Source: Gemmatimonadota bacterium
GTDB taxonomy: Bacteria > GCA-2686955
Assembly: GCA_002686955.1 (NCBI GenBank)
Contig: NYZA01000017.1
Span: 1 to 63,578 of the forward strand
Reading direction: 5' to 3'
DNA: 63,578 nt
In this document: piece after piece, positions 1 through 63,578 of the stretch
Layout: each line of letters opens with the position of its first letter
How positions within the stretch are numbered: position 1 is the first letter of the stretch
The notes under the pieces: generated by a model
Databases searched by the model: none
Told to the model about the DNA's origin: nothing
The model's input: the letters and a program-made list of their open reading frames with translations, nothing else
Made by a program: the position numbers and the translations under genes

Positions 1-2
1 AT

Positions 3-917
3 GCCCTGGGCGACAGCGCCATCCTCGCCGCCCCACCCGGTGAGCGCCTCGCCTTCACCACCGACTCCTTCGTCGTCCGCCCACCGATCTTCCCCGGCGG
101 CGACCTCGGTCGCATAGCCATCTGCGGCACGATCAACGACCTCGCGGTGGCCGGCGCGGAGCCCCTCGCCCTCAGCATGGCGCTCATCATCGAGGAGGGG
201 TTCGAGACCGAGCTCTTCGAGCGGATCGTTTCATCCGCAGCATCGACCGCCCGCGAGGCGGGAGTGCCGGTGGTCACCGGCGACACCAAGGTGGTCGAAA
301 GAGGCGCCGCCGATGGGCTCTTCATTACCACCACCGGCATCGGTCAACTCCCTCCCGGCCCCCACCCCTCACCCGATCGCGTGCGGCAGGGCGACACCGT
401 GCTGGTCAGCGGACCCCTGGCTGAACACGGCGTGGCCGTGCTGCTGGAGCGCGAAGGGATCCCCGTGAGCGCCCCGATCGAGAGCGATGTCGCTCCACTC
501 GCCGAAACGATCGCTACCATGCGCGCCGCGGTGGGCCCCGAAGCGATCCGCTGGATGCGCGACCCCACGCGCGGTGGCCTCGCCACCGCCCTCGACGATC
601 TTGCCCGTGCCGCCGGCCTCGCCGTCCTCATCGAAGAATCGAAGCTCCCGATCCGCCCGCCAGTGCGCGGAGCACTCGAAATCCTGGGCCTCGACCCACT
701 CCACGTCCCGAGCGAAGGGCGATTCGTCGCCGTTGTCGCGCCCGACGCCGCGCGCCCCGCGCTCGACGCCCTATCCCGGCAACCCCTCTGCCAAGACGCA
801 GCGATCATCGGCCGCATCGAAGCCGCGCCGGCTCGCCGAGCCGTGCTCGACACACTCATGGGCGGGCGCCGCTTCATCGACGCGCCCACCGGCGAGCTCC
901 TCCCGCGGATCTGTTGA
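3..917 (+). CDS. hypE: HypE, hydrogenase maturation carbamoyl dehydratase (5' end outside window)
   Basis: HypE dehydrates a carbamoyl group carried on its C-terminal cysteine to thiocyanate, which becomes the cyanide ligand of [NiFe] hydrogenase. The frame is open from the left edge. It begins with an ALGDSAIL stretch and TTDSFVV typical of the AIR-synthase-like N-terminal domain, followed by GTINDLAVAGA and later MRDPTRGGLAT. The protein ends exactly in PRIC, the obligatory C-terminal motif with the modifiable cysteine, so the gene looks functional. About 304 residues are present, so only a few dozen are missing upstream. It lies 31 bases before hypA in the same direction. HypF, HypC and HypD are not in the window and may lie upstream. 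Confidence 0.96.
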   Translation, partial: ALGDSAILAAPPGERLAFTTDSFVVRPPIFPGGDLGRIAICGTINDLAVAGAEPLALSMALIIEEGFETELFERIVSSAASTAREAGVPVVTGDTKVVERGAADGLFITTTGIGQLPPGPHPSPDRVRQGDTVLVSGPLAEHGVAVLLEREGIPVSAPIESDVAPLAETIATMRAAVGPEAIRWMRDPTRGGLATALDDLARAAGLAVLIEESKLPIRPPVRGALEILGLDPLHVPSEGRFVAVVAPDAARPALDALSRQPLCQDAAIIGRIEAAPARRAVLDTLMGGRRFIDAPTGELLPRIC

Positions 918-948
918 ATATCCCCACTCCCTCCCCACTCCAATCTCC

Positions 949-1359
949 ATGCACGAAACAGGGATCGCCCGGAACATCCTGCGAATCGCAACCGAAAGTG
1001 TGCTCGAGCACGAAGGTCCCGGCGCCCGCCTCGCCTCCGTCGAGGTCCGCGTCGGACTGCTCTCCGGTGTCGATGCCAACGCTTTGTCCTTCGCCTTCGG
1101 CGCCCTGGCCGAGGGGGATAGCGAGATCTGGACCGACCTCGACGCGCCGCCAACCATCCCCACCAAAGGCGCTCGCCTCCTGGTCATCCCCTCGATCCCC
1201 AGCCTTCGCTGCGAAGCCTGCGGCGCGAACGACACGCCGGACACCCTCACCTGGAGCTGCCCCGAATGCGCCTCCCCCCGAATCCGACTCGAGGGAGGCC
1301 GGGAGCTCGAAATCACCGCCCTAGAGGTAGAGCATGATCCCCGCCAACACCAGAATTGA
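949..1359 (+). CDS. hypA: HypA, nickel metallochaperone for hydrogenase
   Basis: HypA delivers nickel to the hydrogenase large subunit together with HypB. The 136-residue length is normal for the family. The protein starts with MHE, giving the N-terminal nickel-binding His2, and has two CxxC pairs of the structural zinc site (CEAC and CPEC) in its C-terminal third. The start is the ATG at 949; the longer open frame upstream only shadows hypE. Its end overlaps the start of hypB by 26 bases, which suggests translational coupling. Confidence 0.94.
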   Translation: MHETGIARNILRIATESVLEHEGPGARLASVEVRVGLLSGVDANALSFAFGALAEGDSEIWTDLDAPPTIPTKGARLLVIPSIPSLRCEACGANDTPDTLTWSCPECASPRIRLEGGRELEITALEVEHDPRQHQN

Positions 1360-2011
1360 GCTGCGCCGTCGCGTGCTCGAAGAGAACGACACGATCGCCG
1401 AGCGCGTCCGCTCCACCCTTCGCTCTCGGGGAGTTCGCTCCCTAAACATCGCCGGCTCGCCCGGAGCGGGCAAGACCGCCCTGATCGCCGCCATGGCGCC
1501 ACATCTGAAGCCTCATCTGCGGATCGCCGCCCTGGTCGGAGACGTCGAAACCGACCACGACGCCCGGCGCCTCGAGCGCGCCGGCATCCCCGCCCTTCAG
1601 ATCGAAACCCACGGCGCCTGTCATCTCGACGCCGCCATGACCCACGACCATCTCGAGCGGATCCTCTCGCACCGCCCCGAGCTGCTCATCATCGAAAACG
1701 TGGGAAACCTGGTCTGCCCGGCGAGCTACGACCTCGGCGAAGACCTCATGGTCGCCCTGCTCTCGGTGACCGAGGGCGAAGACAAGCCCGCCAAATACCC
1801 CGCGCTCTTTCGCGCCGCCCACGAGGTCGTCCTCACCAAGACCGACCTGCTGCCCCACCTCCCCTTCGATGTCCCCACATTCGACCGAAACCTGGCGCCC
1901 CTCCGCTCCGGAGATCGCGCCCACCACACCTCGGCCCAGACCGGCGGGGGTGTGACGGAATGGGTCGATCACTTGCTCGAGAGGCTTCTCCAACGAAATC
2001 CGCTCAATTAG
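1334..2011 (+). CDS. hypB: HypB, GTPase for hydrogenase nickel insertion
   Basis: HypB is a SIMIBI-class GTPase that drives nickel transfer with HypA. Walker A GSPGAGKT is at residues 41-48. A GDVETDHDARR switch region, the metal-site segment HGACHLDA, ENVGNLVCP and a TKTDLLPH G4-like motif follow. The 225-residue protein has no N-terminal histidine-rich nickel-storage stretch, so it is the short form of HypB. It overlaps hypA upstream. Its 3' end overlaps the convergent gene at 2004 by 8 bases. Confidence 0.95.
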   Translation: MIPANTRIELRRRVLEENDTIAERVRSTLRSRGVRSLNIAGSPGAGKTALIAAMAPHLKPHLRIAALVGDVETDHDARRLERAGIPALQIETHGACHLDAAMTHDHLERILSHRPELLIIENVGNLVCPASYDLGEDLMVALLSVTEGEDKPAKYPALFRAAHEVVLTKTDLLPHLPFDVPTFDRNLAPLRSGDRAHHTSAQTGGGVTEWVDHLLERLLQRNPLN

Positions 2012-2681
2012 CCAACCATCGCCCAACCCCCATCAGCAGCGCGGTGTTGTCCGCCTGACCCCAGCGATCGTTGCTATAGGCGCTCACATCTCCGAGTCCC
2101 GCCACCCGTCCGCCGACGTGCTCCACATAGCGTCCCGAGTAGTTGTGAAAGACGTCTTTCAACCATCCCTCCCCCCCGAAGACACTCCCTCCCAGCAGTA
2201 GCTTCGCGTCTCTCGGTGGAACGACCCAAGGCACCGTCGTAAAGCAGTCATCCTGGACGAATACCGAGCCGAAGGTCAGTCCAAAGTGGTCGCCGATCGG
2301 TTGAATATTCTCGTTCGGCGTGTTCGGATTGTCGCCCCACAGATAGAGACCGCCGCCCCCGCTGACGTACGACTCGAAGGCCGCCGCCTCCGCCGCGGTG
2401 AAAGTTTCGTCCCAGTTCGCAGCCAATGAGACGATCACCACCCTGTATCCCGCGAGAACCCCCGCGTCCACATCGCCCGCATCGAAGCTATCGAGCTGCG
2501 CCCCCCGGGCGAGAATGAAGTCGCGCAGCTCGGAATACCGATCGTCGATCGAGTAGTTGGAGAGAATGCCGTTGCATTGAATCCACAGAACACTGAACGC
2601 AGCGGGTGCGACAGGCAATCGTTCGGTGATCTGAGGACCGGTTCCGATGAGGGCGGAGGCCATAAGAGCGATGCCGTGCAT
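2004..2681 (-). CDS. Secreted protein with glutamine-amidotransferase-like fold
   Basis: The function is not known. From the ATG at 2681, which has AGGAG seven bases upstream, the 225-residue product starts with a short signal-peptide-like hydrophobic stretch (MHGIALMASALIG). The core has alternating strands and Gly-rich turns (LWIQCNGILS, YRVVIVSLAANWDE, YVSGGGGLYLWGDNPN) that resemble ThuA/GATase1-like domains, which sense or bind ligands and often lack catalysis. I see no clear Cys-His-Glu triad. The open frame extends 18 codons further upstream, but that part lacks a ribosome site. It follows the RNase gene on the same strand by about 70 bases and converges on hypB. Confidence 0.6.
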   Translation of the reverse strand: MHGIALMASALIGTGPQITERLPVAPAAFSVLWIQCNGILSNYSIDDRYSELRDFILARGAQLDSFDAGDVDAGVLAGYRVVIVSLAANWDETFTAAEAAAFESYVSGGGGLYLWGDNPNTPNENIQPIGDHFGLTFGSVFVQDDCFTTVPWVVPPRDAKLLLGGSVFGGEGWLKDVFHNYSGRYVEHVGGRVAGLGDVSAYSNDRWGQADNTALLMGVGRWLAN

Positions 2682-2750
2682 GGGGAGTCTCCTGGGATAA
2701 GCCGGCGGACCAACCCCGATCCGACGCCCCCACACAAATAGTAAGCCCGA

Positions 2751-4379
2751 TCAGGCCCAGACCTTCTCCGTCAGATCGCGCCCCGTCTCTCTCGAGACGA
2801 TCTTGTAGCCCGTCAGCCCCATCTCTTCGGTGCCGTGCAACGAAATCGAGAGCCCGTGTAGCCTCTTCAGATTCCGCAGAGAGCTCTTGTGTTCGGTCCG
2901 CAGATAATCCACCAAACGGGGATGTGCCCAGAGCGTGACATCGCTCTCGTACAGATAAACCGCCGATCGAATCAGAGACTGCTCCACCCGGCGCGCGACC
3001 GTTTCTCGCGAGAGCACGCGCCCTTCACCGCCGCAGCAGGGGCATCGTTCGGAAAAGCGCTGCATGAGTGATGGCCCGACCCGCTTGCGCGTCATCTCGA
3101 CCAGCCCCATTTCGCTCACCTTCAGCGTCTTGGTGCGCGAGCGGTCCCGCTGTAAATGGGCACGCAGCTCTCTCAACACCTTCTGTCGGTTCTCCTCCGC
3201 CTCCATGTCGATGAAATCGATGACGATGATCCCTCCGACGTCGCGCAGACGCAGCTGTCTTGGGATCTCGCGGGCCGCATCGAGATTCGTCCTCAGAATC
3301 GTCTCTTCCGGGTCGCGACGCCCGGTGTAGTGGCCGGTGTTGACATCGATCGCCACCAGCGCCTCGGTATGGTCGATGCCGATATAGCCGCCGTGCGGCA
3401 GCGGAACCCTGCGATCGAGCGCCGCCTCGAGCTCTCGCTCGACTTCGAAGCAGTCGAAGATCGGAATCTCGTCCTCGTAGAGCGTGATCTTGCTTCGCAG
3501 ATCGGGCGCGAAATCCTCGAGGTATGCAGCGATCCGCTCGAAGCGCTCCTTCGAATCGATCACCAAACCATCGATGTCGCTGGTGAAGAAGTCGCGAATC
3601 AGCCCGGAAGTCAGCGTCAGCTCCTTCTGCAGACAAGCCGGCGCACTCTTGCTCTCGGCCTCGCCGTTCAAGCGCTCCCACGTCTTCGCGAGGTGCTTCG
3701 CATCGGCGGTGAACTCCTCGGGGTCCTTCCCCTGTGCCGCCGTGCGCACGATGAAGCCGAAACCGTCCAGCTCGACCACCTCTTCGAGGATCGCCTTGAC
3801 CCGGCTCCGTTCCCCGCGGTCTTCGATCTTCTTGGAGACGCCGACCTGCGCCGCTCCGGGCATCAGAACCAGATGGCGGCCGGCCACGCTGATGTGCATC
3901 GTGACCCTCGGCCCCTTCGTCCCGATAGCCTCTTTGGTGACCTGAACCAGAATCTCCTGCCCCTTTTGAAGCAGATCGGAAATCGACTCCGGGGGCTGCT
4001 CGGGAACCTCGGGGCCCTCCTCCCCGAAATCGGTATCGGGATCGGGCAGGCAGGGATATACATCGGAGAAATGCAGAAAGGCATTTTTGTCGAGCCCGAT
4101 ATCGACGAATGCGGCCTGCATCCCGGGGAGCACCGAGGTCACCTTGCCCTTGTAGATATTCCCGAGGATCCGCTCCTCCGATTCCCGCTCGACCAGCAGT
4201 TCCACCAGCCGGTGATCCTCCATGATCGCGATGCGGGTCTCCTCTTTCCGCTCGTTGATGATGATCTGCCGGTGGGCCGCGGGGGCGACCGGCTCGGGGG
4301 CGGCGCGCCGGCTCCTGCCCTTCCTTTGCGGCGCCCGCCTCTGGTTCTTGTTTCGTTCCTGAGTCTTGTTGGTAGCCAA
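2751..4379 (-). CDS. rng: RNase G/E family endoribonuclease
   Basis: This is a single-strand-specific endoribonuclease of the RNase E/G family, involved in rRNA and mRNA processing. The 542-residue protein has a basic N-terminal tail of about 35 residues, then the S1-like region (ILGNIYKGKVTSVLPGMQAA). The catalytic core follows with the two metal-binding aspartates in VAIDVNTG and IVIDFIDM. The zinc-link cysteines are in CPCCGGEGR. The length matches RNase G rather than full RNase E; there is no long C-terminal scaffold. The start is probably TTG at 4379, which has AGGA seven bases upstream. Between this gene and the upstream receiver gene lies palindromic repeat copy A. Confidence 0.93.
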   Translation of the reverse strand: MATNKTQERNKNQRRAPQRKGRSRRAAPEPVAPAAHRQIIINERKEETRIAIMEDHRLVELLVERESEERILGNIYKGKVTSVLPGMQAAFVDIGLDKNAFLHFSDVYPCLPDPDTDFGEEGPEVPEQPPESISDLLQKGQEILVQVTKEAIGTKGPRVTMHISVAGRHLVLMPGAAQVGVSKKIEDRGERSRVKAILEEVVELDGFGFIVRTAAQGKDPEEFTADAKHLAKTWERLNGEAESKSAPACLQKELTLTSGLIRDFFTSDIDGLVIDSKERFERIAAYLEDFAPDLRSKITLYEDEIPIFDCFEVERELEAALDRRVPLPHGGYIGIDHTEALVAIDVNTGHYTGRRDPEETILRTNLDAAREIPRQLRLRDVGGIIVIDFIDMEAEENRQKVLRELRAHLQRDRSRTKTLKVSEMGLVEMTRKRVGPSLMQRFSERCPCCGGEGRVLSRETVARRVEQSLIRSAVYLYESDVTLWAHPRLVDYLRTEHKSSLRNLKRLHGLSISLHGTEEMGLTGYKIVSRETGRDLTEKVWA

Positions 4380-4458
4380 GTTTTTTCCTGAATCGCTTGG
4401 GAGCGCGCCTGCACGCCCTCTCGCGGAAGAGATCGGTTTCGGCCGGTGACCTTCTACG

Positions 4459-4654
4459 CGCCGACCCTCAAGGTCGGCGAAGACACAAACTTCCCGGGTT
4501 TGCGCCCAGATGTGCCGCAGATCTGGGCGATCGGTGAGCTCCGAAACCGGAGGAGTAGCAGCGCTACTTCGAGGATTTCGGAGCTCACCGATCGCCCGGA
4601 GATGTGGTGCAGATGGGATGCAAACATGGGAAGTTATTTCTTCGCCGACCCTCA
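4459..4654. repeat. Palindromic repeat, copy A
   Basis: This is a long, nearly complete inverted repeat. The inner arms 4525-4546 and 4576-4597 match perfectly over 22 bases. The apex has a six-base stem, AGTAGC at 4554-4559 and GCTACT at 4563-4568. The outer arms 4472-4524 and 4598-4650 match with scattered mismatches. The 12-mer CGCCGACCCTCA occurs at both ends (4459-4470 and 4643-4654). The right end supplies the stop codon of the receiver gene at 4652. Copies B (5506-5748) and C (57829-58030) share the same arms. Confidence 0.9.
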
Positions 4655-5125
4655 GTTGCCGCTGACGTAAGAGAACCAGACCACGCAGAGAATGATCCAG
4701 AAGGGGATCGAGAAGAGCGCCAGCCAGAACATGCCGCGGAAGAGCCCGAGCTGCTCGAGCAGTCGCTTCTTCTCGACCGCTCGACGAACGACGATCTCGA
4801 TCTGCTCCAGCTTGAATGGCTTGGTGATGTAATCGTACGCACCCAGCTTGATCGCCTGCACCGCGGAATCGATGGTCGGATACGCCGTGATCATCAACAC
4901 GACCGCATCTGGACGAACCAGCTTCACTTCGCGAAGCAAAGTGAGCCCATTCATGCGCGGCATCTTCAGATCTGTGATCACCAGATCGATCTGTTGCTGC
5001 TTGTACACGCGCAGCCCCACGTCTCCGTCGGAAGCCGTATGAACCTCGTGTCCCAACGACCGAACGGTCTCGGCGAGCATCTCGCGGAGCTCGTCCTCGT
5101 CATCGACGATCAGTATGCGAGCCAT
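4652..5125 (-). CDS. Receiver-domain protein with C-terminal transmembrane helix
   Basis: Residues 1-120 form a complete CheY-like receiver: acidic pair D9/D10, phosphoacceptor D52 in ITDLKMP, T80 and K102 in ITKPFK. After a short charged linker, residues about 132-153 (FWLALFSIPFWIILCVVW) form a strongly hydrophobic helix, and the protein ends four residues later. There is no output domain, so this is a single-domain response regulator apparently tethered to the membrane. No histidine kinase is adjacent. The reading frame ends in the flank of repeat copy A, so the repeat could have replaced an original 3' end. The 157-residue length and clean hydrophobic helix argue that the tail is used. 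Confidence 0.85.
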   Translation of the reverse strand: MARILIVDDEDELREMLAETVRSLGHEVHTASDGDVGLRVYKQQQIDLVITDLKMPRMNGLTLLREVKLVRPDAVVLMITAYPTIDSAVQAIKLGAYDYITKPFKLEQIEIVVRRAVEKKRLLEQLGLFRGMFWLALFSIPFWIILCVVWFSYVSGN

Positions 5126-5505
5126 CTGTTCCTCTGGAGAGCGAAGATGGAATAGCCCTCCCGAGATCCCGGGGGTGCGAATTCGACCGCGTCCTGCCGC
5201 GCAACCCTCAAGTCGTTCTCTTTAGTGGAGTTGCGCAAGAATAGCGAGTCGGCAGCCTAGCACGGGGCGGCAGCGGGGTAAAGCAGTGTTCCGCTCATCG
5301 ATCCTGCCTTGAAGACCTGGGGGGACCGCTCACTGGTGCGCTGGTCGCCGTGAAACATCGCCAGGCACGCCCCGCGGCTCCGCGCACACCGAACCTGCCG
5401 GCCTGAATGGACCCGAATCGACCGGGCGAAGCGCGCTCCAGCATTGCGTGACACGCTGAGCGTGCGCGAAGGCGTAGGCAAGGCCCCTCGGTGCGGTTCC
5501 TCGAC
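5126..5505. other. Intergenic region without recognised gene
   Basis: This holds the presumed promoter region of the receiver gene. The weak open frame crossing 5257-5598 on the minus strand runs through repeat copy B and resembles nothing known. A short inverted pair GCGCAA/TTGCGC near 5199-5235, followed by CAAGAATAGC, faintly resembles the ends of the palindromic repeats and may be a decayed remnant. The 34-base segment at 5361-5394 recurs near 29581. Confidence 0.5.
5361..5394. repeat. Short dispersed repeat, copy 1
   Basis: The first 23 bases of this segment match 29581-29603 with two differences, and the next bases are partly similar, ending in CCGAAC in both. Both copies lie between genes on the minus strand. 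The function is unknown. Confidence 0.5.
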
Positions 5506-5748
5506 TAAGGGTTCGCGCGAGAATAGAACGCTATTTTCGCATCCCATCCGCACTCCATCTCCGGCCGACCAGGCCCCGGGTTTGATACTGCAGGCCACTC
5601 TAGTGTGGCACTGCGCGCGGGGAGGTCGGCCTTCTCATCCCATCTCGAAATAGCCCGACTATTCCTGCGGTTTCGGAACTCACCGATCGACCAGATCCGT
5701 GGCACATCTGGGCGCAAACCCGGGTAGCTATCTCTTCGCCGACCCTTT
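5506..5748. repeat. Palindromic repeat, copy B, with a 73-base interruption
   Basis: This is the same family as copies A and C but in opposite orientation to both. One arm is 5506-5570 and the other is 5644-5748. A 73-base segment (5571-5643) replaces part of the central stem; it is bounded by GGCCGACC at 5563-5570 and GGTCGGCC at 5624-5631. The outer ends read TAAGGGTTCGCGCGAGAATA on one side and the complement of AAAGGGTCGGCGAAGAGATA on the other. The last six codons and the stop of glycerol kinase lie inside the repeat. Confidence 0.85.
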
Positions 5749-7233
5749 GATCCGAACCCGGGCAAGAGCTCGCAACCAGTCGGCATGTAGCGCGTCGGCC
5801 TCGGCCTTGCTGATCTTCGGCTCGAAAAGCGCTTCGCTCCGGCGGAGCGCCGCGAGCTCCTCCACGCCGGCGTAGAGACCGACCGCCAAACCCGCCAGGT
5901 AGGCCGCGCCGGCGGCGGTGGTTTCCGAGACGACCGGGCGGTCGACCGGAATGCCGAGCAGGTCGGACTGGAACTGCATCAGCAGGTCGTTGGCGGTGGC
6001 GCCTCCGTCTACCTTGAGGCAGCGCATCGCGACGCCCGCGTCCTTCTCCATCGCTTCGGCGACGTCGCGGCTCTGGTAGGCGATCGCCTCGAGGGAGGCG
6101 CGCACGATTTCGGACCGTCCCGCGCCTCGGGTGAGGCCGGTGATGGCGCCGCGGGCCCGCATATCCCACCAGGGAGCGCCGAGACCGACGAAGGCGGGAA
6201 TCACATGCACTCCCTTCGAGGAGTCGCACTCCCGCGCCACCACTTCGGAATCGGCGGCCGAGTCGATGATCCGCAGCTCGTCCCGGAGCCACTGGATCAA
6301 GGCTCCGCCGATGAAGACCGATCCTTCGAGGGCGTGGCAGGGGCCGAGGTCCTCTCCCACGGCGAGGGTTTCGAGGAGGCCGTGGTGGGATCGGTGGCGT
6401 TCCTCGCCGGTGTTGAAGAGGAGAAAACAGCCGGTGCCGTAGGTGTTCTTCGCATCGCCCGGCCGGATGCAGCCCTGTCCGAAGAGGGCGGCCTGCTGGT
6501 CCCCGGCGACACCGGCGATCGGAACCCCTTTCGCCGGAAACTCGTCCGCTTCGGCGCACCCGATCTCTTCGGAAGAGGGAAGAACGACGGGCAGGACGGC
6601 CGGCGGGACGCCGAGAAGCCCGCACAAACTATCATCCCAAACCCTCTTATCGATGTCGAAGAGTAGCGTGCGGGAGGCGTTGGTGAAATCGGTGGCGTGG
6701 ACCCGCCCTCGAGTGAGGCGCCAGATCAGCCAGGAGTCGATCGTTCCGAAGGCGAGCTCTCCGTTGGTGGCGCGGACGGCGAGATCGGGGTGGTTCCGGA
6801 AGAGCCAGGTGAGCTTGGTGCCGCTGAAGTAGGCGTCGAGGACGAGGCCGGTTTTGTCGCGAAATGTGTCGGTGTGGCCGGCGTCGCAAAGCTCGTCGCA
6901 GATCGGGGCGGATCGGCGGCACTGCCAGACGATCGCTCGGTGGACCGGTCGGCCGGTGGCGCGATCCCAGACGACGGTTGTCTCGCGTTGGTTCGTGATA
7001 CCGATCGCGGCGCAGTCGGAGCCGGAGATCCGCGCGTCGGCGAGGGCGGCATCCGCCGTTCGAACGACCGAGCGCCAGATCTCGTCGGCGTCGTGCTCAA
7101 CCCATCCGGGACGGGGATAGTGCTGCTCGATTTCCGAGTAGCCCCGGCCGACGACCTGCCCTTTCGAGTCGAAGACGAGGGTGGTGGTGCCGGTGGTTCC
7201 CTGGTCGATCGCGAGGATGTGCCTGGCGGGCAT
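5728..7233 (-). CDS. glpK: Glycerol kinase
   Basis: It phosphorylates glycerol to sn-glycerol 3-phosphate in the cytoplasm. The 501-residue FGGY-family protein has the N-terminal phosphate loop DQGTTGTTTLVFD, the substrate segment TGLVLDAYFSGTKLTWL, the GDQQAALFGQ motif and the C-terminal Gly-rich nucleotide region (LKVDGGATANDLLMQF). The ATG at 7233 has AGGAG seven bases upstream. The last residues (KGSAKR) and the stop codon are encoded by the end of repeat copy B, so the original C-terminus may have been altered. That should be harmless because it lies beyond the conserved fold. No glycerol facilitator or glpD is adjacent. Confidence 0.95.
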   Translation of the reverse strand: MPARHILAIDQGTTGTTTLVFDSKGQVVGRGYSEIEQHYPRPGWVEHDADEIWRSVVRTADAALADARISGSDCAAIGITNQRETTVVWDRATGRPVHRAIVWQCRRSAPICDELCDAGHTDTFRDKTGLVLDAYFSGTKLTWLFRNHPDLAVRATNGELAFGTIDSWLIWRLTRGRVHATDFTNASRTLLFDIDKRVWDDSLCGLLGVPPAVLPVVLPSSEEIGCAEADEFPAKGVPIAGVAGDQQAALFGQGCIRPGDAKNTYGTGCFLLFNTGEERHRSHHGLLETLAVGEDLGPCHALEGSVFIGGALIQWLRDELRIIDSAADSEVVARECDSSKGVHVIPAFVGLGAPWWDMRARGAITGLTRGAGRSEIVRASLEAIAYQSRDVAEAMEKDAGVAMRCLKVDGGATANDLLMQFQSDLLGIPVDRPVVSETTAAGAAYLAGLAVGLYAGVEELAALRRSEALFEPKISKAEADALHADWLRALARVRIKGSAKR

Positions 7234-7325
7234 GGGGGCTCCTGATTCGATGAGATGGGGAGTGGAACACGAATCGGTGTCGCGGACAAGCGGCGGGAGA
7301 GGGGGCGATCGGGTAGAGTCGGCCG

Positions 7326-8582
7326 ATGCTTTCGAGTCGAGCTTGGCGATCGCTTTCGATTCTCTGCGTCGCCTTTTGCGTCATGACCCGCGCGGCGCGG
7401 GGATCGGGTGGGCCCGTGGAGATGGCTCTCAATCCGGCCCTGCCGCTGGAGAGTGCGGTGGCGTTGGGCCTTCATCTCTCGGTGAACGAGGCGGAATGGG
7501 CGCCTCTTTCTCCGGCACCCGGTTACGACCAGCGGTTGCGGGTGACGACCGGCACGAGGACCTTCGCGCTGCCCGAGGCGGCGGTGGTCTGGCGGCACCG
7601 GCGCTGGAGATTCGGCGCGGCCTTCGAGCCTGATCTCCTGGGCGACACCGCCTGGGATCTGATGGCGCTCCCCCCGGGCTATGACGACGAGCGGGACGAC
7701 GCGGGAGTGGACTGGCGCTCGCGTGTCCATGCGGGGCGCTTCATGGGGTCGATCGGAGGCGAGCTGAGTGGATCGGTGCGGGCGGGCGCGTCGGTTTTCG
7801 TCGAGCGCTGGAGTGCGGAGATCGAACGCGTGCTCTCCACCCCATCGGAGCTGGCTCCTCCCCTCTCGGTCCTCTATACGCATTTTTCGAGTGAGGGGAC
7901 GGGCGTAGGTTTCGGCGCTTCGTTGGGGATCTGGGCGAGGGTGCATCCACACGTGACGATCGGGGCGGCCTGGAGATCGCGAGTGCGCGCGCGCTGGGAC
8001 GCGGCGGCGGCAGCTCGGACCGACGTGCCCGCGGCGCTACAGTGGAGCGAGGGATTGCCGAGCGAGGTCGAAGGGAGTGGAGCTCAGGCTTTCGAACGCC
8101 ATTCTCCCGCCGAGATCCGGATCGGGGGCCGCTACCAGCCGGTGCGACGGGGGGCGATGACGCTGGAGTTGATCCGGCGCGATGCGGGGGCGATCTCGGC
8201 CTCCGGCGCCGGGGAGTGGCTCGGGGGGCTGACGGCCGAGCTACCTGCGCCCGATTCCGACTGGAGGGTGGACTGGCGCTTGGCCTGGATAGGCGCCTGG
8301 TCGGTGGAATGGGATTGGGGGCCGGCGCGCACATGGGCGGGAGTCGTGATCGACGATGTGGCGCTGACCGAGCCGACGCCGCTCTTTCCACAGCAGTCGA
8401 TCTCGGCGGCGATTCGGACGGGCGGATCGGTTCGCGTCGGGGGGGCGCATCGGATCGAGGTGGATGCGGTTTATTGGGGGGAACGGGTGCGTGAGGAGTA
8501 TGTCGGCCTTTCCGGGAAGAGCCGATTCGGGGCGCGAACCATAGGGGTTCGTTGGATCTGGCTGCTGGGAGGGTCGGGATGA
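7326..8582 (+). CDS. FadL/OmpP1-like outer-membrane transporter
   Basis: The 418-residue product begins with a signal peptide (LSILCVAFCVMTRAARG). It continues as amphipathic beta strands with NPALPLESAVALGL near the mature N-terminus and AEIRIGGRYQPVRRGAMTLELI in the second half. This is the pattern of FadL-type hydrophobic-compound porins. The family usually imports fatty acids or aromatic compounds, but the substrate here is unknown. The stop codon overlaps the start of the next gene (ATGA at 8579), so the two are probably co-translated. It diverges from glpK across a 92-base intergenic region. Confidence 0.7.
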   Translation: MLSSRAWRSLSILCVAFCVMTRAARGSGGPVEMALNPALPLESAVALGLHLSVNEAEWAPLSPAPGYDQRLRVTTGTRTFALPEAAVVWRHRRWRFGAAFEPDLLGDTAWDLMALPPGYDDERDDAGVDWRSRVHAGRFMGSIGGELSGSVRAGASVFVERWSAEIERVLSTPSELAPPLSVLYTHFSSEGTGVGFGASLGIWARVHPHVTIGAAWRSRVRARWDAAAAARTDVPAALQWSEGLPSEVEGSGAQAFERHSPAEIRIGGRYQPVRRGAMTLELIRRDAGAISASGAGEWLGGLTAELPAPDSDWRVDWRLAWIGAWSVEWDWGPARTWAGVVIDDVALTEPTPLFPQQSISAAIRTGGSVRVGGAHRIEVDAVYWGERVREEYVGLSGKSRFGARTIGVRWIWLLGGSG

Positions 8583-9910
8583 TGCGCTTTGCGTTCATGA
8601 TGTCATCGAGTGTTGTTGTCGCGGCCGCGGCGCTCGCCGGATGCGAGAGGGCCGAGGTAGTCGAAGTGTCTCGTCCACTTGCTCGAGGTGAAGTGGTCGA
8701 GGTGGTCGTGAGCGATCCGGCGGTCGAGACGCAGCCTTCACTTCGTGATGGTGGCGGAGAGGGTCCGCCGAGCTATTTCGCCTACCTGCCGGCGAGCGCG
8801 GAGGGGCCGCTCCCGGTGCTCTATCTCTTGTCCGATGTGGGACAGGATCAGAGCGCCTTTCCCTATTTCCTTGGGCTCGGCGCGCTGCTCGATGAGCTGA
8901 TCGAGTCGGAAGAGATCGATCCGATCTTGGTGATCATGCCGAACGGCTTGAACGAGATGGGTGGTGGCTTCTACACCGATTCGGTCCTCTTTCCCGGTGG
9001 CGACCCTTTCGCGGATGCGGCATTCGGCCCCTGGGGACTCGAGCTCTTGCGGGTGATCGAGGACGCCGAGCACCGCTTTTCGACCGATACGGAGCCTTTC
9101 GACGTCGACGCGGTGCTCGCGGGGCAGGGGTCCGCGAGGGGCAGGGCGATCGGGGGGCTGGGGATGGGGGCGTATGGAGCATTCGTTACGGCCTTGCGGG
9201 CGCCGGTCTTTGAGGCTCTGCTCCTTCACTCCGGCTTTTTTGATCTGCGGAGCGGGGTGATGGCGGACGATCCGGTGCTGGGTGAGAGTTGGGGAGACCG
9301 GCTGCTTCGAGAAAGCAACGATGTTTTGGGGAGCGATCATCTCGTGCCGGAAAGCGCGGGGTTGCGGGAGGTGGGCGAGGCGCCGATGACGCGGCTGATC
9401 TTCGCCATGGCGGCGGCTTTTTCGCCGGCGGCCGGGCCGCTAGATTCATTCGACATGGCGTCACTGATCGATACGAGCCTCGTTCACGCCGATCCCGACG
9501 GCGACCCGCTGAACAATTTCCAGTATCCGATTCGGCAGGTCGGAGGAGCCGAGACGCCCGAAGATCCGGAGGACGATCTGTGGCTGGGGGTTTGGCTACC
9601 GGTCCAGGCCGACGGGGGGATTGTCGATGGAGTGTTGCTGCGATGGAGTCTCTATTACGATCCGTCGTTCTTGGCGAGCAACGGTGGTTTGATGGGGGCG
9701 CTGGAAAATGCGGGGACCGGGCTTTGGATCGACGCCGGAACGAGGGACGAGTACGGACTCGCGGACGACGCCGAGCACTTCGCCGAAGTCGCCGGAGCTC
9801 ATCTGAGCTCGATCGTGTATGAGCAACATTCCGGGGCTCATGACGACAGAGTCAACGAGCGATTGGGGCTTTCGCTTCGCTGGGTGTCGGAGCGGATCGG
9901 TAGCGACTGA
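8579..9910 (+). CDS. Lipoprotein of the EstD/Fes-type esterase family, nucleophile serine missing
   Basis: The start ATG at 8579 overlaps the stop of the porin gene. A lipoprotein signal ends in ALAGC. The alpha/beta-hydrolase fold of the putative esterase family is recognisable: LPVLYLLSDVGQDQSAF, then ILVIMPNGLNE. At the nucleophile elbow, where the family has GLSMGG, this protein reads GLGMGAYG (codons ctg ggg atg ggg around 9160-9175), so the serine is a glycine. Candidate acid (DAGTRDEYG) and histidine (SGAHDD) residues remain. It may be a non-catalytic binding protein or use another mechanism. The pairing with the FadL-like porin suggests a role with a hydrophobic ester or surface ligand. 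Confidence 0.75.
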   Translation: MMRFAFMMSSSVVVAAAALAGCERAEVVEVSRPLARGEVVEVVVSDPAVETQPSLRDGGGEGPPSYFAYLPASAEGPLPVLYLLSDVGQDQSAFPYFLGLGALLDELIESEEIDPILVIMPNGLNEMGGGFYTDSVLFPGGDPFADAAFGPWGLELLRVIEDAEHRFSTDTEPFDVDAVLAGQGSARGRAIGGLGMGAYGAFVTALRAPVFEALLLHSGFFDLRSGVMADDPVLGESWGDRLLRESNDVLGSDHLVPESAGLREVGEAPMTRLIFAMAAAFSPAAGPLDSFDMASLIDTSLVHADPDGDPLNNFQYPIRQVGGAETPEDPEDDLWLGVWLPVQADGGIVDGVLLRWSLYYDPSFLASNGGLMGALENAGTGLWIDAGTRDEYGLADDAEHFAEVAGAHLSSIVYEQHSGAHDDRVNERLGLSLRWVSERIGSD

Positions 9911-9942
9911 TCCGCATTTCTCTCCAACTTTCGTCGCCTTGA

Positions 9943-10251
9943 CCGGGCCGCTGGAGTGCCGACATAGAAGTCCGGCACGCAACACATCTTCTTCTCGAGA
10001 CGACCTACCATCCGCGACTCCTGGCCGAGGTGGATGGGCAGCCCGCCCCGGTCGACGAGCTGACGCTGCATTTCGCCGGGATTCGCGTCGGCCGGGGTCG
10101 CCATGAAGTGAGGGTGCGCTACGAGCCGAGGCTGTGGCGCGTTTCCCTGATGTGGCTGGGCCTCGCCCTCTTCGGCGTATGGATCGGCGTGGAAGAGCTC
10201 GGCGGAAGAAAGCGAATCGAACGCCGGAACCGCGTCAGATCCGCAGCGTGA
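9943..10251 (+). pseudogene. C-terminal remnant of a YfhO-like membrane protein
   Basis: After the stop at 9940-9942 the frame is open for about 102 codons. It reads DIEVRHATHLLLETTYHP, then AEVDGQPAPVDE, GRHEVRVRYEPRLWR and one hydrophobic helix (SLMWLGLALFGVWIGV). This matches the C-terminal ending of YfhO/glycosyltransferase-39-type membrane proteins, where a soluble beta domain with a DGRPAP motif is followed by a final membrane helix. The usual preceding several hundred residues with about 12 helices are absent. The only start codon is the GTG at 10030. The end overlaps the convergent kinase gene at 10235 by 17 bases. I read it as a truncated gene. Confidence 0.7.
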
Positions 10252-11167
10252 GCGCCCCGGGCAGCACGTCGAAGGTAGCCGGGAGTCGACCGGGTTGCTC
10301 GCCATCCACGTCGAGGAGGACATTACTCCCGCCGGGAGAGTCGAGCCTGATATGAGTGGCTCGCCGCCAGAGGACCCTAGGGTCGTCGAGTGCCGATCCC
10401 CGGTAAATCTTCATGAGCAGTCCGAACGCCTCGAGGGGTGGACAATGCCCGATCGCAACGAAGTCGAGCTCCCCATCGGAAGGATCGGCGCGAGCCGCGA
10501 TCTGCATTCCCCCCCCGAAATAGCGGCAGTTGGCCACCGCCACGACGCCGGCATCGATCTCATGCCGCTCCGCTCCGTGGTTCAGATCGATCTGAACCCG
10601 CTGGGGATGGTGCCGGGCGATCGCCACGATCGATCCCGCCAAGTAGGCCACCGTGCCGGGCAGAGATTTCATCGACTCGACGTATTTCACCGTTTCGCCC
10701 CCGAGACCGGCGTCTGCGACGTTGACGCAGTGGCGGACGATGGTGGTGCCATCGTCCGTCTCGAACCGGATTCTCACTGCGTCGATCTTCTCCCTGCGAC
10801 CGCTTGCGATTCCGAGCATCGCCCGCTCGGACGATCGTGAGATGCCCAGTGTGCGGACCAGATCCCCCCCCGTTCCGGAGGGGACGATTCCGAGTTCCGC
10901 CGAAGCTCGCGCACCTCCACCTGCTCGGACGAGCCCGTCGACCACCTGAGAGATCGTGCCGTCGCCCCCGACCGCAATCACGGGTGAGCATCCCTCTCCG
11001 GCCGCGGCCTCCGCCAATCTTACTGCGTGACCGGACTCCCGGGTCGTAACCATGTCGATCTCATCGAAGAGCCGGCGGCCGAGATCTAGAATCCGAGGAA
11101 GGCGGCGGCCGGTCGCGCCCCCGCCGGAGCGGGGATTCGCGATGATGAGTGCTCGCGACCGTGTCAG
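10235..11167 (-). CDS. Diacylglycerol/lipid kinase family protein (YegS/DgkB-like)
   Basis: The product phosphorylates a lipid such as diacylglycerol or a related substrate. The conserved GGDGT motif (VIAVGGDGTISQVV), GTGGDLVRTLG and the C-terminal DVDGEQ segment are present. Translation of the frame upstream of the first ATG (11053) continues the family N-terminus: RALIIANPRSGGGATGRRL, about 38 residues. That upstream part has no ATG, GTG or TTG after the last stop. The likely start is therefore a rare codon such as the CTG at 11167, overlapping the 3' end of the preceding gene by 4 bases. With it the protein is about 310 residues, normal for the family. Confidence 0.88.
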   Translation of the reverse strand: MTRSRALIIANPRSGGGATGRRLPRILDLGRRLFDEIDMVTTRESGHAVRLAEAAAGEGCSPVIAVGGDGTISQVVDGLVRAGGGARASAELGIVPSGTGGDLVRTLGISRSSERAMLGIASGRREKIDAVRIRFETDDGTTIVRHCVNVADAGLGGETVKYVESMKSLPGTVAYLAGSIVAIARHHPQRVQIDLNHGAERHEIDAGVVAVANCRYFGGGMQIAARADPSDGELDFVAIGHCPPLEAFGLLMKIYRGSALDDPRVLWRRATHIRLDSPGGSNVLLDVDGEQPGRLPATFDVLPGALTLRI

Positions 11168-11904
11168 AAACGGATTCCAATGCTCGCCAACCAGGTCCAG
11201 CCGGTGAAATCGAGATCGTCGGTCTGGTCGTCCACGACCTCAGCGGGGTCGCTGTCGATGTTTCTCACACGGAAGAGCGTGTACGCTCCCCCGAGAGAGA
11301 TCGGAAAGTCGGGATAAGCGTCCGCGTCCAGATAAGGGAGTGTAAAGGTGATCCCGGTCCCTAGCTGCCAGAAGGTCCCCCAATCCTCGTAGTAGGTCTG
11401 ACGAATGAAGGGAAGGGAGCGGTCTCCGGTGCCGTGATTCTGAAACATGGTGCCGTTGGCCGCGCCGACATTGAATTGCCCGTAGATTTCGGTGCGGGGG
11501 GTGAAGAGAGGTCGCAGGTACTTCATCAACCCATAGATGCCCACGTAGCCCGGCTGGAGCTTGAAGTCGTCGTCGGAATCGAAGACCGCGGGAGCGTCGT
11601 CCTCCGTCACACCGAAGGCGCCGGGATTCCGCTCGCTGGCGGTCGAATAGTTCAATCCCAGGCCGACATAGGTGTAGCCCATGCTCGCCGGAATCGCCAA
11701 CGCCTGGATCTGGTACTCGAAACCGAGGAATGAATCCCCCCCGATCTCCTCTCCGGCCACCGAGAAGTTGTAGGTGGACGACGACCCCCAACGCAAAGCG
11801 AATTCTTGAGAGTGGGCGATCCACACGGCTCGTCCGGATGTCGCCCCGCACAGCACGAGGAAAGCCGACAGTCCAATCGATCTGAATGTGCTTTGGTATC
11901 TCAT
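11164..11904 (-). CDS. Outer-membrane beta-barrel protein, unknown function
   Basis: The 246-residue protein has a signal peptide (SIGLSAFLVLCGATSGRA). It then has repeated amphipathic strands rich in Tyr, Trp and Gly (MGYTYVGLGLNYS, YVGIYGLMKYLRPLF, TWLASIGIRF). It ends in Phe, the usual recognition residue for BAM-mediated insertion. The length fits an 8-10 strand barrel. It is followed with a four-base overlap by the lipid-kinase gene and lies 19 bases after ubiB, so it is probably co-transcribed. No specific function can be assigned. Confidence 0.65.
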   Translation of the reverse strand: MRYQSTFRSIGLSAFLVLCGATSGRAVWIAHSQEFALRWGSSSTYNFSVAGEEIGGDSFLGFEYQIQALAIPASMGYTYVGLGLNYSTASERNPGAFGVTEDDAPAVFDSDDDFKLQPGYVGIYGLMKYLRPLFTPRTEIYGQFNVGAANGTMFQNHGTGDRSLPFIRQTYYEDWGTFWQLGTGITFTLPYLDADAYPDFPISLGGAYTLFRVRNIDSDPAEVVDDQTDDLDFTGWTWLASIGIRF

Positions 11905-11923
11905 GCTCGAACTATAGCGCTTT

Positions 11924-13606
11924 CTACAGCCGACCCGACCTAAGAATCCCTATCACGAGCCAGACGGAGGCGAAGCCGGCCGCCCCGAAACCGGCGAGGC
12001 CGAGCGCGGACACCCCCCACAGAGTAGGACCAGCGCCAGTGCTCAACAGGATTGAAGATCCCACGACAACCGCTCCGACCACCAGTCCGAGCGTCAGCCG
12101 ATTCGACGAACGCTCCATCTCGTGCCGGAAATCCTCGAGTCCATCGTGCCGAACCACCAAGGTCTGCCGGCCCTTGCGGAGACGGTTCGTGAGCCCCTTC
12201 AACTCGCGCGGGAGAATGCGAAGGAAATCGACATAGTCGACCGCGGCATCGGCGGCCAATCCCCCAAGGCGCTCCGGGCTGTAGCGCCGGGCCAGGATCT
12301 CTTTGATGTAGGGGGCCGCCTCGGTCACCAAATCAAGCTCCGGATCGAGGCGGCAGCCGAGTGCGTCGTACATGACCAGGGTCTTGAGCAGAAGCACCAG
12401 CTCCGGTGGCGGATGGATGTCGTTGCGGTTCAACGCCCCAAATAGATCGCCGGCCATGGAGTTGATGTCGAGCTCGCCGAGGGGAACACCGTGGTAGTGG
12501 TCCAAGACCTCATCGAGGTCGACCCGAAAACGGGCCGGCGCCTCATCGTCGGGGAAGCCACCGGTTCGCTCGAAGAAGGCGATGATGCCATCCCGGTCCT
12601 TGCGGACCAGCGCGATCATCAGCAGAGCGAGCTCGTCACGAAGGTCGGCAGGCAAGCGGCCCATCATGCCGAAATCGACGGGAGCGATCGAACCGTCGTC
12701 CAACACGAAGAGATTGCCGGGATGGGGGTCCGCGTGGAAGAAACCGTCTCGGAAGACCTGCGTCAGGATCGCGTTCGTGCCGTTTCGGGCGATGGAGGGC
12801 AGATCGTGGCCCTTCTCCTCCAGGGCATCCAGGTCGGAGATCTTGATCCCCTCGACGAAGTCGAGCACCAGGATCTCCTCGGAGCCCAGCTTCCGGTGGA
12901 GACGGGGAACACTGATTCCGGGCTGTTCCTTCATGTTGGCCGCAAAGACCCGCAGGTTTCTCGCCTCGTGACGGAAATCGACCTCTTTGAGCATCGTCGA
13001 TGTCAGCTGCTCGACCACTCCGATCGGGTCGTAGCGGCGGAGCTCGGGCAGATGGCGTGCGATCAGCCTCGCCAGGTCGCGCAAGATATTCGTGTCGGTC
13101 TGAACGATGCGCACAATCTCGGGACGCCGGATCTTGACCACGACGTCGGTGCCGTCCAGGAGAGCCGCGCGGTGGACCTGCGCGATCGATGCGGCCGCCA
13201 GCGGCGGATCGTCAAATCGGGCAAAGACCCCTTCGATCGATTGCCCCAGCGTTCTTTCGACCGTTCTTCGGGCCACCACCGAGGGGATCGGAGTGGCGTG
13301 ATCGTGAAGCTTCGAGAGCTCATCGAGTAGCTCGTCAGGCAGCCCTGTAGACTGCATCGCGAGGATTTGCCCGAGCTTGACGAAGGTGGGACCGAGATCT
13401 TCGAAGGCCATTCGCAGCCGCTGCGGAAACCCGAGGCTCTCGAATGGAGTGGGACGGCGCCGCAAGATCCGTCGCCCTACATCGACATATGTGCCCAGAT
13501 CGAGGCGCTCGATCAGGTGGCCGAATCCATAGCTCAGGAAGACATTGATGATCTGCCTGTAGCGCTGGATGTTCCGATAAGTCAGATCGACCCGGGGGAT
13601 CGCCAT
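11924..13606 (-). CDS. UbiB/ABC1-family atypical kinase
   Basis: UbiB-type proteins are membrane-associated ATPases needed for isoprenoid-quinone synthesis or distribution. The 560 residues include the KxGQ signature (FVKLGQILAMQ), the Ala-rich loop AAASIAQVHRA, VVVKIRRP, the catalytic-loop equivalent HADPHPGNLF and DFGMMGRL. Two C-terminal hydrophobic helices (TLGLVVGAVVVGSSILLS and GLAGFGAAGFASVWLVIG) anchor it. As a menaquinone-pathway gene is present elsewhere in the window (58228), its quinone could be menaquinone. That is inference. The gene begins one base after the preceding gene ends, so the two form a transcription unit. Confidence 0.93.
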   Translation of the reverse strand: MAIPRVDLTYRNIQRYRQIINVFLSYGFGHLIERLDLGTYVDVGRRILRRRPTPFESLGFPQRLRMAFEDLGPTFVKLGQILAMQSTGLPDELLDELSKLHDHATPIPSVVARRTVERTLGQSIEGVFARFDDPPLAAASIAQVHRAALLDGTDVVVKIRRPEIVRIVQTDTNILRDLARLIARHLPELRRYDPIGVVEQLTSTMLKEVDFRHEARNLRVFAANMKEQPGISVPRLHRKLGSEEILVLDFVEGIKISDLDALEEKGHDLPSIARNGTNAILTQVFRDGFFHADPHPGNLFVLDDGSIAPVDFGMMGRLPADLRDELALLMIALVRKDRDGIIAFFERTGGFPDDEAPARFRVDLDEVLDHYHGVPLGELDINSMAGDLFGALNRNDIHPPPELVLLLKTLVMYDALGCRLDPELDLVTEAAPYIKEILARRYSPERLGGLAADAAVDYVDFLRILPRELKGLTNRLRKGRQTLVVRHDGLEDFRHEMERSSNRLTLGLVVGAVVVGSSILLSTGAGPTLWGVSALGLAGFGAAGFASVWLVIGILRSGRL

Positions 13607-15787
13607 CTACCGGGCTCCCTCTAGGCGGATGAGGAGTTCGACGAGCTCCAACCCGTTGTGGATGTCGACGATCTCACGGTTCTCGGCCAGGAAGAGTAGA
13701 TGATCGCGCTCCACTTCGAGATCATCCAGTAGGCGCGCCAGCTCCTTCAACGCCTTTTCGGAAGGTTCGTCGCGCGCGAGGTCGGAGACGTAGCGTCCGT
13801 CGATCTCGAGCTTTTCGTCGGTGAGATAGCGCAACCATTCGTTCGGCGCCCGCTCGCCCACGACCAGCAGCTCCCCCCATGCGGCTCGCTGCTCCGCGTC
13901 AGCCGGTACCTCGCGGGGCAAAAGCGGAAAAAGCCGAAGGTCGACATCGGCTCGCGTGAAAAGGGCCGCCTCGATCGCTTCGAGCAAGATCGAGCGCGCC
14001 AGACGATCGAGGAGAGGAACGAAGATATCGAGCCTCCTCGGAACTCTCTCCCTCGTCAGATCCAGATTCGCGCCGGAGATCTCTGGATCGAGCACCCAAT
14101 GCGCCCCTTCTCTCGTGAAGGCGGCGTCCAAGGGCTCGCCAGGATCGCTTTCCAACACGAGGGCGGGCAGATGGCGAATCCCAAGCCTGGAGATCCACCC
14201 TCGTCCGCGCGGGCGCCGTCTTTCGATTCGGCGCGGCGCGAGTCCGGGCAGTGCGGTCGCGACGACGTCGAGCAAGCGATCCTCCATCTCCGACACCGCC
14301 GTGGAGTCGTGGACCAGGACCGCCGGCAGCTCCGGCGCATCGACTCGGGAACAGTGTGCCTCACGTGTACCCCGGCCAACGCAAGTGCCGATCATCCCCC
14401 GCTTCGTGCAATGTAGATCGCTCAAGCACTCCGGCGCACCTTCGCACGACAGCTCGCCGCCGGGGAGGCCCGCGCAGAGAAGCCACTCCAATGTGAGCGG
14501 ATCGACTGCGCCCTCGTGCAGGCGATTGGCCACGAACAACGCGGGTGTCTCGTCGATGCCGAGCCGAAGGGTTCGTTCACGGTCGACGACGAGAAACGAC
14601 TCATCGGCTCCGAGGCAGTGGGAGAGCGCCAGGCGCTCGGCGCTGCTTTCGTGCGGCTCACCTCGTGAGATCGAGAGGAAGAGCGCGAGCCAATCGACGG
14701 GCTCCAGCTCATCCCTCGCGCAGCCCAAGAACCGCTCTTCGGGAGAATAGGGTCCACTATGTGGAGCTTGAAGTCGGGCCCAGAGCTCAAAGTTCCATAG
14801 AATGTTATCGCCAATCAGGCGCAGCGATTCCGCCGCCTCCTCGCAGTGGGGACAACCCAGGCTCATGTAGATATCGATGGGAGGGCGTGGCAAGGATCCT
14901 GGTCCCATACTCTCGATCCGCTCCTCCCCGATCGCCGGTGCCGCGGGCTCGCGCTCTATCGGAATCGGACGAACCCGGGGCCGAGCTCCACGCTTCAGGT
15001 CGACACGGATCAGCGATCTTCCGAGGTAGTCGAACTGGACGATCGGGATCTCTCCGGCCATGAAGGCGGGAAGGGTGCCTTGGCGGCGATGTGCGTTCAG
15101 AATCAAATCGATCTTCCCGACCGATTTGGCGAGCTCGATCGATCGCTCCTCCCCAAGGTGGGAGAGAACGATCGTCCAGTCGGCCCGAGGAGCGTCTTGC
15201 AGAGCGTCACGGGCCGCGGTGATCGGATCACCGGGAGTAAGGACGCCCTCGTAAAGAGGTTCATCCGACGTCAAGGCAACGACATTCAGTCGCACCCCGC
15301 CGCGCTCGATCCTGCGCAGGGCCGGAACCCGAGGCGTCGATGCCGACATGCGCGGTAGGTTCGCGGAGGTTAGGGGCAGAAACGATGCCAGGGTATCGAC
15401 CAAACCCGATGCGAGCTCCTCATCGCCGATAGCTACGGCGTCGTAGCCGGTCGCCGCCATGATGGCCGCGATCGCCAGGGTTCGTTCCACATCCCTCGCC
15501 CGTCCCTGCGGTTCGGGATCGTAGGGCCCGCCCGCCGCGAAGCCACCTCCATCCAGAAGGAAGAACGGAGCGTTCCCTTCAGCCCGGAGAGCCTCGATCG
15601 CGCGGGCGCGGCGAGAGGCGCCTCCGCGTCCGTCCGGATCGGGTTGAATCGCTGCGTGGAGATCGCCAGTGTAGAGGATGGTGGCATCGAGCTCTTCGGG
15701 TGCTACCGGCGCCGAGCCGCAAGAGGCGGCGAGCAGGATCGGCGCCACGATGCCCGCGGCGGGTGGCGTGAGGATCCTCAGATACAT
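13607..15787 (-). CDS. Lipoprotein: 5'-nucleotidase-like phosphatase domain fused to thioredoxin-like domains
   Basis: The 726-residue lipoprotein has a signal ending in LLAASC. Residues about 33-285 resemble the metallophosphatase domain of UshA-type 5'-nucleotidases (ILYTGDLHAA, FFLLDGGGFA, IVLSHLGEERS, LILNAHRRQG). The usual GNHEFD is replaced by AIGDEELASG, so one metal site may be incomplete. Residues from about 305 onward carry a thioredoxin/DsbA-like start, IDIYMSLGCPHCEEAAESL, with a CxxC motif and a GIDETPALFV cis-Pro-like segment. A cysteine-rich stretch and a second thioredoxin-like region (RLGIRHLPALVLE) follow. It overlaps the upstream PfkB gene by 10 bases and adjoins ubiB. It may combine periplasmic redox and phosphatase functions, but the substrate is unknown. 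Confidence 0.72.
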   Translation of the reverse strand: MYLRILTPPAAGIVAPILLAASCGSAPVAPEELDATILYTGDLHAAIQPDPDGRGGASRRARAIEALRAEGNAPFFLLDGGGFAAGGPYDPEPQGRARDVERTLAIAAIMAATGYDAVAIGDEELASGLVDTLASFLPLTSANLPRMSASTPRVPALRRIERGGVRLNVVALTSDEPLYEGVLTPGDPITAARDALQDAPRADWTIVLSHLGEERSIELAKSVGKIDLILNAHRRQGTLPAFMAGEIPIVQFDYLGRSLIRVDLKRGARPRVRPIPIEREPAAPAIGEERIESMGPGSLPRPPIDIYMSLGCPHCEEAAESLRLIGDNILWNFELWARLQAPHSGPYSPEERFLGCARDELEPVDWLALFLSISRGEPHESSAERLALSHCLGADESFLVVDRERTLRLGIDETPALFVANRLHEGAVDPLTLEWLLCAGLPGGELSCEGAPECLSDLHCTKRGMIGTCVGRGTREAHCSRVDAPELPAVLVHDSTAVSEMEDRLLDVVATALPGLAPRRIERRRPRGRGWISRLGIRHLPALVLESDPGEPLDAAFTREGAHWVLDPEISGANLDLTRERVPRRLDIFVPLLDRLARSILLEAIEAALFTRADVDLRLFPLLPREVPADAEQRAAWGELLVVGERAPNEWLRYLTDEKLEIDGRYVSDLARDEPSEKALKELARLLDDLEVERDHLLFLAENREIVDIHNGLELVELLIRLEGAR

Positions 15788-16716
15788 GCTCGAGCGGCGA
15801 GCAGATCAAAACTCGGCAAGCCCTTCGGCCACCCGGCAATGCCGCATTGCGCCGCCGCGGCGTGGCCGGCGAGGCGGGCCGACGCCTCGATCGAAAAGCC
15901 CCGCATCAGCCCGGCCAGGAGCGCCGCGCCGTGCACGTCTCCGCATCCCGTCGGGTCGAGAGCCTCGCCGGTGAGGACGGGAGCGATCGATTGCGGCGCC
16001 GCGCTCGCCTCAAACACGATCGAGCCTCTCTCTCCCAGTGTGACGACCAGAGCGCCTATCCCCGCGGCATGAACCTCGCACGCGATTCTCTCCAGCTCAT
16101 CGGCAGGCGCCGGGATCGGGTCGCCACCGCGTCCCGCGAGCACGCGCGCCTCTTCCTCGTTGACCTGCAGGACGTCGACCCCTTCGAGGAAGCTCCTCCA
16201 ACCGGGAAGCGCTCGTCGCCTGGATCGGTGTCCTCGATCGTCCCTATTCAGGGTGAGACTGTGCAAATCTACGATCAGGGGGCCCAGCACGCTCTTCCGC
16301 AGCCGCGGCAAAGAGTCCGGCGGAGCATCCTCACCGGAGATGAAGTTGAAGAGCAGCCCGGTCGCGCCCGCGGCAAGCCTGAGGATCTCTTCGATATCGA
16401 GCGGGGAGGGAAGCGAGCATGCTCGCTCGCAACGATTCCCGGCGCCGTGGTAGCGAAGCTCGACCTGGTATCTGCCCGAGCGCACCGGCACGATCCCTTC
16501 GCAACGCACACCGCGCAGTCCCGACAGAATCTCTTGTAGCTCCGCGCAGGAATCGCGGTCGACCCTGGAGATGGGAACGATGCTCGTCTCTTCCGGCAGG
16601 AGCGAGGAGAGGGCAGCGACACAGTGCATGAGTCCCCCAGGACCCTGAAAGAGCACCTCTCCCGATCGGTCGCGAATCAGATCCCAGGCGAAAGTGCCGA
16701 CGACAGCGGCGCGCAT
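15778..16716 (-). CDS. PfkB-family carbohydrate kinase
   Basis: This is a ribokinase-fold sugar or nucleoside kinase of 312 residues. The N-terminal strand AAVVGTFAWDLI, FQGPGGLMHCVAAL and the anion-hole/catalytic signature DPTGCGDVHGAALLAG are visible; the more common form is DTTGAGD, and the catalytic Asp is kept. VLQVNEEEARVLAG matches the family's N-E motif. The substrate cannot be deduced. It overlaps the ROK-family gene by one base upstream and the phosphatase-thioredoxin gene downstream, so the three are probably translationally coupled. Confidence 0.85.
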   Translation of the reverse strand: MRAAVVGTFAWDLIRDRSGEVLFQGPGGLMHCVAALSSLLPEETSIVPISRVDRDSCAELQEILSGLRGVRCEGIVPVRSGRYQVELRYHGAGNRCERACSLPSPLDIEEILRLAAGATGLLFNFISGEDAPPDSLPRLRKSVLGPLIVDLHSLTLNRDDRGHRSRRRALPGWRSFLEGVDVLQVNEEEARVLAGRGGDPIPAPADELERIACEVHAAGIGALVVTLGERGSIVFEASAAPQSIAPVLTGEALDPTGCGDVHGAALLAGLMRGFSIEASARLAGHAAAAQCGIAGWPKGLPSFDLLAARACI

Positions 16717-17669
16717 CAGCTCCCTTCCATGGCGACCCGGGCGGCGCCGATGAGGCCCGCGTCATTCCCCAAAGTGCAGGGTCCGATCTCGGCGCAGGCT
16801 CTGAGCCCGGCGAACGATCTTCGCTCTACCTCTTTGCGAATCGGTACCAGTAGAGACTCCCCCGCGCGGGCGCCACCGCCACCGAAGAGTACGAGCTGCG
16901 GGTTGAGTACATTGATCAGATTCGCCGTGCCGATGCCGAGATAGCGACCGCTTTCTTCGAGCACGCGTAGCGCAACCGGATCGTCTTCCTCGCAGGCCAA
17001 GCTCACCGTCTCAGCGCTGATGGCGGCGGGGTCACCCCCGGCCAGATCGAGCATGCGTGTCTCGAACCCCTTCTGGACCTTCTCTCGCGCTCGCGCGGCC
17101 ATCGCCGGCGCCGACGCGAGAACCTCAAGGCAGCCCTGATTGCCGCAGGCGCACACCGGCCCGTTCGGCTCGATCGTCATATGACCCACTTCACCGGCGC
17201 TGAAAGCGCTGCCGCGATAGAGACGCCCTCCGAGAATCAATCCTCCGCCGATCCCGGTTCCGACCGTCAAGACGATCAGGTCCCGTGCTTCCCGACCAGC
17301 CCCGACCCATGACTCGCCCAGAGCCGCGGCATTAGCATCGTTTTCCAGGAAGACCGGGAGCTCGCATTTCTTGGCGAGATCCGTCGCCAGGGGTCGGTTA
17401 TCGAATCCCTCCAGGTTGGGCGATTCGATGATGACCCCCCGCTCCGCATCGAGCGGACCGGGTGCTCCCACTCCGATTCCGACAACCGAGCGGGAGCCGA
17501 TCATGAGCCGCAGACCGTCAGCGATCCGATCGACTACGACTTCGTATCCGTCTTCGACCGTCGTCGGCACCTCCAAACGCTCCAGAACCTCTCCCTTCTC
17601 GGAGAGAAGCCCGAGGAGTGTGTTCGTACCCCCCAGATCGACCGCGGCAAAAACGCGCGACTTCGCCAT
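16716..17669 (-). CDS. ROK-family sugar kinase, probably glucokinase
   Basis: This 317-residue ROK protein phosphorylates a hexose, most often glucose. It has the phosphate-1 loop (AAVDLGGTNTLLGL), the catalytic segment FLENDANAAALGE, VGTGIGGGLILGG and the zinc motif GHM followed by CACGNQGCLE. There is no helix-turn-helix N-terminal domain, so it is a kinase and not a repressor. It lies in a run with a PfkB kinase. The maltodextrin locus far downstream would supply glucose, consistent with glucokinase. Confidence 0.9.
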   Translation of the reverse strand: MAKSRVFAAVDLGGTNTLLGLLSEKGEVLERLEVPTTVEDGYEVVVDRIADGLRLMIGSRSVVGIGVGAPGPLDAERGVIIESPNLEGFDNRPLATDLAKKCELPVFLENDANAAALGESWVGAGREARDLIVLTVGTGIGGGLILGGRLYRGSAFSAGEVGHMTIEPNGPVCACGNQGCLEVLASAPAMAARAREKVQKGFETRMLDLAGGDPAAISAETVSLACEEDDPVALRVLEESGRYLGIGTANLINVLNPQLVLFGGGGARAGESLLVPIRKEVERRSFAGLRACAEIGPCTLGNDAGLIGAARVAMEGS

Positions 17670-17697
17670 CGATTCTCCTACTCCAGCTTCGTGGTCG

Positions 17698-18606
17698 TCA
17701 GTATGACGCGAAGTGTTTCGAAGCGTAACGGGCCCCCCGCCGATCGGCGTACCGTTCGCGCAGGTCGCCCAAGTATGTCGTCACTTCCGCGTCCTCAATC
17801 ATCGATATGAGCTCGGGAAGAAGAGCGTCAGCGTAGCCTGAGTCGGGATAGAGACGGAGGAAATCGAACGCGAGCCCCACGGCGTCTTGCTCGCGGACGG
17901 TGCTCAACAAGCGAAAGCGCAGATCGTACGCGGCCTCGGTTATCGGTGCGAGGGGGTAGTTGTAGATCAGCGACGCCAAACCGGCATCGGCCGAGGCTGT
18001 GTCGCCCGCCGCCACTGCCACCTGGGTCCCCTCGAAGAGGCGGATCGTTCGATCCGAGATGCCGGCGGGCAAGTCGATGTCGAAGGTTACGGGCGGGCTG
18101 ACCAACCGACCTTCCACCGGTGGCTGCAGATCATCGAAGCTGCAATCGAGCGAGGCTCTGACCCGATAGCCTTGGCCCGTGGGTAGGCGGTGAAAGCCGG
18201 GCAGCCCACCCCTTCCGAGCTCTCCGAATCCGTCGAGCAGGTTGATCGCTCCGTACCATTCGCCGAAGGCGGGCAGATATATGGTGTCGTCGCTCTCGAC
18301 TGGGTTCCCTTCCCAGCTCAGCGTATCGCCCCGCGGAGAAATGAGCTCGACATGGAAGGAAGCGGAGCCAAGTGCGGGGGAAGGAAGCCACCGGGCCTCC
18401 TCGTCGCTGCTGCTGAGATGGACCTCGAAAAAGACCGGCTCTCCGATCGCGACGGTCCCTCGATGGGGTTCGATGCTCATCCGCAGCATCGCGTCGAGTC
18501 CGGTCGGGGCTTTGGTCTTGGCCCGACCGCCGCAGCCGATCGCAACGGTGGCAATGAAGAGGAAGGTCGAGTTTCTGGCGAGTTCGAGGAATCGTCTGAT
18601 GCTCAT
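17698..18606 (-). CDS. Lipoprotein of unknown function
   Basis: From the ATG at 18606 the product is about 302 residues. The signal peptide (NSTFLFIATVAIGCGG) has a lipobox-like IGC. An immunoglobulin-like region (VAIGEPVFFEVHLSSSDEEA) is followed by a helical C-terminal third with TPR-like spacing (LIYNYPLAPITEAAYDLR, AFDFLRLYPDSGYADALLPE). I do not recognise the family. A start at 18648 is possible but would overlap dprA by about 30 bases and place 14 residues before the signal peptide. It lies between dprA and the ROK kinase on the same strand. Confidence 0.6.
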   Translation of the reverse strand: MSIRRFLELARNSTFLFIATVAIGCGGRAKTKAPTGLDAMLRMSIEPHRGTVAIGEPVFFEVHLSSSDEEARWLPSPALGSASFHVELISPRGDTLSWEGNPVESDDTIYLPAFGEWYGAINLLDGFGELGRGGLPGFHRLPTGQGYRVRASLDCSFDDLQPPVEGRLVSPPVTFDIDLPAGISDRTIRLFEGTQVAVAAGDTASADAGLASLIYNYPLAPITEAAYDLRFRLLSTVREQDAVGLAFDFLRLYPDSGYADALLPELISMIEDAEVTTYLGDLRERYADRRGARYASKHFASY

Positions 18607-18616
18607 ACCCGCGAGT

Positions 18617-19741
18617 CTACCTCCAACGCGCTTGGCTCCACCGAGCAAATCCCCCCTCTACCTTCACCAGGCCGATCCGCTCGAGGCGGCTCAGCGCACC
18701 GCGCAGGCCGCTGATCCCGAGCTCCAGGCGGCCGGCCAGCAGATCGACCGGCAGCGGGCCATCCGCCAAGGCATGCGCCAGCATCGCCGATTTCTGGTGT
18801 TCGCCACTCTCGAGCGTGCCGGTTGCCGGCATTGATTCGATCGAAGTCCCACTGAAAGGGATGGAGAACTGCCCCTCGGATACGAGGTCTTCCGGCCCCA
18901 GGACCACCTCGGCTCCATCCTGAATCAGTCGATTGCTGCCGCGCGTCGCCTGACTGAGACCATCGCCCGGATAGGCCAAAACGGGAATCCCGATCGATTG
19001 CGCGTGATCGACGGTGTGCAGGGCCCCGGAGCGATCACGTGCCTCGACCACCAGCACGCGATCGGACAGAGCCGCGATGAGCCAGTTGCGGATCGGAAAA
19101 CGGTAGGGGCGCGCGGGAGCTCCCGGAAGAAACTGGGACAGCACGGCGCCGCCACCAGCCACGATCCGTCGGTACAGGTGGATTTGGGAGTGCGGACTCG
19201 GCAGATCCGCCCCGGATGCCAGCACCGCCACCGTCGTGCCGCCTACCGCCAGCGCGCCCCGATGGGCCGCGTCATCCACTCCGAAGGCCATTCCGCTCAC
19301 GACGACTTCGCCTCGGCAGGCGGCCGACCCGGCGAGAGTCTGGGCGGCATGGCGGCCGGTCTGGGTCGCCGCCCGGCTGCCGACGACCGCGATCGAAGGG
19401 AGATCCGGTCCGGGAAGCCGGCCCCTCACGTACAGGACCGGCGGAGCGCCATCCAGGGGTCGCAACCGCTTCGGGTACTCCGGTGATGCGCGGAACACCA
19501 GGTGCAAACCGCGCTGCGATGCACTCTCCCGAATCCGAACGGGGGCGTGTTCCCGCAGAAGCTCGCGCGCGCGGCGCCGAGCTTCGGCCGAGCCACACCC
19601 TTCCCCACCGTCCACCACCCTCCGCAGCGCCTCTCCCGGCCCTTCGCCGTCCCACTGAAGCAGCTTCTCGACCTCGGACGCCACGGCGGGGAGATGAGTG
19701 TGCAGCGCCGAGATGCGTAGCAGTTGATCTTCGCCGTTCAA
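18617..19741 (-). CDS. dprA: DprA, DNA-processing protein A
   Basis: DprA binds incoming single-stranded DNA during natural transformation and loads RecA. The 374-residue protein has the Rossmann core signature VVGSRAATQTGRHAA, VVSGMAFGVDDAAHRGAL, the TVAVLASGADLPSPHSQ segment and the C-terminal winged-helix domain (LLAGRLELGISGLRGALSRL). Four bases overlap the HEAT-repeat gene upstream. With ComEA at 35593 and the pilus cluster, it supports natural competence in this organism. Confidence 0.93.
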   Translation of the reverse strand: MNGEDQLLRISALHTHLPAVASEVEKLLQWDGEGPGEALRRVVDGGEGCGSAEARRRARELLREHAPVRIRESASQRGLHLVFRASPEYPKRLRPLDGAPPVLYVRGRLPGPDLPSIAVVGSRAATQTGRHAAQTLAGSAACRGEVVVSGMAFGVDDAAHRGALAVGGTTVAVLASGADLPSPHSQIHLYRRIVAGGGAVLSQFLPGAPARPYRFPIRNWLIAALSDRVLVVEARDRSGALHTVDHAQSIGIPVLAYPGDGLSQATRGSNRLIQDGAEVVLGPEDLVSEGQFSIPFSGTSIESMPATGTLESGEHQKSAMLAHALADGPLPVDLLAGRLELGISGLRGALSRLERIGLVKVEGGFARWSQARWR

Positions 19742-20271
19742 CGCATCGCTCCTGGCCCGAGCTCGGGTCGAAGCGACAGGATCTGGGCGTACAGCTCCTC
19801 CTTTTCGTCACGAAGCACCCGCAGGAAGGGCAGTAGATGCTCGCGGCCGAGAGGTCGCAGAGAGTCCATGATCACTTCCAGGTCGTTCGTCTCGCAGGCC
19901 CGGGCCATCCCCCTGCCGGCCGCCTTGCGAACCTCGATCGAGCGGTCGCGCAGCAGTGGAAGCAGGAGCTCGAAGACAAGCGCTCCACGGATTTGTGACA
20001 GGGCCTCGACCGCCGCTGCCCGCACATACCAGACCCCGTGCGCGACCGCCGATTCGAGAGCGGGAAGAGCTGGCGCGCCGATTTCGATCAGGACGGCGAC
20101 CAGGCGTATCCTGTAGGCCCAAGAGGTAGAGCCGAGCGACTCGACGATCGCCTCGATCGCTTCGTTCGCCTCGATATCGACGAGAAACGCGTGGGCGGAC
20201 CGGCGCGGCTCCGCGCCCCGGGATCTCAGATCTTCGAGAGCCTGAAGTACCTCGTCGCTCACGGACGCCAA
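19738..20271 (-). CDS. HEAT-repeat protein
   Basis: The 177-residue soluble protein consists of three to four HEAT-like helical pairs (SWAYRIRLVAVLIEIGAP, WYVRAAAVEALSQIRG, RSIEVRKAAGRGMARACE). Such proteins act as scaffolds or sensors; no catalytic residues are expected. It overlaps obg by 13 bases upstream and dprA by 4 bases downstream, so all three are probably translated from one message. The partner is unknown. Confidence 0.75.
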   Translation of the reverse strand: MASVSDEVLQALEDLRSRGAEPRRSAHAFLVDIEANEAIEAIVESLGSTSWAYRIRLVAVLIEIGAPALPALESAVAHGVWYVRAAAVEALSQIRGALVFELLLPLLRDRSIEVRKAAGRGMARACETNDLEVIMDSLRPLGREHLLPFLRVLRDEKEELYAQILSLRPELGPGAMR

Positions 20272-21287
20272 GGTTCCCCCTTTCCGTCGCGATCGGCGGC
20301 CGCGCGGCGGCGATCTACACGGGTCATGAGCTCCGCGACCAGCTCACCCAAGCCATGACCCGTGGCTCCCGAAGTCGCGAAAACCGAGTCCCCCGATTCC
20401 TCGATCCGCCGCAGCTCGTCGGGGTCGGGGACGCCGAGATCCGACTTGTTCATCGCGACGATTCTCTGCTTCTTGTCCAGTCCGTGCCCATGTGCCCTCA
20501 GCTCACACTTCAGCGCGCGCAAGGCCTCACGTGGGTCCCCTTCCAGAACGTCGATCACCAGGACCAGCACGCTGCAACGCTCCACATGACGCAGGAATTC
20601 GAGCCCGAGCCCCTTCCCGAGGTGGGCGTCTTCGATCAAACCGGGGATATCGGCCAATACGAAGCTGCTTCCTTCGCCCACGCGCACGATCCCGAGGTTC
20701 GGCGTCAGGGTCGTGAAGGGGTAGTCGCCGATTCGGGGGTGCGATGACGACAGGCGCGCGAGAAGAGTCGATTTGCCCGCATTGGGAGGGCCGACGAGAC
20801 CGACATCGGCCACGACCTTCAGCTCGAGGGCGAGGGAACGCCGCTCCCCTTCGAGACCCGGTTGGGCATGGCGCGGGGCGCGGTTGCGCGAAGTTGCGAA
20901 ACGGGCGTTTCCTCTTCCCCCCGTCCCGCCTTCGGCCACGACCACCGATCGTCCCTCCTCGCTCAGATCGGCCAGCACCGAGCCCTTGTCGGTATCGCGA
21001 ACGACCGTGCCCTGGGGCACACGAATCACCAGATCCTCCCCAGCGGCGCCCGTACATTGGTTGGGTCCGCCCGGCTCACCGTTCTTGGCGCTGAGGACCC
21101 GCCGGTAGCGGTAGTCCATCAAGGTCTGCATCTTCAAGTCGACGAGCAGGCGCACATCACCGCCCCGGCCGCCGTCCCCCCCCGCCGGCCCTCCTTTCGG
21201 CTCGTACTTCTCGCGCCGGAATGCCACCGCGCCGCGGCCACCGTGTCCCGCTATCACCTCGATCTCGACCTGGTCGACGAATCTCAA
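20259..21287 (-). CDS. obg: Obg GTPase
   Basis: Obg is a conserved GTPase in late 50S ribosome assembly and stringent control. The start is TTG at 21287 (LRFVDQVEIEV) with AGAGG upstream; the longer frame to 21362 adds sequence unlike Obg. The N-terminal Gly-rich OBG domain is followed by G1 GPPNAGKST, G3 DIPG, G4 NKSD and G5 SGATGHG. The 342-residue form ends soon after the G domain and lacks the variable OCT extension. The neighbouring HEAT gene overlaps its end. Confidence 0.95.
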   Translation of the reverse strand: MRFVDQVEIEVIAGHGGRGAVAFRREKYEPKGGPAGGDGGRGGDVRLLVDLKMQTLMDYRYRRVLSAKNGEPGGPNQCTGAAGEDLVIRVPQGTVVRDTDKGSVLADLSEEGRSVVVAEGGTGGRGNARFATSRNRAPRHAQPGLEGERRSLALELKVVADVGLVGPPNAGKSTLLARLSSSHPRIGDYPFTTLTPNLGIVRVGEGSSFVLADIPGLIEDAHLGKGLGLEFLRHVERCSVLVLVIDVLEGDPREALRALKCELRAHGHGLDKKQRIVAMNKSDLGVPDPDELRRIEESGDSVFATSGATGHGLGELVAELMTRVDRRRAAADRDGKGEPWRP

Positions 21288-21437
21288 TGAACTGTCCTCT
21301 TGGTCCGGCTTCGACCCATCGGGTCCACGATCGACCCCCGGGGGATTCCGTGGGCTGCGCAAGGGGCTCGAACGAAGCTACTATGCCAGATCGCGCCCGG
21401 GCCCTGTGCAAGAAGGGGGCCGAACCGGCGCGGCTGA

Positions 21438-22799
21438 CTACTCGAGATACCCCAAAGCTCTCAGGCGGTCGCGTGTATTCTCGTCGATCGATACGGGGCT
21501 GCCCTCTCGCGGGTTCAAGAGGTCCTCCCTCCGCTCCGCCAACCTTTGAAGCACCTCCCCCCTGGCGGCGGAAAGATCGTTCCTCTCTTCCGGATCGGTG
21601 CGGAGGTCGTAGAGATCCCACTCTCCGGAGTCCCAGAAGATCGCCTTCCAACCCTCGGCTCGGAGCGCCTTCCCCGAGCCTTGCGCGGAGTTGAGCAGCC
21701 CGGCCGTGGGCGCCGCCGTCGCCTCATCGATCGGCACCGGTGCGAACCGGTCGCTCAGAAGCGGCTGGCCGTCGAGCCCGGCGTCGATCGGCAGCCCGAG
21801 AGAACGCAGAATCGTCGGGACCAGATCGGCCTGCGTGACCTGCTCCCCGACGACTTCCCCCCTGCTCCCGCCAGAGGGCGGACGCACGATCAGGGGGATC
21901 CGCAGAAGCTCGTCGTACAAGGTGTGCCCGTGCTCGAACCCGCCGTGCTCCCAGAACTCCTCGCCGTGGTCGGAGGTCACGATTAGCAGCACCTCTTCGT
22001 CGAGCCCCTTCGATTCGAGCCAGGAATCGAGCACGCCGATCGTCGCGTCGAGCGCCGCGACCTCCTCGTAATAGAGGCCCCTGGCGAATCGCCGGTCTTC
22101 GGCGTCGAGAGCCGACTCCCCGGCCCGTAGCGAGAGGAGCTCCCCGAAAGGAGGTGACAGCGATCCCCGATAGTCGCCGGTGAAGCGACCGAGCGTGGAA
22201 GGGGGCGGATCGTAGTTCAAGTGTGGATCGAAGAGGTGGAGATAAAGGAGGAAACGATCGGCTTCTTCGAGCGTCGACATCCACTCGATCGCGGCCCGAA
22301 GTGTCTTGTCAGCCCTGCGGATTCTGTTGTTGGAGCCCGTGTCGAAATCGTACTCCTCGAAGCCGCGGTCGAGACCGAATTTCGGGCTCGCGAAGGTGCC
22401 GTTCACCACCGCGTGTGTGCGGAAGCCCGCGGTCGAGAGGCGCTCGGCCAGTGTCACGACCTCGTCCCCCACTCCTCGGAACTCCCCCGAAAAGCTACCG
22501 CTGGCGCCGTGGTGCGCCGGAAAAAGCCCGGTCAGAATCGAAGCCGTGCTCGGCAGGGTCCACGACGCATGGGCGATCGCCTGGTCGAATCTGATCCCTT
22601 CCTCGGACCATCGGTCCAGATTCGGCGTGATGCCGGGCGGACCTCCGTGGACACCGAGCGCGTCTCGCCGCAGCGTATCGACCACGATGAGAATCACGCC
22701 CTTCGGCGGATGTTGTCGAGTCGAGCAGGAGGCCAGCAGGGGGATCGAGATCATTGGGACGAGCCACGCCAGGCTCGGCAGCAAGTTCAGGATGCGCAC
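21438..22799 (-). CDS. Sulfatase/alkaline-phosphatase-superfamily lipoprotein
   Basis: The product has a lipoprotein signal (SLAWLVPMISIPLLASC) and the metal-binding start VILIVVDTLRRDALGVHG. SWTLPSTASILTG occupies the nucleophile position, and later motifs include SDHGEEFWEHGGFEHGHTLY. Where arylsulfatases have C/S-x-P-S-R for formylglycine, this one has T-L-P-S-T. A threonine nucleophile, as in phosphoglycerol-transferase relatives, is therefore more likely than formylglycine. The substrate is unknown and is probably extracytoplasmic. The start is uncertain: GTG at 22799 gives a standard signal peptide, and GTG at 22838 would overlap the pta stop (GTGA). Confidence 0.82.
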   Translation of the reverse strand: MRILNLLPSLAWLVPMISIPLLASCSTRQHPPKGVILIVVDTLRRDALGVHGGPPGITPNLDRWSEEGIRFDQAIAHASWTLPSTASILTGLFPAHHGASGSFSGEFRGVGDEVVTLAERLSTAGFRTHAVVNGTFASPKFGLDRGFEEYDFDTGSNNRIRRADKTLRAAIEWMSTLEEADRFLLYLHLFDPHLNYDPPPSTLGRFTGDYRGSLSPPFGELLSLRAGESALDAEDRRFARGLYYEEVAALDATIGVLDSWLESKGLDEEVLLIVTSDHGEEFWEHGGFEHGHTLYDELLRIPLIVRPPSGGSRGEVVGEQVTQADLVPTILRSLGLPIDAGLDGQPLLSDRFAPVPIDEATAAPTAGLLNSAQGSGKALRAEGWKAIFWDSGEWDLYDLRTDPEERNDLSAARGEVLQRLAERREDLLNPREGSPVSIDENTRDRLRALGYLE

Positions 22800-22834
22800 G
22801 CGCGAGGGTGCGCCCGGCTGAGCTCCCGGTACGA

Positions 22835-23839
22835 TCACGCTCCCTTGCTCAACAGGGCAGTGATCGCGGCGGTCTCGACGATATCGGAGGGGGAACAACC
22901 TCGGCTGAGGTCCTGAATCGGTCGTCTCAGCCCTTGGAGGATCGGTCCGATCGCCGCCGCGCCACCGAGTCGTTGCGTGAGCTTGTAGCCGATATTTCCC
23001 GAGTCGAGATCGGGGAAGATCAAGATATTGGCATCGCCGGCCACGCGGCTCCCAGGTGCCTTCGACAACCCCACCGAAGGGACCAGGGCCGCATCGGCCT
23101 GAAGCTCGCCGTCGGCCGCGATGTCGGGATGCGAGTCCTGGAAGAGACGGCAAGCCTCACGGACCTTTTCCACCTTGAGATGCTCCGCGCTGCCTCGGGT
23201 GGAGAATGAGAGGAAGGCCACACGTGGAGCATCGGGACGCAACGCGCGCCAGGTCTGAACCGCGGCGCCGGCGATGTCGGCGAGCTGCTCGACATTCGGA
23301 TCGGGCACGACGGCGCAGTCGGCGTAGAGAAGAGGGCGCTCAGCCGCGTCCCGCCCGGGGGGCACGACCATCAGGAAGCTCGATGAGACCATCGCGCTTC
23401 CAGGCGCCGTTCCGACGCATCGAATCGCGGCGCGCAAGACATGGGCCGTCGGATGCGTTGCTCCCATCACCGCTCCGTCGGCATCTCCCGCCGCAACTTG
23501 CCCCGCCGCGTAGAAGACCGGATCGCGCATCGCCTCTCTCGCGTCCTCGATCGTTCCCCCCTTCTTCGCGATCTTCTCCGCGTAGCTCCGCGCATAGGTC
23601 TCCAGATTCGCGGAGCCGCTCGGATCCAGGAGCTCGATCCCTTCGTCCGGCAGTTCGCCTCCCCCCTCTTCCGCCGCCGCACGGACCTCGTCTGGTGGGC
23701 CGAGCAGTGTCACTTGCGCGATGCCGGCGCGGGCGATCTCGCAGGCGGCAGCCGCCACGCGGGGGTCGCTTCCTTCGGCAAGAACGATTCGTGCGCCGCA
23801 TTCCATGGCTTTCTGCTTGAGCCCGGCGCGAAGGCCCAT
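22835..23839 (-). CDS. pta: Phosphate acetyltransferase family
   Basis: It interconverts acetyl-CoA and acetyl phosphate. The ATG at 23839 (MGLRAGLKQKAM) has AAGGAG just upstream and overlaps the coaD stop as TGATG. Family motifs are RIVLAEGSDPRV, ADGAVMGATHPTAHVLRA, PGSAMVSSSFLMVVP, SFSTRGSAEHLKVEKV and a C-terminal GDANILIFPDLDSGNIGYK. The 334-residue length matches the short Pta type. Phosphate butyryltransferase is less likely given length and motifs. No acetate kinase is nearby. Confidence 0.92.
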   Translation of the reverse strand: MGLRAGLKQKAMECGARIVLAEGSDPRVAAAACEIARAGIAQVTLLGPPDEVRAAAEEGGGELPDEGIELLDPSGSANLETYARSYAEKIAKKGGTIEDAREAMRDPVFYAAGQVAAGDADGAVMGATHPTAHVLRAAIRCVGTAPGSAMVSSSFLMVVPPGRDAAERPLLYADCAVVPDPNVEQLADIAGAAVQTWRALRPDAPRVAFLSFSTRGSAEHLKVEKVREACRLFQDSHPDIAADGELQADAALVPSVGLSKAPGSRVAGDANILIFPDLDSGNIGYKLTQRLGGAAAIGPILQGLRRPIQDLSRGCSPSDIVETAAITALLSKGA

Positions 23840-24336
23840 CAGCTCCTTCCTTTCTCGGTGCCATCTCGTTTTTCGGTCAAGGCACCTTCGACGCATTCGA
23901 TCACATAGGGCCGTACATCGCCGCCGTGGCGGGCGATCTCACGGATCAGGCTCGACGACACGCCCATCCACCGGGGACTCGACATCAAGAAGAGGGTGTC
24001 GACCTCCGGCGCCATCTGGCGGTTCATGATGTTCATCGTCAGCTCGTAATCGAAATCTGTTCCCCCGCGCAGACCGCGCACGATCGTTCGTGCCCCGATC
24101 TCCTCGGCGAAGCGGACCAGGAGCCCGTCCAGAGGGCGTACCTCGATGTTATCGATCGCTTTGACGCTCTCGCGGATGAACCCGATCCGTTCCTCGCGGT
24201 CGAAGAGCGCCACCTTGCCCTCTTGGGTCGAGACCCCCACGATCAGCCGATCGAAAAGGGCCGCGCTCCGTTCGATGATGTCGATATGGCCGCGAGTCAC
24301 CGGATCGAAGGTGCCGGGGTAGACGCCGATCCTCAC
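23839..24336 (-). CDS. coaD: Phosphopantetheine adenylyltransferase
   Basis: CoaD makes dephospho-CoA from phosphopantetheine and ATP. The GTG at 24336 has GGAGG seven bases upstream and overlaps the preceding stop as GTGA. The product of 165 residues has the nucleotidyltransferase motif YPGTFDPVTRGHIDII, TIVRGLRGGTDFDYE, and GVSSSLIREIA near the end, matching the ISSTxVRE motif. The long open frame upstream of 24336 is only a shadow of the neighbouring gene. Confidence 0.96.
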   Translation of the reverse strand: MRIGVYPGTFDPVTRGHIDIIERSAALFDRLIVGVSTQEGKVALFDREERIGFIRESVKAIDNIEVRPLDGLLVRFAEEIGARTIVRGLRGGTDFDYELTMNIMNRQMAPEVDTLFLMSSPRWMGVSSSLIREIARHGGDVRPYVIECVEGALTEKRDGTEKGRS

Positions 24337-25358
24337 CTCTGATCCTCCATTGACACCGTTTCGGGGGAGACGTCGATCGCTGTTTCGCGCCTCAACTGCG
24401 ACCAACCGACCCCCAGTCGGATCGCATAGAAGGCCCCGAGCAGGTTGTTCGAGATCCAGTTTACCACCCAGAGCATGAGGGCCGCGTGCAGAGCGGCGAT
24501 CTCCTCGGCTCCGATCAGCTCCAGCGCCTCTTTGACCGCGAGCTGGAAGACCCCCAGGTAACCGGGCGCGGCTGGGATCGAAGCCGCGAAGGCCACGGCT
24601 CCCGTGATCACCGCCCCCACAAAGGGGGTGTGGGGCATCATTTCGGGCGGATAGCCCAAGACGAGGAGATAGAAGCCGAGGGCCGTGGACGACCAGATCG
24701 CGAGGCTCGACGCGAGAATCCCGAGCGATCGCGCTGGAGATTCCATCAGATTCAACCCTTCGAACACCCCTTCGATCACCCGGCGAATCCGCTTCCCCGT
24801 CGTGCCCGGTGTGCACCGAGCGATCCATCGATGGGCCAGATCCGGATTGCGCCGATAGAGTAGCTCCCCGAGCGCGAGCACGATCACCGCGATAACGAAC
24901 ACCAGGCCCAGCCCAGTCGCTCTCTCCGTCATCGTTGGCGACACGTCGAGCGCCAATACCGCGCCCAGCACGAGCGCCGCGATCGTGATGCCGTCCATGC
25001 AGCGCTCCAAAAGGGTCGCCGTGAGAAGGCCGGTGAGGCTCGAGTTGCTGGAGCGGCGGATCAGAACCACCCGCACCACCTCCCCCGCCCGTGCGGGAAA
25101 GAGGTTGTTCACCAGATAGAGAATCGCCGTGGCCCCGGACAGGACCTTGCGGGGGACCGGGTCGTCGCGCGGCAGAAGCAGCTTGAGCCGATGTCCCCGC
25201 AGCACGACCCCGATCATCAGCACGAGCCCTCCGGCGACCGCATGGAGCCAGGGAACCGGGAGGTCTTTGAGGGTATCGAGGTCTTCGAGATCGATGTTGC
25301 GCACTGCCAAGAGCAGGGCAGCCACGCTGAAGACGATCCCGATCGTTACCCGTTTCAC
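24333..25358 (-). CDS. Flippase-like integral membrane protein (LPG synthase transmembrane family)
   Basis: The 341-residue protein has about eight hydrophobic helices. It also has conserved family segments such as LFPARAGEVVRVVLI and AASIPAAPGYLGVFQLAVKEAL, typical of the lysylphosphatidylglycerol-synthase transmembrane/UPF0104 group. These proteins are proposed to flip lipid-linked substrates; the substrate here is not known. The start is probably GTG at 25358, five bases after the upp stop region. Its stop overlaps coaD (GTGA). Confidence 0.82.
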   Translation of the reverse strand: MKRVTIGIVFSVAALLLAVRNIDLEDLDTLKDLPVPWLHAVAGGLVLMIGVVLRGHRLKLLLPRDDPVPRKVLSGATAILYLVNNLFPARAGEVVRVVLIRRSSNSSLTGLLTATLLERCMDGITIAALVLGAVLALDVSPTMTERATGLGLVFVIAVIVLALGELLYRRNPDLAHRWIARCTPGTTGKRIRRVIEGVFEGLNLMESPARSLGILASSLAIWSSTALGFYLLVLGYPPEMMPHTPFVGAVITGAVAFAASIPAAPGYLGVFQLAVKEALELIGAEEIAALHAALMLWVVNWISNNLLGAFYAIRLGVGWSQLRRETAIDVSPETVSMEDQR

Positions 25359-25365
25359 TCCCTTG

Positions 25366-25998
25366 CTACAGCTTATCGGTGGCGAACATACGGTCGCCGG
25401 CATCGCCCAGGCCTGGGACGATGAAGCCCCGTTCATTGAGGTCGGGGTCGACGGCGGCGGTGAAGATATCGAGCTCTGGGAAGCGCTCGCTCAGCGTCTC
25501 GACCCCCTGGCGCGACGAAAGCAGGCAGAGCGCCGCCATTCTCTTCGGATCCTCGGCCTGGAGCAGCTCGGCGGCCGCGCAAAGCGTACCGCCGGTCGCC
25601 AGCATCGGGTCCAGAAGAACGACCGTGCGACTCGCCAGATCGGTGGAGATGCGCCGGTAGTAGAAGACCGGCTCCAAGCTCGCTTCGTCGCGATAGATGC
25701 CCAGATGGAGCACCGGTGCCGCGGGGAAGACCCGCTGAACACCGGGCACGAGTCCGATTCCCGCCCTCAAGATCGGCGCCAGCACGACATGCTCCCGGTC
25801 GACCACGGTGCACTCGGCGCGCGCGAGCGGCGATTCGACCCACACCGATCGGGTGGGCAGGATTCGCGCGAGCTCGTAGGCGAGGAATCCACTGATCTCG
25901 TCGACCGCCGCGCGGAAGTCGCGGGCCGTCGTCCGGTGATCCCGGAGTATGGTTAGGCGATCGGAGAAGAGTGGGTGATCGAGCTCGTGTACCGGCAT
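25366..25998 (-). CDS. upp: Uracil phosphoribosyltransferase
   Basis: Upp converts uracil and PRPP to UMP in pyrimidine salvage. The 210-residue protein has the PRPP-binding loop LLDPMLATGGT, LAPILRAGIGLVPGV and the C-terminal uracil-binding segment GFIVPGLGDAGDRMF. The ATG at 25998 has AGGAG eight bases upstream. It sits between rsmD upstream and the flippase-like gene downstream with gaps of only a few bases. Confidence 0.96.
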   Translation of the reverse strand: MPVHELDHPLFSDRLTILRDHRTTARDFRAAVDEISGFLAYELARILPTRSVWVESPLARAECTVVDREHVVLAPILRAGIGLVPGVQRVFPAAPVLHLGIYRDEASLEPVFYYRRISTDLASRTVVLLDPMLATGGTLCAAAELLQAEDPKRMAALCLLSSRQGVETLSERFPELDIFTAAVDPDLNERGFIVPGLGDAGDRMFATDKL

Positions 25999-26001
25999 GT
26001 C

Positions 26002-26535
26002 TCAGTCTCCTGTTGACGGGGAATCGATGACGATAGCCGAAGCCCCGTAACGGCGCACCGTCAATCGCGACCAGCCCTCGGGACAGGGCGGTGGAGGAAG
26101 ATCGAAGCGATGCTCGAGCACCAGCAGATCCCCGGATTCGATCAAGGCGCGGGTCGCCTCGTGTATTCCGTCGAGGGTGTGGGCTCCATAGGGCGGATCG
26201 GCGAAGACGAGGTGGAAGCGTTGCTCGATTCGAGGGAGCTCCTTCCAGACGTCGCCGCCACGCAGCGACCCTCTCGCCCAGGGCCGCGCCAGCGCCAGAT
26301 TGGCCCGAATGACGTTGCAGGCTTCTCGGTCTCTTTCCAGCAAGAGTGCCGATTCCGCGCCGCGGGATAGGGCCTCGATTCCGAGCGCTCCGCTGCCGGC
26401 GAAGAGGTCGAGCACACGCAGGCGATTCACCTCGACGATCGCGAAAAGCGCCTCGCGCAGACGCTCGGTCGTGGGTCGAACCCCCGGCGGCACGCGCAGG
26501 CGGCGGCCGCGAAGACGGCCCCCCACGATCCGCAT
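26002..26535 (-). CDS. rsmD: 16S rRNA (guanine(966)-N(2))-methyltransferase RsmD
   Basis: From the ATG at 26535 the 177-residue protein starts MRIVGGRLRGRRL, a typical RsmD N-terminus. It has the SAM-binding motif LDLFAGSGALGIEALSRG and the catalytic (N/D)PPY motif as FADPPYG. The longer upstream frame runs through the AMIN gene and is a shadow. Its start shares a base with the stop of the AMIN gene, so it is likely translated from the pilus message. Confidence 0.94.
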   Translation of the reverse strand: MRIVGGRLRGRRLRVPPGVRPTTERLREALFAIVEVNRLRVLDLFAGSGALGIEALSRGAESALLLERDREACNVIRANLALARPWARGSLRGGDVWKELPRIEQRFHLVFADPPYGAHTLDGIHEATRALIESGDLLVLEHRFDLPPPPCPEGWSRLTVRRYGASAIVIDSPSTGD

Positions 26536-27242
26536 TAGCCGCCTTCGGCCAGGTCGCGCAATGCCTCGCGAAACCGGGTCGGGTCGTCGGCTCGAACATC
26601 GCCGTAGATCGGAGCCTCGCCGCCATCGAACCCGGCCTCGATTCCGAGCTTGGCCAAGGCCTCGACCAGAGCGCGGCCGCTCACGCCTCGGAGTCGCGCC
26701 TGGTGGGGCGTCGCGGGGGAGAGCGCCGGCGCCACAACGTCTTCTATCGGCGCTGGCGGATCCACCGCCGGCGGAGCGGCGGAAGCGAGACTCGGCGGAC
26801 TTTCCACCGAAGAGGCGCTGCGCAGTGGCATCAGAGTCACCGTTGCGTGGCTTCCGCGGGTCGTGAGATTGTAACGACATGGTTCCGACAGATCGAAGAC
26901 GACTCGCGACCTCGCATCGGGACGGGGGCGATACTGGCTCGTTCGCACCCCGGTGACCGGCCCCTCGATCAGCTCCGGATGATTCCAGCGGCGGAGTGCG
27001 TTCACCGTGTCGTAGAAGTCGAGCACCAGTTTTTCGGACCCCTCCGAGATGTAGAAATGACGCACTCGGGTCGAGTCGCTCAGCGTCATGACCGCGCGGA
27101 CGCCCTCCTCCCATCGGTCCAATTCCAAACCCTCGAGGCGGGCGCTCGCGCCATGGCAGGGCGGGGAAAGCGTCACGATCGCCAGCAACGCGAGACGGGC
27201 GATCGTCGCGACCGATGAGGCTCTATTCACCAGCTTCCTCAC
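26535..27242 (-). CDS. AMIN-domain protein, PilQ-like N-terminal part without secretin domain
   Basis: The GTG at 27242 has GGAGGAG seven bases upstream, which fixes the start. The product is 235 residues with a signal peptide (IARLALLAIVTLSPPCHGA). An AMIN beta domain binds peptidoglycan in PilQ (VRHFYISEGSEKLVLDFY, SQYRPRPDARSRVVFDLS). After a Pro/Ala linker comes a segment like the start of a secretin STN domain (GVSGRALVEALAKLGIEAGF). The gene then stops and rsmD begins, so the pore-forming secretin region is missing. It is either a stand-alone AMIN protein or a truncated PilQ. The order after pilP is exactly where pilQ normally sits. Confidence 0.78.
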   Translation of the reverse strand: MRKLVNRASSVATIARLALLAIVTLSPPCHGASARLEGLELDRWEEGVRAVMTLSDSTRVRHFYISEGSEKLVLDFYDTVNALRRWNHPELIEGPVTGVRTSQYRPRPDARSRVVFDLSEPCRYNLTTRGSHATVTLMPLRSASSVESPPSLASAAPPAVDPPAPIEDVVAPALSPATPHQARLRGVSGRALVEALAKLGIEAGFDGGEAPIYGDVRADDPTRFREALRDLAEGG

Positions 27243-27543
27243 GGGGCCGCTCCTCCACCAACATGCGATGCACCATCGTGCCCTCCGGGGTGCGCAGCAC
27301 GATCCCCTCGGCGTCGATCGATTCGACCCGGCTTCCATCGAGAACATCCCCCGGCACCACCACCTCTTCCACTCCCCCTTCCCCGCGGACGATCGCGCAG
27401 ACCCGCTCTCCGGCTGTGAGGATTCCCACGGCTTGTGACCTTTCGGGAGCCCGAAAGGGATCACGCAGAGCCCCCGCATCGTACTCCCCGAGCCCGAAGC
27501 TCCACGCCACCAGCATCGCCGCGACCAAGACCCCTTCGGTCAC
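27223..27543 (-). CDS. PilP-like inner-membrane pilus protein
   Basis: The GTG at 27543 overlaps the pilO stop (GTGA) and has GGAGG upstream. The 106-residue product has an N-terminal hydrophobic helix (EGVLVAAMLVAWSFGLG), then a short beta domain (DPFRAPERSQAVGILTAGER, VVVPGDVLDGSRVESIDAEG). Its position in pilM-N-O-P order and the DPF motif before the beta domain support PilP. It is short and carries a membrane helix in place of a lipobox. It overlaps the AMIN gene by 20 bases. Confidence 0.68.
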   Translation of the reverse strand: MTEGVLVAAMLVAWSFGLGEYDAGALRDPFRAPERSQAVGILTAGERVCAIVRGEGGVEEVVVPGDVLDGSRVESIDAEGIVLRTPEGTMVHRMLVEERPREEAGE

Positions 27544-27983
27544 GAACCATCCTCCGCGACGAAGGGTGCATGCACCACGAGATCGAGCCTTCCCTCGCCG
27601 TCCGACGCCCTTGTCAGCTTCAGCTCCGTGAGGCGGCAAACATAGGGGAGTGACTCGATCCGAGACAGGAGAGCTCCGATCTCGTGATAGCCGGCGCCCA
27701 CCCGCAGCCGGAATCGCTCTTCACCGACGGCGTGTCCTCCGACTCTGCCAAGTGAGACCAGCTCCGCGTTTCGATCCAACTCGCTCACGAGCCCCGCGAT
27801 CCGTTCCCGGAAATCATCGATCTGACCTTCCTTCAGCACCGCGTTCGATCCCGCCTCGCTGGCGGCGGCACCGAGGCGATCGATCTCCGATTGCTGCCCG
27901 GGAATCAGTGCACCGGCCAGAATACCGACCACGAAGAGGAGCACCATCGCTGTCTGGAGCATGGGGCCACGCGCATCAGCCAT
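27540..27983 (-). CDS. pilO: PilO-like type IV pilus assembly protein
   Basis: PilO forms an inner-membrane heterodimer with PilN that links PilM to PilP/PilQ. From the ATG at 27983 (GGGAG upstream, overlapping the pilN stop) the 147-residue product has one N-terminal helix (MVLLFVVGILAGALIPG). A coiled-coil region (DFRERIAGLVSELDRNAELV) and a ferredoxin-like C-terminal part (FRLRVGAGYHEIGALLSRI) follow. The assignment relies on gene order and architecture more than on strong sequence motifs. Confidence 0.72.
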   Translation of the reverse strand: MADARGPMLQTAMVLLFVVGILAGALIPGQQSEIDRLGAAASEAGSNAVLKEGQIDDFRERIAGLVSELDRNAELVSLGRVGGHAVGEERFRLRVGAGYHEIGALLSRIESLPYVCRLTELKLTRASDGEGRLDLVVHAPFVAEDGS

Positions 27984-28440
27984 GAATCGCGCTCCCGCGG
28001 GCCAGCCCCAGTTGGAGCAGGAAGGCAACTTGGCCCCTCTCTTCGATCTTGCTCTCGCGCAATTCGCCCCTCTCGATGGCGCTGTATTCGAGCAATGCCT
28101 TCAGGTAGGCGTCCACCGACTCCGACTGGTGGGCGCGTCCGCGCAGGACCAGCCGTCCTCTGTCCTCGACGATCGAGAGCAGCCACACGTCATCGGCGGG
28201 CAACGCCCGCGCGAGATCGAGCAGCAGATCGTCGTAGCGAGGGCGGGGGGCGAGTCCGTGGGCCGCCTGTGCCTCGATGCGTGCCCTCAGAGCGGCCACG
28301 CGGAGCTCGTTGCGAACCGCCAAAAAGATCGGAATCAGGGCGACGATCCCCAGCCAGGCGAATACCCAGCTCAGACCGCGGGTGGGACGGCCGGCCGATT
28401 CACCGAGAGGTTCTTCCGGCAGCAGATTGATTTCGATCAT
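27976..28440 (-). CDS. pilN: PilN, type IV pilus assembly protein
   Basis: PilN binds PilM through a conserved N-terminal motif. The 154-residue protein begins MIEINLLPEEP, which contains the diagnostic INLLP. One membrane helix (WVFAWLGIVALIPIFLAV), a coiled coil (RVAALRARIEAQAA) and a periplasmic domain follow. It overlaps pilM by four bases upstream and pilO by eight bases downstream. Confidence 0.86.
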   Translation of the reverse strand: MIEINLLPEEPLGESAGRPTRGLSWVFAWLGIVALIPIFLAVRNELRVAALRARIEAQAAHGLAPRPRYDDLLLDLARALPADDVWLLSIVEDRGRLVLRGRAHQSESVDAYLKALLEYSAIERGELRESKIEERGQVAFLLQLGLARGSAIHG

Positions 28441-29396
28441 GCCTCGCCCTCTTGGAAGCGCCGCGCGAGACCCATGACCGGAGCCAGCATCGATGGTGCG
28501 GCGCCTTTCTGTGTGGCGGGGAGAGAGAGGTCGATCCGTTCCACCTCGTGATCGATCCGATCGGCGACCCCCTCGCGAATGCCGGGCAGAAGCGAGAGAC
28601 CTCCCGCCATCACCACCCGTTTCGGTTCTATCTTCCCCCGGCTCACCGCGTTCCGCACGGTCTCGGCGATCCCGTCCGCCAATCGGTCGATCGCCCTGCC
28701 AAGCTCGCGCGCTTCATCCGCACGGGCCGGCTCCGCGCCACCGGCCAGTTCGGCGGCTCGCTCGTCCAGCCCCGGCTCCAGCATCGATTGGAGCTCCGCA
28801 CCGGTTCCCTCTCGCAATGTGTGCAGCATATGTGGAATACCGGAGCGCAAAACGAGGATCGAGAGCCACTCATGCCCGGTGAGGATGACGATTCCGTCTT
28901 CATTCCACGCGAAGAGATTCGAGACCGCGAGCACATCGACATCGATCAGCACCGGAACGAGATCCGCGTCCTCGAGCAGCCGGGATCGCTCGAGCATCGC
29001 CGAGCGATCGGCCGAGATCGCCACCACCTTTCCCCCCCGCACATCGAAATCGTGGATCATCGCGGCGAGGTCCCCAGCGATGCGGTGCGAAAGCTCGAAT
29101 CGCACCACCTCCGATATCTGCTCCGCGCCGATCCCATCGAGGTCGAGTGCGTGGACGCCCACAGCGCAAGCGGGAGCGAGGATCGCGGCCCGCGAGGTCC
29201 CCCGCGCCCCGAGCTCGCGCCTAAGGGAATCGATCGCTCCCACAACGGGCGCGCGATCTACGATTCTTCCATCTCGCACCGAACCGGATGGCAGAGGCGC
29301 CGCGGCCACCAGGGTCGGCCCCGATTCCCGCACCCGGGCGGCCTTGACCGCGCGTGCCCCAACGTCGAAGCAGATGGCTCTGGTCGCTTTTCTCAT
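28437..29396 (-). CDS. pilM: PilM, actin-like type IV pilus assembly ATPase
   Basis: PilM is a cytoplasmic actin-fold protein that docks on PilN. The 319-residue product starts MRKATRAICFDVGARAVKAA, where FDVGARAVK matches the phosphate-1 loop. It has SEVVRFELSHRI and a C-terminal MAGGLSLLPGIREGVADRI nucleotide-binding region. The start ATG at 29396 has no clear ribosome site. The frame continues upstream far into the prepilin peptidase region as a shadow. Confidence 0.88.
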   Translation of the reverse strand: MRKATRAICFDVGARAVKAARVRESGPTLVAAAPLPSGSVRDGRIVDRAPVVGAIDSLRRELGARGTSRAAILAPACAVGVHALDLDGIGAEQISEVVRFELSHRIAGDLAAMIHDFDVRGGKVVAISADRSAMLERSRLLEDADLVPVLIDVDVLAVSNLFAWNEDGIVILTGHEWLSILVLRSGIPHMLHTLREGTGAELQSMLEPGLDERAAELAGGAEPARADEARELGRAIDRLADGIAETVRNAVSRGKIEPKRVVMAGGLSLLPGIREGVADRIDHEVERIDLSLPATQKGAAPSMLAPVMGLARRFQEGEA

Positions 29397-29572
29397 TGCA
29401 ATGGCGGCGGTCGGCCCTGGTGGATGTTCGTGGGGAAAACCTGAGCCTATCGAGGGGACTCCGGTGGGGTCAATGAAAGCTCCGAGTCCCTGACCTCTCG
29501 ACATGCCGCACCGATCGACATCGATGAGGAGGAGAGGGGGGACGACCGAGTATTGGCTTGCCGATCTCCGCC

Positions 29573-29637
29573 ATTCGCGGCCAGGCATGCCCCGTGGCTC
29601 CGCATCCCCGAACTCTACGCCCCGCGTGCCCGCGAAT
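29573..29637. repeat. Hairpin enclosing short dispersed repeat, copy 2
   Basis: ATTCGCGG at 29573-29580 and CCGCGAAT at 29630-29637 form an inverted pair. Just inside the left arm, 29581-29603 repeats the segment at 5361-5383 with two differences. It lies in the 278-base gap between pilM and the prepilin peptidase gene, where I see no coding region. It could be an intergenic terminator or processing site; no T-run is present. Confidence 0.45.
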
Positions 29638-29674
29638 CGCCCGGGTACGGCGCGCCCCGGGACAAAGCGCCACG

Positions 29675-30625
29675 TCACCCCCCCGGCAACATTCCCCATA
29701 GTCCCGGACCGGCCACGAGGACCGTGAAAGCGCCGGTCGCCAGGAAGGGCCCGAAGGGGATCTGGGCCTTCAAGCTGCCCCGTCCCAGCGCGATTCCTCC
29801 AATTCCAACAACCGATCCCAGAGCAGCGGCGAGAAAGATGGCCGGTGCGATTCCCAGCGGCCCGGTGAACGCGGCGATGCCCGCCGCGAGCCGGATGTCC
29901 CCTCCTCCGATCGCGACCTCGATCTTTCGCGCTCTGGTGTAGACCCAGTCGAGGGCGGCCAATGCCGCGTAGGCGACGACGGCGGCGACACAGTGGATCT
30001 GGAAAGTCGGAGTGGCGAGCAAGGCCAGCGGGGTGAGGACGACCGCGGCGACGCGAAAGGGCTTCGCCGCGCGCCCCTCCACACCGATCAAGGCGATCGT
30101 CAGGCCGATCGCCGCGGCGGCCTGAATTCCGATTTCGGGCAGTCCGATCGGGTCGGCCAGAAGAAGCCCGGCCAATAGGAGCGCTCTCGTGACCGCGAGC
30201 GGGATCCGGCGCTCGTGCAGGTCTACCAGCGACCCGATCACGAGAATCGGCAACGCCGCCGCCGCGCGCGCAGCCTCGATTCCGGGGCCCAGCGCGAGGA
30301 GTATCAGGGGAAGCGCGAATGTGAAGGCGAGCTCGACCACGAAGCTGCCAGGCCAAATGGGTGCCTTGCAAGTCGCGCAGCGTCCCCCGAGCAGGGTGTA
30401 CGAGACGACCGGGATGTTCTCCCAGCACCGAAGCACCCGCGCGCAGCTCTCGCAACGCGAACGATGGCCGCCCAGCGTGTTGTCACTGCGGAGCCGGTAG
30501 GCGGTGGCCGCGACATAGCTCCCGAGCGCGGCTCCCATGCTCCCGAGCAGAAAGAGGAGAATCACGCCGCGAGGTTCGAAGCCGAGTTCATCGTGTAGTG
30601 CTCGAAAGAAATCTTCGACCATCAT
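29675..30625 (-). CDS. pilD: Prepilin peptidase (A24 family)
   Basis: It cleaves and usually N-methylates prepilins in the inner membrane. The 316-residue polytopic protein has two zinc-ligand CxxC pairs in the cytoplasmic loop (CESC and CATC). The two catalytic aspartates are in IGSLVDLHERRIP and in the IGGGDIRLA loop, which matches the GxGD signature. The N-terminal methylase-type region is present (LGSYVAATAYRLRSD). It lies upstream of pilM in the pilus cluster and downstream of a pilin-like gene, 13 bases away. Confidence 0.94.
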   Translation of the reverse strand: MMVEDFFRALHDELGFEPRGVILLFLLGSMGAALGSYVAATAYRLRSDNTLGGHRSRCESCARVLRCWENIPVVSYTLLGGRCATCKAPIWPGSFVVELAFTFALPLILLALGPGIEAARAAAALPILVIGSLVDLHERRIPLAVTRALLLAGLLLADPIGLPEIGIQAAAAIGLTIALIGVEGRAAKPFRVAAVVLTPLALLATPTFQIHCVAAVVAYAALAALDWVYTRARKIEVAIGGGDIRLAAGIAAFTGPLGIAPAIFLAAALGSVVGIGGIALGRGSLKAQIPFGPFLATGAFTVLVAGPGLWGMLPGG

Positions 30626-30638
30626 ATGTAGTAGTGCA

Positions 30639-30992
30639 TTATCGCTTCCACGAAACCGTGCCGTCGTGGACGGCCCCGTGGGATTCCTCGCCCGGACAGA
30701 TGATGTGGTAGCTCACCTGGTCGCTTCGAACAAGATAGGGAGCCTCATTCGAGGGACAACGCAGATCGGAGAGCGAAGGCGGCTCCAGATTCTCGATCTC
30801 GGCTTCGTAGCGATCGGTCCGGGCGAAGTGAAGCTCCTGGGCCGTCGCCAAGAAGTTCAGGCGATTCCTGCACTCCACTTCGACCCGATCGTCGCGTGCC
30901 TCAACCACCCGCGGCCACGCCAGCAGCCACATCGAGACGGCACCGGCGAGAAGCAGCGTCAGCTCCAGCACGATCTTCTGGGTGCCTGTCAC
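30639..30992 (-). CDS. Small pilin-like protein
   Basis: The roughly 117-residue protein has an N-terminal hydrophobic helix (LELTLLLAGAVSMWLLAW) followed by a soluble part. The pattern NFLATAQELHFARTDRYEAE and a late Cys pair (LRCPSNEAPY, IICPGEE) resemble small type IV pilins and pseudopilins. A possible cleavage site, VTG/TQKIVLE, places Glu at +7 where Glu5 is expected, so processing by the neighbouring peptidase is uncertain. GTG at 30992 has GGAG nine bases upstream; TTG at 30998 is an alternative. It is next to the prepilin peptidase. Confidence 0.6.
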   Translation of the reverse strand: MTGTQKIVLELTLLLAGAVSMWLLAWPRVVEARDDRVEVECRNRLNFLATAQELHFARTDRYEAEIENLEPPSLSDLRCPSNEAPYLVRSDQVSYHIICPGEESHGAVHDGTVSWKR

Positions 30993-31092
30993 AAGCAAAA
31001 GCTCCGTCCGATGATGAGTAGGGATACCCCCATCATATCGAACGCTTCATTCTTGTGGACTCGCTCCTGCTCCGTGTTCGGACAGCTCCGGT

Positions 31093-32991
31093 TCAGGGCA
31101 GTTCGTAGCCGACCCCCTCGAGCACATGGACCGCGGCGCGGTAGTTGCCGAAGGGGGGCATGACGTACGCGCCCACTACCCGCTCCTTGACCGCATCGAG
31201 GGCCTCTTGGGCGACGGCGATCCCCTCGGCTCGGGCGGCCCTCCCACGACCGACCTTCTCCATCCGCGAGAGGATCGCCTCGGGAATCTGCATTCCGGGC
31301 ACCTCGTTGTGGAGGAAGGTGGCGTTCTTGAAGCTGGCCAGAGGCAGGAGCCCGACCATCACCGGAAGATCGAGCGACTCGATATCGTCAAGAAAACGGT
31401 GGATCAGCTCGGCTTCGTACACCGGTTGGGTCATCACGAACTCCGCGCCGGCTTTCTTCTTTTCCTCGAGGCGACGGATCTCTCGATCGTAGTCGAGGGC
31501 GGCGGGCTCCGCTCCACAGCGGAGCACGAAGGATGTCCGCGAGCCGATTCCCCGCCCGGCAGGATCGACGCCGCGATTCAAGCCGGCCGCCAGCTTGAGC
31601 AGGCCGATCGAATCGACGTCGTAGACCGCGCTCGCGTTCGGGTAGTCCCCCACCTTGGGCGGATCCCCCGTAATGATGATGAGATTGTGCAGTCCCGACA
31701 CCGATCCGCCGAGCAGATCGGATTGCAGGCGGAGCAGATTGCGATCTCTCGAACATACGTGCAGGATCGTGGCGAGACCGACCTGCTCTTCGATCACGCT
31801 CGCCAGAACCGAGTTCGAAACACGCACGGTCGCTCGCGGGCCATCGGCGATGTTCACCGCGTCGCAGCCCGAGGCCTGAAGCAGCCGCGCCGCCGCAATG
31901 GCCGGCTCCATGTCCAGACCGAAGGGCGATCCGATCTCGACACTGACGCAGAAGCTCGAGGGGTCGATTCTGCCCGGCTCGGAGCCGCGAACCCGCGTTC
32001 GAAACACCTGCTCGATCTTGGCGCCCAGAGCCGAGCGTTCCTCCAAGGGCAGGGGACTCTGTTCCTGAGTGGTCTCCTCGGTGGGTGAAGAGGTCTTTTC
32101 GGAGACCAGAATCCGCCCGCCCCCCATCATTCGCGTGGCGCCCGAGGCATGGCGGATGTGCTCCGGTGTGGTGCCGCAGCATCCACCGACCATCGCGACG
32201 CCGATCTTCAAACAGCGCCGAAGATACTCGGTGAAGTACTCCGGAGTGACCATGTAGAGGAGCCGTTCATCCACTTTTCGCGGATAGCCCGCGTTCGGTT
32301 GAACGCTGATCGGGAGCCCGCGGTCGACCATGCGCCCCGCCAGCTCGAAGCTCAGCTGCGGACCCTCCATGCAGTTGCAGCCCACCGAGTCGGCGCCCCA
32401 CTCCCTCAGCAGCTCGACCACCTTCTCCGGATCGGCCCCGTCCCCGGTCTTCCCATCTTCATCGAAGGCCATCTGGGCGACGATCGGCAGGCTCGTGGTC
32501 TCTCGGACCGCCTTGAGGGCGATCCTCATCTCGGAGAGCAGACGGAAGGTCTCGAGAACGATCAGATCGGCCCCGGCACCAGCAAGGGCGACGGCCTGCT
32601 CCTCTATCGCTTCGCGCAGCTCGTCGAGCTCCGCATCGGTCGAAACCGAAGGCACGCGACCGGTCGGTCCGATTGCGCCGGCCACCCAAGCGCGGCCCGC
32701 CGAGCACTCTTGGGCGATCTCGACCGCGGCGGCGTTGATCTCGTTGACTTTGCTCTCGATACCGGAGCGTCGCAGGCGGAGCCGATTCGCACCGAAGGTG
32801 TTGGTTTCGAGCACCTCGGCGCCCGCATCCAGGTACTCGAGATGGATCTGTCTGATCAACTTCGGCCGGGACAGGCAGAGCTCTTCGAAGACCTGATTGA
32901 GGAAGATGCCCCGGTTGTACAGCATCGTCCCCATCGCACCGTCCCAAAGAACGGGGCGACGTCCCAGAGTGTCGAGAAAGGAATCGTGCAT
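31093..32991 (-). CDS. Bifunctional homocysteine S-methyltransferase / methylenetetrahydrofolate reductase
   Basis: The 632-residue enzyme joins two methionine-synthesis activities. Residues 1-290 form a homocysteine methyltransferase barrel (VLWDGAMGTMLYNRG, ETNTFGANRLRL). Its zinc cysteines are in GCNCMEGP and GGCCGT. Residues about 325-600 resemble the MTHFR flavin barrel (SFCVSVEIGSPFG, LHNLIIITGDPPKVGDYP, AEFVMTQPVYEAELIHRFL). No cobalamin-binding domain is present. The same fusion is known in Bacillus YitJ and others. It lies downstream of the PilR-like regulator with a 69-base gap. Confidence 0.93.
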   Translation of the reverse strand: MHDSFLDTLGRRPVLWDGAMGTMLYNRGIFLNQVFEELCLSRPKLIRQIHLEYLDAGAEVLETNTFGANRLRLRRSGIESKVNEINAAAVEIAQECSAGRAWVAGAIGPTGRVPSVSTDAELDELREAIEEQAVALAGAGADLIVLETFRLLSEMRIALKAVRETTSLPIVAQMAFDEDGKTGDGADPEKVVELLREWGADSVGCNCMEGPQLSFELAGRMVDRGLPISVQPNAGYPRKVDERLLYMVTPEYFTEYLRRCLKIGVAMVGGCCGTTPEHIRHASGATRMMGGGRILVSEKTSSPTEETTQEQSPLPLEERSALGAKIEQVFRTRVRGSEPGRIDPSSFCVSVEIGSPFGLDMEPAIAAARLLQASGCDAVNIADGPRATVRVSNSVLASVIEEQVGLATILHVCSRDRNLLRLQSDLLGGSVSGLHNLIIITGDPPKVGDYPNASAVYDVDSIGLLKLAAGLNRGVDPAGRGIGSRTSFVLRCGAEPAALDYDREIRRLEEKKKAGAEFVMTQPVYEAELIHRFLDDIESLDLPVMVGLLPLASFKNATFLHNEVPGMQIPEAILSRMEKVGRGRAARAEGIAVAQEALDAVKERVVGAYVMPPFGNYRAAVHVLEGVGYELP

Positions 32992-33060
32992 GGGGGGCGT
33001 CGTGGCTGGAGGACCGTCCCGGCGATGCGGGCGATCGGGGTGCTCGTCGGCCCGTGGGCT

Positions 33061-34518
33061 CTACCCGCGCGATGGGGCGAAGACCGAGGAGGGCTGCCCG
33101 CTCGAGTCGCTGCCGAGGCGATACCGCTGGATCTTACGGTAGAGGGTAGAGGTGTCGATCCCCAAAACTTGACTCGCCCTTTTCTTGCGCCATCCCGATT
33201 CGTCGAGCACCTTGATGATGTAGCGGCGCTCGAGCTCCTCCAAGCTCGGTTGCCCTCCCATCAACCCCTCGCTCGGATGACCGGGAGCACCGGTCCGCAC
33301 GGCCGTCGGCAGTGCGTCGGCGGAGATCAGCTCACCGTCGACGAGTATCACCGCCCTTTCAACGATATTCTCGAGCTCGCGAACATTTCCAGGCCATCGG
33401 TGCTCTTTGAGATGCTCGCGTGCCTCCTTTTCGAAGCGCTTGAGTGAGATCCCTTCGCCCTCGCAGGCTTTGCGCAAGAAATGTTCGACCAGGAGTGGGA
33501 TATCATCCGCGCGCCGTCGTAGCGGTGGCACGTGCAGGGGCACCACGTTCAGCCGGTAGAAGAGATCGGCGCGAAACTCGTTGACGGATACCCGCTCTTC
33601 CAGGTTCGAATTCGTCGCCGCCAAGACGCGTACATCGGTTGGAATCGGCTGCGTACCCCCTACCGGCAAAACCTCGCGCTCTTGCAGCGCCCTCAGAAGC
33701 TTCACCTGAATGGCCGGAGTGGTTTCGCCGATCTCGTCGAGAAAGAGAGTGCCTCCGTTGGCAACCTGAAAGAGCCCCTCCTTGTTGCGGTGCGCGCTCG
33801 TGAACGAACCCTTCAGATGACCGAAGAGCTCCGATTCCAGCAGATTCTCCGGCAGGGCCCCACAGTTGATCGAGACGAAAGGCCGTTCGTCTCTTCGGCT
33901 GCGCTGGTGGATGAATCGAGCGAAGAGCTCTTTCCCTGTTCCACTCTCGCCGGTGATGAGGACGGTGCAGTCGGAGCCGGCGACCCGTTCGGCTAGCCGA
34001 AGCACCTCCTGGAGCTCCGGGGATTTCCCGATGATCCGCCGGGTTGGGACCTTCTTTCGAAGCTCGCGCCGCAAGAAGGCGTTCTCGCGGCGCGCGCGAC
34101 GCATCTCGATCGCGTTCGACACGATCGTACGCAGCTGCTCGCTCCGGAAGGGTTTGTGGAGGAAGTGGAAGGCGCCCTTGTTGACGGCATCGACGGCCGA
34201 CTGCAGAGACGCCTGAGCGGTCAGGAGGACCACCGGAAGCTGCGGATCGGTTGATCGCACGTGTTCCAGGACGTCGATGCCCGATCCGCTCGGCATGCGG
34301 ATATCGGTAATCACGCAATCCAGGGTCTCGCGGTCGATGATCTCGATGGCGCCGCTGACGGAAAACGATTGCAGCACCTTGACGTAATCCCGCTCCAACA
34401 GCCGAGCCACCACGTCACAGACGTTCTCTTCGTCGTCGACGATCAGAACTCTCTTCTGCACTGCTGTCGCCCTCCTCGATTCGAGCGCGTGGGACAGGGC
34501 TGTCTCCCCCTTGCTCAA
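33061..34518 (-). CDS. PilR-like sigma-54-dependent response regulator
   Basis: Residues about 20-140 form a receiver (VLIVDDEENV, phosphoacceptor in CVITDIRMPSGSG, K in FLHKPFRSEQ). The AAA+ sigma-54 activator domain follows: Walker A GESGTGKELF, Walker B GGTLFLDEIGE and arginine fingers in FRADLFYRLN. The C-terminal Fis-type HTH is ASQVLGIDTSTLYRKIQRY. The sigma-54 contact loop reads GSFTSA where the consensus is GAFTGA. It starts inside the end of the kinase gene (4-base overlap) and sits beside the pilus cluster. PilR is the best guess for its role, with NtrC/AtoC-type control of other targets also possible. Confidence 0.9.
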   Translation of the reverse strand: MSKGETALSHALESRRATAVQKRVLIVDDEENVCDVVARLLERDYVKVLQSFSVSGAIEIIDRETLDCVITDIRMPSGSGIDVLEHVRSTDPQLPVVLLTAQASLQSAVDAVNKGAFHFLHKPFRSEQLRTIVSNAIEMRRARRENAFLRRELRKKVPTRRIIGKSPELQEVLRLAERVAGSDCTVLITGESGTGKELFARFIHQRSRRDERPFVSINCGALPENLLESELFGHLKGSFTSAHRNKEGLFQVANGGTLFLDEIGETTPAIQVKLLRALQEREVLPVGGTQPIPTDVRVLAATNSNLEERVSVNEFRADLFYRLNVVPLHVPPLRRRADDIPLLVEHFLRKACEGEGISLKRFEKEAREHLKEHRWPGNVRELENIVERAVILVDGELISADALPTAVRTGAPGHPSEGLMGGQPSLEELERRYIIKVLDESGWRKKRASQVLGIDTSTLYRKIQRYRLGSDSSGQPSSVFAPSRG

Positions 34519-35546
34519 TCATCGGTTCTAATGGAGCCGACTTGAGACGCCAGCGGGAGCTCAATGACCACGGTGGTGCCCTGTTGCTCGCCGCTGTGAA
34601 GCTCCAGGCGTCCCTCGTGTTGCTCCACGACCCGTCTGACCACGGCGAGTCCCAAGCCGGTGTGCCCGGCGCGCGTGGTGAAGAAGGGGCGGAACACCTT
34701 TTGACGAATCTCGTTTGGGATTCCCGTGCCGGTATCCGCGATGCGGATCTGCGCGTTCGTGGAAGTCGACGATATGCGGATGGCGATCTCGCCACCCTCT
34801 TTCATCGCCTCCCGGGCGTTGCGAAGCAGATTGACGATCGCGCGGCGCATGGCGTCCGGCCCGACCCAAACCGGTCCCGAATCTTCCGTCTCGAATCGGA
34901 TCGACGGCATCTCGACGTCGTCCGCCGCCACGATATCGATCGCTTGCCTGCACAGCTCCTCGGGCCGGATTCGAACCCTGCGGGTGGGGGCACCGGAAGC
35001 GAATTCCTGAAACGCCTGCAGGACGCGAGTGATCCTCTCCGATTCGGCATAAACGCGCCCCATCAGCGAGCGGGCTTCGTCGTCGGTGGCGACACTCTCG
35101 CCGATCAGATCCAGATAGGCCGTAACGATTGCGAGCGGGTTGCGAATCTCGTGGGCGATTGCGCCGGCCGCCTCGGCGATGAGCGCGAATGTCTCAGACT
35201 CATCGAGCAGGGATTGAAGCTCCTTGATCGCGGTGATGTCTTTGCAGAGTACCGTCCCCCCTCCCTCTCCCTCGGCCCTGGGGTGGACCGAGTATCCGAT
35301 AACTCGTTCTCGCGTATCCTCGTTCAAGATCGTGACTTCACCGCGATCGATCGGAATGCCGGCTCGAATGGCTCGCCTGACGTCCATTCCGAAAGCATGA
35401 GCGGAGTCGTCGAGCAGCGAGTCGAGCGAGTCACCGGTCAACGAGCGGCCCAGAATCTGATCGGCCGCGGGATTCGCGTACTCGACTTGAAGATCGCCCG
35501 ACACGATCAGCAGACCGGCGCCCAGGGCATCGAGCACCGAGACCAT
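34515..35546 (-). CDS. PAS-domain histidine kinase, partner of the PilR-like regulator
   Basis: From the ATG at 35546 the 343-residue protein has an N-terminal PAS domain (VLDALGAGLLIVSGDLQVEY, ANPAADQILGRS). The HisKA domain has the phosphoacceptor in IAHEIRNPLAIV. A HATPase domain follows with N-box NLLRNAREAM, G1 DTGTGIP and G2 HTGLGLAVV. It has no membrane helix, so it senses a cytoplasmic cue, unlike the six-helix PilS. The longer upstream frame is a shadow of comEA. Downstream it overlaps its regulator gene. Confidence 0.88.
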   Translation of the reverse strand: MVSVLDALGAGLLIVSGDLQVEYANPAADQILGRSLTGDSLDSLLDDSAHAFGMDVRRAIRAGIPIDRGEVTILNEDTRERVIGYSVHPRAEGEGGGTVLCKDITAIKELQSLLDESETFALIAEAAGAIAHEIRNPLAIVTAYLDLIGESVATDDEARSLMGRVYAESERITRVLQAFQEFASGAPTRRVRIRPEELCRQAIDIVAADDVEMPSIRFETEDSGPVWVGPDAMRRAIVNLLRNAREAMKEGGEIAIRISSTSTNAQIRIADTGTGIPNEIRQKVFRPFFTTRAGHTGLGLAVVRRVVEQHEGRLELHSGEQQGTTVVIELPLASQVGSIRTDD

Positions 35547-35592
35547 GGTCTGTGGAGCGAGAATCGGAGTCGTAGTGGGTGGGCTCAATGGC

Positions 35593-36066
35593 TCAAGGGG
35601 GTTCGGGTGGTACCTCCTCGGTAGAGATCGGTTCGATTCCTTCGGGCTCCAGCGTTGGCGCGGGTTCAGTGGCGAGAATGACGAAGGGGCGAATCCGGTC
35701 GAAGCGCTTCTCTCCGATCCCCTTGACCTCAAGTAGCTCTTCGAGCTCTTGAAACCCCCCCCTTTCCCGTCGGAGCTCAATGATCCGTTCGGCGATCGTC
35801 TCACCCACCCCGGGAAGGATCCGAAACTCCTCCTTGGTCGCATGGTTGATGCGAAGCGGTGCTTCCAGCGCCGCCAAGAGCTCCGCCTTGGTGCGCGGTG
35901 GCTCGGCGACCGCGGACAAATGCACCGCCCCCTCGTCCAGCTCCATCGTCGGCGCAGCGGGCAGCCATCGCCCGCCACCCGCGACGGCGAAGAAGACCCA
36001 TGCGATCCGGCGCTCGGCCGTTGAAAGGGTCGCCAGGTCGCGGATGAAACGACCGGCGCTCTTCAC
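35593..36066 (-). CDS. ComEA-like helix-hairpin-helix DNA-binding protein
   Basis: The GTG at 36066 has GGAG five bases upstream, within the end of the peptidase gene. The 157-residue product has a hydrophobic N-terminal stretch (IAWVFFAVAGGGRWLPAA). It then has two helix-hairpin-helix units: LRINHATKEEFRILPGVGET with AERIIELRRERGGF, then LEELLEVKGIGEKRFDRIRP. This is the ComEA/T2SS-K-like arrangement that binds incoming DNA in the periplasm. The C-terminal tail is Pro/Glu rich. With DprA and the pilus genes it suggests DNA uptake. Confidence 0.82.
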   Translation of the reverse strand: MKSAGRFIRDLATLSTAERRIAWVFFAVAGGGRWLPAAPTMELDEGAVHLSAVAEPPRTKAELLAALEAPLRINHATKEEFRILPGVGETIAERIIELRRERGGFQELEELLEVKGIGEKRFDRIRPFVILATEPAPTLEPEGIEPISTEEVPPEPP

Positions 36067-36068
36067 GC

Positions 36069-37037
36069 TCACTCCGGTAGATCCCGGGCGAAGAGCGCGG
36101 CGAGCAACACCCGGCCGACCGATTCGAGAGATTCCGCGCTCACCTTGTCGGGTGTGTCGGAAACGGTGTGCCAATAGGCGTAGTCAAGGTCGATGAGGTC
36201 GACGGTGGGGATTCCGATCTCGAGAAAGGGCAGATGATCGTCGGTCACCGCCGGCCCCGGAAGCTCGACGAATGCCGACTCCCCCAGCCCAGCGGCGAGC
36301 GACCAGATCCACCGCGTCTGCTTGCCCGCGTAGGCCAGGGAATGCTGCTCCATCGGCAGCCGCAGATCGGCATCGCCGACCATATCGACCAAGATCCCCA
36401 TCCGCGGCCGGTACCCGGTCAGGGCCGATGCGAGCGCGCGACTGCCGAGACACCAGGAGCTCGGGTCTCCATGCTCGCCCCCGTCCTCGCCATCGACAAA
36501 GAAGAGATCGACCCCGCGGGGCGGTGGGGTGTCGGCGAGCAGCCGGGCGATTTCCAGCAGAACGGCGGTCCCGGAGGCACCGTCGTTGGCACCGGGGACC
36601 GGATCGTTCCTCCGCGCCGGGTCCGGATCCTCGTCCGCGCTGGGCCGCGTATCCCAATGCGCCATGAGGAAGATCCGCTCGTCGGCGTCGGGGCGGAAGG
36701 CGGCGATCACGTTTGTCAGAGGCACGCCTCGCGCCTCGGCCTTGTGAACCCGGACGTCGTCGGCGAGACCGCGAAGGGTATGCTCGATCTCGATCGCGCA
36801 AGCCGAATGGGCCGGCGTGCCCGGGATTCGTGGACCGTGGGCCACCTGGCGATCAACCCACTCGAGAGCGCGCGCCGAATCGAATGGCGGTGGAGGCGCG
36901 GCGCCGCAGCCCAAAAAAGCCACAAGGAGCATCGCAAGGGTCAACATTCGAGCCGCTGTGGGTCGGTTTCCGGCCAAGGAATCCGGTTTCACGTTGTTTC
37001 TCCGAGGGATGGAATGGTGAGAGCTGGCCATGCGCAA
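36069..37037 (-). CDS. M28-family zinc peptidase / glutaminyl cyclase-like lipoprotein
   Basis: The signal sequence (LTLAMLLVAFLGCG) has a weak lipobox. Zinc-ligand motifs are visible: MAHWDTRP, PGANDGASGTAVLLE, FVDGEDGGEHGD and TDDHLPFLEIGIPTVDLID. The combination, with WHTVSDTPDK near the end, resembles secreted glutaminyl cyclases (M28C) more than aminopeptidases. It may cyclise N-terminal Gln of exported proteins. The exact start is uncertain because the frame has upstream alternatives before the signal. It lies 20 bases after sprA. Confidence 0.85.
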   Translation of the reverse strand: MRMASSHHSIPRRNNVKPDSLAGNRPTAARMLTLAMLLVAFLGCGAAPPPPFDSARALEWVDRQVAHGPRIPGTPAHSACAIEIEHTLRGLADDVRVHKAEARGVPLTNVIAAFRPDADERIFLMAHWDTRPSADEDPDPARRNDPVPGANDGASGTAVLLEIARLLADTPPPRGVDLFFVDGEDGGEHGDPSSWCLGSRALASALTGYRPRMGILVDMVGDADLRLPMEQHSLAYAGKQTRWIWSLAAGLGESAFVELPGPAVTDDHLPFLEIGIPTVDLIDLDYAYWHTVSDTPDKVSAESLESVGRVLLAALFARDLPE

Positions 37038-37057
37038 GGGGCGCGCCGAGAGGCTTG

Positions 37058-40000
37058 TTAGAAGCGAAAAATCGTCCAGATCGTGACTCTGATGTCGCGA
37101 ATCGTGCGGTCGTCCCGTCTATTTTCGTTGCTCGACCAGCGGAACTGCAAGCCGCCGTCCACGGAGCGGCTGAACTCGTAGTCCACCGAAGGTTCGATCG
37201 ACCAGGTCACCGTGAAAAGATCCGGGGTCACATCGCTGGAATCGAAGTCCGACTTCTCGATCCGCTTTCCGGCTGGTACCCCCGGGGTGACGCCGGGAAC
37301 CAGCGAACGGGTTCTGCTCTCTTCACGAGAACCCTCGAGCCCGGCACGCACATTCCCCTTCAGCTTCACATGGCCGAAGAGAGGGAAATCCATACCGGTC
37401 TTGGTGTTGAGCGTGTACCGCGCCGATCCGCGCATCGATGTCGTTTCGCTCAATTGGAATCGCGTTGTTTCTTCCGTAAAGGTCCAGGATCGCGAATAGG
37501 AAAGTGAGCTCGTCACATCGGAGTTCCACGTCGCCTGCCACCGAAGAAGCGGCTTCCATTGTCTGGTTTCGGAATCTCGATCACCCGATGCGACTCCGCC
37601 TTGCCACGGAAAGGGGGCATTCGATCTCTCGGTCGTTCCGCTGGAAGTCCTAGAAATCTGATATCCGCTCGCGAGCGAGGATCCCCTTACGAAGCGCCCC
37701 AGCAGACGGGTCTTCTCCAAGCCGCTCAGATTGACACTGACATCCGGAAGGGTCAAAGTCGTCGTCAACTTGTCGCTGACCGAGGGGTTGTCGTACGCCG
37801 AAAGTCGCGCCGTCCAAGTGGCGTTGGTTTTGATTCCGATTCCGCTGGGCAGTCTGACGCCACTCGATCCCCGAAGCGTCCAATCGTCTCGGTAGCTGCC
37901 TTGGGGGGTCCGGGCGAAAAAGGCGCTGGAGTCGAGGTCGGCGAAACCGAGCTGGTACCCGATGTCGGCGCGTCGAATCGCGTTGGGATCGTTCCGGTCC
38001 TGATTGCGCACGGCCGTGAGAGTGATCGGATCGATCGTCGCGAGCCAATCCGAAGCGCGTCTTCCGGCCCTAGCGAAGAGGCCCGGTCCCGATTCCTCTA
38101 TCTCCTCCTCGCTCGCGGTCGCATTCGCGTCTTCCTCATCTTGCTCCGCGGACTTGCGCGAGCGCGTCCTTGCCCTCTCCTTCGTGTCGTGCTTCGAGGT
38201 TCCGAAGAGCTGTTTCGGCTTCACGGTGAGGCTCAGATCGACCCGCCCGTCACTTCGCAGGTTGTGCAGCGTTTCTCCTTGAGAAGCAATGGTTTGAATC
38301 TCCGCTCTCTTGTCCTCGTTGTACGAAACTGTATACGAGGCGCGCGGAGTGAGGCCGCGGCCGATCTTCGGCGCATAGGTCATGCCGGATCGCATCGTGA
38401 ATCTATCCGCTCTGCCCAGGCTCGCGGTGTCGCCCCAGCGCAGGTCCCTGTTTTCCGTCATACCGTGGTTCAGCGTCAGCGACTTGAGCGGTGAATAGGT
38501 GGTGGAGTAGGTTCCTTCCAGGTCCTCGTCTCGCACCGGTACATTCGATGAGGTGATGAGGGTGCCCGATTGCTTGGTGAAATGATCCTTGTCCCTCTTC
38601 GTGTAGCCGGTACCGAATGAGAGCTGCGACGGGAAAAGCGACACTTTGATCGGTCCTAGAATCGACCATTCCCGTCGCTTGCGCTGACTCCATTCCCAAT
38701 TCAGATCGGCGGAAACATCTACCCTTTCATCCAGCTCAGTAAACGAGGTCGTGAACTGTCGCCGCCATGAAGCGCGGCCACTCAGATTATCGAGAGTCAG
38801 ATTCAGGATCCGGTTCTGCCGTCTTCGCCGTTTCGAGAACTGGATCGATGCGTCGCTGATCGTGGTTCGCTTCGCCTGCTCCCTCGCTCTGTCGCCGTCG
38901 AGAAGCACGTCGGAACCGACGGCCAAGCGCGGAAGGCGATCCGCTCTCGAGATGCTCCCCTTGAGAGGGATCGAGATTCCCCAGCTGGGAGGAAGCACTC
39001 GATCGAGGTGTAGGTCCCCGAGAATGTTCAGATCGGTTACATCGGCGCCTTGGCCTCGATTGGTGCCCAGGCCGTGAAACTCGGAGTCGCGGAACTGCCA
39101 GGTCGCGGCGATGTTGGCGAAATCGGAGAATGCGATATTTCCGGAAATCCTGGTTGCGATTCCAGGGTCCTTGCGAACATCGATGAGCCGCAGGTCGTCG
39201 ATCCAGACCTCGTCGGCGACGATCACTTCACCCGATCCCGGTACGATGATCCCACCGTCCGGGCCGCGCGACAGACGGTTTCGGACGCCCAATGCGATCC
39301 TCTTGATGCGAGTCAGAGAAGGACGACCGACGACGGTGACACCAAGTGAATCGGAGATGAAGGGTGGATCGAGACCGGCGTTCTGTGAGTCCTCCTTGAA
39401 TAGAGTCAACTCCTGGAAATCGAGACGTTGGCGTTCCCAGCCGTTCGCGTCGAGTCCCGAAGAACCCTGCGCTTTGACCTCGACTCGCCATTCGTAGTAG
39501 TTGAGCGAATCGGCCCCGAAGCGAACGAAAAGCTCGGGTGTTGATTCATTGCCGTGGACGAAGAACTCCATTTGGCCATAGAGGGTGTAGTCCGATGATT
39601 CGAAAAGAGGCTGAACGACCAGCGCCTCATGTCCCGGATGCAGGTTTTCGATCGCCAGGGCGAGCGACTGCTCATTTCGAATCCTGCCGTCGGGATCGCG
39701 TTCCACGCGAACCCCTTCTGGTGGGCCGTATCCTCGATCCTCATCTTCCCTCGTGTTGACGCTGGCCGCGCTCATTTTCTCATCTTCGAAGACGGGGGAA
39801 CCATCAAGGGAACGGACCTTGCGCTCGAGCCAAGTGCTTCCGACCACATCCAGTGACGCGATCGAGATCTCCGAGGAGGTTTCGATGCCTTCATACCACA
39901 GGCGAACATGCTTGATCTCTCGCAGGGTCGGAGGGCGAGCGTTGGGAGCGATCACCTGCTCGGCGTCGGCGATCGGGATTCTATAAAGGCGCCACAAGCG

Positions 40001-43000
40001 ATCCGTGCTGCTGGGGCGCCGATCATCTCCGACGATTCTGGCGTCGTTCGGATCGCTCAGATCGATGGAGTATCTGAACAACGATTCCTCGAGGTCGAGG
40101 GCGCCGTCCTCGTCCATGTCTTCTGTATCTAGAGTGTTGTTGTCTTCGGTTCCATTCAGCTTTCTGTAGACACCCTGGCGGTAGTCGTAGTCATCGTTTC
40201 CATCGTCGCAGCGACTCTCACATGGAGTCTCGCCGCAGGCCGGCGAATCGCTGTCGACATCGGCGATTCCATCCAGGCCGATATCCTCATCACGCTGAAG
40301 GACGCCGTCGAAGTTCGCGTCTTCGGTGTCGAAGCATTCGAGGCCGACCAGCTCGCCTCGCCGATTGCGCCGATTCTGATCCTCGCTGACGGTGCCGAGA
40401 TCGACATGTAGAACACCGGCTTCCGCCTCCCCCTGCCCGCCCTCGATCGCGATCCATGCCTCGATGAATCGGCGATTGGCGAAGTCGACGCCGACCGCCG
40501 AGAGCGGACGCTGGATCGACATGAAAGCCCGGCGGCGCGCCTCGGTATCGATTCCGCCCGGTTCGTGTTGGAAGCGCAGCACCGTCATTCGATCGTTCCG
40601 CTCCTCGGGCGGGAGCTGGTCGAAGATTTCGTCGCGGCGGGGGAGATCTTGCGGATCGGGGTTGAACCAGATCGCACTTCCGAAATCGAGAGAGTCCGGC
40701 AGATCACCGGGGCCCGACGCAATCGCTTCGCTCTCGATCTTGTCGGTTCCTTCGGGTGTCGAGCCGTGGGACCATGTCCGGCGAGTACCCAACATGCTGA
40801 AAGTGGTCTCGACCGATTCCATGTCGTCGACGTACCCCTCGTTTCGCACGTTGGGATTCGGCAGCGACCCGGCGACTTCCGCTTCGAGCCGAATCCGGCT
40901 CTTCTTGCTCGCTTCGATCAGCGGGAGGGCATCGATCGCCTCGGTCAAGAAACGCGGTTCCAGCTCCAGGTGTGCATCGATATCGGCAACATGTATGCGG
41001 CCGACCTCTCTCCCCCCCCGCGGCTTCTGGTCGATCGAGCGCTGCGACTCGTATAGCCAAGTAGCGCCGAGACCCCCCAAACCGTCGAGGATCTTGTAGC
41101 TGGAGCGCACACCGAGCAGTGTCTTCTGCGCGAGATCGAAAAAGGGCGCATATTCGTACTGGATCTTCACACTCGAGGTCGGACTTGGGGGATCGACGAA
41201 GGTGATCTGCCCGACTTCGTAAACGATGAAGTAGTCTTTGTCGCGGGTCAGTGCTCGTCCATCGACCCGAACGACCTCGGAGTTGGGAAGAATATTGATG
41301 TGACCCAGGCTGAAGCTGCTGCGGATCTGCTTGAAAGCGGCGCGGAGGCGATAGACCGCGTTCTCGTTGACTCGCAAGAGCGTTGGCTGAGTATCGTAGA
41401 TCGCTCCGTTGCGAACGTCGAGGTTCTCTGAAAGGAAAGGATAGGGCAGAACGAGAGGCTGGCTCTCCTGGTCCGGGACGACCGGCTGATCCGGAATCGT
41501 GAGAATCCCGGTGTCGAGCGCGAACTGGTTTTCGGGAACGGAGATATCGGTGTTCAGTCGACCGTCGCCGTCTGGATCGAGACCGATCACTTGCATATAG
41601 GGAGTGCCGCTCTCATCGACTTCCGTGGCATCCAGACCTCCGGCTTCGTTCACGATTCTCTCGAGCAGGAGAGTGAAGCCATCTGATGGGATGTTGCGCG
41701 CTCCGAGGTCGTATCGATTCCGGAGCATGTACGGCCATGTCCGCGCTTCCGGCCGCGGATTCGACTCCTTGATGAGCTTCAGATCGAGGTCCGCGAGGTT
41801 CGAGGATCCGACCTCTTCGGTCGTAATCCCGAGCCGCCGGGTATATGCGACTCCGAGCCGGTGTGAATCGTCGAGATGAAACCCCGGCAAGATCTCGAGC
41901 GTTCCGGTCTGGGAGTTATAGATATAGTCCTGTTGCTCGATGAGCTGAACGAACGTCCCGCTCGTGTCTTGGGCGGCGATGTCGCTGGGTTCCCCGAGGT
42001 CATCGCCCGAGATGAAGACCCGTGCCGATACGGCGCCTGTACGTTGATCGTTGTATCGATTGTTGTCGTCGAAGAAGACGTGCAGGTTCTCGAGAAGAGC
42101 GCCTGAACGCAATCCGGTTACCGGCACCGGCGCGCCCGCGACCTGAACGGTCGGATCGAGCTCGAGCGAGAAAAAGGTGTTGCGGACGTAGTCGATATCG
42201 TGAATCAACACCGTGTCGAGACTGGCCTGACCGAGGAAGCTGCCCTCTTCCGCATTCCCCTTCTGCTTCGAGGCGATCAGAGTGAGATCGAGATCGCCGA
42301 CACGGCTCTCCGCTTTCAGTCCGAAGAGTCCTTTGCTCTGCGTATTCACACCGACGAAACGGGTAGACGGCAGCGAAAGCTGCGTATCACCCGCCTCGAT
42401 CCGTTGAACGATCTCGTCCTCGTCGCCGTCGTAGGAAAGCTTGATCTTGTTTTGGGATTCCGACCCTGCCGTGGAATTGTGGTTCACATCGATGTGGACC
42501 TTCGTTCCGACGGTTCCCTTGAGACTGAGCAGAAGCTCCTGCTCCATCCCGAGATCGGGCCATCTAGAGTTGCGATCGAAGTCGGTGCTCTGTTGCCCCA
42601 CCTCGTAGTTCGACTCCCCGCTGAACGAGATCTTCTGGTGACCTGAGACCTTGATGTTCCCCCCCTGACCGATGACGCTACCGAGGATTCCCGGCAGTTT
42701 CACGGGCAGCTCGATATCTGGCACGAGGCCTTCCTGGGTGGCCCGGGTGCTCGCGGATCGTTCTTCTAGGGAGCGCCGAAAGGCGTGGCGCAGAGAGGCC
42801 CGGATCTCTTGGCCCGATAGGGATGCCAGATACTCATCTAGGGGTCGGTACGACGGTGGCGCGGTGGCGATAGTGTCGAGCAAGGTCGTTCGGATGACGA
42901 CGATTCTACTCTCGAAATCGATCCTCCAATCGAGCGTTCCATGGGTTTTCACCCTGGTGAGACGGGATCGCGACGGGCGTAGATTCTCGAAGCCGGCCGA

Positions 43001-43174
43001 TGGATCCGGGGCGATGGAGGGCGCGATCTCGACGAGAGCATCCAACGACCAGTGGGCCGAGGCGGGAGAGAGGATCGATGCGAACAGCAGCAGTCGGATC
43101 GCCCAAACCACCCAATGAGCGGGGGCGCGTTTCGCCGCGATTGGAGCATCGATCATGGGGAGCGATCGGTCCAC
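37058..43174 (-). CDS. sprA: SprA-like giant outer-membrane secretion barrel
   Basis: SprA (Sov) forms the 36-strand translocon of the type IX secretion system in Bacteroidota. This 2038-residue homologue has a signal peptide (AIRLLLFASILSPASA). Two SprA-type regions are visible: near residues 170-280 (SGESNYEVGQQSTDFDRN, GTVGTKVHIDVNHNSTAG) and 620-720 (LGHINILPNSEVVRVDGRAL). There are acidic calcium-loop-like stretches around residues 960-1040 (DTEDANFDGVLQRDED, DEDGALDLEES). Long beta-strand repeats continue to a terminal Phe (TIWTIFRF). The start is GTG 43174 or ATG 43156. No PorV, GldK-N or CTD-containing substrate gene was seen nearby. Confidence 0.9.
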   Translation of the reverse strand: MDRSLPMIDAPIAAKRAPAHWVVWAIRLLLFASILSPASAHWSLDALVEIAPSIAPDPSAGFENLRPSRSRLTRVKTHGTLDWRIDFESRIVVIRTTLLDTIATAPPSYRPLDEYLASLSGQEIRASLRHAFRRSLEERSASTRATQEGLVPDIELPVKLPGILGSVIGQGGNIKVSGHQKISFSGESNYEVGQQSTDFDRNSRWPDLGMEQELLLSLKGTVGTKVHIDVNHNSTAGSESQNKIKLSYDGDEDEIVQRIEAGDTQLSLPSTRFVGVNTQSKGLFGLKAESRVGDLDLTLIASKQKGNAEEGSFLGQASLDTVLIHDIDYVRNTFFSLELDPTVQVAGAPVPVTGLRSGALLENLHVFFDDNNRYNDQRTGAVSARVFISGDDLGEPSDIAAQDTSGTFVQLIEQQDYIYNSQTGTLEILPGFHLDDSHRLGVAYTRRLGITTEEVGSSNLADLDLKLIKESNPRPEARTWPYMLRNRYDLGARNIPSDGFTLLLERIVNEAGGLDATEVDESGTPYMQVIGLDPDGDGRLNTDISVPENQFALDTGILTIPDQPVVPDQESQPLVLPYPFLSENLDVRNGAIYDTQPTLLRVNENAVYRLRAAFKQIRSSFSLGHINILPNSEVVRVDGRALTRDKDYFIVYEVGQITFVDPPSPTSSVKIQYEYAPFFDLAQKTLLGVRSSYKILDGLGGLGATWLYESQRSIDQKPRGGREVGRIHVADIDAHLELEPRFLTEAIDALPLIEASKKSRIRLEAEVAGSLPNPNVRNEGYVDDMESVETTFSMLGTRRTWSHGSTPEGTDKIESEAIASGPGDLPDSLDFGSAIWFNPDPQDLPRRDEIFDQLPPEERNDRMTVLRFQHEPGGIDTEARRRAFMSIQRPLSAVGVDFANRRFIEAWIAIEGGQGEAEAGVLHVDLGTVSEDQNRRNRRGELVGLECFDTEDANFDGVLQRDEDIGLDGIADVDSDSPACGETPCESRCDDGNDDYDYRQGVYRKLNGTEDNNTLDTEDMDEDGALDLEESLFRYSIDLSDPNDARIVGDDRRPSSTDRLWRLYRIPIADAEQVIAPNARPPTLREIKHVRLWYEGIETSSEISIASLDVVGSTWLERKVRSLDGSPVFEDEKMSAASVNTREDEDRGYGPPEGVRVERDPDGRIRNEQSLALAIENLHPGHEALVVQPLFESSDYTLYGQMEFFVHGNESTPELFVRFGADSLNYYEWRVEVKAQGSSGLDANGWERQRLDFQELTLFKEDSQNAGLDPPFISDSLGVTVVGRPSLTRIKRIALGVRNRLSRGPDGGIIVPGSGEVIVADEVWIDDLRLIDVRKDPGIATRISGNIAFSDFANIAATWQFRDSEFHGLGTNRGQGADVTDLNILGDLHLDRVLPPSWGISIPLKGSISRADRLPRLAVGSDVLLDGDRAREQAKRTTISDASIQFSKRRRRQNRILNLTLDNLSGRASWRRQFTTSFTELDERVDVSADLNWEWSQRKRREWSILGPIKVSLFPSQLSFGTGYTKRDKDHFTKQSGTLITSSNVPVRDEDLEGTYSTTYSPLKSLTLNHGMTENRDLRWGDTASLGRADRFTMRSGMTYAPKIGRGLTPRASYTVSYNEDKRAEIQTIASQGETLHNLRSDGRVDLSLTVKPKQLFGTSKHDTKERARTRSRKSAEQDEEDANATASEEEIEESGPGLFARAGRRASDWLATIDPITLTAVRNQDRNDPNAIRRADIGYQLGFADLDSSAFFARTPQGSYRDDWTLRGSSGVRLPSGIGIKTNATWTARLSAYDNPSVSDKLTTTLTLPDVSVNLSGLEKTRLLGRFVRGSSLASGYQISRTSSGTTERSNAPFPWQGGVASGDRDSETRQWKPLLRWQATWNSDVTSSLSYSRSWTFTEETTRFQLSETTSMRGSARYTLNTKTGMDFPLFGHVKLKGNVRAGLEGSREESRTRSLVPGVTPGVPAGKRIEKSDFDSSDVTPDLFTVTWSIEPSVDYEFSRSVDGGLQFRWSSNENRRDDRTIRDIRVTIWTIFRF

Positions 43175-43192
43175 CTGAAGACAATGACGTGA

Positions 43193-43238
43193 AGCGATTC
43201 CGTTCTCATCGGAACCGGTTACGGGTTGAGGAATCGCT
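43193..43238. promoter_or_regulatory. Inverted repeat upstream of sprA
   Basis: AGCGATTCC at 43193-43201 and GGAATCGCT at 43230-43238 form a perfect nine-base inverted pair with a 28-base spacer. The spacer contains AACCGGTT. It lies 19-64 bases before the sprA start in the 342-base divergent region (43175-43516) that also serves the giant kinase gene. It may be an operator or a leader hairpin. The rest of that region shows no gene. Confidence 0.35.
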
Positions 43239-43516
43239 AACGACTTGTCAGATGGGCTCCTTCCCTGCGCACTGCGGGGGCGAACGAACGAGGTCCGGAA
43301 TGATCCGTGGGAGCCGCCCCGAAGTCAAGCGCGGCCGTAACTTGGCTCCGGCGGCATGGGCACGCGGATTAGGGCGAATCTCATCCACTCTCCCATTCAA
43401 GGATCGGCCACGCTCACGCCGATGTAGCGGTAGGTCGGATTGCGCGGTTGCGCGCATTCACGCAACGCCGACCTGGGCAGACCGCTTCCACCTCTCCCCG
43501 CTAGAGAACGATTCAC

Positions 43517-46500
43517 ATGCACCAGGCGTCCCTTCCCAAGGAGACAGGCCGATCCGCGCCGGAGCGCGTGGCGGGGCTCTATTCCCTGCGCACAGAGCTG
43601 GGTTCCGGCGCGGAAGGTGTGGTCTATCGGGTGCGCCATGAAGTTTCGGGAGAGGAGTTCGCTCTCAAGCGGCCGCACGAGGGCGCGGCGGGAGCACGCG
43701 CCTCGTTCAAGTGGCAGTTTCGCCATCTCGCCGAGGTCCGCCATCCCAACGTGGCCAAGGTCGAGGATTTCGGCTTCGATGAGAACGGCGAGCCCTTCTT
43801 TACGATGGAGATCCTCGACGCGGAGCCGCTTCGCTCAGGTCGGTTGAGTGGAGGATTGGGGGATGCGCTGCAAGTCGCCGCGCAGGTTGCCGATGCGCTC
43901 GACGCGCTGCACGGTGCCGGGCTGGTTCACGGAGACCTGAAACCGGACAACATCCTTCAGACACGGGATTCGAATCCCCGCGTGGTGCTGGCCGATCTGG
44001 GGCTCGCGCGACCACACGGCGTGGCATCCCGTCTTTGCGGCACACCCGACTATATGGCGCCTGAGATTGCGCTCGGCCGTTTCTCCGATGGAAGAGCAGA
44101 TTTCTACAGCCTGGGTGTCGCGCTCTTCGAATGGGTAGCGGGCCATCGACCCTTCGTGGGCGAATCGGTTCCCGAGGTGATTCGGCTGCATGTGGAAGAG
44201 GAGGCGCCGAGGCTCTCCTCCGTCGCGAAAGAGGTGCCCAAGGTCCTCGATGAGCTCGTCGCACGTCTGCTCGAGAAAGATCCCGATGCCCGCGTACGTT
44301 CGGGGCGGCAGGTCATCGATGCGCTCCGCGCCAGCGCCACCGCCGCCGGGCTGGAGGGGGCGGTGACGCCTGCCGGTTTACTGATGGGCGCTTTTCGGGC
44401 TCGTGAATCCGATCTCCGCTACCTGCGGAGGGCCTGGGCTCGCGCGAGGCGGCACTCATCGATTCGAGTGGCCGGTCTCATCGGTCCGGCGGGTTGCGGC
44501 AAGAGCCGCCTTCTCGATGAGCTGGAATGGCGGGCACGTCTTTCCGGTGCCTGGGTGGGGCGAGCGAACTGCGATCCGGATGATCCCGAGGTCTACTCCC
44601 CTCTCGCGGGGGCGATCGCGGCGATCGCGGCCCGCCTTCCTTTGCCAATGGTCGACGGCTGGGCGCGCCAGTTCCCCGGTACGGCGGCACTGGGCTTCGG
44701 GGAGGTTGCCGGTCAGCCCGAGCCGGTTCAGGTGTATGAGGCACTGGTCGAGCTCTTCGCGCGAAGTCCACGTCCCGTCCTCATGATCGTCGATCACGCG
44801 GAACAGGGGTCGGCCGAGACCGTCGAGGTGCTGGCCGCTCTCGCCGAGGCCGGCGGCGATGCGCGGGCGATGGTCGTCTTCGCCCGCGGCAAGCTGCGCA
44901 GGAACGAACGGAGGGCTGAACGGGATCCGCGCACACCCGACAACGACGGCATGAGGTATCCCCCAAGAGGGGCGTGGAAGAGGGTCGAAGAGGCGGCCGG
45001 ATTGGTCGAGTTGTCCGATCTTCCCTCCGAGGAGATCGAGTCGATCGCGAAAGCAATGCTCGGAGCGGAGAGGCTCTCCCGTTCCTTCGGCGAGCTGCTG
45101 GCCCTGGAGGTGCGAGGGCGCCCCGGTCGACTGAAACGCTTACTCTCGGGCCTCATGGCCACTGGCGCGCTCCACCGAAGCGCGGGCGCCTGGACGGCGG
45201 AGGTGGAAGAGGTCGCGTGGTACGCCGAGGGGATTGCGCTCGACGACGGCGAGAACGAGGCGATTGCGGCGATGGTGGAGAGGCTCGATCCGCTCGAACG
45301 ACGCGCCTTGTTATGCTGTGCCACCGTTCGCCAGGGCGACATCGAGCTTCTGGCGGAGCTGCTCGGGCAGGCTCCGAGTCGCGCACGCCAAGTCGCGGAG
45401 AGCTTGGAGCGCTCTGGCGCTCTGCGGGTGGATGCCGATGGACGATTCCAGGTCCGCTCTCGTGAATTGAGCGAGGCAATTCTCAACCAAAACGCCGGCG
45501 AAGAGGTTCGAGATGTCCGAGCGAGGGCGGCCTTGGCGCTGGCGGCCGCGGAGCAATGCGATCCCCTTCAGGTGGCGCGTCTGGCACTCGGAGGATGCGA
45601 GCTCCAGCTCGCGAGTATCTGGGTCGACCGGGCACTCGAGGGGCTGGGATCCACCTCTTCTCGTGCGGCGCAACGGGCGCTCATCGAAGGGTTGATCGGT
45701 CTTCAGATCGCCGAAGACGCAGGCCCCGAGGAGCGTGCCGAGACACTGTGGCGTGCGATCGATCTGATCGACGGGCAGGGAGACCATGCCGGAGCCGCGG
45801 CCTTGGCCGAGGATCTTCTCTCCCTCGCCGACGAGCTCCCCGTTGGAGCCGACCCGGATCTCCATCGGGCCTACGGGTGGCGCTGGGTGGCCCACGCCCA
45901 TTACTCGCTCGGTACCGGCGATCGGGGCGAGGCCGCGCTGGAGAAGGGTATCGAGGCCTTGGGTGAGAAGCCGGCCGATGAGCCGGCATCGCATGGGGAT
46001 GAGAGGGTCCATCTTCTCCATCTGAGAGGCTTGATTCTGATGGCAGCGGGGCGTTTCGACGACGCAGCGGCTTTGCTAGAGAGCGTCGAACGTGATCTTG
46101 CTCCGCATACGCTCGATCCCGAACTGCACACCGCTCGACTCAAGGGGACCCTCGCTGGACTCGCCTCTCGTCTGGGGCGCCCCGAAGATGCCGCGGGCTA
46201 TGCCTCCGAGGCTCTGACCTATCACGAGCGGGTCGGAGATTTCACCCGCGCGGCGGCCAGCTACAACGTATACGGAATGCTCGCCTATCAGCGCAACGCG
46301 TGGAAGGTGATGAGCTCGAACTTCCGAAAAGCGTTGGCGAATGCGGAGCGGGCCGGAGATCTGGCCAACGCATTGCGGGCGATGTCGAACGTTGCCTATG
46401 CGGAAGCGGAGGGCGGTAGCTGGGATGAAGCTCTCGCCACCACACGGCGAGGGCGACTGCTTTGTGAACGGATCGGAGACGACGCCCAACGGGTCGGCTT

Positions 46501-48433
46501 TCTGAACACAGCGGGTCTGATCCTGCTCTGGCGCGGTGACTTGGGCGCGGCCGAGGAGGAGTTCGGCGCCGGGCTCGATCTGGGGCGCCGATGCGGCTAC
46601 AGGGAGTCGGTACCGGTCACCCTCGGCAATCTGGGTGACTGCGCGCTGGAGCGGGGCGATCTCGATTCGGCGTGCAAGCAGTTCGAGGAGGCCCTGGAGG
46701 GCTCTCGAGAGTTCGGACTCCGAGATGCCGAGCTCGAGAATACACGGCGTCTGGCGGAAACCCATCTTCGCCTCGGAGATCTGGGCAGGGCGTGGCGTTT
46801 GGGGCGAGACGCGGCGCGCGAAGCGCGGGAGAATGAGGCGCCCTACGAGACTGCCCAGCTCTACCGACTGGTCGGGCTGTACCACGAGACAGAAGGCCGG
46901 CACCGGCGAGCGAGTGCCGCATATGGGCGCTCGCTTCGGATCCTCGACCACCTGGGCCGCGCCTACGAGGGCGCCCGCGTCCGCTTTCGAATGGGAACCG
47001 CGGTTTTCCGCGGCGGCGATCGAGGAACCGGCCGGCGCGAGATCGAACAGGCCGAGCAGGTCTTCAAGCGCTTCGGCGCGCGGAGAGAGCTCGCCGAGCT
47101 GAACGACACCCGTCTAGCCCTCGAACAAGAGGCCGATGGAGCGGGCGGTCGCGCTTTCCGCAAGATGGAGATCTTGCTCGAGGCGAGCCGGGCTATCAAC
47201 GGTGCGCCGGACATAGACGAACTGGTCGGCTCGGTGATCGACGGCGCCGTCGAGGTCAGCGAAGCGGAGAGGGGATTCCTCGTAACCAGGGACTTGGAAG
47301 GAGATTTCCATTTCCAAGTTGCGCGGCGGAGGGACGGCGCCGGCGCACCGATCGGGGATGTCTCCCGTTCGGCATTGCGGCGCGCTTTCGACGAGGGGCA
47401 GCCTTCGGTCATCACCGATGTGTCGTCCGCGGAGGGGATTCGAAGCGTGGCCACCGACCCTACGCGCAGCATGCTGAGCCTCGAGCTGAAATCGATTATG
47501 TGCGTCCCGCTTCTCGTAAAGGAAACGATCGTTGGAGCGATGTACGTCGACAATCGTTGCTCCCCGGCGACGAGTTTCAATGACGAGGATCTGAAGCTGC
47601 TGGAGTCGCTTGCGAGCATCGCCGCGACCGCAATGGAGCGCGCACGCCTCTACAGCCGGCTCATGGCCAACTACAAGTCGTTGGAGCGTTCGAAGTTGGC
47701 GATAGAGCAGGCATTCACTCGTCTCAATGAGACCCGCGAAGGGCTGCTGCAGGCTCAGAAGATCGGCTCGATGGGTCAGCTCGCGGCCGGGATCGCCCAT
47801 GAGTTGAAGCAACCGCTGACGGCGATCATCGGCAGGCTCGATCTTCTCGCACTCGAAACTCTCTCGGAGCGCGGAACGCGGAACCTCGATGTGCTGACCA
47901 GCCAGGCACTACGAATGAAGAAACTGGTTCAATCGATGAACGGCTATGTTCGTCAGTCGACCGGAGAGAAAGAGGCGCTGGATCCATGCACGCCGGTGCA
48001 CGAAGCCCTCGCGCTCCTCGGGGAACGTGTGCGCACCGCACGAGTAGAAGTGTCGCTTGATCTCGACGAAGGAGCGGCCCTGGTGCGCGGCGACGAATCT
48101 CAACTTCAGCAGGTCATGATCAATCTGATCACCAATGCGGTGGATGCCATGGAGGAGCGGGAGGAGCGGCGTCTCCGGATCGAGACCACAGTCGACGTTT
48201 CGGTCTGCAGGCTCAGGGTTTCAGACAGCGGGGCGGGGATTCCAGCGTCGAGGATTCACAAGATCTACGAGCTCTTCGAGACGAGCAAGCCGAAGGGGAA
48301 AGGGACGGGACTCGGGCTTGCCATCGTCCGAGGGATTGTCGAAGAGCACGGTGGATCGATACGGGTCGAGAGCACCCCCGACGAAGGTACGGCTTTTGAG
48401 ATCGAGCTCCCACTCATGAATCGCGAAGATTAG
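43517..48433 (+). CDS. Ser/Thr protein kinase - STAND NTPase - TPR - GAF - histidine kinase
   Basis: One 1638-residue soluble protein combines two kinase types. The Hanks-type kinase spans residues about 20-285, with glycine loop GSGAEGVVY, K51, catalytic D140 in HGDLKPDN, D160 in ADLGLA and APE at MAPE. An AAA/STAND-like NTPase follows, with Walker A in IGPAGCGKSRLLDEL. Tandem TPR helices cover roughly 650-1180. A GAF domain lies around 1220-1390. Next is HisKA with the phosphoacceptor in AAGIAHELKQPLTAI, and HATPase with DSGAGIP and GKGTGLGLAIV. There is no membrane helix and no receiver domain. It diverges from sprA. Similar arrays are known in Myxococcota and cyanobacteria. Confidence 0.93.
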   Translation: MHQASLPKETGRSAPERVAGLYSLRTELGSGAEGVVYRVRHEVSGEEFALKRPHEGAAGARASFKWQFRHLAEVRHPNVAKVEDFGFDENGEPFFTMEILDAEPLRSGRLSGGLGDALQVAAQVADALDALHGAGLVHGDLKPDNILQTRDSNPRVVLADLGLARPHGVASRLCGTPDYMAPEIALGRFSDGRADFYSLGVALFEWVAGHRPFVGESVPEVIRLHVEEEAPRLSSVAKEVPKVLDELVARLLEKDPDARVRSGRQVIDALRASATAAGLEGAVTPAGLLMGAFRARESDLRYLRRAWARARRHSSIRVAGLIGPAGCGKSRLLDELEWRARLSGAWVGRANCDPDDPEVYSPLAGAIAAIAARLPLPMVDGWARQFPGTAALGFGEVAGQPEPVQVYEALVELFARSPRPVLMIVDHAEQGSAETVEVLAALAEAGGDARAMVVFARGKLRRNERRAERDPRTPDNDGMRYPPRGAWKRVEEAAGLVELSDLPSEEIESIAKAMLGAERLSRSFGELLALEVRGRPGRLKRLLSGLMATGALHRSAGAWTAEVEEVAWYAEGIALDDGENEAIAAMVERLDPLERRALLCCATVRQGDIELLAELLGQAPSRARQVAESLERSGALRVDADGRFQVRSRELSEAILNQNAGEEVRDVRARAALALAAAEQCDPLQVARLALGGCELQLASIWVDRALEGLGSTSSRAAQRALIEGLIGLQIAEDAGPEERAETLWRAIDLIDGQGDHAGAAALAEDLLSLADELPVGADPDLHRAYGWRWVAHAHYSLGTGDRGEAALEKGIEALGEKPADEPASHGDERVHLLHLRGLILMAAGRFDDAAALLESVERDLAPHTLDPELHTARLKGTLAGLASRLGRPEDAAGYASEALTYHERVGDFTRAAASYNVYGMLAYQRNAWKVMSSNFRKALANAERAGDLANALRAMSNVAYAEAEGGSWDEALATTRRGRLLCERIGDDAQRVGFLNTAGLILLWRGDLGAAEEEFGAGLDLGRRCGYRESVPVTLGNLGDCALERGDLDSACKQFEEALEGSREFGLRDAELENTRRLAETHLRLGDLGRAWRLGRDAAREARENEAPYETAQLYRLVGLYHETEGRHRRASAAYGRSLRILDHLGRAYEGARVRFRMGTAVFRGGDRGTGRREIEQAEQVFKRFGARRELAELNDTRLALEQEADGAGGRAFRKMEILLEASRAINGAPDIDELVGSVIDGAVEVSEAERGFLVTRDLEGDFHFQVARRRDGAGAPIGDVSRSALRRAFDEGQPSVITDVSSAEGIRSVATDPTRSMLSLELKSIMCVPLLVKETIVGAMYVDNRCSPATSFNDEDLKLLESLASIAATAMERARLYSRLMANYKSLERSKLAIEQAFTRLNETREGLLQAQKIGSMGQLAAGIAHELKQPLTAIIGRLDLLALETLSERGTRNLDVLTSQALRMKKLVQSMNGYVRQSTGEKEALDPCTPVHEALALLGERVRTARVEVSLDLDEGAALVRGDESQLQQVMINLITNAVDAMEEREERRLRIETTVDVSVCRLRVSDSGAGIPASRIHKIYELFETSKPKGKGTGLGLAIVRGIVEEHGGSIRVESTPDEGTAFEIELPLMNRED

Positions 48434-48445
48434 TCCTTTCAATAG

Positions 48446-48598
48446 GTCGATCGATCGAAAAACAACCAGCTCGCGCTCCGCGAAAAGAGCCTCGGGGTGA
48501 TCACGTGTGGCATCACGGTGAACTACCTCTACGAAAACCTGTCGGAGGGGCGGGGCCTTAGCCATTTGCACATCGGTGTGTATCCAGCTCCGGCGGAG
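48446..48598 (+). pseudogene. Internal scrap of indolepyruvate oxidoreductase alpha subunit (IorA)
   Basis: The frame opens after a stop at 48443-48445 and encodes LREKSLGVITCGITVNYLYE and LSHLHIGVYPAP. This matches the IorA segment at the start of its second PFOR domain, typically LGVITSGISY followed by KLG and YPLP. The rest of IorA, meaning the pyrimidine and TPP domains and the two ferredoxin clusters, is absent on both sides. The scrap runs in frame into IorB. It starts 12 bases after the giant kinase stop codon, so deletions have occurred on both flanks. Confidence 0.72.
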
Positions 48599-49405
48599 AT
48601 GATTCTCGCTGGTGTCGGCGGGCAGGGCATCCTGTCGATCGCGTACGTGCTCGATCATGCGGCGTTGCGACAGAACCTGCATGTCAAGCAGGCGGATGTC
48701 CATGGGATGGCCCAGCGCGGCGGCGCCGTGCAATCCCACTCGAGGATCGCCGATAGGGCGATCCACAGCGATCTGATTCCGGCGGGAGCCGCCGGCATGA
48801 TTCTCGGCGTTGAGCCGCTGGAGTCGCTCCGCTACACACATCTCCTCAGCCCTGAGGGCACCGTCGTTTCAACGATCGCACCGCACCGGAGTATCCCCGA
48901 CTATCCAGCCATAAGCGAGCTTCTCACGCAGTTGGAGGGCTTGCCCAATGTCGTCTTGATCGACTCCGATCGTCTGGCTCGCATGGCCGGCAGCCCGAAG
49001 GCCCACAACATGGTGATGGCGGGCGCCGCGGTCTTCAGCCTTCCGATCGAGGCGGCGAATGCGGAGAAGGCGAGTCGACGGCTCTTCGCCTCCAAGGGCG
49101 ACCGGATCGTGGAGGTCAACCTGCGGGCCTTCCGGCTCGGAGCCGCCTTCTTCGAGATCTACCGTGAGCTCGCGGCGATCGGCGTGCAGCGCGAACGAAT
49201 TCGTCGTTTCAGCGCCAAGTTGGGAGCAGCCGGGCCGACCCCCGAGAGTCTGCGTATCTGGGGCGATCTTCTATGCGGCGATGGTGGTGGAGAGATTCTC
49301 TCCTCGCTGGAGAGCCAAGACCTAGAAGTGACGCCGGAGCCGGCCGCCATCGAGGAGCTGCCTCATGGAAGCCTGGGCGGAGGCGAGGCGGAACGAAATA
49401 TGTAG
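48497..49405 (+). CDS. iorB: Indolepyruvate ferredoxin oxidoreductase beta subunit (IorB)
   Basis: IorB is the gamma-type domain of the aryl-pyruvate:ferredoxin oxidoreductase that degrades aromatic amino acids. From residue 35 it shows MILAGVGGQGILSIAYVL, VKQADVHGMAQRGGAVQSH and AHNMVMAGAAV, all classic for the family. The GTG at 48497 lies inside the IorA scrap. The family-like start would be ATG at 48599, but no ribosome site precedes it. The catalytic partner IorA is missing here, so the gene may be an orphan unless iorA is elsewhere. The 3' end overlaps the convergent amylase gene by 43 bases. Confidence 0.85.
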   Translation: MITCGITVNYLYENLSEGRGLSHLHIGVYPAPAEMILAGVGGQGILSIAYVLDHAALRQNLHVKQADVHGMAQRGGAVQSHSRIADRAIHSDLIPAGAAGMILGVEPLESLRYTHLLSPEGTVVSTIAPHRSIPDYPAISELLTQLEGLPNVVLIDSDRLARMAGSPKAHNMVMAGAAVFSLPIEAANAEKASRRLFASKGDRIVEVNLRAFRLGAAFFEIYRELAAIGVQRERIRRFSAKLGAAGPTPESLRIWGDLLCGDGGGEILSSLESQDLEVTPEPAAIEELPHGSLGGGEAERNM

Positions 49406-51516
49406 ATTGCATTGCGATCGACGCGATCGACAATCAGCTCGCCCCCGTCGACCCGGGCCGAACTCAATTGAAGGGCATCGATCCACAGGCCATCTGGAAG
49501 GGTCGTGGAGAGGCGCACGGTGACCCTGGCGGGGCCGCGGTTGACCAAGACACCGGCGCGGTCTTTTCCCTCACGCCGGTCCATGTAGAGGAGCCCTCCG
49601 TCGGTTTCCGCGACTCTGAAGTCGACCAATGCGTTGCGAAGCGCCGGTGACTCGCGACGAACCCGAAGACCCTGGCGGATCGCATGAAGCAGATCGCGAT
49701 CCCATGTAGACTCCGTCCAGTCGAAGGCGCGCCGGTTGTCGGGATCTCGGTCCCCTTTCATAGCCACTTCATCGCCGTAGTAGATCAAGGGGGCGCCCGG
49801 CCATGTAAGCAGGAAGAGCAGTCCCAGCTTGGCTCTTTCCGCATCGCCGCCGCAGACCGTGTTCCAGCGCGCAGTGTCGTGGCTGCCCAAGAGATTGACC
49901 ATCGCCTCCGTGACGACCATCGGATGGGCGCGGAGCAGAGTTCTCAACGAGCGCGCGAACTCGCCCGCGCTGATCGACTGCTCCCCGAAGAAAGCAACGC
50001 ACGCACGCCTGAAGCGGTACCCCGTAACACCATCGAGCTCGTCGCCTTCCAGCCACGCGCGGGGATCGGCCCAGATCTCACCGAGAAGAAAGGCATCTTC
50101 CTCAACTCCGCCCGGTGCCTCCCGCACCACATTCCTGAAGGTGCGCCAGAATCGATGCTCCAATCGTTCCGCGGCGTCGAGACGCCAGCCGTCGATCCCC
50201 TCCGCCATCCAGCGTCGAACCGCGCCGTGTAGATGGGCGAGCACATCCGGATGATCGGTCCGTAGCTCTGGCAGATGCCCGTATCCATTCCACGCGGCAT
50301 AGTTCGGTCGTTCCGGCGGCGCGATGGGGAAAGAATCGACCATGTACCACGCGGCATAGGGCGATGCCGAGCCCCTCTCGAAGAGATCCCGAAAAGCCGG
50401 GTGTTTATCGCCGGAATGATTGAACACGCCATCGAGCACGATCCGCATACCACGGCGCTCGAGCTGCGCCATGAGCCCGCGGAAATCGGCGAGCTCACCG
50501 AGGTGGGGATCGATGTGGTTGTAGTCCGCGACATCGTATTTGTGATTCGAGGGTGACGTGAAGATCGGATTGAGATAGAGGGCCGTCGCTCCCAGCTCCT
50601 CGATATGTGTGAGGTGATCGGTGATACCGGCCAGGTCGCCCCCCTGGTAGCGGTAATGGCCCGGTCGACTGCCCCAGGGATCGGTTTTTCGAGGATCGTT
50701 CGTGGGATCGCCGTTCGCGAATCTCTCCGGAAATATCTGGTAGAAGACGGCGTCACGAACCCATCGAGGAGGCAGATTCCGTCTATTCGCCGCGGCGGGT
50801 CGGGCGAACGAGCCGGATTCGGGAATCTCTTCTCGTACGCCGGCGGCGCCGAAATAGAGCGTCGTTTCGCCATCCTCGATTCGGAAGCGGTAGCCGCTCG
50901 ACCGTGGGCTGGCCGGCAGCTCAGCCGCCCACACCGATTCCACACCTTCATCGCCTAGGTGCACCATGGCGATCCACGATCGATCGATCCACTGGACGAA
51001 CGCCTTTGAAACATCGCCCGATCGAGTCAAGAGGCGTACTTCGACGCTTCCGTCGAGGTGGGCGCTCACCCAAGGGCGCCCTTCGGGATGGCAGATGCGC
51101 TCGACATCGATCTCTCCATCCGCGCGCCTCACCGCCGGCCAGCGCGGCGCCTGAAGCTTGAGCACGCCGTTGCGTCCCCCGTAGCCGTCCGGCTCCGTCG
51201 CATACGCATCGGGGTCGCAGATGTACCGTTTGCCGTCTTCGAGGAATTTGTACCGATGGGTCCTCGGCAAGAGAAACATCGTCTCGTGAAACCATCCCGA
51301 GTCATCCGGTCCTATCATCGGCGTCGACTCGAGATCCCAGCCGTTGAAGCTGCCCACGATATGGACCTGCGTCGTCCCCTCCGGCGGATGATGGCGAAAC
51401 GAAACCGGTATGAGAACCCGAGACCGGTTCGCTTCGCCCTCAGCGACGTCATGTGGTGGGCGGGCGCAGGTGGAGACCGAAAACGCAGCGATCACCCCAA
51501 AGGTCCGAATCTTCAA
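49363..51516 (-). CDS. Alpha-amylase family (GH13) lipoprotein
   Basis: The start is TTG at 51516, overlapping the malG stop (TTGA) and preceded by GGGAGGGG. The lipoprotein signal is KIRTFGVIAAFSVSTC. An N-terminal immunoglobulin-like glycogen-binding module (TQVHIVGSFNGWDLEST) and a second beta domain precede the GH13 barrel. The barrel has DGVFNHSG, GWRLDAAERL (nucleophile Asp), FLLGEIWAD (acid Glu) and LLGSHDTAR. All catalytic residues are present. The 717 residues and N-terminal modules resemble neopullulanase/cyclomaltodextrinase types. It probably cuts alpha-glucans at the cell surface for the adjacent importer. Confidence 0.92.
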   Translation of the reverse strand: MKIRTFGVIAAFSVSTCARPPHDVAEGEANRSRVLIPVSFRHHPPEGTTQVHIVGSFNGWDLESTPMIGPDDSGWFHETMFLLPRTHRYKFLEDGKRYICDPDAYATEPDGYGGRNGVLKLQAPRWPAVRRADGEIDVERICHPEGRPWVSAHLDGSVEVRLLTRSGDVSKAFVQWIDRSWIAMVHLGDEGVESVWAAELPASPRSSGYRFRIEDGETTLYFGAAGVREEIPESGSFARPAAANRRNLPPRWVRDAVFYQIFPERFANGDPTNDPRKTDPWGSRPGHYRYQGGDLAGITDHLTHIEELGATALYLNPIFTSPSNHKYDVADYNHIDPHLGELADFRGLMAQLERRGMRIVLDGVFNHSGDKHPAFRDLFERGSASPYAAWYMVDSFPIAPPERPNYAAWNGYGHLPELRTDHPDVLAHLHGAVRRWMAEGIDGWRLDAAERLEHRFWRTFRNVVREAPGGVEEDAFLLGEIWADPRAWLEGDELDGVTGYRFRRACVAFFGEQSISAGEFARSLRTLLRAHPMVVTEAMVNLLGSHDTARWNTVCGGDAERAKLGLLFLLTWPGAPLIYYGDEVAMKGDRDPDNRRAFDWTESTWDRDLLHAIRQGLRVRRESPALRNALVDFRVAETDGGLLYMDRREGKDRAGVLVNRGPARVTVRLSTTLPDGLWIDALQLSSARVDGGELIVDRVDRNAIYIFRSASPPPRLP

Positions 51517-52496
51517 TCTTTCACCCCTCCCAGAGTAAGACCGCTGATCAGCCATCTGTTGAGGAAGAGAAAGAGCACCACGACCGGGATGCTCACGATG
51601 AGTGCGGCGGCTGCATAGAGTCCCCATTCGGTCGTCATATTCGATTGAAACGATTTGAGGCCGACCGGAAGTGTGAAGAGCGCCTCATTCTGCAGTATCT
51701 GCGCAGCCACGATGTAGTCGGTCCAGGCGTTCATGAAGCTGAAGAGCGCAGTGATTACCAGAGCCGGGGCGGATAGAGGGAGCACGATCCGCACGAATGC
51801 TCCCCATCTGCCGGCGCCGTCGATGAGAGCGGCCTCTTCGAGGGAGCGCGGAATGGTGTCGTAATACCCTTTCATGAGCCAGATCGAGAAAGGCAGCGCC
51901 GTAGAGACGTAGATCACACCCAGTCCCATGAATGTGTTGACCAGCTGCAGGCGCGCGAGAAGGATGAAAAGAGGGAGCAGCAACATCGTCGCCGGAAACA
52001 TCTGCGTCGTGAGCACTCCGAGAAGCCCGGCGCGCCGCCCGGGGAAACGGAATCGGCTGAACGCGTAGCCGGCCGTCGATGCGAAAGCGAGACCGATCAA
52101 GGTCGCAACACCCGATACGAGAATCGAATTCCGCATCCAGATAAGAAAGGGTTCATCCGTGAAGAGACGTGCGTACGCATTGAAGGTGCTGTTCGGGGGG
52201 AAGATGGCCAACGATGTGGAGAGGAGTTTGTCGCCCGGTCGGAGCGAAATCGAGACGACGCGGAGCACCGGAAAGAGAGCAATCGCGGAGAAGGCGCACA
52301 GGACGAGGTGGCTCAAGAACCGGGTCGGGCGGGGGAAGCGTTCCAGAAGATCGAGTCCCGGCGGCGCCATCAGAAAGCCGAGTCCCAGAACGATCGCGGC
52401 AACGATCGCTCCTCCGAATGGAACTCCCAGCCAGAGCAGGAAGGGAGCCCAGAGCATCGAAGCGATCAGAGCGGGTCTGAGACCGCGGATTCTCAT
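51513..52496 (-). CDS. malG: Maltose-type ABC transporter permease MalG
   Basis: This inner-membrane subunit of a carbohydrate importer has 327 residues from the ATG at 52496, which overlaps the stop of the upstream gene as ATGA. Two N-terminal hydrophobic helices (WAPFLLWLGVPFGGAIVAAI) precede the standard MalG core. The core carries the EAA loop EEAALIDGAGRWGAFVRIV, which contacts the ATPase. The C-terminus ends GLTLGGVKD, typical of MalG (GLTAGAVKG). No ATPase gene (malK/msmX) is in the window. Confidence 0.93.
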   Translation of the reverse strand: MRIRGLRPALIASMLWAPFLLWLGVPFGGAIVAAIVLGLGFLMAPPGLDLLERFPRPTRFLSHLVLCAFSAIALFPVLRVVSISLRPGDKLLSTSLAIFPPNSTFNAYARLFTDEPFLIWMRNSILVSGVATLIGLAFASTAGYAFSRFRFPGRRAGLLGVLTTQMFPATMLLLPLFILLARLQLVNTFMGLGVIYVSTALPFSIWLMKGYYDTIPRSLEEAALIDGAGRWGAFVRIVLPLSAPALVITALFSFMNAWTDYIVAAQILQNEALFTLPVGLKSFQSNMTTEWGLYAAAALIVSIPVVVLFLFLNRWLISGLTLGGVKD

Positions 52497-54751
52497 CGGG
52501 CAACGCTCCCCTCGTCGGCCTGAGTGCCTCTGAGAAACGTTATGCTGAAGGCCGCCAGCAGCCCGAAAATCACCATCGATAGGGCGGCGGCGTATCCGTA
52601 TCGGTACAGATTGAACGCCGCCTTGTACACATAGGTCACCAGGATATGCGTCTGATCCGAAGGCTCGCCCCCGTTCGAAACTAGCCAGACGACATTCAAG
52701 TTGTTGAAGGTCCAGACGATGCCGAGCGTGACGGCGGGGATCATGACCGGCTTCAGCAAGGGCAGCGTTACATGCACCAGACGATCCCACGGCCCCGCAC
52801 CGTCGATCGTGGCCGCTTCGTGCAGATCGACCGGGATCGACTGCAGGGCGCCGAGAGCGATCATCATCATGAAGGGGAAGCCAAGCCACACATTGGCGAT
52901 GAGGCAGGCCGCGAATGCGTTACCGTCACCCGAGAGCCAGGCCACCGGCGAGAGCCCGATCTTGGCCAGGATCAGATTGACCGCTCCGTATTCGGCGTTG
53001 AACTCACCGCGCCATGTGAGGGCGGTAATGTACTGGGGAACCGCCCAGGGCAGAATCAACAGCGCTTTGTAGACCCGTTTCGCGGCCAGATCCTGTTGAA
53101 TCACTAGCGCCAGCAACACACCGAAGAAAACGTGTAGCGTGACATTTCCCAGGGTCCACACGAGGGTGCGGAACAGAACCTGATAGAAAACCGGATCCGC
53201 GAAAACCCTAGCGTACTGAGCTAGTCCGACGATATGCCAATCTCGGATCGAGGCCATGCTCATATTGCTGAGCGATATGAGCAGGTTGTAACCGAATGGA
53301 TAGGCCACGACCGCGAGCATGGCGAGGGCCGCTGGCGCCGCCATCAGGAGCGCGAAGCGCGTGTTGCCGCGCTCGGTGCCCGCGCGCATTTGCAAGAGGG
53401 GCAGAACGAAGCGCACGATGGTGAGATAGAGCGCTACCAGCAACGCAAGCCCCGCGCAAACGAGCACTGCCCCGATCGTCATCGCCGAGGGCGTGTCGGT
53501 GGCGCCCGCGCGCATATCGCGTATGCCCCTCTCCGCCGCTTCCTGCATCAGAGCTCCCGCCTCGCCTGCCTCGATCCGGCCCCCCATCACGCCCTGCACG
53601 ATCGGCCTCATGCCATCCCATATCGCCCGCATCTCGGGCACGATCGGCATCGGCACGCCGACCTCCGCCTGCTCCATCGAGGCCCGAAGAATCGGATCGC
53701 TCCGGATCGCAGGCATCTCCATCACTTCGCGATCGGTTGGGATCACGGAGAGGGCCGAAGAGAAACGGGATTGCACTTGGGGCCCGGTCAGATAGACCAG
53801 AAGATCGCGGGCCGCCGAGAGGCGTGGACCCTTCTCGAGGTTGCCGCTCAGAGAGTACCCCTTGGCCGAGACCATCGGCGCGGGCCAGAGCCCGGTCTCT
53901 TCGATCAACGGGATCCGCACGATTTCGATCTCGAGGCCCGCGTCGGCATAACCCGCCCACGACCATGGGCCGTTGATGATCATGGCGGCGCGCCCCTCTT
54001 TGAAGAGGGTGTCCGCGATGTCGTAATCGCACTCTCTCGGGATCAACCCGTGTTTGTCGCGCAGCGCGAGCACGAATTCGAGCGCCCGCGTCATCGCCTT
54101 CGAATCGAGAGTGGGAAAGGCGTCGCTGTTCATGACCCGGCCGCCGTACCCACCCAGGAAAGGGACGAAAAAGAAGGGTTCGGTGTAGTTCCACACCAAG
54201 CCGTAGCGTTCAGGCCGCCCATCCCCATCGTCGTCGCCCGCAACCCTCTTCGCGGCCTCGATCAGCTCTGCCATCGTCGTTGGGGGATCGGACACCAGGT
54301 CACGGTTGACCACCAGCGCGAGGTGGTTCCCGACCACCGGGGCGAGCTGATAGAGACGGCCTTCATGCCGAACCAGGCCTTTCGAGTCGAAGCGCGAAAT
54401 CGTCTCGGCATCGATCAGCTCATCAAGGGGCAGGATGATCCCCATCGAAGAGAAGGGGCCGACCTGATCGGAAGGGCCGAAGATCAGCTCCGGTCCGGCG
54501 CCGGCGACTGCGGCGGCCTGAAAGCCGCTACGCAGCTCCTCGGTCTCTTTGTAGAGAAGATCGATCTCGAGATCGGGATGATCGCTTTCGTACCGGTCGA
54601 CTACCTCCCGCAGGATCGCGCGCTCCTCCGGACGCATCTGATGCCAGATGGTCAGCCGCCCCTCCCACTCGCGCGGAGTGCATCCGGTGAGGACGAGGAA
54701 GAGAATCGCGGGCGAGAAACGTGTTCTTGACGAGGTCCGCCGAGCTTGCAC
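52493..54751 (-). CDS. Fused maltose-binding lipoprotein and MalF permease
   Basis: The GTG at 54751 has AAGGAG five bases upstream; the longer frame is a shadow of the acylase gene. The first roughly 430 residues are a lipoprotein solute-binding domain (signal RFSPAILFLVLTGC, then LTIWHQMRPEERAILREVVD, AMIINGPWSWAGYAD). Membrane helices follow (TIGAVLVCAGLALLVALYLT; ALAMLAVVAYPFGYNLLISL) and then a MalF-type permease with the EAA loop HEAATIDGAGPWDRLVHVTL. Binding protein and permease are thus one 752-residue chain, so the receptor is tethered at a fixed 1:1 ratio. It is followed by malG and amylase with overlapping codons. Confidence 0.9.
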   Translation of the reverse strand: MQARRTSSRTRFSPAILFLVLTGCTPREWEGRLTIWHQMRPEERAILREVVDRYESDHPDLEIDLLYKETEELRSGFQAAAVAGAGPELIFGPSDQVGPFSSMGIILPLDELIDAETISRFDSKGLVRHEGRLYQLAPVVGNHLALVVNRDLVSDPPTTMAELIEAAKRVAGDDDGDGRPERYGLVWNYTEPFFFVPFLGGYGGRVMNSDAFPTLDSKAMTRALEFVLALRDKHGLIPRECDYDIADTLFKEGRAAMIINGPWSWAGYADAGLEIEIVRIPLIEETGLWPAPMVSAKGYSLSGNLEKGPRLSAARDLLVYLTGPQVQSRFSSALSVIPTDREVMEMPAIRSDPILRASMEQAEVGVPMPIVPEMRAIWDGMRPIVQGVMGGRIEAGEAGALMQEAAERGIRDMRAGATDTPSAMTIGAVLVCAGLALLVALYLTIVRFVLPLLQMRAGTERGNTRFALLMAAPAALAMLAVVAYPFGYNLLISLSNMSMASIRDWHIVGLAQYARVFADPVFYQVLFRTLVWTLGNVTLHVFFGVLLALVIQQDLAAKRVYKALLILPWAVPQYITALTWRGEFNAEYGAVNLILAKIGLSPVAWLSGDGNAFAACLIANVWLGFPFMMMIALGALQSIPVDLHEAATIDGAGPWDRLVHVTLPLLKPVMIPAVTLGIVWTFNNLNVVWLVSNGGEPSDQTHILVTYVYKAAFNLYRYGYAAALSMVIFGLLAAFSITFLRGTQADEGSVAR

Positions 54752-54800
54752 GAGCGCTCCTTTGGCGCGTGTCGGAGGCCACAGTCTACCAGCAGCCAAA

Positions 54801-57320
54801 TCAACCGTCGCGCGGTGTTTGATCTCGGGCGATCTCCTGCGGCACGAGCTGCCAGATCTCTTCGGCGTCGGCGTCGATCGAAGCCTCTTCGAACAGCACC
54901 GGCCGGTACTCCCCCTCGAAGTACATCTCGGCCTGATCAGCGTAGTGGTCCGATCCCGGAAGCCCCGAGTTCCCCCCTGGGAGCACCATCCACGCCCGAA
55001 TCCCAGCGGGGTCCATCTCGGCGACCAGACGGAAGCCCGACTCCATCGGACTGACGGTGTGATCGCCCGAATCGATGGGGCGAGCGGCACGCGATCGCGG
55101 CGGGTAGTCGTACTCACCGCCCAGGGGATGCGACAGACGCTTGGTGTGGATCTCTCCCCATTCCCACTCTCCGATCTCCGGTGTTCCGAAGCGCAGAGCC
55201 AGGGCATCGAGGCTCGAATCGAGAGCCTCGATCAGGATTTCCTCCTTGGTCTCCACGCGATCGGTGGTTTCGGCGTCGTCCCAGAGACGCTCGCCCGTTC
55301 GCGCCTCGTCCGGATTGTCGAGCAGGTGCAAAAGGCCGCTGAGAGCCGTGAAGTCGAAGAAGAAACCCTCGCCGATATCGTCGTCGAGGAGGGCATGGGC
55401 GGCGGCGAACCACCATTCATGGAAGATCGATTGTTCATGGGACGAGACCAGCGCCCGCGTATCCCAACTTTCGAGGGCTTCGAGCGCCTCCGCCGCCTCC
55501 GCGTCGACCAGATCGCTTCGCGCGGCGGCCGCTTCAAAGAGGTGAGGCAAGAGACGTTCCGCCGCCTCGACCCGCACATCGTTCTGAGTCTCCATCATGT
55601 CGCCGATCGTCAGAGGCGTGCGGGCGATCAGCTCTTCATGGATTCGGCGCTGCCGGAAGCCCAGGTCATGGCCGTAGGCGTAATAGACGGGATCGTTGGT
55701 CAAACGGTTGTCGAAAGCGTAGCCCGCGGGATCGTTGTTCGATGTCGCGATGAACCCCCGCGGCGGCGAGATCGAGCTCAGGTAGTCCCCGCGATCGAGG
55801 CGTCCACGCCATTCCCACAGCCCCCCTCCCATTCGGGGCCAGTACGGCTGCAGCATGTCTTTGAAGCGGCGGATCGGAAAGGTGCCGGTAACCGTGTAAC
55901 CGATATCGCCGTACACATCGGCAACGACCATATTCGCGCCGAAAACATCGATGTCACGGCTCGCTTCGAGCGCTTCATCGGCGTTTGTCGCGCGCATCCG
56001 GCGGAGCAGCGGCTCTACGAACGTCGCCTTTTCGAAACCGACCCAACGATAGCTCAACGCGCGCCGCCCGAAGAGCGCCTTCGCCAGAATCGGTCCGTGG
56101 TGGGGCACATAGAATGTCGTCGGCTCCTCGATCAGATCGCTTCGATCGACCAGCTCACCGTCCACGAGCGCGAAATAGGTCTCGTGGCGCACCTCCACGT
56201 CGACCAATTCCCCCATGAAGATGACCCGATTCGGTAGCAACAGTTTTTCCCAAAAGAGATCGCTGCCGTCGACGGGGAGCACGGTGTATGCCCATGCGGC
56301 GTTTCGATTGAATCCGTTGGCGACGACCGGCCCGCCGGGGATCGTAACTCCGTACACGTCCAACGCCGCTTCCGGTGCGGAGAGATGCATTTCGTGATAG
56401 ATGGGCGGCAAGGGAGTTCCCACGTGGTTATCGCTGGCGAAGAGGGCGAAGCCGGATTCCGAACGGTGGCCAGCGACAGTCCAAGCATTCGATCCGCCGC
56501 TCTCGAACCAGGGGTTCTCTTCGATCACCCGTGTCCAGAGCGCGAGCGCCTTGTCGACCGCCTCCTGCAACCCATTGAAGAGATCTCCCCGCTCCACCTT
56601 CGGTGTCGCGGATGCCTCGGAATTCCGCGGTCCCAGCGCTCCTCCGCGCGGGCGCAGGTGTTCCTGATACTCCCCCGGATAGAGCGCGGGCACGGTATCG
56701 GCCGGCGCCAGTCGAAGCACGTCTTCCCGTATGTCGGCGGGGATCGCGAGCGAGGCGGCGGTCTTGAGCAGATCGATCCCGATCGCCTGTGTCAAGACGA
56801 AGATGAAGCCCCCGAGCGAACGCATCGAATCTCGCGCCTCCCAGGGAACGATGTCGCGCGCTTCGAGGCCGAGATCCTCGTACTCCGGAGGAAGGCGCAG
56901 GCCGGGGTGTCCCGAGATGAGCGCCTTTCGCCAGGCGTTCACCCCCTCGGTGTAGGCCTCGAGCACGGCCCTGTCCTTCGCTTCAAGGCCGTCCCACATC
57001 AGACCGGTCCCCCAGTCGATGCCCAGAAGGCGCATATCGTGGTCGGACGCCACCGATCCCTCCCCCAAGAGCTCCGCCTTCGTGCCGCGGATCGTGCGTC
57101 GGGTGATGTCCATCTGAAAGAAGCGATCGCGCGCGTGCGCGAAGCCCATAGAGAGCCACACATCACGCTCGGTTTCGGCTCTCAGATGGGGAACGCCCCA
57201 GGAGTCGTAGACGATCTCGACCGGACGCTCCAGCGTCGGCGCCTGCATCTGGTGGATCGGGATCTCCGCGACCGCCGAGAGTGGAAGAAGGAGTGAGAAC
57301 GACAAGGCGAAGAGGCGCAT
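54801..57320 (-). CDS. Penicillin acylase family (Ntn) amidohydrolase
   Basis: From the ATG at 57320 (MRLFALSFSLLLPLSAVAEI, signal peptide) the 839-residue precursor has the alpha part (YDSWGVPHLRAETERDVWLS, MGFAHARDRFFQMDITRRTI). A linker and the autocleavage site GGSNAWTVAG follow, where Ser would become the N-terminal nucleophile of the beta chain. The beta-chain motif FNRNAAWAYTVLPVDGSDLF is also present. The family hydrolyses penicillins, acyl-homoserine lactones or other amides; the true substrate is unknown. The long open frame upstream to 57371 lacks a signal. It lies in the same direction as the transporter genes but is not clearly related to them. Confidence 0.92.
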   Translation of the reverse strand: MRLFALSFSLLLPLSAVAEIPIHQMQAPTLERPVEIVYDSWGVPHLRAETERDVWLSMGFAHARDRFFQMDITRRTIRGTKAELLGEGSVASDHDMRLLGIDWGTGLMWDGLEAKDRAVLEAYTEGVNAWRKALISGHPGLRLPPEYEDLGLEARDIVPWEARDSMRSLGGFIFVLTQAIGIDLLKTAASLAIPADIREDVLRLAPADTVPALYPGEYQEHLRPRGGALGPRNSEASATPKVERGDLFNGLQEAVDKALALWTRVIEENPWFESGGSNAWTVAGHRSESGFALFASDNHVGTPLPPIYHEMHLSAPEAALDVYGVTIPGGPVVANGFNRNAAWAYTVLPVDGSDLFWEKLLLPNRVIFMGELVDVEVRHETYFALVDGELVDRSDLIEEPTTFYVPHHGPILAKALFGRRALSYRWVGFEKATFVEPLLRRMRATNADEALEASRDIDVFGANMVVADVYGDIGYTVTGTFPIRRFKDMLQPYWPRMGGGLWEWRGRLDRGDYLSSISPPRGFIATSNNDPAGYAFDNRLTNDPVYYAYGHDLGFRQRRIHEELIARTPLTIGDMMETQNDVRVEAAERLLPHLFEAAAARSDLVDAEAAEALEALESWDTRALVSSHEQSIFHEWWFAAAHALLDDDIGEGFFFDFTALSGLLHLLDNPDEARTGERLWDDAETTDRVETKEEILIEALDSSLDALALRFGTPEIGEWEWGEIHTKRLSHPLGGEYDYPPRSRAARPIDSGDHTVSPMESGFRLVAEMDPAGIRAWMVLPGGNSGLPGSDHYADQAEMYFEGEYRPVLFEEASIDADAEEIWQLVPQEIARDQTPRDG

Positions 57321-57395
57321 GGCGAATCCCGTGTTGAGCGGCGGGCCGCGATCAAGAGTGGCAACGATCAATGAAAACCGATCGACCCGTCGTTG

Positions 57396-57845
57396 TCAGT
57401 CCCCCATTTGCCCAAAGATCGCCCGCACTCTCATCCCCTCCGCCTCGACCCTCAGCGATCTGTTTCTGACTGCGAGCTCCTCGCCCACCCAGGAGCCGGG
57501 CTGGCCCGAGTTGGTGAACTTGTACTCCACGCTCGCCCCGAGCGGCAGCTCCACGCCCAAGCTCCAGATGCCATCACCCGCTTGGCGATCGGCCCCCTCC
57601 CCATCGTCGCGCATCGCGATCCGATTCGGCACCCACGAGTCTAGGAGCCTGTTGCACATAGCCTTCGCTTCGCCCTCGGACCCCCATTCAGAAACGGAGG
57701 TGAGCGCGAGATCGACCCAAGGATCGCTGCGGCCGCTCCACGCCGACAGGAAGCGCGCTGAATCGAAGCTTCGAGCGTGGCTTCCTGCTCCAGGAGCGAG
57801 GACATACTGCTCCATCCTGTCGACATAATATTCTTGCGCGGACCC
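57396..57845 (-). pseudogene. C-terminal fragment of a split, probably GH57, glucan hydrolase
   Basis: The frame begins directly after a stop codon in repeat copy C (57846-57848) and encodes QEYYVDRMEQYVLAPG, then a helix and a C-terminal beta domain. That domain reads IAMRDDGEGADRQAGDGIWS, GASVEYKFTNSGQPGSWVG and LAVRNRSLRV. It is the starch-binding, E-set-like ending often found after glycoside hydrolase domains. The first ATG is at 57815. The matching N-terminal start is on the other side of the repeat (58028-58231). The central catalytic part of several hundred residues is missing. Confidence 0.6.
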
Positions 57846-58030
57846 TTAGGGTCCGCGCAAGAATAACTTGTCATCTTGGCGCCCAGATGTGCCGCAGATC
57901 TGGTCGATCGGTGAGTTCTGAAACCGGAGGAATAGTCGGGCTATTTCGAGGATTTCGGAGCTCGCCGATCGGCCGGAGATGTGGCGCAGATGGGATGCTA
58001 AATGGCAAGTTATTCTTGCGCGGACCCTTA
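57829..58030. repeat. Palindromic repeat, copy C
   Basis: The left end has a perfect 17-base inverted pair with a three-base loop (57829-57845 and 57849-57865). The central stem, near 57905-57923 with 57953-57971, is the same as in copy A with changes that still pair as G-U on the plus strand. The right end (58010-58030) repeats TATTCTTGCGCGGACCCTTA found at the left end. It separates the two fragments of the GH57-like gene and supplies stop codons for both. Confidence 0.88.
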
Positions 58031-58231
58031 GGTCGCGTGGGTGCGCACCCAGGGAGCGCGCAGGCCGTCCGTCACCGGATCGATGTACGAAGCTTGGTGC
58101 TGGTGCCAGATGCTGGCGAGGTAGACCGGTTGGAGCACTTCTCCCAGCGCCATCTCCTCCGCTCCATCCGTCGTCGCCGCTGTGGCGAGTGTTGCGAAAA
58201 GAGCGGCAAGAGAAGCTCGCACGCGGGTCAT
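58028..58231 (-). pseudogene. N-terminal fragment of a GH57-type glycoside hydrolase
   Basis: The ATG at 58231 overlaps the stop of the upstream mqnD-type gene (ATGA). The 67 codons give a signal peptide (RASLAALFATLATAATTDGA), then YLASIWHQHQASYIDP and PWVRTHAT. The HQHQ and PWVRxHA motifs are the start of the GH57 catalytic domain. The frame then meets TAA in repeat copy C. GH57 enzymes usually exceed 500 residues, so this is only the beginning. The transport and amylase genes nearby fit an original role in alpha-glucan use. Confidence 0.75.
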
Positions 58232-59073
58232 TCCGCGGCGACGAACTCGACCCGAGAGGGATCGGGGAGATGGCCCTTGCGATACCCCATCGCGAGAAAT
58301 ATCTCTATCGCTCGCCGGCCCTCCACCCCCAGCGAGACGGTGAGCTCGTTCACATACATGCCGACGAATCGGTCGGCCCTGTCGCGGCTGATTCCGCGTC
58401 CGAATTCGCGGGCGTAGGCGAGCGCATCTTCGCGTTGCTCCAATCCGTATCGAATCGAACGGGAGACCACGCGAGCGATTCTCGTCTCGAGCTCGGGGTC
58501 GAACCCGCGCCGAATCGCATTCACGCCGAGGGGAAGCGGCAGTCCGGTCTCATCGGTCCACCACCGGCCCAGATCGAGAATGCGATTCAGGCGATGATCT
58601 CCGTAGGTGAGCTGCCCTTCGTGGATGACCAGCCCAACGTCGAGCTCTCCGGCTTCCACCGCGTCGAGGATCGCTTCGAAAGGGAGGCATTCATGTTTCG
58701 GCGTCGTCCCGAGAGCCAGGCGCAACGCGAGCCAGGCCGAAGTGTTCGTGCCGGGGATCGCGAATCGCGCAGCTTCTAGACTGTCGCGACCTCGCGGTTC
58801 CCTGGCGACCACGATCGGACCGAAACCCCGCCCGAGCGAGGAGCCGGCGTCGAGGATCTTGTAGTGCTCGGCGACAGCGGGCATGGCCGCCGCCGAGAAT
58901 GCGGTGACATCGAATGCGTCGCCGGCGGCACCGCGACGGTTCAGGCTCTCTACGTCGGCGGCTTCGGTCTGGAAGTCGAGCCCCTCGGTGTCGATCTCTC
59001 CCCTTGCCAGCGCATAGAACATGAAAGCGTCATCCGGATCGGGGCTGTGCGCGAGGGTGATCGTTTCGCTCAT
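58228..59073 (-). CDS. MqnA/MqnD-family menaquinone biosynthesis enzyme, MqnD-like
   Basis: The futalosine pathway makes menaquinone; MqnD converts cyclic dehypoxanthine futalosine to 1,4-dihydroxy-6-naphthoate. From the ATG at 59073 the 281-residue protein begins TITLAHSPDPDDAFMFYAL and carries GLVIHEGQLTYGDH. The His in IHE is the catalytic residue of MqnD-type enzymes. IPGTNTSAWLALRL is a further family segment. A periplasmic binding-protein relative is less likely because there is no signal peptide. It lies nine bases after the unknown gene at 59082. Confidence 0.82.
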   Translation of the reverse strand: MSETITLAHSPDPDDAFMFYALARGEIDTEGLDFQTEAADVESLNRRGAAGDAFDVTAFSAAAMPAVAEHYKILDAGSSLGRGFGPIVVAREPRGRDSLEAARFAIPGTNTSAWLALRLALGTTPKHECLPFEAILDAVEAGELDVGLVIHEGQLTYGDHRLNRILDLGRWWTDETGLPLPLGVNAIRRGFDPELETRIARVVSRSIRYGLEQREDALAYAREFGRGISRDRADRFVGMYVNELTVSLGVEGRRAIEIFLAMGYRKGHLPDPSRVEFVAAE

Positions 59074-59081
59074 CGCGTGGC

Positions 59082-60089
59082 CTATCGGGCGCGGAAGGGC
59101 GTGGAGGCGACGCGGAGTCTGGCGCGGGTGCGCGGGATGTCGAGTCCGTCGGCCTTCTCGAGGAAGGGGATGACTACGCGGGCCAAGTCGTTCGGCTCCA
59201 GGTCGGAGCGCCTGGGGCCGGAGGTGAGCCGCACGATCGGCTGAGAGATGTCGGTGTCGGCCCGCCAGCCGGTTCCGTCGATCTTCTCGAGGCGGCGGAC
59301 GAGAGGTGCCAGGTCGTGGCGATCGGGTGGCTCTACCGACTCGATGTCGAAGTAGCTTTCGAGCTCGTAGGTGAAGACGTGGTCCCACCCGAAGGTCATT
59401 CGCTCGCTGACGAGGGTGCGCGATTCCCACGATACGGTGCGAAGGGCGCGCCGGTCGACGGGGCCGTCGCTGATGACATGGACGAAATCGAGGTCGAGGT
59501 CTCTCGATGCGATTCGATGGCGGCGCTCGCGGAATCGATCGAGCCAAGCCCGGGTCTGCTTGAGAGGCCGCAGCCAGTACTCGGAGAAGGAGCTCGGCTG
59601 GTCGAGCAGGCGGGGCAGGCTCTCCAGCGCGTATTCGAAGCGGAGCTGTTCCTTCGCGAGGGCGGAAGGCTTCTGATCGAGCATCTCACGCAGCTCTGGC
59701 GGTGGCTGGTCCGCCCAACCTTGCAATACGAGCGCCACGCGCACGCCGTCTTCACTGTTGAGGCATTCGTACTCGGCGGCGGTCGCGGCTTCGAGGATCA
59801 GCTCGTCGTGGGCTGTCGCGAGATCGGGTCGCAAGAAGAGGGCGACAGCGAGCACGGCGCCGGGCGAGTAGCGGGTCGCGGCGATCTCGTCGTGGGCGCT
59901 GGCGAGGCGGCTGTAGGCGGGGCGGTCGTCGATCAGCCGGGCGATGATGCCCGCGGCGGTATCGGCCCGGTAGTCGTCGGGTGTGCGGTTTCCGTCTCGA
60001 TGGCTGAAGTTCGGACCGCGGGGAGCGATCCCGTCGATGCTGATGAGCTCCCGGTCGGTCTGAGCCGGGTCGATCAAGACGAGTTGCAT
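59082..60089 (-). CDS. Conserved-looking protein of unknown function
   Basis: From the ATG at 60089 the 335-residue soluble protein begins MQLVLIDPAQTDRELISIDG. It has FSHRDGNRTPDDYRADTAAG near residue 30, reminiscent of Asp/His-rich hydrolase starts. An acidic helical middle is followed by repeated Arg-rich strands. I do not recognise the family with confidence. There is no signal peptide. It precedes the mqnD-type gene by nine bases, so it may be in the same transcript. The frame upstream to 60176 lacks a ribosome site. Confidence 0.6.
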   Translation of the reverse strand: MQLVLIDPAQTDRELISIDGIAPRGPNFSHRDGNRTPDDYRADTAAGIIARLIDDRPAYSRLASAHDEIAATRYSPGAVLAVALFLRPDLATAHDELILEAATAAEYECLNSEDGVRVALVLQGWADQPPPELREMLDQKPSALAKEQLRFEYALESLPRLLDQPSSFSEYWLRPLKQTRAWLDRFRERRHRIASRDLDLDFVHVISDGPVDRRALRTVSWESRTLVSERMTFGWDHVFTYELESYFDIESVEPPDRHDLAPLVRRLEKIDGTGWRADTDISQPIVRLTSGPRRSDLEPNDLARVVIPFLEKADGLDIPRTRARLRVASTPFRAR

Positions 60090-60223
60090 GTCGTATGAAC
60101 CCCATCCCGCCACGAGAATTGACGATAGAACGCCAAGTCTAACAGGATGGGGTGGCGCTGGTCGCGAAATCGCCATCGGGCGGGCGCGATCGATCGTTGG
60201 TTGGCCGGGAAGAGGACCTCCGT

Positions 60224-61698
<1,475 letters not shown>

Positions 61699-61702
<4 letters not shown>

Positions 61703-63078
61703 GACCTCTCCCCCGCGACGAAGCGGACCTTCTCGATGATCTCGGCCTCGGTCGGCAGAACGCCGCCCATATGCCGCAGGTTGTGGATTCGAACCCCGCT
61801 CAGCTCCGCGTGATGCAGCGCCAGCCTCAGCTCGTCCTCGAGCTGGCCGTTGCTCGCCTCGACCACCACAAGATCGCTGAGGTTCTCCCACTCCGCGGCC
61901 AGCGCGTCGATCGGGAAGGGCCAGAGGGTGACCGGCTGGAAGAGGGCCAGCGGCATCCCCTCGCGGCGCAGAGTCTCCACCGCGCCCTTGGCCATGCGCG
62001 TCGGCGTATTGCACGCCATGACCAGAATCTCCGCCTTCTCGTCGCCGTGGCGGCGGGAGCGTTGCTCGGTGGCCTTCATCCGCTCGTACTTCTCGACGAG
62101 ATGCTCATTGTGGATCTCCTGATCCCGCTCGTTCAGCAGGATCGAAGAGATCAGGTTGCCGCGATGGGCGGCGTCGCCCCAGACCGCCCAGGAGGGCCGC
62201 CCCGGCTTCACCATCCGCTTCGGCAGGGTCACCCGACCGGTCATCTGGCCGAGATAGCCGTCAGCCAGGACCACCACGGGATTTCGATACTCGAAACTGA
62301 GTCGCACCGCCTCCATCGTCAGGTCTAGCATCTCCTGCGGGGTCGTCGGCGCGAACACGATGGCGTACGTGTTCCCATGCCCCAGACCGCGACAGGCGAG
62401 CTTGATATCCCCTTGTTCGGGCGCGATGTTCCCGAGCCCGGGCCCGCCCCTCATCACATCGATGAACACGCCGGGAAGCTCGGCCCCCACCATGTAGCTG
62501 ATCCCCTCGAGCATCAGGCTGAAGCCGGGGGAGCTGGTGAAGGTCAGGCTCGGCAGACCGGCCGCGCCGCAGCCGTACATGTGGTTGACCGTCGCGACCT
62601 CGCTGATCGCCTGCAGGAAAACCCCGTCGAGACGCGGCAGGAGGCCGGCCATGTACTCCGCCCCCTCGGTCGAAGGGGTGATCGGATAGCCGAAGACGTG
62701 CCGGCAGCCGCCTAGAACAGCACCGACCGCGGCGGCGAAGTTCCCCTTGAGCACCAGCGGCTCGGTATGGGAGAGGGGGATCGACTCATCGGGGATCGCC
62801 GCCGGCTGCGTGAGCTCGGGCCGATCGAAAGGCGGAGGGCTCAACTCATACGGCTGATCCTCCTGCACCAACCCGTACGGCTCCGGGCATGCGTCGATAC
62901 ACAGGTTGCACCCGTTGCAATCCTCCAGATCGATGACGACAGGCACCTGCCCCGAGAGCTGGTTGATCTGGTCGCCCATGACGATGCAATGCTTCGGGCA
63001 GGATTCGATACAGCGCCCGCACCCCTTGCATAGCTCATGAATCAGAAGCGGTTTCGGCCGCTTCGAGACCTTGGGCAT
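61699..63078 (-). CDS. 2-oxoacid:ferredoxin oxidoreductase alpha subunit with N-terminal 2[4Fe-4S] ferredoxin
   Basis: The 459-residue protein starts with a bacterial-type ferredoxin domain: CKGCGRCIESCPKHC and CNGCNLCIDACPEP. The POR alpha core follows (KGNFAAAVGAVLGGCRHVFG, GYPITPSTEGAEYM, VMRGGPGLGNIAPEQGD, VVVLADGYLGQMT). The core most resembles VorB/KorA of anaerobes. Fusing the ferredoxin (delta) unit to alpha, together with the beta-gamma fusion downstream, reduces a four-subunit enzyme to two chains. The start ATG at 63078 is preceded by GGAGACAGTCC. Confidence 0.92.
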
Positions 63079-63578
63079 GGACTGTCTCCACTCGCGATGC
63101 TCACCTCGGTCATCCGGCGAGCAGGGGCGACGAAACAGTCGACATGCCAGGATCGGGGAGCTTGGAACTGATCAGACAACTGCTTGGATAGTAACTCTTT
63201 ACGCTTGTGATTGCCAGCGCTTTCCAGCCGGACTTTCAAAGCTGGGGGATTGGGGCGACACGCCCCATCGGATCCCCCCAGAGCAGGCGACGCAATCCGC
63301 ACCCTCCGCGCAGGCAATTGGGGTTGGGCCGCCGGAGCTGTGAACGCGTGATCGGGATGGAGTCTCGGGCATCCTGGCGTCGCGCGGCGGAGCGGCGGTT
63401 TCGCAAGGATCGGAAGCGTTCGATCCCGTCCCCTCCAGCGGTTCGTCGCCCTTTTCTTCGCTTCGCGAATCAGCAGAGCGATACGAGAGGGGTAGCCTTC
63501 GGCGCTGTCCCGATGCCCCTTTTCGAGCGCTTCGATCTGGTCATTCGGGCCGGGTGTCCGATGTGGCGGATGTCGGCA
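63079..63578. other. Upstream region of the oxidoreductase operon; unresolved open frame at the edge
   Basis: No gene is recognised here. On the minus strand one frame is open from the window edge to 63042. It includes NDQIEALEKGHRDSAEGY and RIALLIREAKKRATNRW, which look protein-like for about 50 residues and then become low-complexity. It could be the 3' end of a gene extending beyond the window, but a second frame is also open for about 35 codons. A strong hairpin lies at 63242-63281. Confidence 0.35.
63242..63281. terminator. Strong GC-rich hairpin upstream of the oxidoreductase operon
   Basis: TGGGGCG at 63251-63257 and CGCCCCA at 63261-63267 form a seven-base stem with a three-base loop. 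The outer arms CTGGGGGAT (63242-63250) and ATCCCCCCAG (63272-63281) extend it with one extra C and a four-base bulge. No T-run follows on either strand. It could terminate a gene entering from the right edge or act in the leader of the oxidoreductase message, which starts about 160 bases further on. Confidence 0.45.

Follow-up and report, generated by a model that had tools for sequence, protein, structure and literature searches.

A type II MITE of the ISAzo13 type in a Gemmatimonadota genome, with relatives in several phyla and a possible constraint on its one-strand fold

Results

The window, the whole 63,578-bp stretch of Gemmatimonadota DNA analysed here, contains three palindromic MITE copies, two of which abut a further TIR or a probable TIR remnant. 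Copy A has a length of 181 bp (4471–4651, plus strand) and belongs to a sub-type whose terminal inverted repeat (TIR) is GGGTCGGCGAAGAAATA; it was delimited by its TIR pair and by a TCA target-site duplication (TSD) at 4468–4470 and 4652–4654. The right TCA doubles as the TGA stop codon of a response-regulator open reading frame (ORF) on the minus strand (4652–5125). Direct reading of the sequence shows that copy A is abutted by CGCCGACCC (4459–4467, minus strand), which is probably a 9-bp TIR remnant of another element. Copy C (57849–58027, plus strand, 179 bp) carries the perfect TIR GGGTCCGCGCAAGAATA at both ends, and TSD analysis placed it between TTA duplications at 57846–57848 and 58028–58030. 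A lone TIR on the minus strand (57829–57845) abuts copy C with the junction GGACCC-TTA-GGGTCC. Copy B (5509–5745, minus strand, 237 bp) has the left end GGGTTCGCGCGAGAATA and the right end GGGTCGGCGAAGAGATA. The two ends represent different sub-types and the flanks, TAA and TTT, do not match, so copy B is a chimera or decayed.

The window contains six TIR matches, compared with 0.13 expected from shuffled sequences, so that the palindromes reported at these three places by the first-pass annotation are present far beyond chance. The exact complement of the stem quoted for copy A was found within that copy, and copies A and C share one orientation, opposite to that of copy B, as had been described. 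The limits had been set too wide and were moved to those given above. The claim that every copy lies at a gene 3′ end and supplies a stop codon holds for copy A and for copy B, in which ORF 5728–7233 stops 18 bp within the element. Copy C is an exception: ORF 57396–57815 begins beside it, and the nearest gene 3′ end (58228) lies at a distance of about 200 bp.

The home genome is a draft metagenome-assembled genome (MAG) of 4.28 Mb in 270 contigs and is 84.5% complete. A blastn search with copy A returned 163 first-look candidates. The terminal motif AGGGTCSGCGMAAGAATA matched at 191 places with at most three mismatches, whereas the reversed control pattern matched at five. The family thus comprises about 190 TIR ends and roughly 100 elements, so that the earlier description of a repeat family was correct, and its number of three copies an underestimate. 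The two grounds named in the first-pass annotation for doubting the family were a lack of further copies in this genome and its relatives, and copies that are assembly duplicates. The former is contradicted by the roughly 100 copies at home and the relatives in other phyla described below, and the excess of TIR matches across the genome shows that the copies are not local assembly duplicates.

For most of these places the surrounding sequence was fetched, in 88 merged segments with a total of 276 kb, and the pairing of inward-facing ends yielded 61 complete elements of 40–237 bp. Most of them belong to size classes of 179–182 bp and 86–99 bp (mostly 87 or 98 bp), and a few have 40, 57, 151 or 237 bp. 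Among the forms of 87 and 98 bp, many correspond to the 179-bp consensus without an internal stretch, at about 90–99% identity, and the remainder are more diverged. The TIR is about 22 bp long, with the consensus GGGTCCGCGCAAGAATAACTT. The subterminal arms vary among copies (CTTGTCAT, CTTCCCAT, GAATGCTAT and CTAGCGAT), and mostly pair with the opposite arm of their own copy. None of the complete copies contains a gene or encodes an ISAzo13 transposase.

The mobile unit starts with GGGTYCGCGCAAGAATAACTT, ends with its inverted form, is bounded by GGG...CCC, and has a 3-bp duplication of the target TNA on its two sides. An exact 3-bp TSD was present in 32 of the 61 complete copies (12.5 expected; maximum of 22 in 2000 shuffles), whereas duplications of 2, 4 and 5 bp were at or near the chance level. 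The TSD is mostly TAA, TTA or TCA, within a wider target preference for C-TNA-G. Several elements adjoin a second TIR as GACCC-TNA-GGGTC, at 57829–57848 and probably at 4459–4470 in the window, and in home contigs C131, C191, C244 and C252. The abutting TIRs suggest that MITE borders are preferred targets. Many home contigs end within MITE copies. An empty orthologous site was not seen; the one same-family genome belongs to another genus and lacks this MITE.

At three loci in other genomes, ISAzo13 transposase genes (PF07592) are enclosed by the ends of the MITE with TNA at the border, and one of these loci (L253) has the TSD TTA/TTA. At four further loci, a single TIR end lies 35–140 bp beyond the transposase domain. 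A 1.4-kb ISAzo13 element in Bryobacterales RHO3_bin_36 has an internally deleted DDE core and ends that differ from those of the MITE by at most one mismatch, and is apparently an intermediate between an IS and a non-autonomous element. Its N-terminal region looks unrelated. Four ISAzo13 copies from a general genome sample have ends with a TNA-G...AATAA pattern, a copy on a Streptomyces plasmid fits TNA-G...AAT more loosely, and no clear end was found in several further, mostly decayed ISAzo13 copies. The similarity between the MITE and ISAzo13 is limited to about 22–26 bp at the ends.

ISAzo13 was detected in 7 of 27 genomes with the MITE TIR, compared with 11 of the 385 genomes in the remainder (p = 5e-5, Fisher test), two samples that are not fully independent, since genome G149 appears to be the Fermentibacteria genome G396; the gene was undetected in the other 20 TIR-bearing genomes. 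The home genome contains a single ISAzo13 remnant (C200:3186–3596) with an in-frame stop, in which a search for recognisable ends found none, and the 84.5% complete assembly holds no ISAzo13 copy with matching ends. The autonomous transposase with matching ends envisaged in the first-pass annotation therefore exists, as ISAzo13, in other genomes, and is represented at home only by the decayed remnant.

The home genome also contains a 2.4-kb IS with two genes, for an HTH protein and a Transposase_29 protein (PF21804), which starts with GGGTCCGCGCAAGAATAACTT. The MITE TIR occurs at five ends of this IS, in contigs C99, C102, C108 (3483–5945), C22 and C131 (position 1649). All five ends sit at the AACTT of the MITE arm (GACTT in C102; AACTC in none). 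In C108, the IS splits a MITE in two: AAGAAT(AACTT) precedes it and (AACTT)GTCATTTGGC follows it, with the 5-bp duplication visible on both sides. The homologues of this IS in genomes G210 and G149 have ends of the form CAG(A/G)..TCCTGA and 5-bp AAGTT duplications, and lack the GGGTC arm. The five ends at AACTT and the split MITE indicate that the IS is a separate element, which lands in the MITE and is not its mover. Transposase_29 elements in G210, G149 and G265 have an end motif near TCAG(A/G)nnTCCTGAnnT, and their HTH and DDE parts form one ORF in G149 and two ORFs in others. A comparison of the Transposase_29 protein with plasmids and viral contigs gave no match, and a literature search for PF21804 and the TIR string returned nothing relevant.

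Other candidate partners were rejected. An IS5-type MITE was considered because the target is TNA; the two PF01609 hits in the home genome lack such ends, and PF13359 had no hits. Two TIR pairs in other genomes have their ends 1.4–2.3 kb apart: one (L188) encloses an apparent polynucleotide phosphorylase gene and represents two separate MITEs, and the other is the deleted ISAzo13 of Bryobacterales. The ORFs shared by two TIR loci (L157 and L237) are ordinary genes, with no transposase among them.

A scan of named genomes found exact TNAGGGTYCGCGCAAGAATA in at least 95 contigs. The matches listed include genomes of Acidobacteria, Nitrospinota, Nitrospirae, Lentisphaerae, Planctomycetota, Fermentibacteria, and delta- and gammaproteobacteria, as well as the isolate strains Sedimenticola hydrogenitrophicus SB48 and SN1189, which carry the TIR around a different interior. 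Most of the TNAGGGTYCGCGCAAGAATA loci among these matches are palindromes of 157–240 bp with TNA flanks. An interior profile built from 39 long copies matched full-length MITEs in Thermoanaerobaculales (E 1e-28) and Desulfobacterales (3e-24), at two loci in Fermentibacteria, and at five in deltaproteobacterial MAGs. MAGs assigned to several phyla contain MITEs of 157 bp whose interior differs from this one but is shared in part (around GGCAAGGCGCGAGGA...GAGCAACGCCGCCAG), including Nitrospinota B83T1B8 (more than one locus), Planctomycetota B58T3L14, Acidobacteria B71T1B8 and Nitrospirae SZUA-215. The presence of these 157-bp MITEs across phyla may reflect horizontal spread or bin contamination.

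One strand of the palindrome folds better than the other, with mean energies of −126 and −95 kcal/mol, and has the lower energy in all 39 long copies. The ratio of G-T to A-C among the non-Watson–Crick oppositions inside the TIRs is 18:17 for rare differences and 19:2 for those of mid frequency, and the consensus has a ratio of 7:0. Double changes affect 32 pairs, compared with 19.3 in shuffles, a control that ignores the relatedness of copies. When relatives were oriented by sequence alone, the same strand folded better in ten of ten, perhaps representing six independent lineages. A fold-free self-alignment count of the asymmetry gave 255:44 for home copies and 46:16 for nine relatives, but it was weak, mixed or reversed in some families from other phyla, such as Dive100 and AA62. 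An apical hairpin is preserved in the alignment with the relatives, and TCGAGGA comes after it in most cases; the changes include that from GAATAG/CTATTT to GCGTAG/CTACGT. Since the old oppositions are mostly G-T and not A-C, whereas the recent ones are balanced, past selection on a one-strand fold, of RNA or single-stranded DNA, is suggested. New mutations look neutral, and the lineages that spread appear to have kept the fold; past copies may thus have been selected for stable folding of one strand. The structured-RNA option of the first-pass annotation is compatible with the better folding of one strand in all long copies and with the mostly G-U type of the old differences. None of the Rfam 15 models matched the window at the gathering score, and a comparison of copy C with the same models returned two miRNA families only, far below that score.

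Genes were called with a simple codon-usage caller, which would fail to reveal the disruption of a gene by an element; no element lay within a called gene. A gene end was located within 25 bp of the element for 35 of 57 adjoining 3′ ends, compared with 13 of 58 adjoining 5′ ends (p = 3e-5). The stop codon is at or inside the element in 17 cases, and insertions at gene 3′ ends often have it within the target duplication. The favoured TSDs include TAA and TCA, which reads TGA on the other strand, so that an element entering at a stop codon re-creates that codon, as seen for copy A. The TSD preference explains the stop-codon pattern without a regulatory role. A long copy lies beside a gene 3′ end in 21 cases, nine with the structured strand in sense and twelve with it in antisense orientation. 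The suggestion of a terminator or attenuator family found no support as regards terminators and is not favoured, since the direction of the structured strand varies relative to the genes.

Discussion

Of the options offered by the first-pass annotation, the MITE-like mobile palindrome was the right one, since the palindromes have TIRs, 3-bp TNA duplications and about 100 dispersed copies. They are short and non-coding, and share their TIR with an autonomous element, ISAzo13, found in other genomes. Both the TIR sequence and the 3-bp TNA duplication are as in ISAzo13. Because the complete copies do not exceed 237 bp and lack a transposase, the element is an ISAzo13-related MITE and not an ISAzo13 IS: a type II MITE of the ISAzo13 type that is distributed across phyla and may be under a constraint on its one-strand fold.

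Based on the shared ends, the ISAzo13 transposase is the best-supported candidate for the mover, and the palindromes are very probably non-coding type II MITEs that keep ISAzo13-family TIRs and are moved by a transposase of that family. The ISAzo13 transposase (DDE_Tnp_ISAZ013, PF07592) would recognise GGGTYCGCGCAAGAATAACTT and excise or copy the MITE, which would then enter a C-TNA-G site with duplication of the 3-bp TNA. We infer that the home copies were moved by such an enzyme, which is now lost from the genome or unassembled, save for the decayed remnant.

The alternatives account for parts of the data. The TIRs at five ends of the Transposase_29 IS would be expected if it were the autonomous partner, but its own ends, CAGACCTCCTGA, its 5-bp AACTT/AAGTT duplication and the split MITE in C108 make this very improbable. 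Palindromes of the REP/BIME type, spread by a RAYT (tyrosine) transposase, would fit the high copy number, the palindromic form and the preference for gene 3′ ends. However, REP/BIME palindromes are characterised by the lack of a TSD, whereas those described here combine long TIRs and a 3-bp TSD, and their ends match ISs with DDE transposases. RAYT-associated REPs are not known to have such TIRs and duplications, and we give this origin almost no weight. An assembly or binning artefact might be suspected in a draft MAG of 270 contigs, many of which end inside copies. It is nevertheless hardly credible, given that the roughly 100 copies differ in their flanks and have matching TSDs, that the family recurs in genomes assembled independently, and that the two Sedimenticola isolates carry the TIR.

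The strand bias of the fold, the excess of G-T oppositions and double changes, and the agreement among relatives could also indicate a structured RNA or attenuator with a primary host function and secondary mobility. This is improbable, since the TSDs and scattered positions point to mobility, the structured strand lies in either direction relative to adjoining genes, rare and probably recent changes disregard pairing, the fold-free asymmetry is weak or reversed in some families from other phyla, and Rfam has no match for the palindromes. More tentatively, and still as an unlikely proposal, the element might be a mobile structured hairpin of RNA or single-stranded DNA, in which a one-strand fold with the apical hairpin GGnnTAGnnnnCTAnnTCGAGGA was selected during spread through multiple phyla, so that proliferation would need a transcript or single-strand fold in addition to the ends.

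The literature searched contains no MITE family tied to ISAzo13, and a paper returned for the two together draws no link between them. Within these sources, the link to ISAzo13 and the recurring interior appear to be new, whereas the class of MITEs is known. If the ISAzo13-type MITE interpretation is true, a single transposase end sequence sustains palindromic parasites across many phyla, with recurring interiors that would be unusual for MITEs. The family offers natural material for the question whether selection on the spread of MITEs acts on the interior fold besides the ends. It also offers a case of one IS, Transposase_29, that uses another element as a landing site.

The palindromes resemble ISAzo13 ISs (PF07592) in the TIR type TNA|GGG..CGCAA.AATAACTT, in insertion beside TNA, and in the TTA/TTA duplication of L253, but they are 40–240 bp long, carry no gene, and are similar at the ends only. 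The Transposase_29 IS is joined to MITE ends in the home genome, but differs in its own ends and 5-bp duplication. Type II MITEs of bacteria include Chunjie of Geobacter uraniireducens, QMITE2 of Coxiella, and the Correia element of Neisseria, and QMITE2 is a target for another IS, IS1111 (PMC10969869). By their description, these elements are likewise short, non-coding and present in many copies, with TIRs, direct repeats and shortened forms, and the landing of IS1111 in QMITE2 parallels that of Transposase_29 in the home MITE. In contrast to these elements as described, the TIR of the home MITE and the interior of this sub-type recur in several phyla.
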